Assembly: GCF_040958095.1 (NCBI RefSeq)
Contig: NC_091193.1
Coordinates: forward strand, 36,076,259 to 36,140,258
Length of the DNA stretch: 64,000 nt
DNA from: Procambarus clarkii
Taxonomy: Eukaryota; Arthropoda; Malacostraca; Decapoda; Cambaridae
Direction: 5' to 3'
This document shows, in pieces, positions 1 to 64,000 of the stretch (position 1 is its first letter; every line of letters starts with the position of its first letter). Both the position numbers and the translations under genes were made by a program. The notes beneath the pieces are model-generated. The model did not search any database, was not told the origin of the DNA, and saw only the letters and a program-made list of their open reading frames with translations.

Positions 1-770
1 TTATGGATACTTTTTTTCTTGACAATTTTTTTTTGTTTTTGTTTTTTGATGATACCATGACTTTTATGATTGCCTTGGAACTTCCTGCCTCCTCTTATAC
101 AAAAGTATAATTAACATAAATCTATATCAGATTCCTTAAATATATATATGTGTGGTGAAAATAAAATTTGATTATCTTCTTTTAGCAACTGATGTGATAA
201 AAATCTTTTCATCAATAACATTATAATATAGTTTGTATATTATTTTAAATTTTAAATTATATCCTAGTTAGTAGATGAATAATTGGTGTTTCAGGGAGAA
301 AAGTAATCTGTAATCCCCAACTCATTATGATATAATTCAAATTGGGGAAAAGGATATAATTTATAGTTTTATCTTATAAGATAAAGGTATATTATCATCT
401 CAGAGGATAAGTTATATTTTGCACTCTATAATTGTATAATTTTTGTAGTGATGCTGAAATAGACTGTATAAAGAGATTGATATACTCACACTCACTGAAG
501 GTCCTGAAAATCTAAGAGCTGTGGAAGATTTAAAATCAGTAGTTAACAAGAGTAATAATATACACGATTTTTAGGATCTGGACCAGTGAACATGGATGGT
601 AGTGTAAAGTAAGTGTGACCGAAGTTTATTAGGGGGGTACTTCTTTCTTAATGTTGATGATGTACTCTGGGTCACCTGATCTAAAAAAAATAATAAACAT
701 TATGGCTGATAAGACAAGCTGAATAAGTCAACCTAAGCTTAGTTTAATATAAAACTCGACCAAAAAGATA
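1..770. other. AT-rich non-coding stretch
   Basis: I see no reading frame, RNA gene or repeat worth calling here. The sequence is very AT-rich with short poly-T runs, and it lies upstream of the small spliced gene that begins near 830. Confidence 0.5.
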
Positions 771-827
771 GTGGAAAGTGTTCTTCACAACCGGACGCCC
801 TGGAGTCTGGCTGAGGTAACCTCGCTG

Positions 828-835
828 TATATAAG
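828..835 (+). promoter_or_regulatory. TATA box of the spliced secreted-protein gene
   Basis: TATATAAG lies about 230 bases upstream of the first usable ATG (1062). It sits at the edge of a locally GC-richer segment. An arthropod-like initiator context (CCACAGT) lies about 30 bases downstream. The spacing fits a TATA box; its activity is inferred. Confidence 0.4.
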
Positions 836-1061
836 ATGGCGCGTGTCGCCGTCGTCGTCACCACAGTGTTCAAAACCACAGCAGTCTAACCAACATCCTA
901 CAAGAAAACTCATTCTCCTACAGCAACAGCACCCGCTATTTGAGAGAATTAATTATCTGCAGTAGAATAATAAGAATATACTGCTCATACACGTTTGACA
1001 GGGCCGGCGCCTGCTACTCTGACGGCATCTCGTGCTGGGTTTTGTATGTGTACAGAAGAGC

Positions 1062-1556
1062 ATGGAAGGGGAAGTATTCAAGATAATAGTCTTTTGTCTA
1101 CTAGTTTCCACGAGAGTTGAGGCTGACACAATGGTCGGTCCCGAGAAGATCAAGGTCAAGGGGGACACTGCCGATTACATCCAGATCTCTGCTAATAATA
1201 ACCTCATTGTTGGACATCAGAACCAACAATCAGCTGCAGGTAAGATCAGTCATCCATATATACACACATACTCCAATTGAAAGTTTATTTAAAGTCAATA
1301 GTTATGACCAGATTCTTAGACACATTAAGTAAGATAACACAAATCAAGTGGTAATTTCTATATAAGAGACACAAAATATTAACCTTACTTACGCCTTATT
1401 ATCTGTTTTACAGGACTGTTTCTATCAGCAACGTATGATTCTGTCTCTCTGGTCAGTCACTCGGCCGGCTTCCCCAGTGCAAAAGAAGAAGAAGAAGGAA
1501 GAATAAAGTTATTTACCGATTGCATAACACACATTCTTCACTTACTCCAATTCTAA
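1062..1556 (+). CDS. Small spliced secreted protein, two exons (1062..1239, 1414..1556)
   Basis: Exon 1 starts at the ATG at 1062, since the same frame upstream has only non-ATG codons. It encodes a signal-peptide-like start: a short charged N-terminus, a hydrophobic run IIVFCLLV and a likely cleavage after VEA. Exon 1 ends at GCAG|GTAAGA and exon 2 begins after TGTTTTACAG. The intron (1240..1413) is in phase 1, and the joined frame stays open to a TAA at 1554-1556, giving 106 residues. The function is not recognised. The stretch after the signal peptide (YIQISANNNLIVG and following) faintly resembles one beta-trefoil repeat of fibroblast growth factors, but the protein is too short for a full domain, so further exons may be missing. 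Host or viral origin is undecided; the TATA box and canonical intron point to a eukaryotic-style gene. Confidence 0.45.
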
Positions 1557-1565
1557 CACAGGTTA

Positions 1566-1935
1566 TGTCCTTGTGGCAAAGAGCCAGTTTTCATAGCTGA
1601 GGTGATTTCCAGTCACTGCAGTTATTTTTCCTTGTGGCAAAGAGCCAGTTTTTTATGGCTGAGGTGATTTCCAGTCACTGCAGTTATTTTTCCTTGTGGC
1701 AAAGAGCCAGTTTTTTTTATGGCTGAGGTGATTTCCAGTCACTGCAGTTATTTTTCCTTGTGGCAAAGAGCCAGTTTTTTTTTATGGCTGAGGTGATTTC
1801 CAGTCACTGCAGTTATTTTTCCTTGTGGCAAAGAGCCAGTTTTTTATGGCTGAGGTGATTTCCAGTCACTGCAGTTATAGAGAGCTAGTTTACTAGTGTC
1901 ACAACAATTATTTCCCTGTGGCAAAGAGTCAGTTT
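1566..1935. repeat. Minisatellite, ~62-bp unit, about 5 copies plus a degenerate one
   Basis: The unit contains CCTTGTGGCAAAGAGCCAG, a T run of variable length, then GGCTGAGGTGATTTCCAGTC. Copies start near 1568, 1630, 1691, 1757 and 1820, with a degraded last copy reaching 1935. Copies differ mostly in T-run length. The array lies between the end of the spliced gene and the end of the RPB2-type gene. Confidence 0.85.
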
Positions 1936-4900
1936 AATAAATAATAAGGCTTAGGTGAATGTATATTATTAAACAAGCATATTTAACAATAACAATATTT
2001 TTTTTTTTTTTAATTTCTTCAATATTTACCATGGATGTACATTTGTATGCTAAGTTAATATTTGCTAACATTAAATCGTCATGATAACGTTGAAGGTATT
2101 TTGATCCACAGATAACTCCACTTTCATTTTCATTTTTTTCTGTTTCTGTTTCATTATTTTGAATAGTTTCCAATTCAATGTGTTTCATGTCTGAGCGTAT
2201 TTGAGTCAATTCTGTATGAATTCGAGCAGCTCCTATACTACGGAATGATACAAGTTCCATGGGCCCTGTGGAAAGACCACCACGTCGTCCTCGAACTGGT
2301 GCTCCGGTCAGTTCAGAAAATACAACTTCATCTGCTCGTGAAGTGTGCATCGTAGCATTTGCGCGGTGATTGGTAACACACATATAAGAACCTTCATATA
2401 AACTAGCTAAAACTGGCTCATTATCTCTATTTAAATATGGTTCACCCTTATAGGGATTCATAAGGATTCCAGTACAAGTTTTTCGACCCCACTGTAGATG
2501 TTCAATAACATTTTCAAAAGTGAGAGTAAAAGCTGCATCCATGTAATTCAAATTATTAAAGGTATTGCAATATAAATCTGGAGCTTGTCTTTTAAGTGAA
2601 TGAGGGTTAACTAAAACATCAATGGGTACATTTGATGAAAACATATCACCCTGACTCATTAATTTAATGTAAGGCATATCCTGTTCACTAACTAATCGCC
2701 CAATTACACCTTTTTGTGAAGTGGGTGTTTGTAACTTATCACCTAAAGATGGTATATATGGTGACACTGTTATCAGAGAAAAACGCCAACTTTGTAGTAC
2801 TGGTAAATCTACACTATCTATTTTAAAGTACCTAAATGTAATGTAATTAGGATGATGTTCTTTAAAAGCTAAAGAATATTGAGATTTCTTCAACCGTTGT
2901 TGCCGTTCAAGGGAAGGGTGGTGTGGATCATTTACTGTAACTCGGTAGTCATTTCGACTCCCTTTTCCATTCTTCGTCCCTGTGGATACTGGAACAGAAT
3001 CGTCATATATAGGCTCTTTTAAATCCCCAATTTTACCATTCCAAATAAGAGCAAGAGTATTGGCATCTATGTGAACGAATTCTATTTCTCCATTTGTAAA
3101 ATTAAGCAAACTATTATCTTCTTGAAACTTGGGATTAACCCCTTTTAAAATTCCCAACTGAACACCACGTTGAAGTGGGGTATGCTGATCAAAATAGGTC
3201 TGACAAAAAGTTGGTAGTGCATTCTGTCCTGATCCATAATTATATCGAACAATTGATGTTTCATAAGAAACACCTGAAAATAACCCACGGTCTATACTAT
3301 CTTGTTTTACTGTAATACTGTCTTCGGGATTGTGCCAGTTTACTACTGCCACCATAGGATTTTGACAAGGAATGGGTAAAAGTTTACTCATTCGAGATGT
3401 TGTGTATAATGTATGAATAACTGTCTTTTGATGAATTTCACCTACAGAATGAGTATTGACAGTAATACCAGCATAATGACGATACAATTGCAGACTGTTA
3501 CTAATTCGAGGGGGATGGGCAGCATTAGGACGGCTAATCGCTCGAGCATTTGGCCCCATAATATTAGGTATTTTTTCCCGGTCATAACCAATATAGAGTA
3601 ATTCAAAATCCTCTTTGAGATCACTATTTTCTTTTCTGAGAAAAATCTGAGGTTGCATTTGAGGTGGTAAATAAAAAAATGGATTAGCCTCCATTTGAAA
3701 AGTGTCTATTTCCTTAGACGTATAGAGTTGGCCATTGGGTAAAATTTTATAAGACATACGTGGCAGACTGGTGCATATCCACAGTTGATTTTTTTTGTAT
3801 TCTAATAATTCTATACAGGCGATATTTAATTTCAAAATATATTGAACAAATCGGTATAAATTGTCTACTCCAAATAAACAAACATATTCCCATTGAACTA
3901 GAGGCAAATGAGGAAAAAAATGTTGAGCTGCAGAACCATTCTTGATCGAATCTAATGGGAAATTAAACAGTTTATTTTGAATAATTATGTAGACATATAT
4001 AGATTCTAACTGATCAAGTTGTGAAGGATTTCCCACTTGTCTTAGTTGAGGGAGATATGTAAATAAGAATTTATCAGGTTGTGAATTACACATGCTGGTA
4101 GAGGCGATTATCACATCAGGTATCATTTCTAATATGATACCACATCGTTGAGGAGTATCAGGTGTATTGAGTAAATCAATGAAACCGACCTCACTTACCG
4201 TTATAGATTTAGGCTCTTTGGCTTTGGAATCTTTAGGCAATAATTTTTGTAATCCACATGCCACCAGACATATATTGGCATATGAATTAGATGAATAATT
4301 CCGACTAAACCGACCAATTTTATTCCATTCATTATTCCCGCTATTATTAAATGAATTACCACCATTATTTTCATTTAAAGTATTTATACTTGCAGAATTG
4401 CTTAATATTTTTGTTTGCGTAATACTCTCATCAATATGACCACACCGAATAGCAGTGGCTTTAACTTTCAAAGGATTAATTGCAATCATAGCTACTCGTG
4501 GTCCTGATAATTTTAATCTTATATCATTGTTCCCTTCATTCATATTATTATTATTATTATTATTATTATGATTGGATGTATAATTTTCCAAAATTTTAAT
4601 ATTATTTTTGTTAGCATCGCTCCTTTTTAATCGATAATATTCCATTAAAACTGTTAAATTTTCTTGAGAAAGTGAATGGTTAAGATCTTTCAAAATTTTA
4701 ACCACCTTGTTATGGAGTAGTGTAGCATTTACTTTGCGTATAGCTAGATTTAAAAAACAATTAATAAATATTTCACCAGTTGTAAAGATTGCCATATTTC
4801 CTAAATGATTAATATCCTGGTTTATATAGGAAGAGAGAAAAGGCCATTTTTTAATCTTAGATTCTTCATAAATAATAACTGCTTTTTCTTTTCTGCTAAA

Positions 4901-5509
4901 ATGAGGACGTCGACGATCTGGCCATATTATCGACTTGATGGAACATACAGATTCACTCACAATGAAATTGCCCGGATAAACGTCAAAGGGGAAGTTTTCA
5001 CATATAAGACATTTAAACGGGAAATGTGTATTTGGGGGGATTAGCCGATTACTTTGCCAGCACTTCCATTGTTCATAATCAATAGGTCCCTCAGGATCTT
5101 CTACCAACATTTGCCACATTTGGCCACTTTTCATTACAGGCACTGCAAAATTATACTTGGCATAATCTGCTAGTCGCTTGTCATTATCCCATTCAGGAAG
5201 TTGTAGTCCTACCCCTAGTACAAATTTGCGATCTAGATAATATTTTATAAATTGGGATTCATCACTTTTGGATTTTAGTAGATATGGTTGATTACTCAGA
5301 TGAAATGTTATGCCAGGGTAAATTTTAAATAACTTTTCAAAACTATCATTTTCGATTTGAAGCTTATTGTAGAGACTGTGTCTAAGAAATAATTCTAATT
5401 CAGCATCGGCTGAATCAATGATCGAACATTTAGGACAGGGTTTAAGGTTTCCACCAGGTAAAGCCCATTGTCGATGCCGATAATTTAAAATACCTCTTGT
5501 GTTAATCAT
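1934..5509 (-). CDS. DNA-directed RNA polymerase second-largest subunit (RPB2/beta type), divergent, viral
   Basis: An uninterrupted 1191-residue frame with the C-terminal landmarks of RPB2/beta subunits. LNTPDTPQRCG stands where the family has its 'cPxeTPeGxxCG' motif. Further on come a VVNWHNPEDSI block with RGLF (the 'aixxYxGYNqEDSxxxxxxxxxRGlF' region) and GDKLQTPTSQKG, carrying two lysines eight residues apart (about K925 and K933). That is the spacing of the active-site lysine pair in RPB2. DMPYI and VNPHSL follow as the 'eDMPf...NPHaiPSRM' region. A GRRGGLSTGPMEL stretch matches the clamp segment. The histidine of the usual HGQKG is missing. Asn and Ser runs sit around residues 315-400. 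Low similarity to cellular enzymes argues for a viral enzyme such as LEF-8 or a nucleocytoplasmic virus subunit. The last ~25 residues follow a T-run and may be a frameshifted tail. RPB1 is not in the window. Confidence 0.82.
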   Translation of the reverse strand: MINTRGILNYRHRQWALPGGNLKPCPKCSIIDSADAELELFLRHSLYNKLQIENDSFEKLFKIYPGITFHLSNQPYLLKSKSDESQFIKYYLDRKFVLGVGLQLPEWDNDKRLADYAKYNFAVPVMKSGQMWQMLVEDPEGPIDYEQWKCWQSNRLIPPNTHFPFKCLICENFPFDVYPGNFIVSESVCSIKSIIWPDRRRPHFSRKEKAVIIYEESKIKKWPFLSSYINQDINHLGNMAIFTTGEIFINCFLNLAIRKVNATLLHNKVVKILKDLNHSLSQENLTVLMEYYRLKRSDANKNNIKILENYTSNHNNNNNNNNMNEGNNDIRLKLSGPRVAMIAINPLKVKATAIRCGHIDESITQTKILSNSASINTLNENNGGNSFNNSGNNEWNKIGRFSRNYSSNSYANICLVACGLQKLLPKDSKAKEPKSITVSEVGFIDLLNTPDTPQRCGIILEMIPDVIIASTSMCNSQPDKFLFTYLPQLRQVGNPSQLDQLESIYVYIIIQNKLFNFPLDSIKNGSAAQHFFPHLPLVQWEYVCLFGVDNLYRFVQYILKLNIACIELLEYKKNQLWICTSLPRMSYKILPNGQLYTSKEIDTFQMEANPFFYLPPQMQPQIFLRKENSDLKEDFELLYIGYDREKIPNIMGPNARAISRPNAAHPPRISNSLQLYRHYAGITVNTHSVGEIHQKTVIHTLYTTSRMSKLLPIPCQNPMVAVVNWHNPEDSITVKQDSIDRGLFSGVSYETSIVRYNYGSGQNALPTFCQTYFDQHTPLQRGVQLGILKGVNPKFQEDNSLLNFTNGEIEFVHIDANTLALIWNGKIGDLKEPIYDDSVPVSTGTKNGKGSRNDYRVTVNDPHHPSLERQQRLKKSQYSLAFKEHHPNYITFRYFKIDSVDLPVLQSWRFSLITVSPYIPSLGDKLQTPTSQKGVIGRLVSEQDMPYIKLMSQGDMFSSNVPIDVLVNPHSLKRQAPDLYCNTFNNLNYMDAAFTLTFENVIEHLQWGRKTCTGILMNPYKGEPYLNRDNEPVLASLYEGSYMCVTNHRANATMHTSRADEVVFSELTGAPVRGRRGGLSTGPMELVSFRSIGAARIHTELTQIRSDMKHIELETIQNNETETEKNENESGVICGSKYLQRYHDDLMLANINLAYKCTSMVNIEEIKKKKNIVIVKYACLIIYIHLSLIIY

Positions 5510-5729
5510 TATTATATAATAATTATATGGAAATGAAATGTAATTTATATTTTAGTTAATAAAAAAAATATATATTGTAAGTATCTTTTATCCCTGGAAT
5601 TGAAATACATAGTAAATAGATTTTGTTGAGATTTTTATTACAACAAAAGTCTTAAAACGTAAATAAAATAAAAGTGTAACAATTTAATTTTAATTCGGCC
5701 TATAAAAAATTATGTATTTTTTTTTTTTT

Positions 5730-6131
5730 TTAGTCGTTACGATTTGAAATATCAATGAGCCATCCTGCTATTATTTTACTAAGGATAGGTTTAATCAAAA
5801 ATATAGTTAGTAAAATGATTATTCCCAAAATCCAATTATTTTCCCAAAGACTTACTAAAAATAGAATAAAAATAGTTATTATTAATATTTTTTCCATCTG
5901 ATAATTTATGTATGAAGTTATTTTCTTTTCTTTTAATGATCTTATTTCTGTTTTAAAAGAAGGAATTTCAGTTTCTTTTACAGCATTTTGATGGTCACTT
6001 ATAATTTCAGTCTCTAATGGATCTTCATTTTCTCTCGATGGTAGTGAAGATTGTGTGAGATTTATTGTTCTTGTTCGTATAGAATTTTCATGGATTAAAT
6101 TGGGTGGTATACTTAGTGTGTCCAATGTCAT
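5730..6131 (-). CDS. Small membrane protein with two C-terminal transmembrane segments
   Basis: A 133-residue frame beginning at ATG 6131 and ending at a TAG beside a poly-A/T tract. The first ~75 residues are polar and rich in Ser, Thr and Glu. Two hydrophobic segments follow (around residues 83-97 and 100-117), then a short tail ending NRND. It lies about 220 bases upstream of the RPB2-type gene on the same strand, in the AT-rich composition of the virus-like blocks. I do not recognise a family. A virion membrane protein is a reasonable guess from size and layout only. Confidence 0.5.
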   Translation of the reverse strand: MTLDTLSIPPNLIHENSIRTRTINLTQSSLPSRENEDPLETEIISDHQNAVKETEIPSFKTEIRSLKEKKITSYINYQMEKILIITIFILFLVSLWENNWILGIIILLTIFLIKPILSKIIAGWLIDISNRND

Positions 6132-6166
6132 TGTTTTCCTATTTTTTATAGTATAAAAAAAGTTAC

Positions 6167-6353
6167 GTAGAACCCATGAATGTGTGTACGGATGGTGTGA
6201 GTGGTGGGTAGGTAGGAAGGATACAATGAAGAAAGTAAAGTTTATTATTTAGGTAGAACCCAAACGAGTGTGTACTTGCTGCAGACAGGAGGGATGGTGT
6301 GGGTGGTGGGTAGGCAGAAGGGATATGATGAGGAAAGTTAAAGTTTATTATTT
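6167..6353. repeat. Two direct copies of a ~90-bp unit
   Basis: Both copies begin GTAGAACCCA and end in AAAGTTTATTATTT. They share GTGTGTAC, the GGTGGGTAGG core and a GATGAG/AATGAAG stretch. The copies start near 6167 and 6252 and have diverged moderately. No coding role is seen. Confidence 0.6.
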
Positions 6354-6418
6354 GATGCTCAATGCAAATATTCTTTCTCATCTTCTAAGTTATCATCATT
6401 GAGTGAGGGCTAGGGAAG

Positions 6419-6890
6419 GTGCCAAAATCTTGCCCCATCTCTAACAAAACTACCAATTCTGCCTCACCTTCATCCCCTCATAAATGGGATGATGATGATC
6501 TTCACCTTCAATCGACAGCTTCATTATCCAAAAACCTTACATCGCAGCTCGTCACAACCTTACCTAAAGCATCAAACAACAGCAATATTAATCAGATAAG
6601 TACAACCCTCTCCCTGCGCCAGAGAACCAAGAAGATTCATCGTCACTGATATTATGGAATTCAGACACAGAAAGTTTATCAGAAGGAAATGGTTGTGGTA
6701 AGTAAGTGTGTATTTTAGTTTTAGTTTTGGACATCAAAATATATTTATTATTTGAAATTTGTTGAAAATTAAGCTATTAAAAATGAATGTTCCTGGTTTC
6801 ATGGGTTTACGAAAATCCTTGAAAAATCATAAATTCATTATTTTAATTTTCAGGGATTGGTGAACAGATGAAGTTAAAGATGTAAAGTCC
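6419..6890 (+). pseudogene. Degraded Ser/Thr-rich exon with canonical splice donor and acceptor
   Basis: A Ser/Thr/Asn-rich stretch reads open from about 6419 but has no ATG start. After a probable frameshift near 6600, a second frame runs through an acidic Ser-rich segment to a donor TTGTG|GTAAGTAAG (GT at 6698-6699). An acceptor AATTTTCAG ends at 6853, and the joined frame stays open for about ten codons. Donor, acceptor and phase agree, so this may be the remnant of a small spliced gene. No family is recognised and the coding claim is weak. Confidence 0.25.
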
Positions 6891-7381
6891 AACAACAGTC
6901 TTTCCGAACTTCACAGAAGCAGCTCTTCTCCCAACTATATGTGATTGTAAATACTTAGTTATGGTGTTTTTCTTCATGTTACTTGATTTGAAGATTTTTC
7001 AGAGACTGACTCTGATAAGCACCTCAATCAATGGCTATTTGAATGATATCATACTGTTTTGAATAGTACTTTAAGATTGATAGAAATATTTTTAATATAT
7101 GAGAGAAGGAGTTGAAAAAATAGAGAGACTGATTTCATTCCACATCCTAGTTATATTGTATTTTAGTAAGCAATATAAAATTCTGCAGTTTGGTCGAATA
7201 CAATTGAACAATTTAAATAAATGGCAACGAACATATATAATCATGGTTTTATTGGAATTTTGTCCTAAATAATTGTATTTGGAATGGTAAATAGAGAACT
7301 AAATTTCTATAGTATTTTTTTTTTAGAATGGCCTAAAAGGAGATTAATTCTTTTTTTTTTTTAGTCTTATAAAACTTAACA
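6891..7381. other. AT-rich intergenic region
   Basis: No supported gene. It holds AT-rich sequence with T runs, including two (near 7320 and 7355) just upstream of the next gene. Confidence 0.5.
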
Positions 7382-8130
7382 ATGAATCGACGCCAACACA
7401 TTTGTAAAGACTTTGTCGATGACATAGTTCAGGAGGTGATTGAACCATTAAGTAATCTAGGTTCTGGGTCTGATAAAAATGTTGATAGTAATTTTATTGT
7501 TTTAAAAATGAAAGAAGATCCCTCTAAATTTGTAAATACATTACTGGATTCTGTTACTAATAATATATTAGACTATTATTATAATAGAAGTCAAAATGTA
7601 CCATTGTCAACTGTTCCATCACCCAAAAGAAAAAGAAAAAAAAAAACATATTATCAAATGAAGAGGATGAATTAATTAAAATTGAAATTTTAGGGAAAGC
7701 AGTTTTAAACATTTTTTCTCTTCATAATGAATATAATCGTATTAAGGATAGTATTGTAAATCAACATATGAAATCAAAATCACCAAAAAAACAAAAAATA
7801 CAGTTACCACCAATATTAAAAAACGATGAAACTGTAGATATGATCAAACTCTTCAATTCCTTCCATTCAACCGTTTTGAAATACCTTTTGAAAACAATAC
7901 AAAAAATAATTACAGAAGTTTATGGAATAAAACTCTGTGAAGATTTAACTAAGCTAGTTAATTCTAAAAGTTATCCATATTTTTTATTTGAATATTTTCT
8001 TAAACATCAATCATCAAGCGACGATATTAAACAGCAGTTAGAGTGTCTTAAACATTCAAGTATACTAGTCTATAACTGGATAATTCAAAATTGTATTGAT
8101 ATTAAAATTAAACCCGAAAATGAAAGTTAA
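7382..8130 (+). pseudogene. Basic virus-like protein of unknown function, frameshifted in an A run
   Basis: The frame starts at ATG 7382. Its first ~85 residues are acidic and helical. It then reaches a lysine/arginine cluster (KRKRKKK, a possible nuclear localisation signal) encoded in an A-rich tract around 7629-7648. There the frame breaks, and the continuation is open in the next frame to TAA at 8130, about 250 codons in all. The C-terminal part is helical and Lys/Leu-rich. The shift lies in a homopolymer, so it may be an assembly error or real decay. The stop directly abuts the ATG of the capping-enzyme gene (8131), suggesting a packed viral gene pair. No family recognised. Confidence 0.5.
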
Positions 8131-9624
8131 ATGTAATTTATAATCGATGAAATATTAGCAAATGCTATTTTTGTAAATGGTAGAGAAATTCTACAAAATA
8201 ACATTTTAATGGCCTATGCAGCTCATAAATATTCGATGTTTAAAAACAATGGTAAATTGTATTCTGCTACGGAAATTATACATTCATGTATCAAGACTAA
8301 TCGTAACCTACCCCCTCATAAAATTTCTATTTCATTTGAGGCTATAATGACGGTAGGACAGAATACTGACCAAAATTTAATTTGTAAAAATACTCATTTT
8401 GTAGAAGAACGTGAATGTCGGCGTCATGTGGATATTGCACATCCACTTATTCAAGCTCATTTAGCTCCCTTGGGTGAACTATCCATGCAATATATTTCTA
8501 GGGTTTTAGAAATGCGGATTGGAGACTATCGCCTAATTATTGAACCACAACAGAATAGATATTTTATTCAATATAAGAAATTCCGTGACAAAAAAGTGGT
8601 TTTTCGTTTAGATTCCTTCACATTAGAATTTGTTTATATTAGTGATGAAGGGGAATCTTTTTACGATGCCCAGTATATACAACATAATAGTAGTGATGAT
8701 AGCAGTGGGGAAAGCATGTTAGTAGGTATGGCTAGCTTTCTTGATGGAAGTGATCTTTGTATAAAAACAACTTACCTCCTAGATTATTCAACCAAAACAA
8801 TTCTATATCATCGATACATTCCTAATGATCATACCCAAATATTCCCTTTCACTTTAGAAACAGAAGATTTACAACAAAGTGAGGCGGGACCTGCTTTAAC
8901 AATGAATACTGAGGGTGTACCTACAATATCACCGCCTTCGGGAACTTCAATTTACTGGTATACTTCTTGGAGATTAGAAGCTCAACTTCCTTTAAATCTT
9001 AGTATGTATCAACATGTTCATGAAGATAGTACTCCCCATCATCCAACTCCGTCTGAGAGTTTGAATCAATCTCCTGTTTATATATTCCCAAAGTTGGATG
9101 GTAATAATGGAATTTTACGTTTTTACCCAAGTCTTTTTGTTATTTCAAATCCTCTGATGTTATCGACATCACATCCACATTTAATACCCCAACATATTCT
9201 CCATTCTTTGATCGATTTCATTTTTACAGTAGAAACTGATCTATACTCTATAAACAACAATTCATCTTCCTTTATGGTACATAATTATCGACCAGTTGCC
9301 ATTATAGACATTGTCTCTACGGCTTTTAATGCTGCAGAAAGGATGAATATATTACAAGTATTACGAGCCCATTTTAGAAATGATTTAGCACCTTATTACA
9401 TCTTCTTTCAAGGGGAATCAAGCATATCCAAACCATCAATATCCCCATCATTACCATTTGAAAATTTTCATGACGGTGAGATATATGAGGTGTTGTTAAA
9501 TAACAACAGAAACATTATAAAGGTTTGCCGACATCGCCCAGATAAATCTCGAGCGAATCCACTTAAAACAGTTAATATTATATTGGGTATTCAAAAGTTA
9601 GAAGAAAGTTTTTTGGAAGTATAA
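8131..9624 (+). pseudogene. mRNA capping enzyme, LEF-4 type (RNA 5'-triphosphatase plus guanylyltransferase)
   Basis: An open frame of 471 codons from ATG 8209. The same frame runs back to an ATG at 8131 that is followed at once by TAA (8134-8136), so either the start is broken or translation begins at 8209. The N-terminal half has beta-strand-rich blocks such as ISISFEAIMTVG and FTLEFVYIS, fitting a tunnel-type metal-dependent triphosphatase, though with fewer paired glutamates than usual. The C-terminal half has the guanylyltransferase motifs in order: KLDG (lysine at ~295 from 8209), a VETDLYS block, PVAIIDIVST, HDGEIYEV, then a basic strand with IIKVCRHR. This domain order is that of LEF-4 of baculoviruses and nudiviruses and of the poxvirus large capping subunit. 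No methyltransferase domain is fused. It should cap transcripts made by the viral polymerase. Apart from codon 2 the frame is intact. Confidence 0.62.
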
Positions 9625-9899
9625 TCAGGAGTACGCTTGTGCTGGAAGAAGAAGGATGGTGGATGGTTTGTTGTCTAGGGAGGAATCATTGTGATTTAAT
9701 GAAATCCATAACTATAAATAATTTTTATTATTATACTCCATATTAATACAGTTTAGAAATTATATTCCTAACTAGCTAGTTAGCTAACTTAGTCGTTTTT
9801 TTACCATATTCGACTATATGATATATGTGTGATTAGTAAGAGGAAAGTTATGACGAGTCAGGTGAACATTTTCATGACGGGTTTGTAAGAAAAAAAAGG

Positions 9900-10200
9900 G
9901 TGACTGGTTGCGGACCGGACCGAGGGGTTGCTGGGCCCCGGGGTTGTCCTAATATGGCCTCAAGCAATTTGACCACCACCACCAGGACCAGGACCTTCAA
10001 GAACAATACTTCCACTACTGGGACCAGAACCTCAAAAAGCACCACCACCACCACAGCCAGGACCAGAACCACCAAGAGCATCACCATTACCGCCAGGACC
10101 AGTGCATCCAAGAGCGCCATCATCACCGCCGCCAGAACTTGCGCCTCCAAGAACAACACCACTAAGGCCATCGCTGCAAGCACTAGCTTATCCATTGTAA
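9900..10200. repeat. Imperfect ACC/AGG-rich triplet repeat, locally GC-rich
   Basis: About 300 bases of degenerate CCACCAGGACCAGG-like repeat. It is open in several frames on both strands (Thr-rich, Gly-rich or Leu/Val-rich readings), as expected of a triplet-based repeat. I do not call a gene. It differs sharply in base composition from the AT-rich flanks. Confidence 0.6.
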
Positions 10201-10595
10201 TCTGTGATAGAATGAGAGAAAGATATTCTTTATCTGTATATTTATAATGGTTTCACGAAATTAATCACAGATAGGATGGGGTGGAGAGCCAAGTGCAAGT
10301 ACCATAAAAAAGTATCTATCTTACATTGTTAAGATGAAATTTGGGAAAATCATAGATACCACTACTCACACTTTATCCACACACACCAGTGACAACTCCT
10401 ACCAGAACCCCCATCATCACCTTCTTCTTGTAAATCATCGTTGTTGTTATTTATTTGAAAATTATACATTTTTGGTTTCAATTATATACATTCAAACTTT
10501 CCACCTATGTCTTTTTCTTACTCAAAATGTAACATATTTTTTTTTTTTTAATTTTTTTTAAGTGATTTTATCTTATAAAGAAAAATCTATTGTAA
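10201..10595. other. AT-rich intergenic region
   Basis: No supported gene. It contains a short CACACACC-like tract near 10370-10390 and a T-run near 10535-10560 just upstream of the nuclease-like frame. Confidence 0.45.
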
Positions 10596-10983
10596 ATGGG
10601 ATATAAAAAAACTATGAATAAAAAATATAAAAATTTTCCTTTTGGAAAATTTAAGAGTAAATTACCATATCGTGTATATAAATCTATATTTTATCATTTA
10701 ACAAAAAAACAAAAAAATAATAATATCAAAGTAGATATAAACAAAAGAGGACTATTAAAAAATAACAAACTATTTGAAATTGATATATATTTCTCAGATT
10801 TACAATTAGGTATAGAAATTCAGGGTCCTACTCATTATATAGACATTGAACAAATTAACAGAGATTTAAAAAAAAAAAAAGTTTAATAATATTGGGATTA
10901 TTTTGTTATATGTAGGATTTAATACTGTAAAGCATGATATACTAACTTGTCTAAATATTATTACTAAAAAGATAATTAGTTAA
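10596..10983 (+). pseudogene. Small PD-(D/E)XK (Vsr/DUF559-like) nuclease, frameshifted in an A run
   Basis: From ATG 10596, 96 codons lead into a long A run near 10868-10880. Beyond it a second frame stays open to TAA 10981-10983. The segment FEIDIYFSDLQLGIEIQG has the D-x(n)-E-x-Q layout and strand pattern of PD-(D/E)XK endonucleases of the Vsr/DUF559/RAP kind, followed by G-P-x-H-Y. After the A run comes a strand-helix stretch with LLYVGFNT, as in the end of that fold. The N-terminus is strongly basic. A role in DNA processing is inferred. The break may be a homopolymer length error. Viral context: it lies 1 kb downstream of the capping-enzyme gene, on the same strand. Confidence 0.45.
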
Positions 10984-11220
10984 AAAATAAGGTATGTAAA
11001 TCAAATCATATATAGATTTTTCAAGGAAATCCGGCTGAGTCGGTCCATTTATCAGCTGGGCAAGTCTATTGTGATGTATATGATGACAGGATGTAAGAGA
11101 GATACCCACGCTGTCTTGTGCATTCTAATAAGGGACGGAGAGGATATATGTCGGTCTGAGCTGGGTTAAGAGTTACTCCAACGCGCATCTTCAGCTAATC
11201 CTCAAAATCATCTCTTGAAG

Positions 11221-11459
11221 GTATTATATGACATTTACATTATTTATATTAAAAAATCATAATCTTGTTATTTACCATTGTATTATATATATATATATTT
11301 CTGAGCTTATAATATACAAAGACCTATTTTTTTTTTCATTTTCAGATAATTATAAAATGATGGTGATGTTAGTGGTATTGTGGGTGTTGGTTGTTGGAAC
11401 TGTTTTCAATCAATCAATCATCGTGGGAGTGTGATTCTTTATTTATGTTTTCTTTTCAG
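11221..11459 (+). other. Candidate leader intron upstream of the PPP1R15-like frame
   Basis: A donor TTGAAG|GTATTA at 11221 and an acceptor GTTTTCTTTTCAG ending at 11459 bracket AT-rich sequence. A second acceptor (TTTTTTTTCATTTTCAG, ending 11345) lies inside. Between the two acceptors is a 25-codon hydrophobic frame (11357..11434) that could be a leader peptide or chance. The 13-base acceptor is identical to that of the zinc-finger gene at 13700-13712. Confidence 0.3.
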
Positions 11460-11496
11460 ACCTGAACCTAAACGTGTACTTGTCAAATAGAGAATA

Positions 11497-11748
11497 ATGG
11501 AGGAGAGAAAAGAAAAAATGAAAAAGGAAGTTCAATTTAATCCACATATAACGATACGATATTTATATGTATGGGCATATGCCTATCAGAAAGCTAGAAT
11601 AGATGGTAAAATGTGGAACACAGCTGCTGCAGATCGGGATCGTTTCAAGATGCGATGTGTGAGCACTTAAAAAATACTAAATGATGCAAGAATATTTGAC
11701 AAGGATCATAGAGAAAAGGTTTATTTAGAGCGAATAAAAGAGATATAG
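11497..11748 (+). pseudogene. PPP1R15 (GADD34/CReP)-like PP1-binding domain, one in-frame stop
   Basis: A short frame from ATG 11497 has the layout of the PPP1R15 C-terminal domain. A K-E-V-Q-F stretch sits where the family has its protein phosphatase 1 docking motif (KVxF). It is followed by VWAYAYQKAR, then an A-x-D-R-x-R-F block, the usual 'W..A...AR.GpW...A.DR.RF..R' pattern. An in-frame TAA (11668-11670) interrupts it; the frame then continues, with an HREKVYLER segment, to TAG at 11746-11748, 83 sense codons plus one stop. The family recruits PP1 to dephosphorylate eIF2alpha and relieve translational arrest. Several large DNA viruses are known to carry such domains. It lies in an exon-like context after a strong acceptor. 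Whether this copy is viral or a host exon cannot be decided here. Confidence 0.45.
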
Positions 11749-11878
11749 AAATTAAATATCCTTTATTTAATTCCTATCTTATAAAATTTAGTAGTATAGA
11801 GGGGGGGGCAAAAACTGGTTGTATCATTTTATTTAAAAGTTAGGTAACCACCTAACACTAGGACAATTTGTCTTAACA

Positions 11879-11989
11879 TTATATTATATTGATCATGTCT
11901 TCGTTATCCATCTGACCATTATTATAACACCAATATATCAACATAATAAATATTAACAAAGCCAAAACTTTGTGAATTTTACACATCAT
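11879..11989 (-). CDS. Short single-span membrane protein, possibly a fragment
   Basis: A 36-residue frame from ATG 11989 has a hydrophobic run (VLALLIFIMLIYWCY) followed by a short acidic tail. The frame is open further upstream to about 12070 with a Ser-rich stretch, so the true protein may have been longer and been cut by the (GA)n tract and the LTR-like insertion just to the right. AT-rich like the virus-like genes. No family. Confidence 0.25.
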   Translation of the reverse strand: MMCKIHKVLALLIFIMLIYWCYNNGQMDNEDMINII

Positions 11990-12275
11990 CTCATTTTCAT
12001 TGATTGATTTACTTCCCACATCTTGTTTGCTAGATGAAGATTGACTTGGAGAAACAAATAATATTTTAAACTAACACTTGGAGAGAGAGAGAGAGAGAGA
12101 GAGAGCAGGTCTAAATAAACCCTTGCTCTTCTTGTTGAGGGCAGTCACCTACTACTCAGGCAGTGTTATTGTGCTGGGTTTTTCTTTGACAAAACACATC
12201 CAAGTGAGCCATCCTCTTCTCTTCCCTTCATTGTAAATATATAATATAGGGTAGGAGAAAAAGAGAGAGAGAGAG
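11990..12275. repeat. AT-rich spacer with (GA)n microsatellites
   Basis: Two GA runs (about 12082-12106 and 12261-12275) flank a pyrimidine-rich spacer. The second forms the left target site of the LTR-like element. No gene supported. Confidence 0.6.
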
Positions 12276-13312
12276 TGTTACGAACCCGGATCCAGCGTCC
12301 GAGCACGGAGTAGTAACGACCGCGCCATCTGTGGGTCAGCTCCCGAAACCCCCGCCAAACGACGACGACACCTGGTGAGGGTGCCGTGTATCAGCTACGA
12401 GGGCCAGTTTCCAGTCCTGTTCAGCACTCTACACCGCCGCCACTGACCTCTGGTGAGGTGGTGCTCCGACGACAGCGCCATCTATGGACTGGATACGTCA
12501 GGTGTTTGTGCCCGAGCCCGTAAGTGAGGTGTTTTAGTGTCCCAGTTATTGATGACGTGTCTGCTTACAGAGCCGACCTGGGACTGCTGTGATGGAAGTG
12601 GAGTCAGTCTACCCGAGGCAGCCAGTCTCCATACCTTGAACCTTGCTGCAGCTGTTGTGAAGTCGTCCCCCCGGAAGAACACTGTGGTGTGTTAGCCTGC
12701 CAGTGGAGTGGCAGTAAAAAGGATTTACCCGGGACCGACTGTTGGAGACGATCATCCACTGGGGTACTGAAGACAGGAGAGTGATTTGTGGTGTCACACG
12801 AGGCTCCTGTCTAGGGCGTTCCCCTTTTATCGTTCGTGGAGTGGCCGTACCAGCCTTGTTGGCTCAGAACCTGCCAGCAGACCAGCTGGACGTGTGGTTG
12901 ACGGCCTCCACGGCGGTGCCCCCAGTGGACCTGTGTTTTGGCTGACCTGTGGCCAGGGTAGGCTCAACTTCTTTGGAGAATTCGTTGTGAGGCCACGAAG
13001 AAAGCACCAAGGACTCGGCACCGAGAGTTATGGCACCAGCGTCTTCAGCAGAAGACATCGATTGTGGATTAATCCCCTTGTAAAGTGTTAATACCTCTCC
13101 CCCTTGTGCACTCTTTTATTTTATATATTTAATCGGTGATGGTGTTAATTATAATATTAAGTTCTTAACTTTCTTTCCCTACTCCCTTTTAAGTTACTTG
13201 CGTCACGGATCTCATCCCTTGATAGCCACTACTGGCTTGGGAACGGATACATATATCTTCCTCTAACAACATCAGAGTAAGAACCCCGTTGCGTCCCGAG
13301 AGGGCCGTAACA
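12276..13312 (+). mobile_element. LTR-like element (probable solo LTR), copy 1, TSD GAGAG
   Basis: A 1037-bp GC-rich unit begins TGTTACGAACCCGG and ends GGCCGTAACA. Its ends are the TG...CA type with a 7-bp inverted match (TGTTACG/CGTAACA), and it is flanked by 5-bp direct repeats GAGAG (12271-12275 and 13313-13317). A nearly identical copy lies inverted at 62105-63140 with its own 5-bp duplication. TG...CA ends, 5-bp duplication and no internal proteins fit a solo LTR of a Ty3-like retrotransposon. A short-TIR DNA element is the alternative. Open frames inside are GC-driven and not gene-like. Confidence 0.75.
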
Positions 13313-13440
13313 GAGAGAGAAAAATATATTCTCAAATGGTTATTGATCAGTTAAATAATTACAAAAACATAATGAAAAATACGTCACAAATAACTGAGTA
13401 ACTATAGCCTCTCAAGTCTGTATCAGTCTGACTGGATTGG

Positions 13441-13450
13441 TATATAAAAG
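13441..13450 (+). promoter_or_regulatory. TATA box of the zinc-finger gene
   Basis: TATATAAAAG. A transcribed leader probably starts about 30 bases downstream and ends at the donor ATAC|GTATGT (GT at 13583-13584). The leader intron ends at GTTTTCTTTTCAG (13700-13712), and the ATG follows at 13739. Confidence 0.5.
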
Positions 13451-13712
13451 AGTTTGCCAGGCTATGCAAATCATTACAGGTTCGCCATACTTCATGGACA
13501 CTTCATTCTGAGTAGTAAAACAACAATCACACAATCTAAAGCACATTCAACATTTAATGTTTCTTCAACCTCAACCTCATACGTATGTTGTATAATTTAC
13601 TTAAGTCTATTATAACAAAAGTATATCATATTACTATAATGTAATAAGAGTCAATGTATATATTATAAATCAGAATAATTATATAAATTAATTAATTTTG
13701 TTTTCTTTTCAG

Positions 13713-14329
13713 GTGGAAGTGAGATAATTCTCTTAGAGATGTCACTTGATCAAACAAAAACCCATACAACAAACAACTTTTTTTTATGTGATGTATGTGG
13801 AAAAAAATATAGTACAATAAGAACACTAACAGTCCATTTCACAACTCATACAAAGAAGACTATCCTTTTTACAATTTATACCGGTAAAACTCCAAAGTGC
13901 AGTGAATGTGAAAAAACAAACTAACAACACATTAGAGAAAAATGGTTTTCATGTGAAGTATGTAGAAAAAAATTCATTAAAAAATGCGACTTGACTAGAC
14001 ATATGGGAACACACAGAGTAAAACGGTTAAAATGTCAATTGTGTGGGAATAGATTTAGGGATGAATATAACTTGACCCAACATTTGAAATCAATCCACAT
14101 GATTCAGCCTTTGAAAACAAACAGTGAAAAAAAATATGATATATGTGGAAACAAACAGCAAATCAGTCCCAAATCTTTAAACAACTTTTTTACTTGTTTT
14201 GAATGTGGAACTGTATTTAAAAGCATAACCAGCCTGGATGAACATTTGTTGGAACAGTTTACCAAAGATATATCAGCTTTAGATTTGATAACTCCAGACA
14301 TTCATTTTCAGACGTTTTTTGAAAACTAA
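13713..14329 (+). pseudogene. C2H2 zinc-finger protein, leader-spliced, one in-frame stop
   Basis: Exon 2 starts after the acceptor at 13712, with an ATG at 13739. The frame encodes a C2H2 finger (CDVCGKKYST..., then HFTTH), a second incomplete one (CSECEK) and then TAA at 13922-13924. The same frame resumes with three further fingers (CEVCRKKF...H-MGTH; CQLCGNRF...H-KSIH; CFECGTVF...) to TAA 14327-14329. The stop truncates the product after the first finger. Tandem C2H2 fingers usually bind DNA. A ~35-base piece of the last part (CCAAATCTTTAAACAAC...) is repeated at about 14350. A host-derived gene or an accessory gene captured by the virus are both possible. Confidence 0.6.
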
Positions 14330-14635
14330 TAAGTGTATTGGAACATTGACCAAATCTTTAAACAACTTTTTTACTTGTTTCTGGTGGTAACTGGCACCTC
14401 AAAGAACATATAAAAGGAGTAGAAATATTAATGAGATTATTAATTCTGTCGGAGTGAGAGTAAACACAGATATATATCTCTCCTACCTGAACTTCTTTTC
14501 TATTACCACCACATTTTCTTGGCATATATCATGTCAGAAGAACAATACGTAAACTTGTTAAGGTTCATTTTGGATCTACACTAGCTGCTGGATATGACTT
14601 GTACAGGTATAGTTGGAATTTACTTTTTTTTTAAT

Positions 14636-14690
<55 letters not shown>

Positions 14691-15183
14691 TGCATATACA
14701 AGAATGTACATAAGGAATGTGAGGATACAAATATGGTAATTACAGTCTTGTAAAGCCACTAGCACGCGCAGCGTTTCGGGCAGGTCCTTAATCTAAGAAA
14801 ATTTTAAGGAGGTAAATACATGCAAAATTTATAGAAAAAAAAATGATAACAGATTACATGAAATGAAAAAAAAAAGAAGATGAGAGAAAATTGTAGGTAC
14901 AGTATATTAAAGCACATAGGTAGCTAAGATTGATTGCAATGACAGCTTAAAATGGTAGTTGACAACAAATTGGTAGGTACAATACAGCAGAAACAATATA
15001 AGATTGATTGCAATGACAGCTTGAATGGTAGTTGACAAAAATTGGTAGTCACAATACAGCATATGGCTAGCACATAAAAGAAGACAGCAATGAACACAAT
15101 GATAAGGTTGTTTGATATTACATAAAAATTAGGAGATTGGGTAACACTAGGTACAGAGCAAATTTAAAGCTCAGTGTAGGAAA

Positions 15184-18116
15184 CTAAGAAGATGAAGTTA
15201 GGTACTTTTTGGTTTTGCTTTTAAATAAGGCAAAAGTTTTACAGTTTTTCAATTCACTAGGGAGTGAGTTCCATAGACTAGGTCCCTTAATTTGCATAGA
15301 GTGTTTACACAGATTAAGTTTGACCCTGGGGATATCAAAGAGATATTTATTTCTGGTGTGGTGATAATGGGTCCTATTACATCTGTCCAGGGAGAGTTTC
15401 AGAGCATGGTTTGCATTTAAGAACAGGGTTTTGCAAATGTAGTTGACACAAGAGAATGTGTGGAGGGAGTTAATATTTAGCAAGTTTAGGGATTTAAACA
15501 AGGGAGCTGAGTGTTGTCTGAAAGCAGAGTTAGTTATAATTCTGATAGCAGATTTTTGCTGTGTGATGATGGGCTTAAGGTGGTTTGCAGTGGTAGACCC
15601 CCATGCACAGATACCATAATTAAGATAGGGGTAGATTAGTGCATAATATAGTGAGAGGAGAGCAGAGTTAGGAACATAATATCTGATTTTGGAGAGTATA
15701 CCAACTCTCTTAGAGACTTTCTTAGTTATGTGTTGAATGTGGGTGCTGAAGTTGAGTCTCTTGTCTAGGAATAGGCCAAGAAACTTGCCATCATTTTTAT
15801 TACTGATGTTAATGTTGTCTATCTGTAGCTGAATTGCATTTGATGATTTGCTTCCAAATAAGATGTAGTAAGTCTTTTCGATGTTTAATGTTAGTTTGTT
15901 CGTTGACATCCATAAGTGGACTTTTTTTAATTCATTATTCACAACATTATTTAGTGTATGTGGGTTGAGGTTTGAGTAGATAAGGGTAGTATCGTCAGCA
16001 AACATTATAGGTTTGAGAATATTAGAGACATTAGGCAGATCGTTTATATATATAAGAAATAGAAGAGGTCCTAAGATGCTGCCCTGTGGCACTCCAACGG
16101 TAATTGGTAGAGTGGAAGAAGTTGTATCATTGATGGTTACATATTGGTGCCTGTCACTAAGATAGGATCGGATGTAGTCAAGGGCAAGGCCTCGGATTCC
16201 ATAATGCTGGAGTTTAAGTAAGAGGTAGTTGTGATTAACAGTATCAAAGGCTTTTCTTAGGTCAATGAAGAGTCCAATCGGAAACTCATTTTTGTCAAGG
16301 GCTGAGTAGATAATGTCAAAGAGACTAATGATTGCATCATTGGTGCTCTTTTGGGACCGGAAGCCAAACTGGCAGGGGCTGAGTATGTCGAATTTTACGA
16401 GGTAGGAATAGAGCTGTTTGTAAATAATTTTTTCAAATATTTTTGATAGAGTGGGTAGATTTGATATTGGTCTATAATTGTTTATGTCCGCCGGATTGCC
16501 TCCTTTATGGACTGGCGTTACTCTTGCTTTTTTGAGGATATCAGGGAAGGTGTGATACTCTATAGATTTGTTGAACAGTAGTGCTATGGGTGGGGCAAGG
16601 GCATGGGAGGCTCTCTTGTACACAATGGACGGAATTTCACTGGTGTTCCCTGCCTTGGTTTTTAGAGAATGTATGATGGACACAACATCTGCCGGGCTGA
16701 TTGGTGAAAGGAGAAGAGAGTTTGGATAGCTGCCTGAGAGATATGTGTCTGAGTCTGTGGGATTTTACTGGCAAGATTAGCACCAACCGATGAAAAGAAA
16801 CTATTAAATTCATTTGCCATTTCTAAATCAGTTGACGGTATATCCCCATCCTTGTAGAGTTTTATTTGGTTATGTGAGTGTTGTTTAGTTCCTAGGATAC
16901 TAGAGATAGTTTTCCAAGTGCTTTTCATGTTGCCTTTTGCTTCATTGAATCTATTCACATAATATGCAAGTTTTGCCTTTCTTATGATACTGGTAAGCAT
17001 TGATGAGTACCTTTTAGCTACTTCCTTTGAAACTAGGCCAATCCTAACTTTCTTTTCATATTCATGTTTCTTGTTGATTGAGTTGAGAATGCCACTTGTG
17101 AGCCATGGATTGTTTAATCTTTTATCAGTTACTTGCTTGGTAAGAAGGGGACAATGAAGGTTGTAGAGGCTTAGAGTTTTGGAGATGAAGAGGTTAGCTA
17201 ATGAATTTATATCATGGGTATTATTGAATTCAGAATCCCAGTTAATATTGTAAAGTGCCTCTGTAAGATTGTCTAAAGCTGATTCACTGTGTAGCCTAAA
17301 TGAAAGTTTCTTGCTTTTTGGTGGTGTTATGTCCATGTTCGCTATGAGAAAGGTAGGATAGTGGTCAGTTGTTCTGTCGTAGATTATACCAGATACAAGG
17401 GGAGCTGTTATGTTCGTCCATATGTGGTCCAAGGTAGTGGCTGATGTTTGAGTGACTCGGGTAGGTTTGGTGATTGTGGGGATTAGCATACAGGAGTTCA
17501 TGCTGTTAAGGAAATAGTCAACTTGAGAGCAATTTTGTTGACCCAGGTCAATATTAAAATCTCCTCCCAGAATGATGTGGTTTTTGTTGAGATTGTTGTT
17601 TATAATAAGATTCCTTAGGTTGTCTGAGAAAGAAGCTATGTTAGTATTGGGAAATCTATAGATGGCTCCAATAGTCAAAGAGGATTTAAGGGATTTAATT
17701 GTAAACTGAGCAAAAGTATATTCACAGTAGTCATCTCTGTCACTAATAACACTGTTGCAGATAAATGTATCTCGGTAATATATAGCTGTGCCACCACTTT
17801 TTTTATTAGGCCTACAGTTATGAATGGCTTTATAACCAGCTAAGTTGTAGAGTTGGGTATAGTCTTTATTTAGCCAAGTTTCTGTTAAAATAATGAACGA
17901 TAGGTTAGTACCTATTGCTGTGAGTAATGCATTTAAATCGTCAAAATGTTTACCAAGTGATCTAACATTTTGGTTATAAACTGATAGACAGGTGCTATTT
18001 TGAAGTTTGTTTTTAGCCTGGTGTGCTGTGAAATACTTGCAATAATGATGATCAATGTGCTGGTTGGTGTAGATATGAGACAGAAGATTTTGATCAGGAT
18101 CAATATCAGTGTGCAT
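15184..18116 (-). pseudogene. LINE ORF2: endonuclease-reverse transcriptase, one frameshift
   Basis: From ATG 18116 the frame encodes an apurinic-type endonuclease (SVYNQNVRSLGKHFDDL start, TETWL, GGDFNI, then the TTDHYPT site). It shifts frame around 16662-16683 and continues through the reverse transcriptase with DLRKAFDTVNH, GVPQGSILGPLLF and the catalytic FADDT, ending TAG near 15184. Apart from the single shift it is complete. Catalytic motifs are intact, so the copy is fairly young. Confidence 0.85.
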
Positions 18117-18568
18117 AGGGATGCAGAGGGATCACGATACAAGATACACGATAAAGCAAAACACAAGAATAAAAGCAAATACAATAAAATAGTAACAATT
18201 TAGAAGTAAAATAAAGATCCAATAGATAGCCAGGGAGGACACAGAAGTTACATAAAATAAAAAACAAAAAATCAGTAGAGACTGACAATATAAATGTAAA
18301 ATAAAAAATAATAAGAAAAATAATAATCATAAAAAAAATGATCTTTAAGATAATTAGCTTAGTAATGGTTAATTAACAGGATAATAAAAAGCCCTAGGTT
18401 TAGTGACAAGGGGATTAACTAAGAACAAATAATTAAGAGTATAAAACAGGCAAAGATGACAAACAAAAAAGAAATAAAAAGATAAAAATAAAAATAAACA
18501 CCTTTGGAAAGGAAAGGCAGAGCTTAAGTACACTTTGGTTGTATGTGAGACTACAAATTATGTTCTGG

Positions 18569-18886
18569 TTATTCAGCTGATATCCCACAGTCATCCAGGA
18601 AAGAAGTGAGGTGTGCTTCAGTGGTTATGACATAAGTTTTTCCAGAGTCAGTCTTCCTAGCTATTATTTTACCATCGCGCACAAAACAATGTTTAATAGC
18701 AGTGGATCTATTGCGAATTCCACGTAGTTTAAATAAGAGATTTTGTCTGAATCTGGTAAGACATTCGTTCACATAAACATTGGATTTCATAGCGACTGCA
18801 GTAGTGATAAGGTCTGACTTGCGGGAGCAGCTATCTAACTTCACCCTTATCTTTCTGTTGTTTGTACCAGATGATTTGGTACCCAC
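18569..18886 (-). pseudogene. LINE ORF1 C-terminal fragment
   Basis: Encodes the last ~105 residues of ORF1 (VGTKSSGTNNRK..., VYVNECLT, CFVRDGKIIARK..., ending DDCGISAE). This matches the ORF1 end of the 21761-26896 copy. The N-terminal half, including the coiled coil, is lost to 5' truncation. Homology appears to reach about 18927. Confidence 0.75.
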
Positions 18887-19556
18887 TCTATAAGCTGACT
18901 TAATGTCTCTTGCTTCGATTGAATATGTGATTTATGACTTATTTATATTTAAATATATTTTAATTACCATATATATTTTAATTAACAATCTACCTTTTGC
19001 TTCAGTGCTGCCTACGATGTTACTGTGCCAGCACAAGGAAAAGGTGTAATCAAGATAGATATTCAAGTAAAAGTACCAGAAGGTTGTTATGAAGAATAGC
19101 TCCAAGATCTGGTCTTACTTTTTTTTTTTTTTTTTAATCACATTGATGTTAGGGGTGGTGTCATTGAAAGTGAAATGTTTCTGTGGTTCTCTTCAATTAT
19201 TCTAAAGTAGATTTTATTGTGAAAAAGAGAGATCGATTTTCACAACTAATTTGTGAACGAATATTTATTCCTAATTTGTTAGAGGAAGTTTAGGACATTG
19301 AGCATACCAAATGCCCCTGTGCCGCAAACCTTTTTTTTTTTTTGAATCAACAGAAATTAGTAGTAGTAGTAGTAATCAAACAACTAGCTAAATATACAGT
19401 GTGAATTAGTGATTCTCAACGATTACAGTGATAAGTGTGAGTAACTTATGTGGTGATGAAATGACTGAGGCGGTCTGCCTAAGGAGGCGGTTGTTATTTC
19501 CTAAAACATGCCTACTGAACTTCAATGAAAAGATGGTGTAGACTGTACGTTTAGCT

Positions 19557-20087
19557 ATGGAGTATCCAGATTTTAAACCAGTGTTCAAGGAGGGTCAGGG
19601 TCTTCATCAGCCATATATCACAGTTGGAACAGAAGAGGCCGTTAAACATTTAACTACAGATGGCTTTCAGAATATTGTGATGGTTGTTCCAGAAGAAGGT
19701 ATTTTCACAAAGGTCATACTTTTCAAATACCCAACTTACTTAGTTCCCGATCATCTCCTTTACAATGACAGTGTTGTTTGGGTAAAGAGAAACATTGTTC
19801 ATTATAAAAAACAAAGTCAGGTTATAGCTTTAATAAAAGGTGAGGCTCCTAAAAAAAATTTTGTACAAGGACTAGGCTATAGAAAAGTTTCAAAATACCA
19901 AGAGAAGCCAAAATTATGCCTGAAGTGTTATTATTGGGGGCATTTGGTTTGGAAATGTCAGTATGACCCCAGGTGTAAGTACTGTGGTAATAAACATGAC
20001 TCTAAAGAGTGTACAAAGAAAAAAAATTTCCATTTTGTTGTAATTGTAGAGGTAAGCATACTCCTTGGTCTTATCTATGCCCCATGA
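19557..20087 (+). pseudogene. gag-like ORF1 with zinc knuckles
   Basis: The frame starts at ATG 19557. Its C-terminal part has two CCHC knuckles (CLKCYYWGHLVWKC and CKYCGNKHDSKEC). A third knuckle (CCNCRGKHTPW...) is readable only in another frame just beyond an A run near 20020, so the ORF is frameshifted there. Nucleic-acid-binding structural protein of the I-like LINE. Confidence 0.7.
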
Positions 20088-20513
20088 ATCCTACAAATGC
20101 TGTTGCAGGGGGTGGTATTCTGCCAGCTAAGGGGAAACAAACTAGCTAGGCCCACACAACTGAAAGTCCTAAAGTCCTGTAGTATACAAATGTAACCTAA
20201 TTACTACTATTATATTGAATTTTTTGTAGTAACTTTACTAAACTAATCTATGCCTTTGAGATATATATGTATTTATGTAAGCATCTTTCCCATTCAAAAC
20301 AATATATAATTAACAAATTACAATGTTCGATAATTAAAGAAGGATAATTGGATTAATAAAAGAAAACAAATTAAAATAAATATTTTTTTTTAGGGATATA
20401 AAAGAGGATGTTCTCCTGTTCAATTCACTTGACACAGATGTCAGTAGCATATTATATACCTTGGGCAAAAGTTTATGTTGTGACCACCGGGCACACTGAT
20501 TACCTTTGTCAAC

Positions 20514-21851
20514 ATGAACAATTTGAGAAAGAATGAGTCAAATAAAAGAAGAAGGTGGTTATCACACAGACGAGATATGAAGCCAATCTTCATAGACAGG
20601 ATGAATGACTGGTTCAGGGAATACCAAATCCCAGAAGATATTGATACATTTGTTGATGACCTTAATCACCAAATTGAAAGTTGTCTTAGAATTCAGCGCC
20701 GTACGCCTCGGCGAAGACCCCCTCGGAAGAAAATGCCTCGAGGCAAAGATCCACAGAGTAAAGCTGAAGAATTAATTCACATGTGGAGTAAGGCAGCATC
20801 CTCCTCCTCCCTCTCAACGGAAATCGTCATGGAACAGCTCCTGCTACAGAATGACAGAAGAACTAGAATAGCGAGAGCACAGTCTAGTGAGGACGAATAT
20901 GGAGAACCTATCACAGCCCAGGAAGTAAGGGCGGCTGTTAAGAGAGGTAAAATTACAGCACCTGGTGAGGATGGCATTACCTACGACATACTTAATGCAC
21001 TGTGTGAAGTGTCTGGGAATCCACTACTCCTATTGTTTAACAAATCATTCCTAAATGGAGTTCTGCCCACACAATGGAAACACGCCAAAATTGTTCCCAT
21101 ACCAAAACCCAATGACCCTGGTAATTACAGATCTATCAGTCTCGTGTCATGTACTTGCAATTACCTGGTTAATGACACGGCTAGGTACTCTGTATTTGTT
21201 GACATAAAAGGAGCCTTCGACAAAGCCCAGGGAATTGCGATCCTGGACGAGCTTGCATGTATGGGTGTCAAGGGGAGACTCATGAAATGGATTGAAGACT
21301 ACCTCACAGGGAGGAAAGCTAAGGTCTACTTCAATGGAGCAATCTCAAGAACAATGAATATGGAACTCGGGACCCCCCAAGGAGGAGTCTTAAGCCCTAC
21401 ACTATTCAATGTACTTATGAATGCAATTGCCAATATTGATTTTCCTGAAGGAACACAACTAGTGGGATATGCAGATGATGTCCTAATACAAGCTCCCACC
21501 TTTGATAAAATAAAACAGGCCATTGAACTCCTTGGAAGGAAATGTATTGAGCTCGGTTTCACTCTCTCCACAAACAAGACAAAAGCATACTCCCATCGCA
21601 AGCGGAGAGAAAATGAAGAACTGCAAATTAATGGTGTAACACTTGAATGGGTTGACCACTATCGGTACCTTGGCGTCACCGTCGGCTCAAACAAGGGAAA
21701 GAAAGAGGAGCTCAATCAAATCATAGGAACATGCAAAAGTCGACTCAGGGAACTAAAACGGTCAACGAACGAACGTCAACAACACCTGTCGGCCCTGCCC
21801 TCCCTCCTCATTTATCAGCTGATCCTTGAGCTCTCGGCTACCAACAAATGA
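20514..21851 (+). pseudogene. Reverse transcriptase of the I-like LINE, internally deleted and 3' interrupted
   Basis: Encodes TAPGEDGITYDIL, PNDPGNYRSISLVSC, then a jump consistent with a deletion of roughly 100 residues, then VDIKGAFDKA, GTPQGGVLSPTLFN and catalytic YADDV. The last ~30 residues (after about 21760) belong to the inserted LINE, not to this protein. The endonuclease expected upstream is absent, apart from a possible remnant near 20490. Confidence 0.75.
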
Positions 21852-22046
21852 TGTAGCATCACCCGAAGGCAGCTAAGTACACAGTGACCTAAATGTGATT
21901 GAAAAAACCAACAAGACCAACCCGTAATTCTCTCATTTCGACCTCATTAGTGTTGCTCCCTGGAGCTAAGAAGCTGTACCCGACGGTCACTGCTGCCTAT
22001 CAACGAGTCTTCCCTATTTGTTCCTGCCTACATTTATCCTGCAATC

Positions 22047-23099
22047 ATGCAAAGTAAGGCCGGTAAGACCCTTAAGAAAGATAGCACACCTAACAAGAAT
22101 AACCCTAGTAGCCAGGCTAACAACATGATTAGTTCAGCTATCTCCCCCCTCGGTGGCCGCCGTGGGGGGTACCGACTCTCCCCCCGTCAACAATAACAAA
22201 CAATCTCAGCTGGGCGCAGCGCCGTCTCTGACACGGGCCATGCAACAATTAGGTAGCCATATGGACCAACTTAAACGAGCTACTGCCCCTTGTTCTGACT
22301 TCAAGCGCTTTGCTGATATCCCTTGGCTCAAGTTATTAACTCAAGTACATGAAGATCAAATGACAGTAATCAAAGAGCAGTCGGCCTTAATAATGAACCT
22401 GCAAGGCTCATTATTATCTTTGCAGAATGAAGTTGTAGACTTACACAAGAACAATCAAGATCTATCTACCAAAGTCGTCAACCTCGAACAAGAATTAAGC
22501 ATTCTCAAGAACACAGTTACAAACTTTAATCCAGATGCAACCACTAAAAAACAGGAAGAAATATTGCAACAGTTTGAGAACCATCTGAACAACCTACAAC
22601 AACAACACACTGTTACCCAAGACGAGACAGACCAACATAAACTACTTGAGTCTGTAATTATCTCTTCACGTGATTTTCCCCAAGAAACTGATGGTGAAGA
22701 CTGTGCTGCCATTGTGATCAAAGTATTGCAGGATAAGTTAAATTATTCGATCCAAAAAAATGACATCAAAGCAGCTTATAGAGTGGGTACCAAATCATCT
22801 GGTACTAATAATAGGCGAATTCGTTTAAAATTAGATAGCTGCTCCCGCAAGACTGATCTTATCTCATCTGCAGTTGCTAGTAAATCCACTGTTTATGTGA
22901 ATGAATGTCTGACCAGGTGCAGGCAAAATCTCTTTTTAAACTGCGTGGCTTCTGCAAAAATTCCCCTACAATTAAACACTGTTTTGTGCGAGATGGTAAA
23001 ATTATAGCTAGGAGGACTGACATTGGAAAAACCTATTCAATAACCACAGAAGCCCACCTTAATTCTTTCCTCAGTGACTGTGGGATAGCTGCTGTATAG
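22047..23099 (+). pseudogene. LINE ORF1 (coiled-coil nucleic-acid-binding protein), frameshifted
   Basis: A plausible start is the ATG at 22047. The main frame begins near 22153 without an ATG, so a shift in the C run near 22145 is likely. A second shift near 22925 moves the C-terminus (FVRDGKIIARR..., ending DCGIAAV) to another frame. A long coiled coil (about 22360-22600) is followed by an RRM-like region with VYVNECLT. Confidence 0.7.
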
Positions 23100-23622
23100 C
23101 CTGAATTCAGATTATAATCTCATATAACTACCTTTGTGTACTCTAGCTCTGCCTTTCCCTTCAAAAGGTTTTAACTTTAGTTAAAAAAAAAAAAAAAAAA
23201 TAATGTTGTCATCTTTATTATTGCCTTTTTTTTCTTTTTACTCCCATGTTCCATAGTACACTGGCTTTGCCTGTGTCCTCTAGTATTAACTTCATTATCC
23301 AGTGTTCCTGAGTGTATCTCTATTTAAACTACCTCAGTTTGTTTTAGTGTAACTTTAGTATTCAACTATAGTGTACTTATAATAGCAAGCTTTTCATCTT
23401 ATAGATCTCATAATTGTTTTTTTTTTACTTTTTTGGTCATCTATTGTTATTAATTATTTTAGTTAATTTTTTACATTCCTAGTTCCCATTAAGTTTTTTT
23501 TTCTTTTTACTTAAAATTACCATTAAGTTTATTTTACTTTAGAATTTTTAATCTACTTTTTTCTTTGTTTTCTATTTTGTAATTTGCCATTCTTATCTTG
23601 TTTTCTTGCAATCAGCCTTTTT

Positions 23623-26565
23623 ATGCAGACAAGTATAGACCCAGAACTAAACCTCTTATCCACTATCTATGACAATCATCACTTCAATGATCAAAATTGC
23701 AGATATTTTACAGCACATGATGTAAACAATGTATTAACAGATAATCTCAATATCTCTGTAATCAACTTGAACGTTAGATCCCTAGGTAAACACTTCGATG
23801 ATGTTAGTGCCTTGATTGAAACTATTGACAACAAATTCTCTTTTATTATACTTACTGAAACGTGGTTGAAAGAGGATAATACTCAACTCTTTAACATGCC
23901 TAACTACTCGGCAATTCACAACTGTCGTCAAATGCAGAGAGGTGGTGGTACTGCTCTTTACTACCACCAAGAACTAACATGCTTAAAGATAATAAGAACT
24001 AGAGACTGCTGTGGGGAGTATATCTTCGCCAGTTTCAGAGTCAAGGGTGCCGAGTCTGTCCAGTCTGTGGGTGCAGTCTATAGAATTCCTAACACTGATG
24101 TGTCTGAATTCAACTCAAACCTTAGAAATCTAATACTAGATAACAGATTGAACAAAAACCATCTAATTATCGCAGGGGACTTTAATATTGACCTCTGCGA
24201 GCCTGAACACCCTACTGCTGTTAGCTTCCTCAACTGTATGAATTCCTGCTTCCTCATACCCTTAATCACTAGACCAACTAGAATCACTGATAGTACTGCT
24301 ACGACTCTAGATCACATCTGGACCAACATAACCTCTCCGCTTACTTCAGGTATAATCACCGATAGCACTACAGACCATTACCCCACATTTCTCTTAACTA
24401 ACATTAGCAAACCACCTCTAGAGACAAGGGAGTTAAGCTTTAGGCTGCACAATGAAACTGCTATAAACAATTTTATAACTGCTGCTGATAATGTCAACTG
24501 GGAGTCCGAGTTAGGTAACATAGGGGACATCAACCTAACAGTGAAATCTTTTCTACAAACAACTCTTAGCCTTTATAACACCCACTGTCCTATGCTTACA
24601 AAACAAGTCACAAGCAAAAGACTTAACAATCCTTGGCTTACAAAGGGAATACTTAAATCCATTAACAAAAAACACGACCTTGAGAAGAAGTATAGGCTAG
24701 GAACAGTCTCCAAAGAATTCTCAAAGAATTACTCGTTATTGCTATCTAAAATAATTAGACGAGCCAAAACTAAATACTATGAAGATAAATTTACCCAAAT
24801 AAAGAGCAACATTAAACAAACTTGGAGCACAATTTCACAAATATTGGGATCAAAGAAGATTTTAAATAACAAACCAACACTCCTTTCCAATAACGTTGGT
24901 CAGCTTTCAGCCTCTGATTCTGCTATTGAGTTCAATAGGTTCTTCTCTTCCATTGGGTCATCCCTTGCAAATGATATTCCATCTTCCTGTACTGATGTTA
25001 ATGACTATCTTACAGGTAACTATCCACAGTCTCTGTACCTAAAGCCTACTAGTTCCACTGATGTCCATGAAATAATCCTTTCCCTTAAAACCAAGTCTAG
25101 TGCCCTCGAGGAGATACCAACTTTAATTTACAAAAAAGCCTCCAGATCTCTAGCCCCTGCTATTGCATTGCTCTTCAACAAGTCACTTGAACTCCAAACC
25201 TTTCCTGACATTCTAAAAAAAGCAAGAGTAACCCCTGTCTACAAATGTGGTGATCTCACTGATGTTAACAACTACAGACCTATATCAATCCTGCCTAACT
25301 TGTCAAAAATATTCGAAAAGCTAATCTACAAGCAGCTTTACTCTTTTCTAGCCAAAGACAATATACTTAGCTCTTGTCAATATGGCTTCAGACCCAAAAA
25401 AAGCACTAACGATGCACTTATTAGTATGATTAACTTAATTCACGCAGCTCTTGATAAAAAGGAGTTTCCTGTTGGGTTATTTGTGGACCTGCGTAAGGCT
25501 TTTGACACTGTCAACCACCAAAACCTTCTTCTTAAATTACATCATTATGGAGTCAGAGGACACTCCCTGCAATACCTCAAATCTTATCTTACTGACAGGC
25601 TCCAGTATGTTTCTGTGAATAATACAATTTCTCCCACCCTACCCATCAACATTGGTGTTCCTCAGGGCAGCATACTTGGCCCTCTCCTCTTTCTCATCTA
25701 CATTAATGACCTTCCAAATGCCTCCCAACACCTCAAACCAATTCTATTTGCTGACGACACAACCTTCATTTACTCCAGTCCTGACCCCCTTGCTCTAAAT
25801 GCCACAGTAAATACTGAGCTAGAGAAAGTCCATCTTTGGCTAACTGCCAACAAACTCACCCTTAACATTGACAAAACGTTTTATATTCTGTTTGGCAATA
25901 AATCCTCTAATCAGATAAATCTCAAAATAAACAATACCCAAATTTGTAACAAATTAGATGGCAAATTCCTTGGCGTTCTCATCGACCACAAGCTGAATTT
26001 CCAGGGTCACATTCTAAATATATCAAAAAAAGTTTCAAAAACTGTTGGCATTCTTTCTAAGATCAGATATTATGTACCCCGCCCTGCCCTGGTTACTCTC
26101 TATTACTCCCTCATCTATCCATACCTCAACTATGGTATTTGTGCTTGGGGTTCTACTACCCAAAATCATTTACGTCCTCTTATTACCCAACACAAAGCTG
26201 CTATTAGGACAATATCCAACTCTGGCCCCAAACATCACTCGGTACCCTTACTCAAATCTCTGAATATGTTAGATATTAAGTCACTGCACATTCTCTCTTG
26301 TGTATTATACATATATAAAACGCTGAACTGTAATACCAATCCTGACCTCAAAAGCTTCATTGAAGGTTGTAACAGAACCCATGAGCACCACACCAGGAAT
26401 AAATACAGTTTTGATATTCCTAGAGTACGACTTAATCAAACTAGAAATGCTCTACAAATCAAGGGACCCAGAATGTGGAATGACCTTCCCAACCATGTTA
26501 AAGACTGTACCTCTCTCAACCAGTTTAAGATAAAAACTAAACACTACCTAATAAATTCCCTGTAA
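23623..26565 (+). CDS. LINE ORF2: intact endonuclease-reverse transcriptase
   Basis: 980 residues from ATG 23623. The open frame extends 13 codons upstream without an ATG, and the sister copy begins at the equivalent MHTDIDP. The endonuclease comes first: NLNVRSLGKHFDD, TETWL, AGDFNID, DHIWTN, TTDHYPT. The RT follows: PVYKCGDLTDVNNYRPIS, DLRKAFDTVNH, GVPQGSILGPLLFLIYINDLP and FADDTTF. All catalytic motifs are present with no break, so this copy may encode an active protein. Confidence 0.9.
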   Translation: MQTSIDPELNLLSTIYDNHHFNDQNCRYFTAHDVNNVLTDNLNISVINLNVRSLGKHFDDVSALIETIDNKFSFIILTETWLKEDNTQLFNMPNYSAIHNCRQMQRGGGTALYYHQELTCLKIIRTRDCCGEYIFASFRVKGAESVQSVGAVYRIPNTDVSEFNSNLRNLILDNRLNKNHLIIAGDFNIDLCEPEHPTAVSFLNCMNSCFLIPLITRPTRITDSTATTLDHIWTNITSPLTSGIITDSTTDHYPTFLLTNISKPPLETRELSFRLHNETAINNFITAADNVNWESELGNIGDINLTVKSFLQTTLSLYNTHCPMLTKQVTSKRLNNPWLTKGILKSINKKHDLEKKYRLGTVSKEFSKNYSLLLSKIIRRAKTKYYEDKFTQIKSNIKQTWSTISQILGSKKILNNKPTLLSNNVGQLSASDSAIEFNRFFSSIGSSLANDIPSSCTDVNDYLTGNYPQSLYLKPTSSTDVHEIILSLKTKSSALEEIPTLIYKKASRSLAPAIALLFNKSLELQTFPDILKKARVTPVYKCGDLTDVNNYRPISILPNLSKIFEKLIYKQLYSFLAKDNILSSCQYGFRPKKSTNDALISMINLIHAALDKKEFPVGLFVDLRKAFDTVNHQNLLLKLHHYGVRGHSLQYLKSYLTDRLQYVSVNNTISPTLPINIGVPQGSILGPLLFLIYINDLPNASQHLKPILFADDTTFIYSSPDPLALNATVNTELEKVHLWLTANKLTLNIDKTFYILFGNKSSNQINLKINNTQICNKLDGKFLGVLIDHKLNFQGHILNISKKVSKTVGILSKIRYYVPRPALVTLYYSLIYPYLNYGICAWGSTTQNHLRPLITQHKAAIRTISNSGPKHHSVPLLKSLNMLDIKSLHILSCVLYIYKTLNCNTNPDLKSFIEGCNRTHEHHTRNKYSFDIPRVRLNQTRNALQIKGPRMWNDLPNHVKDCTSLNQFKIKTKHYLINSL

Positions 26566-26904
26566 CCCACCTCACTCCTTTATTGTCAACCCATGTCTGT
26601 TATTTTATTATTATTATTTTTTTTTAATCAACACTGTCAACCTATTGTATTTGTGCTGCATTTTCAGTCATGTTCCCCCTTTTTTTATCTTTATTTGTAT
26701 TTGTTTTCAACACTTTTTATTCTTTATGCTCAATTAGTATTAAGTTCTAGTTATTAATGTTTTTCTTGCCCGAAACGCATTGCGTAATAGTGGCTTTAGG
26801 CATTGTATGTCCTAGCTCTATCTATATATCAATCCATTAATGTAACATCACTTGTATGTATGTACCTTACCTGAATAAACATATTTATTTATTTATTTAT
26901 TTAA

Positions 26905-28110
26905 AACTGAAAGCTATGACTTGGAATGATGGCCATGGAGCCTCTATTGCTGTACTTAAAATGATGTACACAAACTATGTACGCTCCGTCATTGACAATG
27001 CAGCACCTGTTTTATGTACTTATTCACAAAGTGATATGAATAGGCTAGAAAGCATACAGGATGAAGCCATTTCAATCATTCTTGGAGTTCCAAAGAAAAA
27101 AAACTGCTGAAATGTCCAATCTACAAAAAGAGTTATTATCCCTTCCCAGTATTAAAGAAAGAATTGTGGAACTGAATGCTAAGCTTGCAATTAGGATTGC
27201 CAGAGATCCCCATTATAATGACATGGCTAAAAAAAAATTGAGCTCTGTGCTACTTTCAGGGGGAAACAAGAGAAGCAAAAAATGGCATCACAGAGCAGTC
27301 GGCTACCTTGAAGATCTTCACCTACTTCAACAAGCTCGTGAGCTCATGCCTGTAGAAAGATTACCTCCCTGGGTGGATCCCCTGAATGACTTGTGCAGGA
27401 TTATCATCAATGATATGGTAAAGAAAAAAACCAACATGGTACCCCAAGAAATAAGCCACAAGTATCTTAAGGAAATTTATAATGAAGCTGGAGATGAACT
27501 AGATCAAATCTTCACTGATGGGTCATCTAATCCTATTAATGGCCGGGCGGGTGCAGCATACACGGTAATTAAGAAGGATGATGTATTTTTTCCACCAAAA
27601 AATGAGGAAAAAGCGCGCATTGAGAACTATACCTCTTCAACACAAGCAGAGTTAACTGCCATTGCTATGGCGTTAAGGTATATTATTGAACAGAATACTA
27701 CTGATGCAGTGATTTGCACCGATTCGAAAGCAGCACTGCAAAGCCTAAATAAAGATCGGGACGAGAATCTTTCAATAGTAGCTGAAATTAAGAGAGTTGT
27801 GAAGGTACTAACCAACCAGGGAAGAGTTGTCAAGTTCCTGTGGATTCCCTCCCATGTTGGAATCTATGGAAATGAACGCGCAGATGTGTTGGCAGCTGAA
27901 GGCGCTGAGGGAGACCATATTGAATACTTCATACCCAAGACTCTTCTAGAAATTAGAAGTATTATTAGGGAACATCATCGTCATCTCAATCATTATGAAC
28001 CCCCCAAAAAAAGAGAATGTGGTGGTTGCGGGAGAGAATTAATAATAGAGAAAAAAAATCTTGGATACAAATGTCCACACGTACAGCAGCTTTTTGTTAA
28101 CAACATATAA
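26905..28110 (+). pseudogene. RT thumb and RNase H of the I-like LINE
   Basis: Continuation of the interrupted element: a thumb segment (KAMTWNDGHGAS..., APVLCTY) with a frameshift in an A run near 27095, then an RNase H domain with IFTDGSSNP (first Asp), the AELTAI Glu, VICTDSKAAL (third acidic residue) and IPSHVGIYGNERAD. It ends at TAA 28108-28110 after a Cys-rich tail. Confidence 0.8.
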
Positions 28111-28150
28111 TAAAGATGATTTATAATGTATCTTATCTACCATTTGACAG

Positions 28151-28685
28151 AGGCTGTTTACCTTGGAGACTGGTTGGAAATATATGAATTGAATTTCAAA
28201 TCTTATTGTTCCTTCTATTACATTTTTATATATGACTAATAAATACTTCTATAATTATTGACACAATATTATTATTATCCCTTTCACCAGATGGAATTAT
28301 TATGTTCATAAAGAGTTAAGGATTACAGGTTACCAAATTATACATTCACTCTTCCAATTAGAATGAGTAAAAATGTTTTTTTTTTAATGGTTTATAATCA
28401 TTTCAAAATAAAATAAATGATCCATATTCTTTTTTGACTCACAGTTTTGTTATAAGACAGAGCAGCTGCACACTTGCTTTACAGTTGCTCAGTTGCTCTC
28501 TCTCCACGTGACCAGGTTAGCGTTCTCTCTCTCTTTCTCTCTTCACACAATTAGGTCAATGTTTTTAATAATATTCCTTTACATAACGGATTTTTATTTA
28601 GTTAAAATCTAGCCAAGGAAACCTGGTCCCAAATTCGAGTACTTAGAAGTAACATTTTCGTTCCCCAGGATAGTGCGCTGAGAGC
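28151..28685. other. Intergenic region with possible leader of the MAT gene
   Basis: Mostly AT-rich and featureless to 28440. From about 28446 a TTATAAG motif and a locally GC-richer, pyrimidine-rich stretch (CTCTCTCTC) lead into the SAM synthetase gene, and may be its promoter or retained 5' leader. Confidence 0.35.
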
Positions 28686-29852
28686 ATGGATGGAGATCAT
28701 GAGACGTTCCTCTTCACCAGTGAGAGCGTAGGCGAAGGCCACCCCGACAAAATTTGCGATCAGATCAGCGACGCAGTGCTTGATGCCCATCTTAGCCAGG
28801 ACCCTGACGCCAAAGTTGCTTGTGAAACGTGTACCAAAACTGGTATGATCCTGATCTGTGGGGAGATTACGTCCAAGGCCCAAGTTAATTATCAACAAAT
28901 TGTGCATGATATTGTTAAGAAAATTGGTTTTGATGATTCACGAAAGGGCTTTGACTACAAGACCTGCAATATTCTTCTGGCCCTGGAGCAAAAGTGTGCG
29001 GAGTCTGCTAATGGTGTACACATCGGGCGCAGTGATGACAACATTGGTTCAGGGGACCAGGGACTGATGTTTGGTTATGCCACTGATGAGACCGATGAGT
29101 GCATGCCCTTAACTATTATGCTGGCACACCGTCTCAATCAGAAGACTGCCGAGCTGCGAAGAGATGGGACGTTCTGGTGGGCGCGACCTGACTGTAAGAC
29201 TCAAGTCACATGCCAGTATGTCTTCGATGAAGGAGCTGTTATTCCCAAAAGAGTGAACACTGTTGTCGCTTCTGTACAGCACTCGGAACAAATTACTGTC
29301 GAAGCTTTGCGTGACGAGGTTATAGAGAAGGTCATCAAGGTCATTATTCCTGAAAAATATATAGATACTCAAACGAAATACCACATCAACCCTTGCGGAG
29401 AATTCATCATAGGTGGACCTCAAGGTAACGCTGGGCTAACTGGTAGGAAAATCATCATTGACACTTACGGTGGGTGGGGCGCTCACGGCGGGGGAGCGTT
29501 CTCTGGCAAAGATTACACAAAGATTGACCGCTCAGCGGCCTATGCCGCCCGATGGGTTGCCAAGTCACTGGTGAAAAACAAATTATGTAGACGCTGTTTG
29601 GTTCAGGTATCTTACACCATTAGTGTTGTGCACCCCATAAGCATCAGCATCTTCCACTATGGCACCTCACAGTACACATCAAAACAGCTTCTGAAGATTG
29701 TTAACCACAACTTTGATCTACGACTAGGACATATTGTCAAGGAGCTGGGCTTAAAGAGACCAATTTACAGTGATACCTCGTGTTATGGACATTTTGGACG
29801 GCAACAGTTCTCTTGGGAGCAGCCCAAGAAGTTGACCATCCCTGAATTTTAG
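28686..29852 (+). CDS. S-adenosylmethionine synthetase (methionine adenosyltransferase), intronless
   Basis: A complete 388-residue frame very close to animal MAT2A in length and content. [19 protein letters not shown] carries the ATP-binding histidine and acidic metal ligand. [34 protein letters not shown] and [19 protein letters not shown] are all preserved, and the C-terminus keeps YGHFGR and W-E. The enzyme makes S-adenosylmethionine from methionine and ATP. No intron, no stop and no frameshift. Base composition is clearly less AT-rich than the neighbouring virus-like genes. A retrocopy of the host gene is the simplest reading, although no poly-A tail is seen after the stop. Capture by the virus is an alternative, given the virus-like genes just downstream. 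A few substitutions in otherwise invariant stretches (for example [13 protein letters not shown]) suggest divergence from the parent. Confidence 0.9.
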
Positions 29853-29924
29853 AGTCAAATAATTCTTAAGGATGACTATCATTTTTACGTTTTTCATCAA
29901 GTCCCTGTTAATATGGGAGAACAC

Positions 29925-30045
29925 TATGTCTATGCTTGATTCACAACTCTCCTAAACACGAGAGTGAAGTTATACAACTTTAGAACGCTTTCCCACCAGG
30001 AGACTTGAACCCTAGCCAGCACAGAAGCCTGGTGGGAACCTTTAA
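29925..30045 (-). repeat. Possible tRNA-derived SINE fragment
   Basis: On the minus strand GGGTTCAAGTCTCC resembles a pol III B box. It lies beside short inverted matches CCCACCAGG/CCTGGTGGG that bracket a ~40-base segment. Too short to classify; could be chance. Confidence 0.2.
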
Positions 30046-30178
30046 TTTTATATTCAATTGATAATTTTATATACTTTTTTGACGTTTTATATACCAGAGT
30101 ATATAAAATCTCCGGGCCTTTTATATATCAGAGTAAATAAAATTAAAATGACCCTATAAATAGATAGAATTTGGTTTT

Positions 30179-31636
30179 TTATCTTATAAGGTGACCAGCG
30201 TCTGGGTCAAGATAAATACGTTTTCTTCCTTTAAACTGAATCCAGTTTTTATCTTTTCGGTGGGGGGTTCTATGTGATCCTCCTCCTCCTCCTCCTCCTC
30301 CTCCTCTGCCTCCTCCTCCTCCTCCTCCTCCTCCTTCTCCTCCAACTGTTTGTGGTTCTCCTCCTTCTCCTCCAACTGTTTGTGATTCTTCTCCTCCTCC
30401 TCCTCCTCCTTTTACTGTTTGTCCTCCTCCTCCAACTGTTTGTGATTTTCCTCCTCCTCCTCCTTCTACTGTTTGTGATTCTCCTGCTCCTCCTCCTCCT
30501 TCTCCTCCAACTGTTTGTGGTTCTCCTCCTCCTCCTCCTCCTCCTCCTCCTCCTCCTCCTCCTCCTCCTTCTACTGTTTGTCCTCCTCCTTCTACTGTTT
30601 GTGATTCTCCTCCTTCTCTTCCAACTGTTTGTGGTTCTCCTCCTCCTTCTACTGTTTGTGGTTCTCCTCCTCCTCCTCCTCCTCCTCCTCCTCCTCCTCC
30701 TCCTTCTACTGTTTGTGAAGTTTTTACCTTTCCTACTCCTTCTCCTGCATTTTGTAATTCTCCTCCTCCATGTGATTCTTTTGTTTGTTCTTCTTTCTCA
30801 ACTTCCACATAAATGTTAAATTTAATGCTAGCAAATGTGTCTGAGGAATTAATATTCTTAGCTAACATTTTACATTCCACCTCATTATGACCGTCTTCGA
30901 GTTCAAGTTTCATAACCACGAATGGGGGTAGTGAATTTTCTTTCATTGGGAAACTGTCCGAATAAAATCCACAATTAAATATATCTTGACTTGCAGCATG
31001 GGTACATGATATCAACAATTTGTTCATGTAAAATCGTTTTCCTTCCTTTCGACATTTTTTACGTGATGCATCTAAATTGTTCTTTAATTTGACGTCTTTT
31101 ATTTCATGTCGATCTGTATAAATATCAGGTGTGAAATTATGGAAATTCCATGGAAATATTAATATAATTGGATTTTTTGTATAATATCCCCTATCAATAT
31201 TAGAATTTGTATATAGTTTATTTATGTAATATGCAGAATAACAATTGGTAAAGTTTTGGATTTCATCATAATAACTAAGGAATTTATTAAAGGGTTGAAT
31301 TAGTGTCTTATCAGTTTCAGTAATAGTTTTAGGATTATACGAAATTGGTGGTTTGGGAACAATAAAGAGACCTTTATAAGTTTTTATGTCTTCGATAAAT
31401 GGCGAGAATAATGATTCTATAAGTTTGGATTTCATTTGGGATTTTCGAAGTTCAGACGAATCTGTGGAGGATTGTAATAATTCTTGAAGTAATTCATGAG
31501 GTTGTTCGACGGATTCCATTTGACTGATGACGTGAGGAACGCCAGAGGACTCATTTTCACTTGTTTGTAATTCTCCTCCGCCTTCTCCTTCTCCTCCTTC
31601 TCCTTCTCCGGCATCTTGTAATTATCCTACTCCTCC

Positions 31637-31671
<35 letters not shown>

Positions 31672-32287
31672 CTTCTCTGGTGTCTTGTAATTCTCCTCCT
31701 CCTCCTCCTCTTCCTTCTCCGGCATCATGTAATTCTCCTCCTCCTCCTCTTCCTTCTCCGGCATCTTGTAATTCTCCTCCTCCTCCTCCTTCTCCAGCAT
31801 CTTGTAATTCTCCTACTCCTCCTCCTCTTCCTCCTCCTCTTCCTTCTCTGGTGTCTTGTAATTCTCCTCCTCCTCCTCCTCTTCCTTCTCCGGCATCATG
31901 TAATTCTCCTCCTCCTCCTCCTCCTCCTCTTCCTTCTCCGGCATCTTGTAATTCTCCTCCTCCTCCTCCTTCTCCAGTGTCTTGTAATTCTCTTCCTCCT
32001 CCTCCCTCTCCATCGTCTTGTAATTCTTCTGCTCCTCCTTCCCCTGCGTCATGTAACTCTACTCCTTCTCCTGCGTTGTGTAATTCCCCTCCCACTCCTC
32101 CTCCTACATCTTGTATTAGCTCAATGGACTCTGGTGTTGTGTCATGGCTGATGGAATTGTAATTGTTTTCCTTTTTATATAATTTTTTAGTATTTTTAGA
32201 TTTTTTCCGTGAATTAATGACTACTATAACTGTTAGGAAAATAATTAATATTATTAACATAATAATTGTTGACAGTAGATTATTCAT
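30179..32287 (-). pseudogene. Membrane-anchored protein with two Gly/Glu-rich repeat regions, one in-frame stop
   Basis: One frame from ATG 32287 to TAA 30179, 702 codons, broken only by a TAA at 31622-31624 that stands where the repeat has a Glu codon. An N-terminal transmembrane segment (about residues 8-26) is followed by a basic stop-transfer stretch (NSRKKSKN). Then come Gly/Glu-rich repeats of GGGELQDAGEG type, a ~240-residue globular part (starting near 31519) with several cysteines and IFPWNFHNFTPDIY and SCTHAASQDIFNCGFYSD, and finally a second, different Gly-rich repeat of SQTVGGEGGGG type. The single anchor plus cysteine-bearing ectodomain is the layout of virion membrane proteins, including per os infectivity factors, but I cannot assign one. 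The repeats are CTC/CTT triplet expansions on the plus strand. Confidence 0.6.
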
Positions 32288-32780
32288 TCTTAATTTTCTC
32301 TTTTTTTATATGATTTTTAATTCAGATATTTTTAAAAAATAAAGTAATTATGCAACCAAAGTCAAATATGTTATTGTTTTTATCCTGTTGAGTAGTTTTC
32401 CAGTATTAAGTGATATTGGATATTATATTAAATATTGGAATACCATTCAATATTGAATGAGTAATTCAATGTTGAATGAGTCATTCAATGTTGGATTGTT
32501 TTCCAGTATCCAGCACTATACTATATACTCTATACTATGTCGATATTGATTAGTTTTCTGGTTAGTATCCAATGATATTGGATAGTATATTCAACATTGA
32601 ACGTGTGCAGATGTGACAACAGTCACAAACACCCTGATGGATAGTTGAAAAAAAAGAGATTTGAGTCCCTGATTAAAAAAAAAAAGACTACTACTACTAC
32701 AACCCTACTTAAATTACTTACTGTTTTGCTTACTGAACACTGTAATACAACAGGTGTTGATGCAAACTCTAATCCAAAAA
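32288..32780. other. AT-rich intergenic region with ATTCAATGTTGAATG-like repeats
   Basis: From about 32400 to 32610, short imperfect palindromic units (variants of CATTCAATRTTGAATG and TTTTCCAGTAT) recur several times between two divergently transcribed virus-like genes. A regulatory or replication-related role is conceivable but not shown. Confidence 0.4.
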
Positions 32781-34706
32781 ATGTCGTCCCTACCACAGGT
32801 GTTATTAGAAAACATATTTGCACTGGTTCCATATCGTCATCTTTTATTTATTTGTTCCAGAGTTTGTAAAATTTGGAGCCATGTTATTCTTGACTCGTCA
32901 TACATGCCATTCCGCACTCTTTATCATCGATTAATATGGGATTCGTATACTCTTTTCCCTAGTCCATTTCTACATAGCAATGAAGATGGTAATTTGTCTC
33001 TTTACAATGCATCCTATATTGTGAAACAATTATGTTACATCAAATACAACATAACCGATGGAAGAGACTGTATGAGAGACCTTCTAAAGATGATCGAGAC
33101 TAAAATGAATAACTGGTCGAAAATGGGTCAAGAAAAAAAAGACTCTGAACTATTTGAGTTATTGAATGATCATCCTATGTTTTCATCAACATTAAAAACA
33201 ATGACGAGTGTTAATCATCCTTTAAAAGGTATGATAAACAAAAACAAAGTGTGGTCTTTAGTGACAGCTATGACAATGTTCTCTCGGGATACAGATGAAA
33301 TTTTACAATTGTTAAATATTTGTCTTCGAATGTATCCCACGTCAACTGTTCTGGATATTTTTTATGGATATACAGTTATTTTTCTTTTTTCTTTTCAAAA
33401 CTTACAGCAATCTAATATTAATCATTATAAGGTACATTCTGCACTCTATCTGACCGAAAATATAATTCTTCAATCGTCAGAACAAACATATTATTGTGAA
33501 CAGGCCCTTCTAATCAATCATGTTCCAAGTAAAGGTGAAATTACACGTGTCGATTATGTTCCTGGAGTGGATATAGTCAGTATAGTTTTGAAGATAGTAA
33601 AGCGGCATTCATCTTTGCAATTTTTAATTATCGAATCGCAGCCACAATCACCACTTGTACAACAGTTACCGCAAAATGCTATTTGTTCATTTTCTATGTT
33701 TAATTCTTTTTCTTTTTCTTTTGATGTATTGGTGCTTATGCCAGATTCTTCTGATATTAATAGGGAGGAAGACTGGAGAAAAAAAGTGAAAGAAATTTCA
33801 GTAATCAAATTTAGAAACATTTTATCTGAACAAAATAAACCCTGTTATAATTTAAATATTAATGTATATCTACTAATGGTAAGTAAGAGGAATCAGGATT
33901 TATGTTGGATTATGTATTGTATTTTGGGACTACGTAACTTTATAATTCCTGTAAGTACTGAAATGTGTCAGGTGCAAGAAAGGAATTGTGAAGACAATGT
34001 TTTAGTTATTTGTTCATCTATTTCAAGTATATATATGTACTGTTATGACCATTATTGTAATTCTTATATGGAAAAATTTTGTGTTATTACAATAGATGGG
34101 AGTTTTTAAAGATTTCTAGATGATGTTCTCTCTATATATAATTTATATGACCGACATGAATATGATGGTGAATGCAATTGTTGGTTACCACCTTCGTTAA
34201 CTTACAGTGAGATTTATAGTGCCTATGCATTATCTTATCATAGAACACCAGATTTTATATTTTGGTTAAAAACAAAATGCACCTTTAATGGTGAATATCA
34301 TCCAAGTTATAATTATTATATCATTTATACAGATATGTTAATAACATTTCAAACTATGCCAACATTTTCATTAGTTCGATTATTTAAAGGAAAAGATGTA
34401 ATTTGTGAACATCATATGATTGCAACAATCACTAACAATTTAAAATTTGATGTATTGGAAATTGAATTGAATAATTCATTTGAAAAAGATATTAATACAA
34501 TTCTTGGACAACAATTGGCGACATTTAATGAAATTAATATAAGTGAACGCCACTACTGTCTTCATTGTTCTAAATCTCTAAAGGATGAATATTTTGCTCT
34601 AAAACAAAAAATAAATTGGTGTGATATGGTAGCGGTAAGATTTACACGTTTTAATAGTTTTGATTTAATATGTGCTCAATGTGCAAATATCAATGATGAG
34701 GAATAA
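32781..34706 (+). pseudogene. Large F-box protein, virus-like, one in-frame stop
   Basis: Starts at ATG 32781. The open frame extends to 32754, but the F-box begins right at this methionine: LPQVLLENIFALVPYRHLLFICSRVCKIWSHVI fits the F-box pattern (LP...L..IF..V....L.....VCK.W). The frame runs to a TAA at 34107-34109 and then continues in the same frame to TAA 34704-34706, 642 codons including the break. The C-terminal part has a CxxC pair (HCSKS..., CAQCAN). F-box proteins recruit targets to SCF ubiquitin ligases, and many large DNA viruses use them on host factors. No introns. The rest of the protein is unrecognised. Confidence 0.55.
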
Positions 34707-34994
34707 CTGTATATTAATATTTTATTTCATCCTATTTTATATAAAAAAATGCACATTTAAACTGACCATATATTAATTATTATATTATAAATATAGATAT
34801 GTTACAACAGGTTGTCAAACTATACCAACTAACTTTGTATTTTAGTTACCATCTCAATGAGGTTTATAGTGTTTATACATTATCATAGAACACCAATTTT
34901 TATATTTTTGGGGGTTAAATTAAGTTTTGAGTTGGGGTCAAGGATGGCAGTGGCGACACTTCACTGATGAAGAAGATGATGTGTTCATGGACGC

Positions 34995-35043
34995 TTGCAA
35001 AAATAAGGACGTCGACAATCTGGCCATATTATCGACTTGATAG
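34995..35043 (+). repeat. Fragment nearly identical to an internal piece of the RPB2-type gene
   Basis: The ~49 bases around AGGACGTCGACAATCTGGCC match 4893-4940 (AGGACGTCGACGATCTGGCC and onward through ATTATCGACTTGAT) with only a few differences, on the same strand. It is not part of a reading frame here. Confidence 0.7.
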
Positions 35044-35178
35044 AGAGATTCTTGGATGCACCCCCCTCCCCCTCCCCTACCTCCATGTCTTAGTCTCACT
35101 ATATTTTATGGAAAGATAATAATAACACAAATGAGATTATAATAGAGATAGTAATTATTGTATACCTGGGATGGAAGG

Positions 35179-35186
35179 TATATAAA
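35179..35186 (+). promoter_or_regulatory. TATA box upstream of the 259-residue gene
   Basis: TATATAAA, 136 bases upstream of the ATG at 35322. Only sequence and spacing support it. Confidence 0.35.
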
Positions 35187-35321
35187 CAGGCAAATTATGA
35201 TGGTTTATAGACCAGTTCATCTGCTCCTGTAATCACAGTAAGTACTGTTCCTGAGTGTAGTCGTATACCAAAAACAAATTTATTTACCATACCATTTGAT
35301 TTTTTATTAAATAAAAAAATA

Positions 35322-36101
35322 ATGGGAGATGTTATTACTGAATCACAAGTTAAAATTTTAGTTGGAAAATATTTTATTGATATATTAAATTATTCAATTA
35401 ATCTTTATAATTATAATATAAAGCATATTTATTTGCCAATGTTTGATATGTTAGATAGTGAATTTAATAATATTATATCAGTTATGTTTGACACATATAT
35501 AGATATATGTCAAAATATTGGGTTTTTAATAATAAATGGAAAATGGGATCATTACCGATGTGAATTTATTCTTGATTTTATTCGAAGACAATTCAGTTAT
35601 TATTTATACAAACTCCTAAAAAGAATTCATATTATAAAATTATACATTATTCTCTTAGAAAATACGTTACGATATGAAGGATGGGCTCTTATGGAATCTA
35701 TTTGGACTATACAAGGAAAAATACCTTATTCTCTAATTAGAAAACCTATATTGAATGAAAGATGTATTAAACCCATTCTTCTGTCCCATACCGATATATA
35801 TGACCTAAAAGATAATTTAAGTAATGTATATAATCGATCACCTACTGTAAAATATGTAAATGAAGTAACAAGAATTGTTATATATAATTTGTATAATTTA
35901 CTTATGAAAAAATTTAAATATGTAAATTGGTTAGAGACTATTCTTCTCTGTTCTCTCCCCAAACAAAATCTTAAAAGATTAAACTGCCTTCCTAAAACAA
36001 AATCTGAAAACAATTTAGAATGTTTAGGGGATATTCTTCGAACTATTGATCTTCATATATATAAAGATGGGGAAGTCTATAAATATAAGAAACATCGCTG
36101 A
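35322..36101 (+). CDS. Uncharacterised 259-residue virus-like protein
   Basis: Intact frame from ATG 35322, AT-rich. The product is rich in Ile, Tyr, Leu and Asn, with alternating hydrophobic helices (for example IIKLYIILLENTL and VIYNLYNLLMKKF) but no clear transmembrane segment, and it ends in a basic tail (YKYKKHR). No motif recognised. It lies between the F-box pseudogene and the polytopic membrane protein, all on the plus strand. Confidence 0.5.
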   Translation: MGDVITESQVKILVGKYFIDILNYSINLYNYNIKHIYLPMFDMLDSEFNNIISVMFDTYIDICQNIGFLIINGKWDHYRCEFILDFIRRQFSYYLYKLLKRIHIIKLYIILLENTLRYEGWALMESIWTIQGKIPYSLIRKPILNERCIKPILLSHTDIYDLKDNLSNVYNRSPTVKYVNEVTRIVIYNLYNLLMKKFKYVNWLETILLCSLPKQNLKRLNCLPKTKSENNLECLGDILRTIDLHIYKDGEVYKYKKHR

Positions 36102-36234
36102 TTTATGTATGTGTGTGTTGTATGGTGTGGAAATAATCTAAATCATATTTTTTTCTTTTGTCTACAGGATGTTTAAGTAAGAATAGACTTATTGATTGGC
36201 TTCCATCATCATCATCATCATCATTATCATCATT

Positions 36235-36708
36235 ATGTTGCTGTTAGAAGATTTCATTTGGCAACCACTTTCATATGAAATTCAACTGTATTTAGATGAT
36301 GTTTATAGTACACACATATTTAACCTGTGGACAGTTCTTTGTGGTCTTTTTTGGTATTATTCAGGGCTTAGAGAAGTGAATTTTGTTGCACTTCTTTTTT
36401 GCCTAATATGTGAAAGAAACAGAGAAGTTTGCAGGAAGCAAGTTCAATATATGGTTATATATTTCTGCTTAGGAATTGGTATATGTACTATAGATGACAC
36501 AAATGTCTTATTTCTAGTAGCATGTTTAATGATTACTTATTTTATGTGGAAATTAATCTATGGAGTACATGGTTATTATATGGTTTTAAGTATGGGATTA
36601 ATGTTACTCCTTTTTTTATATGAACTGTTATCAGGTTATATTAACTTTATTTTATTTAATTATTCTATTTTACAGTACATATATCATAATAATCAAAGAA
36701 TTTCCTGA
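36235..36708 (+). CDS. Polytopic membrane protein, 157 residues
   Basis: The frame is open from 36196, but the upstream part is a CAT/ATC repeat without an ATG, so I take ATG 36235. At least five hydrophobic spans are visible: WTVLCGLFWYYSG, VALLFCLIC, YMVIYFCLGIGIC, LFLVACLMITYFMW and MVLSMGLMLLLFLY. It overlaps the start of the next frame (from 36620), and the two may be parts of one protein joined by a frameshift around 36650-36680. No family recognised. Confidence 0.45.
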   Translation: MLLLEDFIWQPLSYEIQLYLDDVYSTHIFNLWTVLCGLFWYYSGLREVNFVALLFCLICERNREVCRKQVQYMVIYFCLGIGICTIDDTNVLFLVACLMITYFMWKLIYGVHGYYMVLSMGLMLLLFLYELLSGYINFILFNYSILQYIYHNNQRIS

Positions 36709-37495
36709 AGGCAACCAAACAGATTTATTTCATGGTGCATTTTTACATTTAATAGTGTTAATGATACACCCAAAGAAAAAGAAATCCTCTCTACCTAAGT
36801 TAGTAAATATTGAAGTTGATTTAGATCACATTCTGTTGCAAGATCTTTCAGTTGCACATATTCCATTCTGGGGACATCATATAAATAATAAATTTTCACC
36901 TCAATTCCACCCTGAACTACCAATAGATGGTTATCCACGTTCATCTTTCTTTTCTGAAGATGAACGATTATCTTGGCAAGGTGAGATTGCTTATTTCCAG
37001 CCGAAATCTACTGTCTTAAATTGTGCATCAAAAATAAGATTAGAACATCTTCAAAATATTTGTAATCATGCTAACGATTGTTATTGGCAAGAGCACATTT
37101 TTATTTTTGGAAAGCATATACTTACCAAGAAGGAACTTGATGAAATAATGAGTTTTATAAACCCAAAGGACACTGTGGTGTCTATTTATGCTCGTGGTGG
37201 ATGGGTTGAGAGTTTTTTGCTGAATCGAGATGTGAGCATTATTCCAACAGAAAACACAGAAAGATTAGAGTATATAACTGCAGTTAAATGGTTACCAAAC
37301 GGGTATATTAGGCATATAGATAAAGAAACTTGTATTAATAAAGAATATTCAAATGCCAATATACTTATAATCAATGAACCAATTGGAAATTTTTATATGA
37401 CTAACGTTAGTATACTTAAAAGTTTCAAAGGACGACTAGTGATAATGTTTGGTTCCAACTTTCCTATGGTCATTAAAAGTGTTTTAACCCCTTAA
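36620..37495 (+). pseudogene. Methyltransferase-fold candidate, C-terminus cut by a piggyBac-like insertion
   Basis: The frame opens with a hydrophobic run and continues through a soluble domain. DTVVSIYARGGWVESFL has the strand-turn-helix of a class I SAM-methyltransferase motif I. It is followed by an acidic strand end, SNANILIINEP (motif IV-like) and LKSFKGRLVIMFG (late strands). These match the general fold, but glycine positions are poor, so catalysis is doubtful. The stop at 37493-37495 lies inside the inserted element: the viral frame is interrupted at the TTAA at 37484-37487, and beyond the element (43779 onward) the original frame would stay open for about 20 more codons. RNA or DNA methylation is possible; the assignment is tentative. 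Confidence 0.4.
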
Positions 37496-38026
37496 CTGCG
37501 TTGCCTCCAAATGTGACACCCCCGCAGTGCGCAGGAAATAAATTCTCTGGAAAAAATTCTTTTTTCTTTTTGAAGTGTCAAAAACCCTTCCCTCAGTATG
37601 GGTATGCAAAAAAAAAGTCGAAATTGTACTTACTTTGGCTGCTATGGGGTCCGGAAGTTGGGGCGTGACGTCATCATTCCCCGTGCGCCCGTGCCGTAAG
37701 CTCTCGGGGGCGGTGGGGCGCTCGGGGCGGGGCGCGCGAGTTGCCGCGAATATATTTTCGTTCATTTTTTGCGCACCTTTCCAAATACATTTTCATTGTT
37801 TTTATGTGCCAATCCAATGTATAATGAACACGTACACTATAATATCGCAGTACAACATCCGTACTGTCCGTAGACACTGTGTTACGTGCATGAAACTTGT
37901 GTACACATATGCAGCACATATTTACTATGTATCATGCTAATTTGTGTATATATACAATCTATTTACACACTATACACTGTCACACACTATATACATTCAC
38001 CATCAACACATTCAGAACACCGCGTA

Positions 38027-38708
38027 GCAGCTGCTTCATATGGGCCAATAGCAGCTGCCTCGTATGGGCCAATATCAGCTGCCTCGTATGGGCCAATAGC
38101 AGCTGCTTCGTATGGGCCAATAGCAGCTGCCTCGTATGGGCCAATATCAGCTGCCTCGTATAAGCCAATAGCAGCTGCCCCGCATGGGCCAATAGCAGCT
38201 GCCCCGCATGGGCCAATAGCAGCTGCCCCGCATGGGCCAATAGCAGCTGCCCCGCATGGGCCAATAGCAGCTGCCCCGCATGGGCCAATAGCAGCTGCCC
38301 CGCATGGGCCAATAGCAGCTGCCCCGCATGGGCCAATAGCAGCTGCCCCGCATGGGCCAATAGCAGCTGCCCCACATGGGCCAATAGCAGCTGCCCCGCA
38401 TGGGCCAATAGCAGCTGCCCCGCATGGGCCAATAGCAGCTGCCCCGCATGGGCCAATAACAGCTGCCCCGCATGGGCCAATAGCAGCTGCCCCGCATGGG
38501 CCAATAGCAGCTGCCCCGCATGGGCCAATAGCAGCTGCCCCGCATGGGCCAATAGCAGCTGCCGCGTATGGGCCAATAGCAGCTGCCTCGTATAGGCAAT
38601 AGCAGCTGCCTCGTATGGGCCAATAGCAGCTGCCGCGTATGGGCCAATAGCAGCTGCCTCGTATGGGCCAATAGCAGCTGCCTCGTATGTGCCAATAGCA
38701 GCTGCCTC
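38027..38708. repeat. 24-bp satellite, ~28 copies, matching the CR1 3' UTR
   Basis: The unit is GCAGCTGCCYCGYATGGGCC plus AATA, with blocks of CCTCGTATG, CCCCGCATG and CCGCGTATG variants. Since 24 is a multiple of three, long frames are open on both strands (AAASYGPI and AAAPHGPI repeats) but are not genes. The same 23 bases (AGCTGCCTCGTATGGGCC plus AATAG) occur once in the CR1 3' UTR at about 42095 and 42677. Confidence 0.9.
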
Positions 38709-39141
38709 GTATGGAGCTGGCATTGGTGATATTATAAACAACATGAATGATATTATGGCTGGTAATGGGAACAATCCCATTATTTGCATTAGCGTTGGAG
38801 GAAATGATGTTGGTCGAGTCAGGAGTGAGGAACTGATTCAGAGGTATAAAACAGCCATAGAGTTAGTTAGGAGCAAGGGAGGAATCCCGATCATATGTGG
38901 CATTCTTCCAAGAAAGGGAGTGGGAAATGAATGGATATCGAGGGCACTTGGTGTCAATTGCCGGCTGGAAAGATATTGCAAATCAAATGCAATATCTTTC
39001 ATAGACAACTGGGAACACTTCTATGGAAGAAATGAAATGTATGCTCGTGATGGGGTGCATCTATCGAGAGCTGGGGTTGTTGCTGTTGCGAACTCGCTAG
39101 AAGAAGTGGTTAGAGGTGTTTGTTTGGGTTTAAACTGTTAG
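38709..39141 (+). pseudogene. CR1 ORF1 esterase (SGNH hydrolase) C-terminal part
   Basis: The frame enters directly from the satellite. It encodes ICISVGGNDVGR (the SGNH block with Asn) and near the end DGVHLSRAG (the Asp/His catalytic block), the hallmarks of CR1 ORF1 esterases. The N-terminal half, with the nucleophile serine, is missing. Confidence 0.75.
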
Positions 39142-39152
39142 TAGATAGAGGT

Positions 39153-42089
39153 ATGGGAATTGATTTGGAGGGAGGAGGTAATAAAAGTATGTGTTTGTGG
39201 GAGAAAGGAATTGGCAAAACGATCAGGGAAAGAGAAGGTCCGCAAAATAACAATTCACTTAGGGTATATTACACTAACAGTAGAAGTCTAAGAAATAAAA
39301 TTAACGAATTAAATGCTCTTGTCTGCACAGAAAAAATAGATATTATTGCACTTACCGAAACGTGGATGAATGTAGAAAATAGAGAACTATTAGCTGAATA
39401 TCAAATATATGGATTTAAACTATTTCACACAGATAGATATATTAGACGAGGAGGTGGAGTAGCCATATATGTTAGGGACAATTTGAAATGTAGTCTCAAA
39501 GAGGGAATCAAAACAGAGCCACACACAGAAACTATTTGGATTGAATTAAACGAAAAAGCTAATAATATTATAATAGGAGTAATATATAGGCCACCAAATT
39601 TAGACAGAATGGAAGCAAAGCATCTATGGGATGAAATATCTATAGCATCTAGATCTAACAGTATTTATGTCATGGGTGACTTTAATTTTAGCGGAATAAA
39701 CTGGTTGAACAAAACAGGGAATAGTGAAGCAGAAGATTTTCTAGAATTAATTGACGATTGCTTTCTTACGCAACACATTAAGGAACCAACACGGGAAAAT
39801 AATATTTTAGATTTAGTGTTAACTAACAGGGAAACGCAAATTAATGACATCGAAATAGGGAGTGAGCTAGGGAGCAGTGATCACAAAGAAATCAGATTTA
39901 GCATAGAATGGAATAGACCAGTAGGAGAAAATTCTGTTAAAGTGCCAGATTTTCGAAAAGCTGATTTTAATAGCCTAAGAAATTTTTTGGGTCAAATTGA
40001 TTGGAAAGGCTTGGGTATGGGGTGTGGGCCGGTCTTGGAGCGAGACATGAACCCAGCGATAGGTGACTTAAATGGGGATTTCGATGTGGATTCAATATAT
40101 AACTTATTTAAGAATATTCTAAACAAAGCACAGGAACGTAGTATACCATACAAATTGAATAGATCGTATACTAATGACCCAAAGTGGATAACAAAGAATT
40201 TGAAGAACCTTATAGGTAAAAAGAGAGCTTGGTACAAAAGGATTAAAAATGGGGAGGTCACTTTAGAACAGGAATTCGTACAACTGGTTAGAAATGTTAA
40301 AAAAGAGATAAGGAAAGCAAAAAGAAACTATGAAGTTCGCATAGCAGGGCAAGCAAAGACAAATCCTAAAGGGTTTTTTCAGTTATATCGTACTAAGACT
40401 AGGGAAAGGATAGGTCCATTAAAAACTGAGACAGGTCAAATAACAGATAGTGATGAAGAGATGAGTAGTATTTTTAATAAATATTTTGTATCTGTATTTA
40501 CTAAAGAGGAACTTAACAATATGCCTTCAGCCGAACAAGTCTATGTGGGTGGGGACGAGGACAGGTTGACGAGTTTAGCAGTTACCAGGGAGGATGTTCT
40601 TAAACAAATAGTAAAACTCAAACCAAACAAATCCCCAGGGCCGGATGAAGTGTTTGCTAGGGTGCTTAAAGAATGCAAAGAGGAGCTTTGTGACCCACTG
40701 TCAACCATATTTAATAAATCAATAGAGTCAGGCAGAGTGCCAGAGTTTTGGAAAGTTGCTAATGTGATACCAGTTTTTAAGAAAGGAGATAGATCACTTG
40801 CGTCTAACTATCGACCAATTAGCCTAACGTCTATTGTGGGAAAGTTACTGGAATCTATAATAGCAAATAAAATTCGTCTTCATCTTGAAAAACATAAATT
40901 AATAATTGAGTCGCAACATGGTTTTATAAATGGCCGTTCATGTTTAACAAATTTGTTATCTTTTTATTCTAGCATTGTTGAGGCAGTTGATAGTGGTAAG
41001 GATTGCGATGTTGTATACCTTGACTTTAGCAAAGCTTTTGATACAGTGCCACATGAAAGACTGATTAAAAAAATAGAGTCTCATGGTATTGGGGGTGCTA
41101 TATTAAGCTGGATTAGGGCATGGCTATACCAAAGGAAACAGAGAGTTAGTATAAATGGAATCAAGTCAGAGTGGGAAAATGTTGTAAGTGGAGTGCCTCA
41201 AGGCTCTGTCCTGGGACCTCTGTTGTTTATAATATATATAAATGATTTAGATTCAGGTTTGAGTAGCAACATTTGCAAATTTGCCGATGATACGAAAATC
41301 GGTAGGGAAATTAATTCGGAGGAGGACTCACTATCACTTCAAGTTGATCTAGATAGGGTTTTGAAATGGTCAAAGGATTGGCAGATGCAGTTTAATGCTG
41401 ATAAATGTAAAGTTCTGAGGTTAGGTAATGATGATAGAGTTACAAGATACGAGCTAGATGGTGTTGTGATTGCGAAGTCGGATTGCGAAAGGGATCTGGG
41501 AGTTATGATTAGTAAGAATTTAAAACAAAAGGATCAATGCATAAATGTTCGTAATAAGGCAAATCGGACACTTGGATTTATTAATCGCAGCGTTAGTAAC
41601 AAGACACCTGGTGTGGTTCTCAAGCTATATCTTGCTCTAGTTAGGCCCCATTTAGATTATGCAGTTCAGTTTTGGTCGCCATATTATAGAATGGATATAA
41701 ATTCACTTGAACGTGTCCAGCGTAGGATGACTAAGTTAATTCCCCAAATTAGAAATCTTTCATATGAAGAAAGATTAACAAAGCTTAAGTTGCATTCACT
41801 GGAAAGGCGAAGAGTTAGGGGTGACATGATAGAGGTTTACAAGTGGATGAATGGACATAACCGGGGGGATATTAATAGGGTATTAAAAGTATCAACACAG
41901 GGCAGAACACGAAACAATGGATATAAATTGGATAAGTTTAGATTTAGGAAAGACTTGGGTAAATACTGGTTCAGTAACAGGGTTGTTGATTTGTGGAACC
42001 AATTGCCGCGTAACATTGTGGAGGTGGGGTCCCTCGATTGTTTCAAGCACGGGTTGGACAAGTATATGAGTGGGATTGGGTGGTTATAG
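39153..42089 (+). CDS. CR1 ORF2: intact endonuclease-reverse transcriptase
   Basis: 978 residues from ATG 39153; the frame opens 11 codons earlier without an ATG. The endonuclease has YYTNSRSLRNKINEL, LTETWM, VMGDFNFSGINW and GSSDHKEIRF. The RT has NYRPISLTSIVGK, YLDFSKAFDTVPH, SGVPQGSVLGPLLFIIYINDL and FADDTK. No break. The 3' UTR starts with GAATAGGAGCTGCCTCG. Confidence 0.9.
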   Translation: MGIDLEGGGNKSMCLWEKGIGKTIREREGPQNNNSLRVYYTNSRSLRNKINELNALVCTEKIDIIALTETWMNVENRELLAEYQIYGFKLFHTDRYIRRGGGVAIYVRDNLKCSLKEGIKTEPHTETIWIELNEKANNIIIGVIYRPPNLDRMEAKHLWDEISIASRSNSIYVMGDFNFSGINWLNKTGNSEAEDFLELIDDCFLTQHIKEPTRENNILDLVLTNRETQINDIEIGSELGSSDHKEIRFSIEWNRPVGENSVKVPDFRKADFNSLRNFLGQIDWKGLGMGCGPVLERDMNPAIGDLNGDFDVDSIYNLFKNILNKAQERSIPYKLNRSYTNDPKWITKNLKNLIGKKRAWYKRIKNGEVTLEQEFVQLVRNVKKEIRKAKRNYEVRIAGQAKTNPKGFFQLYRTKTRERIGPLKTETGQITDSDEEMSSIFNKYFVSVFTKEELNNMPSAEQVYVGGDEDRLTSLAVTREDVLKQIVKLKPNKSPGPDEVFARVLKECKEELCDPLSTIFNKSIESGRVPEFWKVANVIPVFKKGDRSLASNYRPISLTSIVGKLLESIIANKIRLHLEKHKLIIESQHGFINGRSCLTNLLSFYSSIVEAVDSGKDCDVVYLDFSKAFDTVPHERLIKKIESHGIGGAILSWIRAWLYQRKQRVSINGIKSEWENVVSGVPQGSVLGPLLFIIYINDLDSGLSSNICKFADDTKIGREINSEEDSLSLQVDLDRVLKWSKDWQMQFNADKCKVLRLGNDDRVTRYELDGVVIAKSDCERDLGVMISKNLKQKDQCINVRNKANRTLGFINRSVSNKTPGVVLKLYLALVRPHLDYAVQFWSPYYRMDINSLERVQRRMTKLIPQIRNLSYEERLTKLKLHSLERRRVRGDMIEVYKWMNGHNRGDINRVLKVSTQGRTRNNGYKLDKFRFRKDLGKYWFSNRVVDLWNQLPRNIVEVGSLDCFKHGLDKYMSGIGWL

Positions 42090-42162
42090 AATAGGAGCTG
42101 CCTCGTATGGGCCAATAGGCCTTCTGCAGTTACCTTTGTTCTTATGTTCTTATGTTCTTATG

Positions 42163-42744
42163 TTAATCGCAGCGTTAGTAACAAGACACCTGGTGTGGTT
42201 CTCAAGCTATATCTTGCTCTAGTTAGGCCCCATTTAGATTATGCAGTTCAGTTTTGGTCGCCATATTATAGAATGGATATAAATTCACTTGAACGTGTCC
42301 AGCGTAGGATGACTAAGTTAATTCCCCAAATTAGAAATCTTTCATATGAAGAAAGATTAACAAAGCTTAAGTTGCATTCACTGGAAAGGCGAAGAGTTAG
42401 GGGTGACATGATAGAGGTTTACAAGTGGATGAATGGACATAACCGGGGGGATATTAATAGGGTATTAAAAGTATCAACACAGGACAGAACACGAAACAAT
42501 GGATATAAATTGGATAAGTTTAGATTTAGGAAAGACTTGGGTAAATACTGGTTCAGTAACAGGGTTGTTGATTTGTGGAACCAATTGCCGCGTAACATTG
42601 TGGAGGTGGGGTCCCTCGATTGTTTCAAGCACGGGTTGGACAAGTATATGAGTGGGATTGGGTGGTTATAGAATAGGAGCTGCCTCGTATGGGCCAATAG
42701 GCCTTCTGCAGTTACCTTTGTTCTTATGTTCTTATGTTCTTATG
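42163..42744 (+). repeat. 582-bp tandem duplicate of the CR1 3' end
   Basis: Repeats 41581-42162 head-to-tail, including the last ~170 codons of ORF2, the 3' UTR and the (TTCTTATG)3 tail. I noticed one substitution (GGGCAG to GGACAG). It may be a 5'-truncated second insertion or an unequal-exchange duplication. Confidence 0.85.
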
Positions 42745-42768
42745 GGCCATGGACACATTCAGAACACC

Positions 42769-43774
42769 TTGAGTGAGAGCAGCCACACCCAGCCAGTCTC
42801 CCTCACTCCAACATCTTACTCGCCAACATTGCTCCTCCCACCATATTGTTATAGTTCTTATTACACATGTTCTATATACCTATCTACATGTTTTATTTAC
42901 CAGAACTATGCAAGTAAGCCGGTATTGTGTCCAAACAGTACAGTGGCCACCATACACTGCATGAAAAATCACACAGCAGACGACGCTACGATTACGTCAC
43001 CTCCCTCACCAAAATAGCTCCTCTCAACATTCTCCTGTTGCTGTTCTTACACTATATACACACACTATATATACCCATGTACATATGTGTTGCCCATAGT
43101 GAACCACTAAGCTAGTATGGTGAGCAAAACAAGAGTGGCAGCCACACACACACAATTGAGGCTACCTCAATTCTCGCCCTCCCTCCCTCATCAAAATTCC
43201 TCCTTCCACAATACTACGCACAACGCTAATTATAACCACAATCCTGCTATTATCACAATCCTGGTCACTAATTCCTGTAAATGAATAATTGACCACACGT
43301 TTATTTTGAAAAAGAACCTAAGAAATCATTTGAAGATTCCTAGATGAACGAAATAATGCTCTGGTGCTGTGGCTAGCGCTGTGAACATCGTGAACAGCAT
43401 TGAATCACTGATATTTGAACATTGTACCCAGTCATTATCACACTCAGGCTCTAATATAACACTAAATAATACAATTTATATATATATTTTGACATTATTA
43501 GGCGATGCTGTGGTCACATGCTGAACAGCAGTGCTGTGCGCTCATGCTGCGAGCGCCAGCCTTGGTTGCTCACACACTACTGAGGCTCCCACACCCGGGA
43601 ATGTGGACCACGATTTTTTTTAAAGATGGCGTCTGTTTACAAGAGCCCTGAGGAAGCTGATGTGAACCCCATGTAGCCGCGGGAGTTTTGAATGGAACGT
43701 GAAAAATACAAATACCCGGAGGCGCGTTGCGCAAACCAGACGTGAGCCTGCAGGCGCGTTGCGCAGTTTAAGGG
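42769..43774. other. Right part of the piggyBac-like element, no gene seen
   Basis: Non-coding sequence with TATATATA stretches and a short palindromic GC-rich segment near the right end (two copies of GGCGCGTTGCGCA at about 43722 and 43753). Nothing coding is supported. Confidence 0.5.
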
Positions 43775-44086
43775 TTAAATGAAAAATACATTCATGTACA
43801 AACATCTAGTGTGCCCATTTTTATTAGGTCTACTGTTCATTTTTATATGAGAATAGACATATGATTATTGGAGTTGTTATTGTGTGGAAATATATAATGA
43901 GAATTGATGACATTATTAATAGTTTTGATTTTTAAAATTAGGCACCCCCCAAAAAATTCCTGGCTCGTACTAATGTGAGGTTTAATTTAAGGTAAATAAG
44001 TTAATAAAGGATGATTCTGACTTTAATTATATACAGTTATAATTACCCTCAACATCTCAATGGTAATAATGATTTAAGTAAATAAA

Positions 44087-44379
44087 GCCAGTGACAAGTC
44101 ACAGAAGTACAGCCAGTGACAAGTAAGTCAGGCAGAACAAGCACACCCAATGACAAGTCAGGCAGAACAAGCACACCCAATGACAAGTCATGCAGAACAA
44201 GCACAGCCAGTGACAAGTCATGCAGAACAAGCACAGCCAGTGACAAGTCAGTCAGGCAGAACAAGCACACCCAATGACAAGTCATGCAGAACAAGCACAG
44301 CCAGTGACAAGTCAGTCAGGCAGAACAAGCACACCCAATGACAAGTCAGCCAGAACAAGCACAGCCAGTGACAAGTCTG
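44087..44379. repeat. Minisatellite, ~30-bp unit, about 9-10 copies
   Basis: Units of the type AGCCAGTGACAAGTCATGCA GAACAAGCAC alternate with ACCCAATGACAAGTCAGG variants, some with an extra AGTC. Long chance frames on both strands come from the repeat. Confidence 0.85.
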
Positions 44380-44631
44380 GGCTAAGTTTTTATAATTGCT
44401 GTTATACAAAGCTTAAAAGAACAAGAGGTCATAAAGTTTTTGTGATGATTAAAAATTTTTTAGAAGAGTTGTTTTTTCAAGGATATTTTCATCAATATAT
44501 ATCAAAGGTTAGAAGAGCTTTAATTAAAAATTAGGTAACTGTTACTTTAAGCACTGTAATCTGAATGAAGTTCATCTTGTGGGTGAGCTGATAGATAATT
44601 TATTACCAAAGTTTTCTTAAGACCTCTATCC

Positions 44632-44784
44632 TTAACAACTTTCCAAGTGTTTTTTTTTAAAGCTGGTCTCCTTATTTCTTTTTGCCTGATGCTCTTTCAA
44701 CTGCTGTACTTCGTCCCGTAGGTAATTTAATTCTGTCCTCAGAGCTTCAACTAAAACCAATAGTTCAATCATTAAAACATCCAT
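44632..44784 (-). CDS. Short coiled-coil frame, probably a frameshifted remnant
   Basis: 50 residues from ATG 44784, with a heptad-like MIELLVLVEALRTELNYLRDEVQ start and a Lys-rich end. A run of A's near 44650 interrupts it; in the next frame a further ~30 codons are open. Small, AT-rich, no family recognised. Confidence 0.25.
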   Translation of the reverse strand: MDVLMIELLVLVEALRTELNYLRDEVQQLKEHQAKRNKETSFKKKHLESC

Positions 44785-45184
44785 AATGTATAATAAATAG
44801 CTTTAAAACGGAGGAGCTTTGGCTAGCACACTCTCTCAGTCTAGGATGAAAGTAAAATGTTCCTCGAAAAAAAGGTTTCATTTTATTCTTTTGTAACAAA
44901 AAAACGTATTATATTCTCGAAACTCCACTACACCCAGCTTCTACATTCGAAGGACTTTGCTGCATATGGTAAAAATATTTCATACTATTATAGTTGCACT
45001 TGAGCTTTAGCAGATTCCAATTCTTTAGTAGATATATAAATTTGTTAATTTGTACTAAAAAATATATACAGTACATGGTTTAACTAATTCAAATTATTCT
45101 TTTATTTATTTATAAATCCTACTGACAATGAAGAAAATTTTACTTTCCATGTCTATAAATTTAACAATGAAAACCAACTAAATT
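44785..45184. other. AT-rich intergenic region
   Basis: No supported gene between the small coiled-coil frame and the end of the Ser/Thr-rich gene. Confidence 0.45.
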
Positions 45185-45208
45185 TTAACAACTATTTTTC
45201 TTTTTTTT

Positions 45209-45239
<31 letters not shown>

Positions 45240-46385
45240 AATGATGATGATGATGATGATGATGATGATAATGTTGAGGAGGAGACTGACAAAGTCAATG
45301 GGGTTGGAGGTTCTTCAGATAATATTGGGAATGATTGTTTTATAGTTTGTATAACCAAATATTTTATTCGCTTTGCAGAAAGTTCTTCCTCCTTTTTCTT
45401 TTTCTCTTCCTTCTTCTTCTTCTTTTTTTTCTTTTCTTCCTTCTTTTTCTTTTTCCTTTCTTCCTTTTTCCGCTTCCTTGTTATTTTCTCATCTTGGTTT
45501 GAAAGAGATAATAAACTCACTTCCCTTGTTATTTTCTCATCTTGGTTTGAAAGAGATAATAAACCCAAAGTGGATGATGAATTTCCAGATGTGGATCCTG
45601 CTCCTGAGATAGATGGTGACACTGTTGGTGGCAATGAATGTACATGCTTTAAATTTCCATCAGCATGTATCTGAGGTACATTGTAGCTTGTATCTGTATT
45701 TGAAAGCTGTTGATCTTTAGATACCAATAATTGTTGTTGTTGTTGTTGTTGTGGTTGATTAACATATACATCTTCATTCCAATCTGAACTTGAAATTGTA
45801 TTTAGAGATAAACCCAAAGTGGGTAATGGATTTCCTGCTCCTGAGGTAGATGGTGACACTGTTGGATCAAGGAATGTCAATGAATGTTCATTATATAAAT
45901 TTACATCATCTACCGGAGGTGCATTGTAATAGGTATTTGAAAACTGTTGATCTTCGTGTACCAATAATTGTTGTTGTTGATTAACATATGCATCTTCATT
46001 CAAACCTGAACTTAATATTGTATTTTCAGGAAACGACACCATTAGTTGTTGATAATCATTATTAATTGATTCACCTGTTTTACTACAATATTTGTCAATT
46101 ATATAAGTCAGATCTGTTTCTTTTTCTTCTTCTTCTTCTTCAATTTGTATGTTAGGTTGATGATAATTACACTTCAAATTGGCTGCTGGTAAATTGGTGG
46201 TTTCTGATATTAGTTGATAATTTGAGCTTGAAGTAGATGGCAAATAAATGTTGTTATTTTTTTCTCCTCTTGTGGTGTTAGTTTCTGAGGGAAAGAGGAC
46301 ATCAATGAAATCAGGAATTTGATCCAAAAAATCTTCTTCTCTATGTTGTTGCTGTTGTTGTTGTTGCTGTTGTTGTTGTTGTTGC

Positions 46386-46416
<31 letters not shown>

Positions 46417-46604
46417 GAACATGATGAACTCCATTTTCCTGAGTTTTGTTTGCAATTCTTTTAAATGTTGTTATATTCTTCTTCACCTTATTTTCCAAAA
46501 CTGATTCTTCATCATCAGATTCCAAAGCAGCAGGAGCAGGAGTGGCAACGATGGTGGTCAGGGTAGTACTAGTAGTAGTGGTGGTGGTGGTGGTGGCACT
46601 AGTG

Positions 46605-46653
<49 letters not shown>

Positions 46654-46779
46654 AAGTAGCTGATTTATCTAAATCTTTGTTTGTCAATGACCCTAATTCT
46701 TCCTTATTGCCTGTATCATGCTCATTATTATCTTCTTTACTGTTATCACTACCACCATCATCATCATTATTATTACTAT

Positions 46780-46816
<37 letters not shown>

Positions 46817-46822
46817 GCCACC

Positions 46823-46869
<47 letters not shown>

Positions 46870-48149
46870 CACTGCCACCACCATCACTACTACTGTTACT
46901 GTTACTGCTGCTGCCTCTACTGCTGCTGCTTCTTATGCTGCTGCTGCCTCTTCTTATGCTGCTGCTGCCTCTTCTGATGCTGATTCTTCTGCTGCTGCTG
47001 CTGCCTCTTATGATGCTGATGTCTTTTCTGTTGCCACTTCTACTTCTGCTGTTTCTTCTTTTTCTATCATCTTCATTATCCTTATCATCATTATCATTAT
47101 TTATCTCCTGTAATAATAATGATGTAGTTGCTGATTCAGTAATGTTAGTTGTAGTTTTAGTGACTGAGGGAAGAATATTTTCATTTCCTTTGTTTTTGAA
47201 TAAATTCCTGATTTGTATACCTAAAAAGTAGTCTTCTAAAACTTCCCGTTTATCTTGATGTATAAAACCAGATGAAATTATTTTTTGTATGATAATTCTA
47301 GATAATCTATTCTTATCTATATCACAATTCTTATACTGAAATTGGTTCTTAATTATGTAATGTAAACTTTCCAGTATTATTTAAAAAGATTCTGTCACAT
47401 TCATATTCTTTGGAGAACATTTGGGTTTCACTTCATTCTTATGTAAGTCGATTATCTTCAGTATATTATTTCTATACTTTGGAAGTGGGAATTTTACTTC
47501 ACAGCAGTTACATTCCATAATTGGAATGATTTCATTCTTCAATCTAAACCCTTCATGTATGAAAGTTTGTTTATTTCTTGATATTTGAGTCTTTAAATTT
47601 TCATACTTGGTTTTAAATAAAAAGGCTGACTCTTCAAAAGATTTATCATCATCATCGACATCATCATCATCATCATCATCATGCTTATCCTTTTTTTTTC
47701 ATTGCCTTTATTATATATAATATTTCATTAATTTTATCTAATGTAGTTGTATATACTACAAATGGTGCTCTCTTACACTCATGATCTATTATTTTCTGGA
47801 ATGATATAAATATGCCATTACATTTTATGCAAATGTACCAACCATTGTTATTATCCATGTAAGAAAATGTGGATAATTTTTCCAACTGATCATTAGTTAT
47901 CCATATTTTATATTTTTGTTTATCTTCCAATTCTGGATAGGATGGGGAGATAAATTTTTTTATTCTCTTATGGTATTCTTGAACATAAGTCAGTGTTCTT
48001 ATACTAGAGTACAGATGAGTCCTCTTTAATATAAAATATTTAGGGAGACCATCATAGAGTTGTTCTTCTGATGTAAATGTGGTGGGTGGCTCATTGGGGA
48101 GTGGATCTCGACGATTCACGTTGTTCTTAATTGGAGCCATTGAAAACAA
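45185..48149 (-). pseudogene. Low-complexity Ser/Thr/Gln-rich protein with N-terminal zinc-binding-like segment
   Basis: The N-terminal frame (ATG 48149 to 47685) has CIKCNGIFISFQKIIDHEC, a C2H2-like or CCHC-like zinc site. It ends at an A run, after which another frame continues with an Asp-rich stretch and CNCC. Further down, Ser, Gly and Arg runs lead into the final frame (about 46740 to 45185) with poly-Thr, poly-Gln, Lys-rich and poly-Ser tracts. The pieces are collinear on one strand, so I read one gene of roughly 990 codons with at least one frameshift. Triplet repeats on the plus strand ((GTT)n, (GTA)n, (CAT)n) explain the runs. Unknown function; nuclear or regulatory activity would fit the composition only. 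Confidence 0.45.
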
Positions 48150-48447
48150 TAAAGCAGAAGAATCCCACAGGCTGGAGAATCATGCATGTGTATACAACTG
48201 GCATTGAGACAAGCTGTAGCTGGTTAGATACATCTTGTAGTTTTTAGGTTGTGCAGTGTGCTCACAGAGTAAATCCGAATCCTAAAACAAAGAAAAAAGT
48301 GTCACTTTTTATTTTATTCGTTTAACATAAAGATAAAATAATAGTATATTATGCTTGTTTAACTTTTTTTAAAAAATATATAAATTTAAACAAATATATT
48401 TAGGTCTAGATAATAATAAAAAAGTTCAAGGGTTAGTTGTAAAAACC
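48150..48447. other. Divergent intergenic region
   Basis: Separates the minus-strand Ser/Thr-rich gene from the plus-strand Fic gene. AT-rich with T and A runs; promoters for both probably lie here, but no clear motif stands out. Confidence 0.4.
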
Positions 48448-49206
48448 ATGGAATATGGTTTTTTAACTAATTTAATGAAACATGAAAATATTGGGATTTG
48501 GCCACACAACCAGAAGAAAACTCTAATCACTAATTGGAAAGTTAGAGAGGTTAGAAACTTACTAAGAGCAATAGAATATTTAAATTTCATTAGAGGTCAT
48601 AAAAAGATTAAGGAAGAGATAGTAGGAGATAAGGATATGTACACTTTATTAGGTTTAATTGATCTTGAAACTTGTGTTTTAAATTTACACAAAATATTAA
48701 TGAGAGGATTGTTATCACCCGAAAAATGTGGTTATGTAAGTACCAATATACGCTGTACAAAGATTAGTAATAACACAAGTGTCAAGGGTTTGTATGTATA
48801 TCCACATATCCATTCAATTCAGGATGGAGAAAATCGTATTTTGGCTATTTTGGACAATTACAATTCTACATTGACCCAAAAAATATTCACATTTTTAGGT
48901 CCAGAGGAAGAATTTGAATGGATTTTTAAATTAATTTCATGGTTTATCCTAGAAATGCTTACTATCCATCCTTTTTCAGATGGAAATGGTCGTTTGACAC
49001 GTCTTTTAGTCAATTATATATTGTCAACATTAATGCCATTTCCAACATCTATCATGGGGAATTTAGAATGGGCTATTATCCATGATCGAAAACTAAATAC
49101 AAAAAAACAACGCCCACCTCTTAACATACTCAAATTAGTAATTGAAAGTGTCTTGTTCAATTGGCGAATGTATTTTTATCTGTTATCTGTGGTCAGAAAA
49201 AAATAA
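48448..49206 (+). CDS. Fic-domain protein (putative AMPylase/nucleotidyl transferase)
   Basis: 252 residues, uninterrupted. HPFSDGNGRLTR matches the Fic core HxFx(D/E)GNGRxxR exactly, with the catalytic histidine at ~174, the acidic residue, the GNG anion hole and both arginines. Upstream are the usual Fic helices and a YVYPHIHSI segment where the flap would lie. Fic enzymes usually transfer AMP from ATP to hydroxyl side chains of target proteins. The inhibitory (S/T)xxxE(G/N) helix is not clearly present, so the enzyme could be constitutively active; this is inference. No signal or membrane segment. Its stop overlaps the ATG of the PIF-3-like gene by one base (TAATG at 49204-49208), suggesting a shared transcript. 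AT content matches the virus-like neighbours. Best-preserved accessory gene in block 3. Confidence 0.85.
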   Translation: MEYGFLTNLMKHENIGIWPHNQKKTLITNWKVREVRNLLRAIEYLNFIRGHKKIKEEIVGDKDMYTLLGLIDLETCVLNLHKILMRGLLSPEKCGYVSTNIRCTKISNNTSVKGLYVYPHIHSIQDGENRILAILDNYNSTLTQKIFTFLGPEEEFEWIFKLISWFILEMLTIHPFSDGNGRLTRLLVNYILSTLMPFPTSIMGNLEWAIIHDRKLNTKKQRPPLNILKLVIESVLFNWRMYFYLLSVVRKK

Positions 49207-49628
49207 TGAAACTTTATATTATATTTATATGTTTAATTCTTTATTCAATAATATTAAATTACATTTATAAGAAAAATATGAGTAATAATCCAAAGATAGA
49301 CTCTAATTTAATACTAATGTCACACCCTCCATATGAAAAGATTACAAGAGAGATGGATTGTACTATTAACAATATAGCATGCCAGAGAAATGAAGACTGT
49401 CAAACATTTTGCTCTTCTTCTTTAGGAGTTACTTGCATTAATAGTGTTTGTAATTATGACACTGATCATAAATGTTTAAATGGAGGATTTCCTATTAATT
49501 ATGTTGGGGAAACTAATTTAATAGCCACCATATGTGCTTGTATGGATAATGGACACTATATCGGTGAGCAATGTCAATACCAAAATTCCTTTCGACCAAC
49601 GTCTCACAAAAGCTTCCCTATTAGCTAA
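49206..49628 (+). pseudogene. pif-3: PIF-3-like per os infectivity factor, C-terminal frameshift
   Basis: Starts at ATG 49206. It has an N-terminal membrane anchor (IIFICLILYSIILNYIY) and then a cysteine-rich ectodomain with the PIF-3 spacing: DC, C-x5-DC-x3-C, C-x4-C, a C-x-NGG segment and a closing C-x-C...G-x-x-C. PIF-3 is a virion membrane protein required for primary infection through the gut in baculoviruses, nudiviruses, hytrosaviruses and nimaviruses. Around 49585 the frame shifts: the predicted end (SFRPTSHKSFPIS) looks unlike the family, while another frame continues through about 49650 into an A run. The assignment rests on anchor plus cysteine pattern. This copy is not intact. Confidence 0.62.
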
Positions 49629-49705
49629 AGACGGATGTATATTATTTTTAAGTAAAAAAAAAAAAAAAAAGATTTTCCCATCTATAAGTATACTACAATT
49701 TCACT

Positions 49706-51870
49706 ATGTTGCTCTTTAAAATGAATGATCGATATTATACTTATCCACTTATTCAAAATTATGATCCGTTAAAACGAACTTATCAAGACTCACATATCAA
49801 TCCCAATACTGGGACTTTTAATAAAATAACTCGTGATCTTCAAACTATAAGTTGTACTTCATCAAGAAAAAATAGGACGAGTTTATATGGTTTTGGATCA
49901 CTAACAGATATGTGTGGGAAAAGAGAAATTGATTTGATTTTATTAACAAATGGAACAGTTCATCATTTATATCGTAGATTTTGGGAGACAAACACTATAA
50001 GTGGTTCCCATGTCATACGTCTACCTAGTTTAGATTATATACATTTTATCTTGGATGTTGATTTAAAAAAAATGTGTACTCTTGAATCATTTCCTTTATC
50101 GACAGCTGAGTACCTAGAATATCTAACACTTAAACAATCAGGGTTATCCTTACAATTAACAACATCCATTGTTAATGGACAGATCTATTACAATACAAAT
50201 TATGTCATATATGAACTTGTTTCTCATATTGTTTATTATTTTGGTCTAGACTGGCTACCAATTTATATTTTAGGTAAATCACAAACGTTTACTCAAGGAT
50301 TTCATCTTGAAATACCCCACCTAACTCTTTCCTATTATGATTTTGCCCTAATGTCCAATTCATGTAAAGAACTCTTACCTACCCTCGTAGATATTACTAC
50401 CAATTATAGTATTTTTGGCTCTCAAAAAATTCAACTGCAAACACCTTTAAACGAAATGGACCACTTATTTACCATATGCGGTTTTCCACAAAAATAATAT
50501 TTACAATATGTCAAACTCACCACCCTCATATATTTTATCAAGTATGGGTGAAGTTTTTGACTTCTTTAATATCTGTAAATAAACCTTCATGAACCTTCAT
50601 CCATTAGAGGATTCCCAACTATTATCGGGTTGGATGATGATACATATGCTCTGGATGTTTTTCAGAAAAATGTTCAAACATTTATGCAAAACAAAGAAAA
50701 TATTGATGACGCCGAAAATTATTTTACTATATATGAAAATTATGATAATTCTAGGGAGAGAGATGAAGAAAAAATACCAGATATAACAGAAGAAGATTTT
50801 TTCATGTTTTCCAATGTTAACAATATTATCAATAAAATTATAGTGGGTTTATTTTTTGTTACACTTAGTAAGGAATATAAACTTTCTATATATAAATCTC
50901 TTCATTTTCAAGAGGAACAACAAGAAGAGAATAACCAACTCTTAATTATACTTGAAAAATATCCAAATAGTTTTATACATATTAACGAAATTCCGCATTA
51001 CCTGATTCTTCTTACAAATGACAATGACGCTGAGGCAAACTTTGACTACGATAAAATACAAATGACAGCAAATCGTATTGAAAAAGTGTTTACAGTTCAA
51101 CCTTTAAGGCAAACATCTATTCGTGGAACAGTTGCCAGTAGCAATATCAGTCGAGATACCAATTCTTTCCTGAAACGAATTCAGCCATTTACCATTGAAC
51201 ATATAACCCGTTTATGTTTGCAGAGTAAACAACATCTTCACACTGTCTTGTATCTTTTAGCATTGTTATATGTTAAAAAGATCCGTCAAAAGTCCCTGGG
51301 AATGACATTTCCTAACTACAATTATTTTATAGCCCAAATAATTAGAGATTTAAATTTTAATCACTTAGATACTGGACCACTTTATGAAATCATCTATCTT
51401 CTTAACCGATATCAGGAACACCAGCAAGTAAAAGAAGAATTAGAAGATTGGATAATTTTGTGTCTTCTAAATCTTCCAATTGTTAGTGATGTGATATCAA
51501 TGAAAGAAGCTTTTGATCTAGTAGAAAAAATTGATTCTCAAAGATTGGATTTTGTCATGAATATAAATGTGGAAGAGTTTGACAATGACACTTATCGGGT
51601 AGTACCATCAGCTAATAGTAATTCACGTCCTACTAAAATTCCTCGGATTATAATAGCTTTTTCTTTCCTACAGAATTTTGGTATAACGGAATATAACAAT
51701 TTTTTAGCTATATATAAACCTATTATATGTGATAAGAATTCGCACCAGATTAATGTTTGGGATAATACTACTAAGAAGTGGTCAGTAGCTAATAATCACA
51801 TAAATTCTTCTTTACTAGCACCAGACCTAGCTTACATTGCACGTCAAATTATTTTAATTGATAGCATACT

Positions 51871-51905
<35 letters not shown>

Positions 51906-52106
51906 CACAATTACTGGAAAATGAAATGTTTCTTTCACTTACCTTACCACCAACACCACTACAATCCAACAGCAACTTATTACCACCTCCTCCTCCGGTG
52001 TCACCTTCTCCATCATCCTCATCAACTTCTTCATCGAATTCAAACTCAAACCTTCCTTCTCCTTCAGCCAAAGGTAGAGTCAAAAAAAAAAACTACTGAT
52101 TCTACA

Positions 52107-52139
<33 letters not shown>

Positions 52140-53733
52140 TACAAGAAACGAAGTCTTATTCAGAATAGTCTTCTAAATTCTATAAAGAGTTTTTATGCAA
52201 ACATGAAAATCTTGGATATACCTCGATATTTTATTGCTTCTTCTCAATGTTATATCATCAGCGGCAGTAGCAGTAGTGAGATGAACCAAATTTTTTATAT
52301 CCTACCACTTCCCCTGTACAAATCATCAAATAATACAAATTCTGATACAAGACCAACTATTTATGATTGGAGTGAAGTATTGAAACTATTAGATCACATA
52401 CCAAAATGTACCTTTTTTATGCAGCAATGTAATCCAATATTAAAAGATATTCTACATTACGAAAGCGAAAAAAAAGAAATATTATAAGAAGTTGACAGTT
52501 GAAGAGAAACATAAAATTCTCTTACTTAGTCGTGAACAATATCATATAAACTTTATAGATCGATTTTGGAATGATGGTATGAATAGATTAGCTCAACTTG
52601 TCAAATATTATGTGCTAAAACATATGGTTACTTCTTTAGAATCACTAAACCGAGTTTCAGAAAATATTAATATAGAAAATAAATATCAAGATCTTCTTAA
52701 TAGACTCATTGAAGAATGCCGTCATGGGATAAAAAATCGTAAAATTCCAATCAAAGAAAGTATTTACCATCTAAATGCTATTTTAAAAGAAAAGCTAAAG
52801 GTAAATGGACGGTTTATACGAAAAGATGATGTTGTTGAACCAGTGAAACCTAATTGTAATTGTCAATTAGTTGATATTTTGTTAACACTAGCACAGATCT
52901 TTTGCTATGATGCAACTACTATGATTTATTTTTTTTCACTAATAGTAAAAGCATGCCATCGACAAAATGACAAGAAGATAACTTTGGGTATTGGAGATTC
53001 AAATTCAGGAAAAACTGCTTTATTAAATACTCTTACTCTAACTCTTGGTGATTTGACAGGTATTCTCTCAGTACATACAGCTCATAAGGGTCTCCAAGAA
53101 CGAACCCATGATTTAGGAAGAGGTGGAAAAATGGTTAGACTGTGGTACATGGATGAACTGAGTACGACTAAAACCCTTAATTCTCTGTTTTTAAAGCAAT
53201 TGAGCGGTCATGCCCAAATGTGGATTCGTCAAAACTATATGGATGGGGATACATATAATTTAGCAACACCTATTTTTTTGTTTGGCAACAATTGCCCAAC
53301 TTTCAGCGAATATGACTCAGCCTTGATGCAACGACTTCGTTTCATTTCATTCCATGCGCGGTTTGATTCTGAAGTGCCTACATCATTTCAATATTAAATT
53401 TTTCCCCAATTTCATCTCATGACTGATGATTGAAAGAAAAAGCGTCTGACTGAAGGAATGATGGCACTCTTTATTCATGCTAACTGTCATGATAAACTCA
53501 ATTCGCCCTGGTTTGTATCAATGAACCAGACTGTTAACTTTCTCACACTCCCAATTAACATTATGGAGGCAACTGAGTTATATTCACCAGAACGTGGAGT
53601 TGTAGCCCAAATAATGGAAGAGTGCCATCTGGTAGAGAAACCATATAGTGGGTTTATTACCCTACATCGTCTATCAGTTCTTTTGCGTAGTTTCCCCTAC
53701 GTAGTTTCCCCCGTAGTTTTAAATTTTTTTTAA
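49706..53733 (+). pseudogene. D5-type primase-helicase (AEP primase plus SF3 helicase), several breaks
   Basis: Collinear fragments of one large gene, about 1340 codons. The first frame (ATG 49706 to TAA 50495-50497) has an archaeo-eukaryotic primase layout: IHFILDVDLKK (D-x-D metal site) and later GFHLEIPHLTL (the histidine motif). Frame changes near 50500-50600 lead into a helical middle (50630-52099) ending in poly-Gln and Ser/Pro runs. Two more shifts lie in A runs at about 52082-52092 and 52468-52475. The helicase frame (52492 onward) has Walker A GDSNSGKTALLN, Walker B RLWYMDELS and the SF3 motif C IFLFGNNCP. It is broken by TAA 53395-53397 and TGA 53431-53433 in the same frame, and ends at 53733. 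The protein would prime and unwind DNA at the fork, with the PolB at the right edge. Two shifts are in homopolymers and could be assembly errors; the two in-frame stops are not. Confidence 0.8.
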
Positions 53734-53833
53734 TTTGGATGATTCGACTTTATTAAATTTAGAAAGTGTATGTAAAATTATTAAAAAATATTTTTTTTTT
53801 ATAAAATATATAAAAATAAATAGTATAAAATAA

Positions 53834-55153
53834 ATGTCCAGTTCAACTAGGAGTCAATTAATTGTTTTTAATTTCCAAAATCGTAATGGAAAAGAAAAAT
53901 ATTTCCAAATAAGAATTTCAAAAACATATTCAACTGGTAATTTTAATAAAAAGTTTTTCCCACTGTTAACAGTAAAACAAGAAATACCACTAAGATTGTT
54001 AATTCATTACTATATTTCACTTAATATATTTACAGGAGAGGGATTAGGATCAGTAAAAAAAGGGGGAATGAATTATGGATTAATTAGGAGATTCAAAAGA
54101 GCCAAAGTAAGAGAAGATAGAAACAGTCCAACAGAAGATGATGAAATTCATAGAAATGTCATACAAGATAATATTGAAGATGAAGTAGACGAGATCAGTG
54201 GTCCTGGTCCATCTAATGGAAATAAATCTTTTTATGGTCTACTCCAGAAGGGTGGAATAAATGCCCCCTCTCATAGAAATCTCAATTCTTCTTCTCGTCC
54301 AAGGGGTATTCAAAACAATGGTACTTATATTTTCCCTCAATCGGAATCCAATAAAAATAACTTTATAGTTAGAAAAATATATCAAATCGCTGGATTGGGC
54401 TTTCCAGGATTCAAACTGAAATTTAATACTCGTTTCTTTGACATGAAAACTTTAAAACAATATTTGTCTAAATACATTGAACAAATACCTAAAAATGAAG
54501 GTTTTTCGTTAGAATATAAATACATAATATTATATATTAGAATGTTAACAAATTTATGGACATTTTTAATGGTAAAACAAGACCGGAAGGATCAAAAGTT
54601 AATTTATAAATATCTTATTAATGAAATTGGTAAGTTAAGAAAACATATTCAATTTAACAATAAAAAGTATATAGATAATAATAGCTTATACATGGTAAAT
54701 TTTATTGAAAAAGCAAACATGTATAGTAGTGAATTATTTTACAAATTTGTTAGAAAATTGACGGACACTGTAATTTGTGATCATGATATTAAAGAGATCA
54801 ATTCTAGAGATGCCACTAAATTACACTTCAAATTACTTACTGTGTTTGATTCACTAACTGCTGCTACACATCAACAGGCAGTAGTACGTTTACAGAAATA
54901 TATTTTGTACAGGGCATTAGACTATGATAATGCATCTTCCCAAAAAATGAATACTAATAATATTAAGTATAATTTCAGATATGCTAAGATCAATAGAGAG
55001 ACTTGTGAAATTAATGACACTGATATCCATAGAAATATGGGTGATGATGATGATGAAGATTCTGATAATAATGTTGATGTTGATGGTAGTGGGGATACCC
55101 AAGGTCCCTTAGTAATTTTAAAATGTCGAAAAATTAGAAGGAAAGATAAATAA
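53834..55153 (+). CDS. Uncharacterised 439-residue virus-like protein
   Basis: Intact frame from ATG 53834. The N-terminal ~75 residues are basic and beta-rich. A linker with acidic residues follows (about 95-125), then a helical middle (about 200-370), and an Asp-rich tail (GDDDDEDSDNNVDVDG) before a basic end (KCRKIRRKDK). No catalytic motif recognised. It sits between the primase-helicase and RPB3-type genes on the same strand, so a role in replication, transcription or virion structure is possible but not shown. Confidence 0.5.
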   Translation: MSSSTRSQLIVFNFQNRNGKEKYFQIRISKTYSTGNFNKKFFPLLTVKQEIPLRLLIHYYISLNIFTGEGLGSVKKGGMNYGLIRRFKRAKVREDRNSPTEDDEIHRNVIQDNIEDEVDEISGPGPSNGNKSFYGLLQKGGINAPSHRNLNSSSRPRGIQNNGTYIFPQSESNKNNFIVRKIYQIAGLGFPGFKLKFNTRFFDMKTLKQYLSKYIEQIPKNEGFSLEYKYIILYIRMLTNLWTFLMVKQDRKDQKLIYKYLINEIGKLRKHIQFNNKKYIDNNSLYMVNFIEKANMYSSELFYKFVRKLTDTVICDHDIKEINSRDATKLHFKLLTVFDSLTAATHQQAVVRLQKYILYRALDYDNASSQKMNTNNIKYNFRYAKINRETCEINDTDIHRNMGDDDDEDSDNNVDVDGSGDTQGPLVILKCRKIRRKDK

Positions 55154-55415
55154 ACTTTACTTATTATTTCCTCAAAGTTGAAGAGAATTAGTGACCCTTG
55201 CTCTTGAACCAGTGCCAGTGCCAGGGGCAAATGGGTGAGGGATGGATGACTGATGATGGGTAAAGAGTGATAATTGTATGCATGACCTGGGTATGGTTTT
55301 CCGGTATTCCATGATAATTTAAGTTTTTTTTTTATTCCTAAAATGAATATATATTGTAACCTTACATACTATATATTAAGTAAACGGTTTATTCAAAACA
55401 ATATTATTTCAAGAC
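55154..55415. other. Intergenic region
   Basis: A short GC-richer stretch (55195-55260) then AT-rich sequence with a T run. No gene supported. Confidence 0.4.
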
Positions 55416-56087
55416 ATGGCTATCAATACAGATCAGATAACAATTAAAATTTTAGATTTATCACCTGACATGATACAATTTAAAATAGAAAAAATAAATT
55501 TAGCTCTAGTAAATGGATTGCGGCGGATTTTTATAGCTGAGACTCCTACTATAGCCATTGATTGGGTTCAAATTAAAAAAAATACAACTATATTAAGTGA
55601 TGAGTTCATTATTCATCGTCTAGGTCTAATTCCAATACCTTCAGATGAATTCATTAATAAATTAAAGATTCCATGGAAATGTCAATGTATTAACTTTTGT
55701 ACGAAATGTGCAGTAGAATTTATTTTGGATGTTAAATGTCGTGAAGACAAACAATACCTCATAACAACATTTAATATAATACCATCTTTTCACAAAGAAA
55801 TCCCAATTCCTTTGGTAAAACTTAATAATGGACATGAATTATGCTTAAAAGCATATGCTATCAAGGGGATTGGCAAAAACCACGTCAAATGAAATCCGAC
55901 AATTAATATAGATTTTGATTGCTGTAACAACACTTCTTCTTATTTTCTGGAAGATTGTAATAAACGAAAACAATTTTATTTCAATATTGAAAGTTCAGGT
56001 GCATTAAAGCCTGAAAATATTATGCTAATAGGCCTAGAAACTTTAAAAAACAAATTAACCTTCTTATTGGATAAATTTAAATGTTAA
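55416..56087 (+). pseudogene. RNA polymerase subunit RPB3-like (alpha-type), one in-frame TGA
   Basis: Starts at ATG 55416. The opening follows the RPB3 pattern: a strand-rich dimerisation region with NGLRRIFIAETPTIAIDWV, HRLGLIPI, then a zinc site CQCINFCTKC (cysteines at about 89, 91, 95, 98) followed by VEFILDVKC. Near the end of the first part comes KGIGK, the family's 'KGxGKxHAKWsP' segment; at the tryptophan position there is a TGA (55890-55892). The same frame stays open to TAA 56085-56087, and the C-terminal part has [12 protein letters not shown], the 'ESxGxlpPe' motif. Total 224 codons including stops, shorter than cellular RPB3 (about 270-300). RPB3 nucleates assembly of RPB2 and RPB1. 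Similarity to the cellular subunit is higher than for the RPB2-type gene, hinting at separate capture or slower divergence. A single base change would explain the stop, so decay is recent. Confidence 0.8.
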
Positions 56088-56228
56088 TACTGTAAATAGA
56101 ATACCAGACCAGGGTGTGTGTGTGTGTGTGTGCCAAACAAAAATGGAATAATAAATGATCAAATATTTATTTTGCTTTTAATCATTCAATAAATGCATTA
56201 AGACAGAAATTATTGAGCAAGAAATTGA

Positions 56229-58865
56229 TTAGAAAAATTTAGTTTTTATTAAATCATATTTCGTTTTAACCTGATTAGAGTCGTTTAATTCTATATCTTC
56301 ATTTAATGTATAAGATGAGAAGTTATTATAAATCCAAATGAAAAGTACTAAACTTATCAAAAAAATAGGAATTATAATAATAATTATAAGAACAGTCGAA
56401 TTGATATTGATTGTTTCTTGTGTGTCATTTGGTGTTGTTGAGTCGGTGGTTTCTTCTTTGGGAGTTTCTTCTGTTGTTTCTAAAGTTGACTGGCTTTCTT
56501 CGGTTGTTGGTGGGGTGGTTGCCTTAATAATTATTATTTCTTCTGTTGAGACAACTGTATATGTTTTCGTCACTGTATCATTTTCCCATGGTGGTGGTGT
56601 TGTGGCCATGGCCGGTCTTTCTGGTGATGTTGTTGCCTGGCTTTCTTGAGGGGTAGATGCTGTCGTCTCCTCATGGGTGTCGTTGGTTGTTGTGGTTATG
56701 GTTGTTGTTGTTGTTGTCGAGGGAGGAGTAGTTCCTGTTTCCTCGTAGTCCTGGCTTTCTTGAGGGGTAGATGCTGTCGTCTCCTCATGGGTGTCGTTGG
56801 TTGTTGTGGTTATGGTTGTTGTTGTTGTTGTTGTTGTCGAGGGAGGAGTAGTTCCTGTTTCCTCGTAGTCCTGGCTTTCTTGAGGGGTAGATGCTGTCGT
56901 CTCCTCATGGGTGTCGTTGGTTGTTGTGGTTATGGTTGTTGTTGTTGTTGTTGTTGTCGAGGGAGGAGTAGTTCCTGTTTCCTCGTAGTCCTGGCTTTCT
57001 TGAGGGGTAGATGCTGTCGTCTCTTCATGGGTGTCGTTGGTTGTTGTGGTTATGGTTGTTGTTGTTGTTGTTGTTGTCGAGGGAGGAGTAGTTCCTGTTT
57101 CCTCGTAGTCCTGGCTTTCTTGAGGGGTAGATGCTGTCGTCTCCTCATGGGTGTCGTTGGTTGTTGTGGTTATGGTTGTTGTTGTTGAGGGAGGAGTAGT
57201 TCCTGTTTCCTCGTAGTCCTGGCTTTCTTGAGGGGTAGATGCTGTCGTCTCCTCATGGGTGTCGTTGGTTGTTGTGGTTATGGTTGTTGTTGTTGTTGTT
57301 GTTGTCGAGGGAGGAGTAGTTCCTGTTTCCTCGTAGTCCTGGCTTTCTTGAGGGGTAGATGCTGTCGTCTCTTCATGGGTGTCGTTGGTTGTTGTGGTTA
57401 TGGTTGTTGTTGTTGTTGTTGTTGTCGAGGGAGGAGTAGTTCCTGTTTCCTCGTAGTCCTGGCTTTCTTGAGGGGTAGATGCTGTCGTCTCCTCATGGGT
57501 GTCGTTGGTTGTTGTGGTTATGGTTGTTGTTGTTGTTGTTGTTGTCGAGGGAGGAGTAGTTCCTGTTTCCTCGTAGTCCTGGCTTTCTTGAGGGGTAGAT
57601 GCTGTCGTCTCTTCATGGGTGTCGTTGGTTGTTGTGGTTATGGTTGTTGTTGTTGTTGTTGTTGTCGAGGGAGGAGTAGTTCCTGTTTCCTCGTAGTCCT
57701 GGCTTTCTTGAGGGGTAGATGCTGTCGTCTCCTCATGGGTGTCGTTGGTTGTTGTGGTTATGGTTGTTGTTGTTGTTGTCGAGGGAGGAGTAGTTCCTGT
57801 TTCCTCGTAGTCCTGGCTTTCTTGAGGGGTAGATGCTGTCGTCTCCTCATGGGTGTCGTTGGTTGTTGTGGTTATGGTTGTTGTTGTTGTTGTTGTTGTC
57901 GAGGGAGGAGTAGTTCCTGTTTCCTCGTAGTCCTGGCTTTCTTGAGGGGTAGATGCTGTCGTCTCTTCATGGGTGTCGTTGGTTGTTGTGGTTATGGTTG
58001 TTGTTGTTGTTGTTGTTGTCGAGGGAGGAGTAGTTCCTGTTTCCTCGTAGTCCTGGCTTTCTTGAGGGGTAGATGCTGTCGTCTCCTCATGGGTGTCGTT
58101 GGTTGTTGTGGTTATGGTTGTTGTTGTTGTTGTCGAGGGAGGAGTAGTTCCTGTTTCCTCGTAGTCCTGGCTTTCTTGAGGGGTAGATGCTGTCGTCTCC
58201 TCATGGGTGTCGTTGGTTGTTGTGGTTATGGTTGTTGTTGTTGTTGTTGTTGTCGAGGGAGGAGTAGTTCCTGTTTCCTCGTAGTCCTGGCTTTCTTGAG
58301 GGGTAGATGCTGTCGTCTCATGGGTGTCGTTGGTTGTTGTTGTTGTTGTCGAGGGAGGAGTAGTTCCTGTTTCCTCGTAGTCCTGGCTTTCTTGAGGGGT
58401 AGATGCTGTCGTCTCCTCATGGGTGTCGTTGGTTGTTGTGGTTATGGTTGTTGTTGTTGTTGTTGTTGTCGAGGGAGGAGTAGTTCCTGTTTCCTCGTAG
58501 TCCTGGCTTTCTTGAGGGGTAGATGCTGTCGTCTCCTCATGGGTGTCATTGGTTGTTGATATTACTACCAGTCTTGGTTTGGCTGTTGTTGAGTTGCTAA
58601 TAAGAGGTTTAGTTATCTTTTTCTTTTTAGTTGTTGTGTTGTAAGCTGCTCTCTCATTTTCTGAAGTTATCATTAGTGAGACAAATGTAGATGTTTCCGT
58701 CACTGTAACATTTTCCCATGATGTTAGAGGGGCTGTTGATGTTTTCTTATTTTCATCCGTTACAATTAAGTGGGAAGATGTAATTGGTGTAGTTGTGTTT
58801 TTCTTTTTGGACCACATACAACTTTTGGTAAATCCAACTATTAATATGAGTATTAGCACATTCAT
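56229..58865 (-). CDS. Mucin-like type I membrane glycoprotein with ~17 tandem repeats
   Basis: 878 residues from ATG 58865. It has a signal peptide (MNVLILILIVGFTKSC), a Thr/Lys-rich spacer, then about 17 copies of a ~36-40-residue unit whose core is NDTHEETTASTPQESQDYEE followed by TGTTPPS and a poly-Thr/Ile run of variable length. A unique region follows, then a transmembrane segment (STVLIIIIIIPIFLISLVLFIWIY, about residues 825-848) and a ~30-residue cytoplasmic tail. Each unit has an N-x-T site and many Ser/Thr for O-glycosylation. Repeats are nearly identical at DNA level (56640-58555), so copy number must be young or unstable. A surface or envelope mucin is the natural reading; the virus-like neighbours favour a viral gene, but a host origin is not excluded. 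Confidence 0.7.
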   Translation of the reverse strand: MNVLILILIVGFTKSCMWSKKKNTTTPITSSHLIVTDENKKTSTAPLTSWENVTVTETSTFVSLMITSENERAAYNTTTKKKKITKPLISNSTTAKPRLVVISTTNDTHEETTASTPQESQDYEETGTTPPSTTTTTTTTITTTTNDTHEETTASTPQESQDYEETGTTPPSTTTTTTNDTHETTASTPQESQDYEETGTTPPSTTTTTTTTITTTTNDTHEETTASTPQESQDYEETGTTPPSTTTTTTITTTTNDTHEETTASTPQESQDYEETGTTPPSTTTTTTTTITTTTNDTHEETTASTPQESQDYEETGTTPPSTTTTTTTTITTTTNDTHEETTASTPQESQDYEETGTTPPSTTTTTTITTTTNDTHEETTASTPQESQDYEETGTTPPSTTTTTTTTITTTTNDTHEETTASTPQESQDYEETGTTPPSTTTTTTTTITTTTNDTHEETTASTPQESQDYEETGTTPPSTTTTTTTTITTTTNDTHEETTASTPQESQDYEETGTTPPSTTTTTTTTITTTTNDTHEETTASTPQESQDYEETGTTPPSTTTTITTTTNDTHEETTASTPQESQDYEETGTTPPSTTTTTTTTITTTTNDTHEETTASTPQESQDYEETGTTPPSTTTTTTTTITTTTNDTHEETTASTPQESQDYEETGTTPPSTTTTTTTTITTTTNDTHEETTASTPQESQDYEETGTTPPSTTTTTTITTTTNDTHEETTASTPQESQATTSPERPAMATTPPPWENDTVTKTYTVVSTEEIIIIKATTPPTTEESQSTLETTEETPKEETTDSTTPNDTQETININSTVLIIIIIIPIFLISLVLFIWIYNNFSSYTLNEDIELNDSNQVKTKYDLIKTKFF

Positions 58866-59398
58866 TTTCTTTTAGTGTCAGGAAAATGTTGATATGTGAA
58901 TCGATCAAAATTCACAGAAGAAATGAAATAAATTTGCTGTGATTTACTATATTTATATGGTCCACTAGGAAAATCGAGCACAAGACACTGCCAGGGTAGC
59001 AGGCACAAACCCCGTTAACAGCACTAGCCTGTGTGAGAGAGAGACACACACACACGTCCGCTCTCTCCGGGAGGCAGCGTGCCACTGTAAAGAAAAGGAG
59101 CCGGAGGATCTTTTTTTATCTCCTCTCTCCATGGTGTAGGTGCCGGAAGCACTCAACTATCTTTTAATATCAAATCTTGTTTGCTCCCAGTATGTGATTT
59201 ACCTACCAATTTCAGAAGAATTTCGCAAAAGTTTTAGGCAAATTTCCTTACAAATGGTGATTTACTAAAAAAAAAAAAAAAATAGAATTTAGTTTTGTTA
59301 AAAAAAAAAATATAACATATTGGAATAATACAAAAATCTATTAATTTCTTTTAATAATTTTTAGTTTTACATTATCATTTTTAATGTATAATTTCTTA
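58866..59398. other. Intergenic region
   Basis: Contains a GC-richer segment (about 58965-59160) with (GAGA)/(CACA) microsatellite, then AT-rich sequence with two long A runs near 59268 and 59300. Open frames in it look like chance. Confidence 0.45.
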
Positions 59399-60832
59399 TT
59401 AGAACATATTAAGGAAATTTAATGCTGCTTCCTCTTGATTTTCATAATTAATACAATTCTCCTCTTCATTTAATTCTCCAACTAAAGGAGCTACTATTTT
59501 ACTATTTTCCACATCTAAATTACACTTCTCTGCCTCTTTAAAATCGTCCTCATTAACTTTTTTCTCAATTTTTATTCGTTTGAATGGTGGTTCTTCTGCT
59601 GTGACACTTCCATTACATATATGTTCTTCTACCTGAACTTCATCTATTACTTTAGAAATAATATCTTTATATTTGGGCATTAGTTTCTTCCTAATGCTAT
59701 TATTAGTTAAAAGAATTTGTTTAATTGCATCAGAGGCTTGATTTCGGATATTGTTAGCTGTGACATCTGAATAAAAAACAGAATCTAAATTACGTAGATA
59801 CAGAATTATTTTGTTATTAAAAACTCCAATTTCAGATAAACCAAATGAAATTAAAGCATTAACAGGACACGGAGATTCTCTAATTTCAACAAAGGTTTCA
59901 CTTGAGTAAGGGATTCGGTTACGACCAATCCCATATATTTTAGAATTTTTGATGTAAACATTTCCTAGTGGCGAACCCATGTAAACTTCATCTTCTTTAG
60001 GGTTGGCCACAAAAGGACAAAATTGAACACCTAAATTTATACGTTGACGCAAACACTCGTTCTGAAATTGTGGCTGTTTTTGTATAAGTATTTCATTACA
60101 TTTTAAAGAACATTGTTTATCTTTATGACCATCTATATACATTGATGCGCTCCAGATTTTACCCTGGGAAGGTTTATCAATTTTTAATGCCTCAGCTATT
60201 GGTTGAATTAGATTTTCTTCAAATATTTTCTGAATATCTTCATCGAATTCAATATTTCCAATCTTATTAGGTACTAAGGCAAATTTTGTTCCTCCCGAAA
60301 CTATAAAACATTTGACCTCCAACAACTTAATGGTTAAGCTAGTTAAATAATCATTGTTAATTCTATAATATTTCATGTTGTTTTGGTTATTTGCCTTGAT
60401 TTTTTCTTCAAATACAGAACTACCGAGTTTTTCATATTGTTCTTTAAATTTAGTTAATTTCTCTAAAATATTGTTTTTATTCAACTCTCTTAAATTTTCG
60501 ATGGTTATCAATTTTTTGTGAATATTGGGTGGCTCATTGGGAAGTATATAATAATTCGAACTTGAAGCTTTGTTCAGCATTTCTGCAATAATTTCCATAA
60601 CCTCTTCATCTTCGTTGATGAAGTTGAGGGTGCTATAATACTTTTCTTCAGTTTGAAGTTGAGGGGGAGGAGGGTGAGATTGATAAATTCCATCTGTAGT
60701 CGTTGGTTGGTGATATATTGAGGTTGCATTTTTTGCCTGAATTATTGTTTGTTGTTGCTGTAGTTGTGTTGTTGCTGCTGTTGGATAGGTAGTAGAAGGT
60801 AAATATTTACCATAATATCCTGAGGTATTCAT
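59399..60832 (-). CDS. Uncharacterised 477-residue virus-like protein
   Basis: Intact frame from ATG 60832. The N-terminal ~65 residues are Thr/Gln/Pro-rich and probably disordered. The middle has a ~250-residue folded region with several cysteines (SLKCNEILIQ, FCPFVANPKED, SPCPVNALISFGLSEIG). The C-terminus is acidic with a basic KRIKIEKK stretch, a possible nuclear signal. No family recognised. It lies directly downstream of the DNA polymerase on the same strand, 70-200 bases beyond the (TA)n tract. Confidence 0.5.
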   Translation of the reverse strand: MNTSGYYGKYLPSTTYPTAATTQLQQQQTIIQAKNATSIYHQPTTTDGIYQSHPPPPQLQTEEKYYSTLNFINEDEEVMEIIAEMLNKASSSNYYILPNEPPNIHKKLITIENLRELNKNNILEKLTKFKEQYEKLGSSVFEEKIKANNQNNMKYYRINNDYLTSLTIKLLEVKCFIVSGGTKFALVPNKIGNIEFDEDIQKIFEENLIQPIAEALKIDKPSQGKIWSASMYIDGHKDKQCSLKCNEILIQKQPQFQNECLRQRINLGVQFCPFVANPKEDEVYMGSPLGNVYIKNSKIYGIGRNRIPYSSETFVEIRESPCPVNALISFGLSEIGVFNNKIILYLRNLDSVFYSDVTANNIRNQASDAIKQILLTNNSIRKKLMPKYKDIISKVIDEVQVEEHICNGSVTAEEPPFKRIKIEKKVNEDDFKEAEKCNLDVENSKIVAPLVGELNEEENCINYENQEEAALNFLNMF

Positions 60833-60907
60833 TGTATGAAAGAGTCAAAATGATATAATGAGTTATGAACTTTTGATATCCTAATTATATACTGACTGAC
60901 TTTAAAA

Positions 60908-61044
<137 letters not shown>

Positions 61045-64000
61045 AACTTTAAATAAAATGTATAATATGAATTTTCTGCCAATGTGTCTCGCCTTATGGT
61101 GATAAATGGTAATATAATTAACCACCGATCATCCTCATTATCTATCTTATTTTGTTTATTTTCCATAATTATATCATACATATCACACTCCAAACTATAA
61201 ACAAAAATAAAAAAGGCTAACATCTCTTCGAAACAGTTAGAATTTAATGTGAATAAAAAGTCTGTATTATTAATATTGCTACTATTCACCATTGAGATCG
61301 TTGGTACCAAATGTGTCAGTTTGCTTACATTACCAGAAAGAAAATGTGATATGTTTTTTAAATTGCTAAATTTTCGACATTGAGAATCAGAATCTAGAGT
61401 CACCCACATTTTTCTTTTGGTCTTATCATAATGAAAAGTTGTACGTAAAATAAAATTACATTCAGAATTTGTTTTCTTATTCTTCTTCTTATTATTATTA
61501 TTCTTATTATTATTATTATTATTATTATTAGTAGTAGTAGTACTATACCACCATTTATGTTTTCTAGACAAAGACGACATATAAAATTTTGAATTTTCTA
61601 AACACTCGTAATGAAATGAGGGCCATATTGAAGTTATTTCAATGCAAGGAATATTTAACAAAAGCTCACAGACACTCAGATTACAAACTCTATAACCATG
61701 TGCAACATGTTTTTCATAGAGCTGATATCTTTCATTTTTTTGATAATCCAAGCTTAAGTTTTCTATACTATATTGAGACGCATTTTCTGAATCAGCAGTC
61801 TGAATAAGAGCATTAACAGTTTGGCCTATATCAGAAATTAATCCCATTAAACGATTAATTATTTGTATTTGGGGTCTATATGTAATAGCTGGACATAGAC
61901 ACACACTCTTGGGTAAAGTTAAAGCCCTTGGTACTAATGGTACCATTGTATAGTATGAAATATGAGTACCACCTTCTGCTGTTATTGTACCTGGATGAAG
62001 TTGCTCAATTTTAGTTCCCAAGCAATAATGAATGCAACTAGTTGATTTATACATATGAAGAGGTCGAATTTTAATGGTACTCAAAAACCGCTGGTGGTTG
62101 ATCTTGTTACGGCCCTCTCGGGACGCAACAGGGTCCTTACTCTGATGTTGTTAGAGGAAGATATAATGTATCCGTTCCCAAGCCAGTAGTGGCTATCAAG
62201 GAATGAGATCCGTGACGCAAGTAACTTAAAGGGAGTAGGGAAAGAAAGTTAAGAACTTAATATAATATAATGTCCGTCACCAATAAATAATATATAAAAC
62301 TGTTACACAAGGGGGGGGGGGGTATTAACACTATACAAGGGGATTAATCCATAATCGTTGTCTTCTGCTGAAGACGCTGGTGCCACAACTCTCGGTGCTG
62401 AGTCCTTGGTGCTTTCTTCGTGGCCTCACGACGTGTCCTCTGAGAATGCCGAGCCTACCCGGGCCACAGGTCAGCCAAAACACAGGTCCACTGGGGGCAC
62501 CGCCGTGGAGGCCGTCAACCACACGTCCAGCTGGTCTGCTGGCAGGTTCCGAGCCAACAAGGCTGGTACGGCCACTCCACGAACGATAATAAGGGAACGC
62601 CCTAGACAGGAGCCTCGTGTGACAACACAAGTCACTCTCCTGTCTTCAGTACCCCAGTGGATGATCGTCTCCAACAGTCGGTCCCGGGTAAATCCTTTCA
62701 CTGCCACTCCACTGGCAGGCTAACACACCACAGTGTTCTTCCGGGGGGACGACGTCACAACAGCTGCAGCAAGGTTCAAGGTATGGAGACTGGCTGCCTC
62801 GGGTAGACTGACTCCACTTCCATCACAGTGGTCCCAGGTCGGCTCTGTAAGCAGACACGTCATCAATTACCGGGACACTAATACACCTCACTTACGGGCT
62901 CGGGCACAAACACCTGACGTATCCAGTCCATAGATGGCGCTGTCGTCGGAGCACCATCTCACCAGAGGTCAGGAGCGGCGGTGTTGAGCGTGGAACCAGA
63001 GTGGAAACTGGTCCTCGAGGCCAGTACACGCTGTCCTCACCAGGTGTCGTCGTCCGTTTGGCGGGGGTTTCGGGAGCTGACCCACAGATGGCGTGGTTGT
63101 CACTGCTCCAGGCTCGGACGCTGGATCCGGGTTCGTAACAGATCTCATCATCATTTTGATTTATTATTTGATTAAACCATTGTGTTACTTCATTTCTAAT
63201 ATTCTTAAAAATGTGAGCTGGGTCATTGTCCCGTAAAATCATAAGAACATGTTGCAATAAATTTGTTAAGTCACGATGATTACTAAGGTTGATACGTTTT
63301 TTATAACCACTGATTTTACATTTATTGCCAACTTGTCTTTCTTGTATAGCCATATAATGTTTTTTTTTATTAGCACTAGAACACCAAATGCATTTTCGAA
63401 AGCTAGTTTGAGATAACATGTAGAAGGTATATCTTGTCTGAGATTAGTATTATAACGATTAGCCAATTCATCTCCAGTTCCTGCTGAACGAGATACCTTC
63501 AGAAATAATGAATCAGTGTCGCCATATAAAACTGTCGCTCCAATTCCATTTTCATCTTTAGTATAAAAATGTTGAGCCGATTAAGATGATGCCGACCATA
63601 ACCAGTAACCATGCATGGGACCAGTTCATCTGCGAGTAGTTTAATGGCCGCCATTGCCCCATAAATAGAATTTACCATAATCTTAAGAGCGTTAGCTTGA
63701 GTGGTCATTCCTAATTTTTTCATAATACCTCGTTCATTTACTAATTTTTCACATATCTGACGTAATGGTGATTGAGTGTATGGTTTTCCTTCTTGGACTT
63801 TAACACTAACATAAGCAAAATAAGGATCTTCATCCATAATAAGTATATGAAATAAATTTTCATCAACTTTTGGGAGTTGACAACGTGAAATTCGAGTCAC
63901 GAACCCTCGATTTAAATTATAGTCAATAATTAAACTAGGATATAATGAACAAAAATCAAAAACAAATATTGAATGAGTATTAGAAGCTAAATGTACTCCA
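61045..64000 (-). pseudogene. Family B DNA polymerase, partial, frameshifted and interrupted by an LTR-like insertion
   Basis: The gene enters from the right edge. Motif A reads DFCSLYPSLI (about 63929-63959), motif B ANALKIMVNSIYGAMA (about 63660-63710), and motif C YGDTDS (63509-63526) in a different frame. So a frameshift lies near 63570, and another near 63415 before a thumb segment (KKKHYMAIQERQ). The gene is then split by the element at 62105-63140. The target site lies within the coding sequence, and the flanks are in one frame once the element and one duplicate are discounted. The C-terminal part (ORF from about 62084) runs to the (TA)n tract. The N-terminal exonuclease part lies outside the window. 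This was the replicative polymerase of the virus-like element; it cannot be functional here. Confidence 0.85.
62105..63140 (-). mobile_element. LTR-like element (probable solo LTR), copy 2, inside the DNA polymerase gene, TSD GATCT
   Basis: 1036 bp, reverse complement of the copy at 12276-13312 with high identity. It begins TGTTACGGCC and ends TTCGTAACA on the plus strand, flanked by GATCT at 62100-62104 and 63141-63145. A G run near 62308 differs between copies. The insertion is later than the viral gene it cuts. Confidence 0.8.

What the first reader, a model, noticed from the sequence alone, without database searches (positions are those of the whole stretch)
1934..64000. Decayed endogenous large DNA virus combining PIF-type and nucleocytoplasmic-virus-type genes
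The sequence shows, in one 64-kb window, motifs of PolB, a D5-type primase-SF3 helicase, RPB2- and RPB3-type RNA polymerase subunits, a LEF-4-type capping enzyme and a PIF-3-like protein. PIF-3 and LEF-4 are known from the baculovirus/nudivirus/hytrosavirus/nimavirus assemblage. A cellular-looking RPB3 and a D5 primase-helicase are more typical of nucleocytoplasmic viruses. The combination does not match a family I can name. That all blocks come from one virus is inference from composition and gene content.
Basis: partly seen in the sequence, partly recalled or inferred. Interest (0 to 1): 0.92.

Follow-up and report, generated by a model that had tools for sequence, protein, structure and literature searches.

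The report
Crayfish genome's multicopy giant DNA virus
The window holds one damaged copy of a large DNA virus that has inserted itself about a hundred times into what appears to be a crayfish genome; it carries its own transcription and replication genes and fits no virus family that we could match.

Summary
The observation largely holds. PolB, a primase/SF3-helicase, RPB2 and RPB3 are clearly present. The "LEF-4" and "PIF-3" labels rest on weak matches; an ortholog of the PIF-3-like protein passes Pfam's cut-off, and 0 of 10 cysteine-preserving shuffles match. The blocks belong to one element: a second copy is collinear with the window minus five insertions. The gene order recurs genome-wide: 59 of 115 PIF-3-like copies have a PolB match within 25 kb, all in one arrangement (0.13 expected). 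Viral-type genes lie over about 135 kb around the window, not checked in a second copy. This copy is decayed (PolB interrupted, stops in the RPB3 and F-box frames), but the family is young: six RPB2 copies differ by dS 0-0.008. "Nucleocytoplasmic-type" is only partly right: RPB3 and SAM synthetase are animal-type. "PIF-type" is unproven: Pfam p74, PIF-1 and PIF-2 find nothing above cut-off. PolB and RPB2 group with a crayfish-associated and unnamed metagenome-type proteins. Best reading: a recently active, integrating large DNA virus lineage of crayfish; nine paper searches found no description of it.

The parts
1568..1878 (.). 62-bp tandem repeat, 5 units, beside the 3' end of RPB2
   Evidence: matched in five other copies
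1937..5551 (-). RPB2-like RNA polymerase subunit, open stop to stop
   Evidence: Pfam Rpb2_6 E 5.7e-13; 40 rows at 38 scored loci in the genome; relatives P0002, P0003 at 36-44% identity
5733..6248 (-). 172-aa frame with C-terminal hydrophobic stretch (by eye), conserved in C7 copy
   Evidence: 95% identical 172-aa frame in L090; no family above cut-off
7373..8127 (+). Two overlapping frames upstream of the capping-like gene
   Evidence: present in C7 copy
8137..9621 (+). LEF-4-like / capping-enzyme-like protein with KLDG motif
   Evidence: motif; mRNA_cap_C E 0.043 here, 0.0074 in C7, both below cut-off; 90 rows in the genome, 40 of them 513-aa frames without stop
12275..13312 (.). Insertion absent from C7 copy; 92% identical to the one at 62104-63141, inverted
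13679..14326 (+). C2H2 zinc-finger-like frame, one 216-aa frame in C7
   Evidence: zinc-finger label by eye
14534..18930 (-). LINE-type insertion, absent from C7 copy
   Evidence: reverse-transcriptase-type frames, label by eye
18930..28110 (+). Older non-LTR-type element (gag-like, RT, RNase H) shared with the C7 copy, split here by an insertion at 21759-26904
   Evidence: labels by eye
28674..29849 (+). S-adenosylmethionine synthetase, one uninterrupted frame, animal type, carried by the element
   Evidence: Pfam E 5e-64; type-2 isoform E 2.6e-192; 107 rows at 105 scored loci; 73 of 74 with a PIF-3-like gene nearby have the same order and strand
30182..32305 (-). Repeat-rich member of a paralogous family (SCTHAASQDIF motif)
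   Evidence: relatives read by eye in L087 and L084; L087-L084 80.8% over 266 bp
32673..34703 (+). F-box protein; one 678-aa frame in C7, interrupted by an in-frame stop here
   Evidence: Pfam F-box E 5.7e-7
35211..36098 (+). 296-aa frame of unknown function, open in both copies
36196..37492 (+). Hydrophobic N-terminal protein; one 457-aa frame in C7, split here
37487..43775 (+). Insertion with 24-bp tandem array and RT-type frame, absent from C7 copy
45188..48179 (-). Low-complexity frame and short frames; 46973-48179 aligned in C7, the rest falls on N there
48373..49203 (+). Fic/DOC-family protein with HPFSDGNGR motif
   Evidence: Pfam Fic E 1.8e-10
49146..49625 (+). PIF-3-like protein: N-terminal hydrophobic anchor (by eye) and cysteine-rich domain
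   Evidence: Pfam PIF3 E 0.0035 here, below cut-off, 9e-5 in ortholog P0125; 115 copies counted in the genome
49688..52096 (+). Primase part (archaeo-eukaryotic-primase-like motifs); one 766-aa frame in C7
   Evidence: no Pfam or PHROG family
52444..53394 (+). SF3 helicase with GDSNSGKT Walker A
   Evidence: PHROGs E 1e-10; motif seen in the C7 copy
53834..55150 (+). 439-aa frame of unknown function, open in the window
   Evidence: no Pfam family
55380..56084 (+). RPB3, animal Pol II type; 235-aa frame in C7, interrupted by an in-frame stop here
56232..58871 (-). Mucin-like repeat protein with 120-bp period repeats and terminal hydrophobic stretches (by eye)
59402..60844 (-). 481-aa protein beside PolB, open in both copies, no family matched
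   Evidence: 97% identical 481-aa frame in L094; no Pfam/PHROG
60888..64000 (-). Family-B DNA polymerase, interrupted by a 1-kb insertion at 62104-63141 and cut by the window end

Best explanation
The window is part of one decayed provirus of a large double-stranded DNA virus that has multiplied in its host's genome, much as endogenous nimaviruses do: a giant, virus-derived mobile element. Shown: one collinear unit, about a hundred copies, recent spread, a replicative-type PolB, a primase-SF3 helicase, an RPB2, an animal-type RPB3, Fic, F-box and SAM-synthetase genes. Seen in the flanks of this copy only: IAP, RNR and integrase-type genes. Inferred: it copies its DNA with PolB and primase-helicase; its RPB2, with RPB3 and the capping-like protein, forms a virus-specific transcription machine; IAP, Fic and F-box proteins act on host defence; it inserts by one of its own recombinases. 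This copy was then hit by host LINE-type and short elements and by stop changes.
For: Collinearity with the C7 copy at 94.5-99.5% over the main non-repetitive blocks, insertions apart. Order and strand conserved: PIF-3-like to PolB in 59 of the 59 with a neighbour, PIF-3-like to RPB2 in 18 of 18, SAM synthetase to PIF-3-like in 73 of 74. Scored loci: RPB2 38 of 2328 first-look candidates, SAM synthetase 105 of 209, capping-like 86 of 151, PIF-3-like 115 of the 135 scored, and 93 of 165 for the PolB family, which need not all be this element. RPB2 dS 0-0.008 among six copies; PolB dS 0.005-0.026 and dN/dS 0.26-0.82 among eight. Flanking genes: BIR E 1e-52, RNR small chain E 3e-66, and below cut-off rve E 7e-7, Erv1/Alr E 2e-4, tyrosine recombinase E 0.008. 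Long relatives of RPB2 and PolB exist elsewhere.
Against: No capsid gene was recognised in the Pfam scans made, and no RPB1 motif in the window and nine flank pieces. Termini and target site not found. Flank genes were not compared with a second copy, and the integrase genes could be transposable elements; no inverted repeats were found beside them. Near-identity of copies could partly be segmental duplication or tandem gain: five capping-like copies lie about 3 kb apart on C21. Of 115 PIF-3-like copies, 56 have no listed PolB within 25 kb and 97 no listed RPB2 within 60 kb, so many copies may be partial, although the lists are capped.
Confidence: 0.85

Rival explanations
1. It is a divergent member of the class Naldaviricetes (PIF viruses) that kept an RNA polymerase, for example a new family near Lefavirales, with PIF-0/1/2 too divergent for Pfam.
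For: PIF-3 ortholog above cut-off, 0 of 10 shuffles match; RPB2, capping-like protein, PolB, weak Erv1/Alr and a weak tyrosine recombinase parallel the lef-8, lef-4, dnapol, p33 and vlf-1 entries of Table 2 in PMC10271883 (passages); probable crustacean host.
Against: p74 and PIF-2 no match at 1e-3, PIF-1 nothing above cut-off in the whole genome (the controls rang nowhere, so absence is not shown). No LEF-4 family among the matches. A fused primase-SF3 helicase is not the naldavirus layout (recalled). No TAAG enrichment upstream of genes (12 of 69). PIF3 covers about 40 of 149 positions.
Confidence: 0.35
2. It is a nucleocytoplasmic-type virus (Nucleocytoviricota) endogenised in a crustacean.
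For: Primase-SF3 helicase and RPB2 in the window, RNR and Erv1/Alr-like oxidase in the flanks; the RPB2 profile reaches poxvirus-type rpo132 (E 1e-7; virus name recalled).
Against: That profile matches cellular RPB2 better (E 6e-12). RPB3 is animal-type. No capsid or packaging gene appeared in the Pfam scans.
Confidence: 0.12
3. It is an endogenous nimavirus of the known giant-transposon kind.
For: Same broad host group, IAP genes, integrase-type genes, multicopy integration, as in PMC10871703 (abstract; section 12).
Against: Lefaviral RNA polymerase genes are not found in nimavirids (PMC10271883 passage), whereas RPB2 is here; no p74 or PIF-2 match; no protein named as nimaviral among the listed PolB hits.
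Confidence: 0.05
4. The PIF-3-like protein is an ordinary EGF-like secreted protein and the PIF label is a cysteine-pattern accident.
For: Late-nodulin and EGF entries also match weakly; the best genome-wide PIF3 E-value is only 1.3.
Against: The ortholog passes the PIF3 cut-off while cysteine-preserving shuffles do not match; anchor plus cysteine domain is PIF-3-like in layout (recalled).
Confidence: 0.4

Closest known systems
Endogenous nimaviruses (Majanivirus, sesarmid nimaviruses; PMC10871703)
   Same: Large DNA virus multiplied in crustacean genomes, with tyrosine recombinase or Ginger2-like integrase, IAP genes (abstract; section 12)
   Different: This element has RPB2, RPB3 and primase-SF3 helicase; no p74 or PIF-2 match; termini unknown
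Lefavirales (baculo-, nudi-, hytrosaviruses; PMC10271883 passages)
   Same: PolB, RPB2-type subunit, capping-like protein (weak), PIF-3-like protein (borderline), sulfhydryl-oxidase-like and tyrosine-recombinase-like proteins (weak)
   Different: LEF-9, PIF-0, -1, -2 not found; LEF-4 and LEF-8 homology not shown; animal-type RPB3; fused primase-helicase
Nucleocytoviricota
   Same: D5-like primase-helicase, RPB2, RNR in the flank
   Different: No capsid or packaging gene recognised; RPB3 of animal type
Unnamed proteins P0002, P0003 (RPB2) and P0005-P0012 (PolB)
   Same: Closest sequence relatives apart from crayfish-associated ones; the PolB set of ten is one group with support 100/100
   Different: 30-44% identical; source organisms and gene context unknown
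PolB labelled Astathelohania contejeani (P0004)
   Same: 79% identical, 1162 aa; the labelled organism is a parasite of crayfish (reference titles in PMC10845963 passages)
   Different: Probably crayfish-host DNA in a parasite assembly (inference)

Membership tests
Naldaviricetes | pif0/p74 | tested here: inconclusive
   PF04583: no match at 1e-3 in the genome; control rang nowhere
Naldaviricetes | pif1 | tested here: inconclusive
   PF05092: two single sub-threshold matches on other contigs, best E 1.0
Naldaviricetes | pif2 | tested here: inconclusive
   PF04631: no match at 1e-3; control rang nowhere
Naldaviricetes | pif3 | tested here: inconclusive
   Window 17.9 bits, below cut-off; ortholog P0125 23.1 bits, above 22.2; partial profile only; 0 of 10 shuffles match
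Naldaviricetes | pif5 | not tested
   No targeted genome search; no match in the Pfam scans
Naldaviricetes | DNA polymerase of the naldavirus clade | tested here: inconclusive
   PolB present, but no named naldavirus among the 120 of 688 hits listed and no reference sequences for a tree
Naldaviricetes | p33 sulfhydryl oxidase | tested here: inconclusive
   Erv1/Alr E 2e-4, below cut-off, in flank L083
Lefavirales | lef-8 (RPB2-type) | tested here: inconclusive
   RPB2 present; LEF-8 kinship not resolved, model failed
Lefavirales | lef-4 | tested here: inconclusive
   mRNA_cap_C sub-threshold, KLDG motif; model failed
Lefavirales | lef-9 (RPB1-type motif) | tested here: inconclusive
   D[FCYLV]DGD motif absent from the window and nine flank pieces, parts of which read N; rest of element not read
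Nimaviridae | no lefaviral RNA polymerase homologs | tested here: not met
   RPB2 and RPB3 present in the element, though LEF-8 homology is not shown
Nucleocytoviricota | D5-type primase-helicase | tested here: met
   SF3 E 1e-10 by PHROGs, primase-like motifs by eye; kinship to viral D5 itself not tested by a tree
Nucleocytoviricota | double-jelly-roll capsid, packaging ATPase | not tested
   None appeared in the Pfam scans made; no targeted genome search
Giant virus-derived transposon (functional class) | multicopy integration with own integrase and defined termini | tested here: inconclusive
   Multicopy met; integrase-type genes in flanks, below cut-off; termini not found

The most novel reading that the evidence does not exclude
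A class-level new lineage of arthropod large DNA viruses that joins a PIF-type entry protein to a nucleocytoplasmic-like replication set and its own RNA polymerase, with an RPB3 taken from an animal, and which has become a recently active giant transposable element in crayfish germ lines.
Probability: 0.3. Interest if true: 0.92.

Novelty: new variant of a known kind. Interest (0 to 1): 0.78.

Why it matters
If right, a whole lineage of large animal DNA viruses is hidden in crayfish genomes and in metagenome-type data, without a name in our searches. It bears on how PIF viruses relate to viruses with a fuller RNA polymerase, suggests that a virus took an RNA polymerase subunit from an animal, and gives a second case beside nimaviruses of a large DNA virus living as a mobile element in crustaceans. 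With around a hundred copies, several megabases of the host genome may derive from it (inference from copy number and the roughly 45-60 kb between RPB2 and PolB in most of the copies where both were listed).

Tried and rejected
Scans of IMG/VR with RPB2 alone and with a three-sequence profile: no relatives; with a PolB profile 66 loci at 21-31% identity. AlphaFold of the capping-like protein (mean pLDDT 32.6) and of RPB2 (28.2) failed, so no fold search was made. PDB matches of the PIF-3-like protein were artefacts or very weak EGF; the capping-like protein and the helicase frame found no PDB match. No Rfam or tRNA hits, no telomere repeat in the window, no TAAG enrichment. Rejected: a lone host retrocopy as the origin of this SAM synthetase, because it sits in the same arrangement in 73 of 74 copies with a PIF-3-like neighbour; independent viruses. 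In the first PolB tree two of ten relatives (P0007, P0008) dropped out for a reason I did not trace; the second tree holds all ten. Nine paper searches found no description of this element; the library holds open-licence papers only. Papers seen: PMC10871703 abstract, section 12 and passages; PMC10271883, PMC12863088 and PMC10845963 passages; the rest search listings only. Names such as zinc finger, gag, RT, Nudix, vWA and the primase motifs, and the species of PDB entries, are recalled or by eye.
Full report
What is there. The window lies at C44:36076259-36140258 of a 4.03-Gb, 2308-contig genome. A protein 96% identical over 89% of the searched RPB2 region is labelled Procambarus clarkii, so the host is probably the red swamp crayfish; this is inference. 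The window contains clear matches to RPB2 (E 5.7e-13) and F-box, RPB3, Fic and family-B DNA polymerase and an SF3 helicase. In the C7 copy the helicase follows a 766-aa frame with primase-like motifs. The capping-like protein has a KLDG motif and only sub-threshold family support.

PIF-3. The window protein scores 17.9 bits against a cut-off of 22.2. Two relatives were found: a near-identical one at 20.0 bits and a 76%-identical one at 23.1 bits, above cut-off. None of ten shuffles that keep the cysteines in place matches PIF3. Over the whole genome at E up to 10 the PIF3 model gives 118 matches, none above cut-off; I assign 115 to copies of this gene by the matched profile stretch, and one of the other three may be a copy too. 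The best genome-wide E-value is 1.3, so the genome scan alone is not significant. I call it PIF-3-like, not PIF-3.

One virus, many copies. A second copy on C7, fetched in five pieces, matches the window in order from about base 1123 at 94.5-99.5% over the main blocks; repeat-rich stretches match less well (about 77-91%) and about 44.8-47.0 kb of the window falls on N there. Five window stretches, 17.9 kb in all, are missing from it: about 12275-13312, 14534-18930, 21759-26904, 37487-43775 and 62104-63141. At four of the five the C7 matches overlap by 4-6 bases, as target-site duplications would give; this was not checked further. The first and last are the same element, 92% identical and inverted. 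An older retroelement and the SAM synthetase are in both copies. Genome-wide, 59 of 115 PIF-3-like copies have a listed PolB within 25 kb; all 59 lie downstream on the opposite strand at 10.9-20.4 kb, where 0.13 would be expected at random. Eighteen have a listed RPB2 within 60 kb, all upstream on the opposite strand. Of 105 SAM-synthetase loci, 74 have a PIF-3-like gene within 40 kb, all on the same strand and 73 in the same order. Copies without a listed neighbour may be partial, or the neighbour may be missing from the capped lists.

Age and state. Six RPB2 copies differ by dS 0-0.008, on 0-6 synonymous changes a pair; pairs with the window have dN/dS 0.62-1.15, as for decay after insertion. 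Eight PolB copies have dS 0.005-0.026 and dN/dS 0.26-0.82; codons with several changes were split by a rough rule there. These values suggest recent spread with some constraint; no absolute date is given because no rate was measured. In this copy PolB is interrupted by an element, and the RPB3 and F-box frames have a stop that the C7 copy lacks. The capping-like gene is a 513-aa frame without stops in 40 of 90 rows.

Beyond the window. Viral-type genes of this copy's flanks run from a tyrosine-recombinase-like frame on one side (E 0.008, below cut-off) to a ribonucleotide reductase small chain on the other (E 3e-66), about 135 kb apart with the window between. Among them are IAP-type BIR proteins (E 1e-52 and 2e-31), an Erv1/Alr-like oxidase (E 2e-4, below cut-off) and an rve integrase (E 7e-7, below cut-off). 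A second rve frame is 95% identical over 1067 bases, without flanking similarity, and no inverted repeats were found beside either. A Nudix-like and a vWA-like frame were seen by eye only. A cysteine-rich 335-aa frame has no family match. No RPB1-type DxDGD motif was found in the window and nine flank pieces. The flanks were not compared with a second copy, and the ends of the element were not found.

Affinities. PolB from another copy has 688 hits, 120 of them listed: one 79% identical protein labelled Astathelohania contejeani, eight unnamed proteins at 30-35%, then a drop to about 24% archaeal and other polymerases. The crayfish PolB and these nine form one group of ten with 100/100 support and a long stem. 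RPB2 has two unnamed relatives and its profile matches cellular RPB2 best (E 6e-12), rpo132 at 1e-7. The PolB profile matches herpesvirus-type and Pol alpha entries about equally (1.9e-33 and 1.7e-32; herpes label recalled). RPB3 matches Pol II RPB3 entries at E 4e-61 and 1e-57 (animal, recalled) and about 1e-35 (yeasts, recalled), so it was most likely taken from an animal; SAM synthetase likewise. PMC10271883 (passages) lists pif0, 1, 2, 3, 5, dnapol and p33 as common to the four naldavirus families; of these only PolB is firm here, and pif3 and p33 are borderline.

How it likely works. Shown: gene content, copy number, collinearity, recent spread. Inferred: PolB with the primase-helicase replicates the DNA; RPB2 with the acquired RPB3 and the capping-like protein makes virus-controlled transcripts, perhaps borrowing other host subunits since no RPB1 was seen; IAP, Fic and F-box proteins act on host defence; an encoded recombinase inserts the genome, as proposed for endogenous nimaviruses, which PMC10871703 calls giant transposable elements (abstract; section 12). 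The window copy is a dead insertion later used as a landing site by LINE-type and short elements.

Verdict. A real, unassigned, recently active lineage; the 'PIF plus nucleocytoplasmic hybrid' reading is attractive but only half shown. No paper describing it was found in nine searches of an open-licence library.

Noticed in passing
G000:C21:3624748-3638063: Five copies of the capping-like gene on one strand at even spacing of about 2.96 kb: a tandem array of this part of the element.
   Followed up: no
G000:C504:43707-58278: Three copies of the SAM synthetase about 6.7 kb apart on one strand, each with a TAG.
   Followed up: no
G000:C44:35772549-35816591: Probably another copy of the element about 260-300 kb upstream on the same contig (SAM synthetase, PIF-3-like, PolB rows).
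   Followed up: no
L097:2017-3021: Cysteine-rich 335-aa frame in the flank of this copy, no family in Pfam or PHROGs; a candidate for a divergent entry protein.
   Followed up: partly
window 56636-58558: About 14-15 near-identical 120-bp repeats in a mucin-like frame, aligning poorly between the two copies.
   Followed up: no
window 59402-60844: 481-aa protein beside PolB, open in both copies compared and without a family match; possible structural protein.
   Followed up: partly
P0004: A public microsporidian assembly seems to carry crayfish provirus DNA (79% PolB), probably host contamination.
   Followed up: partly
L095, L096: Several diverged copies of an unknown gene family read in this flank.
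   Followed up: no
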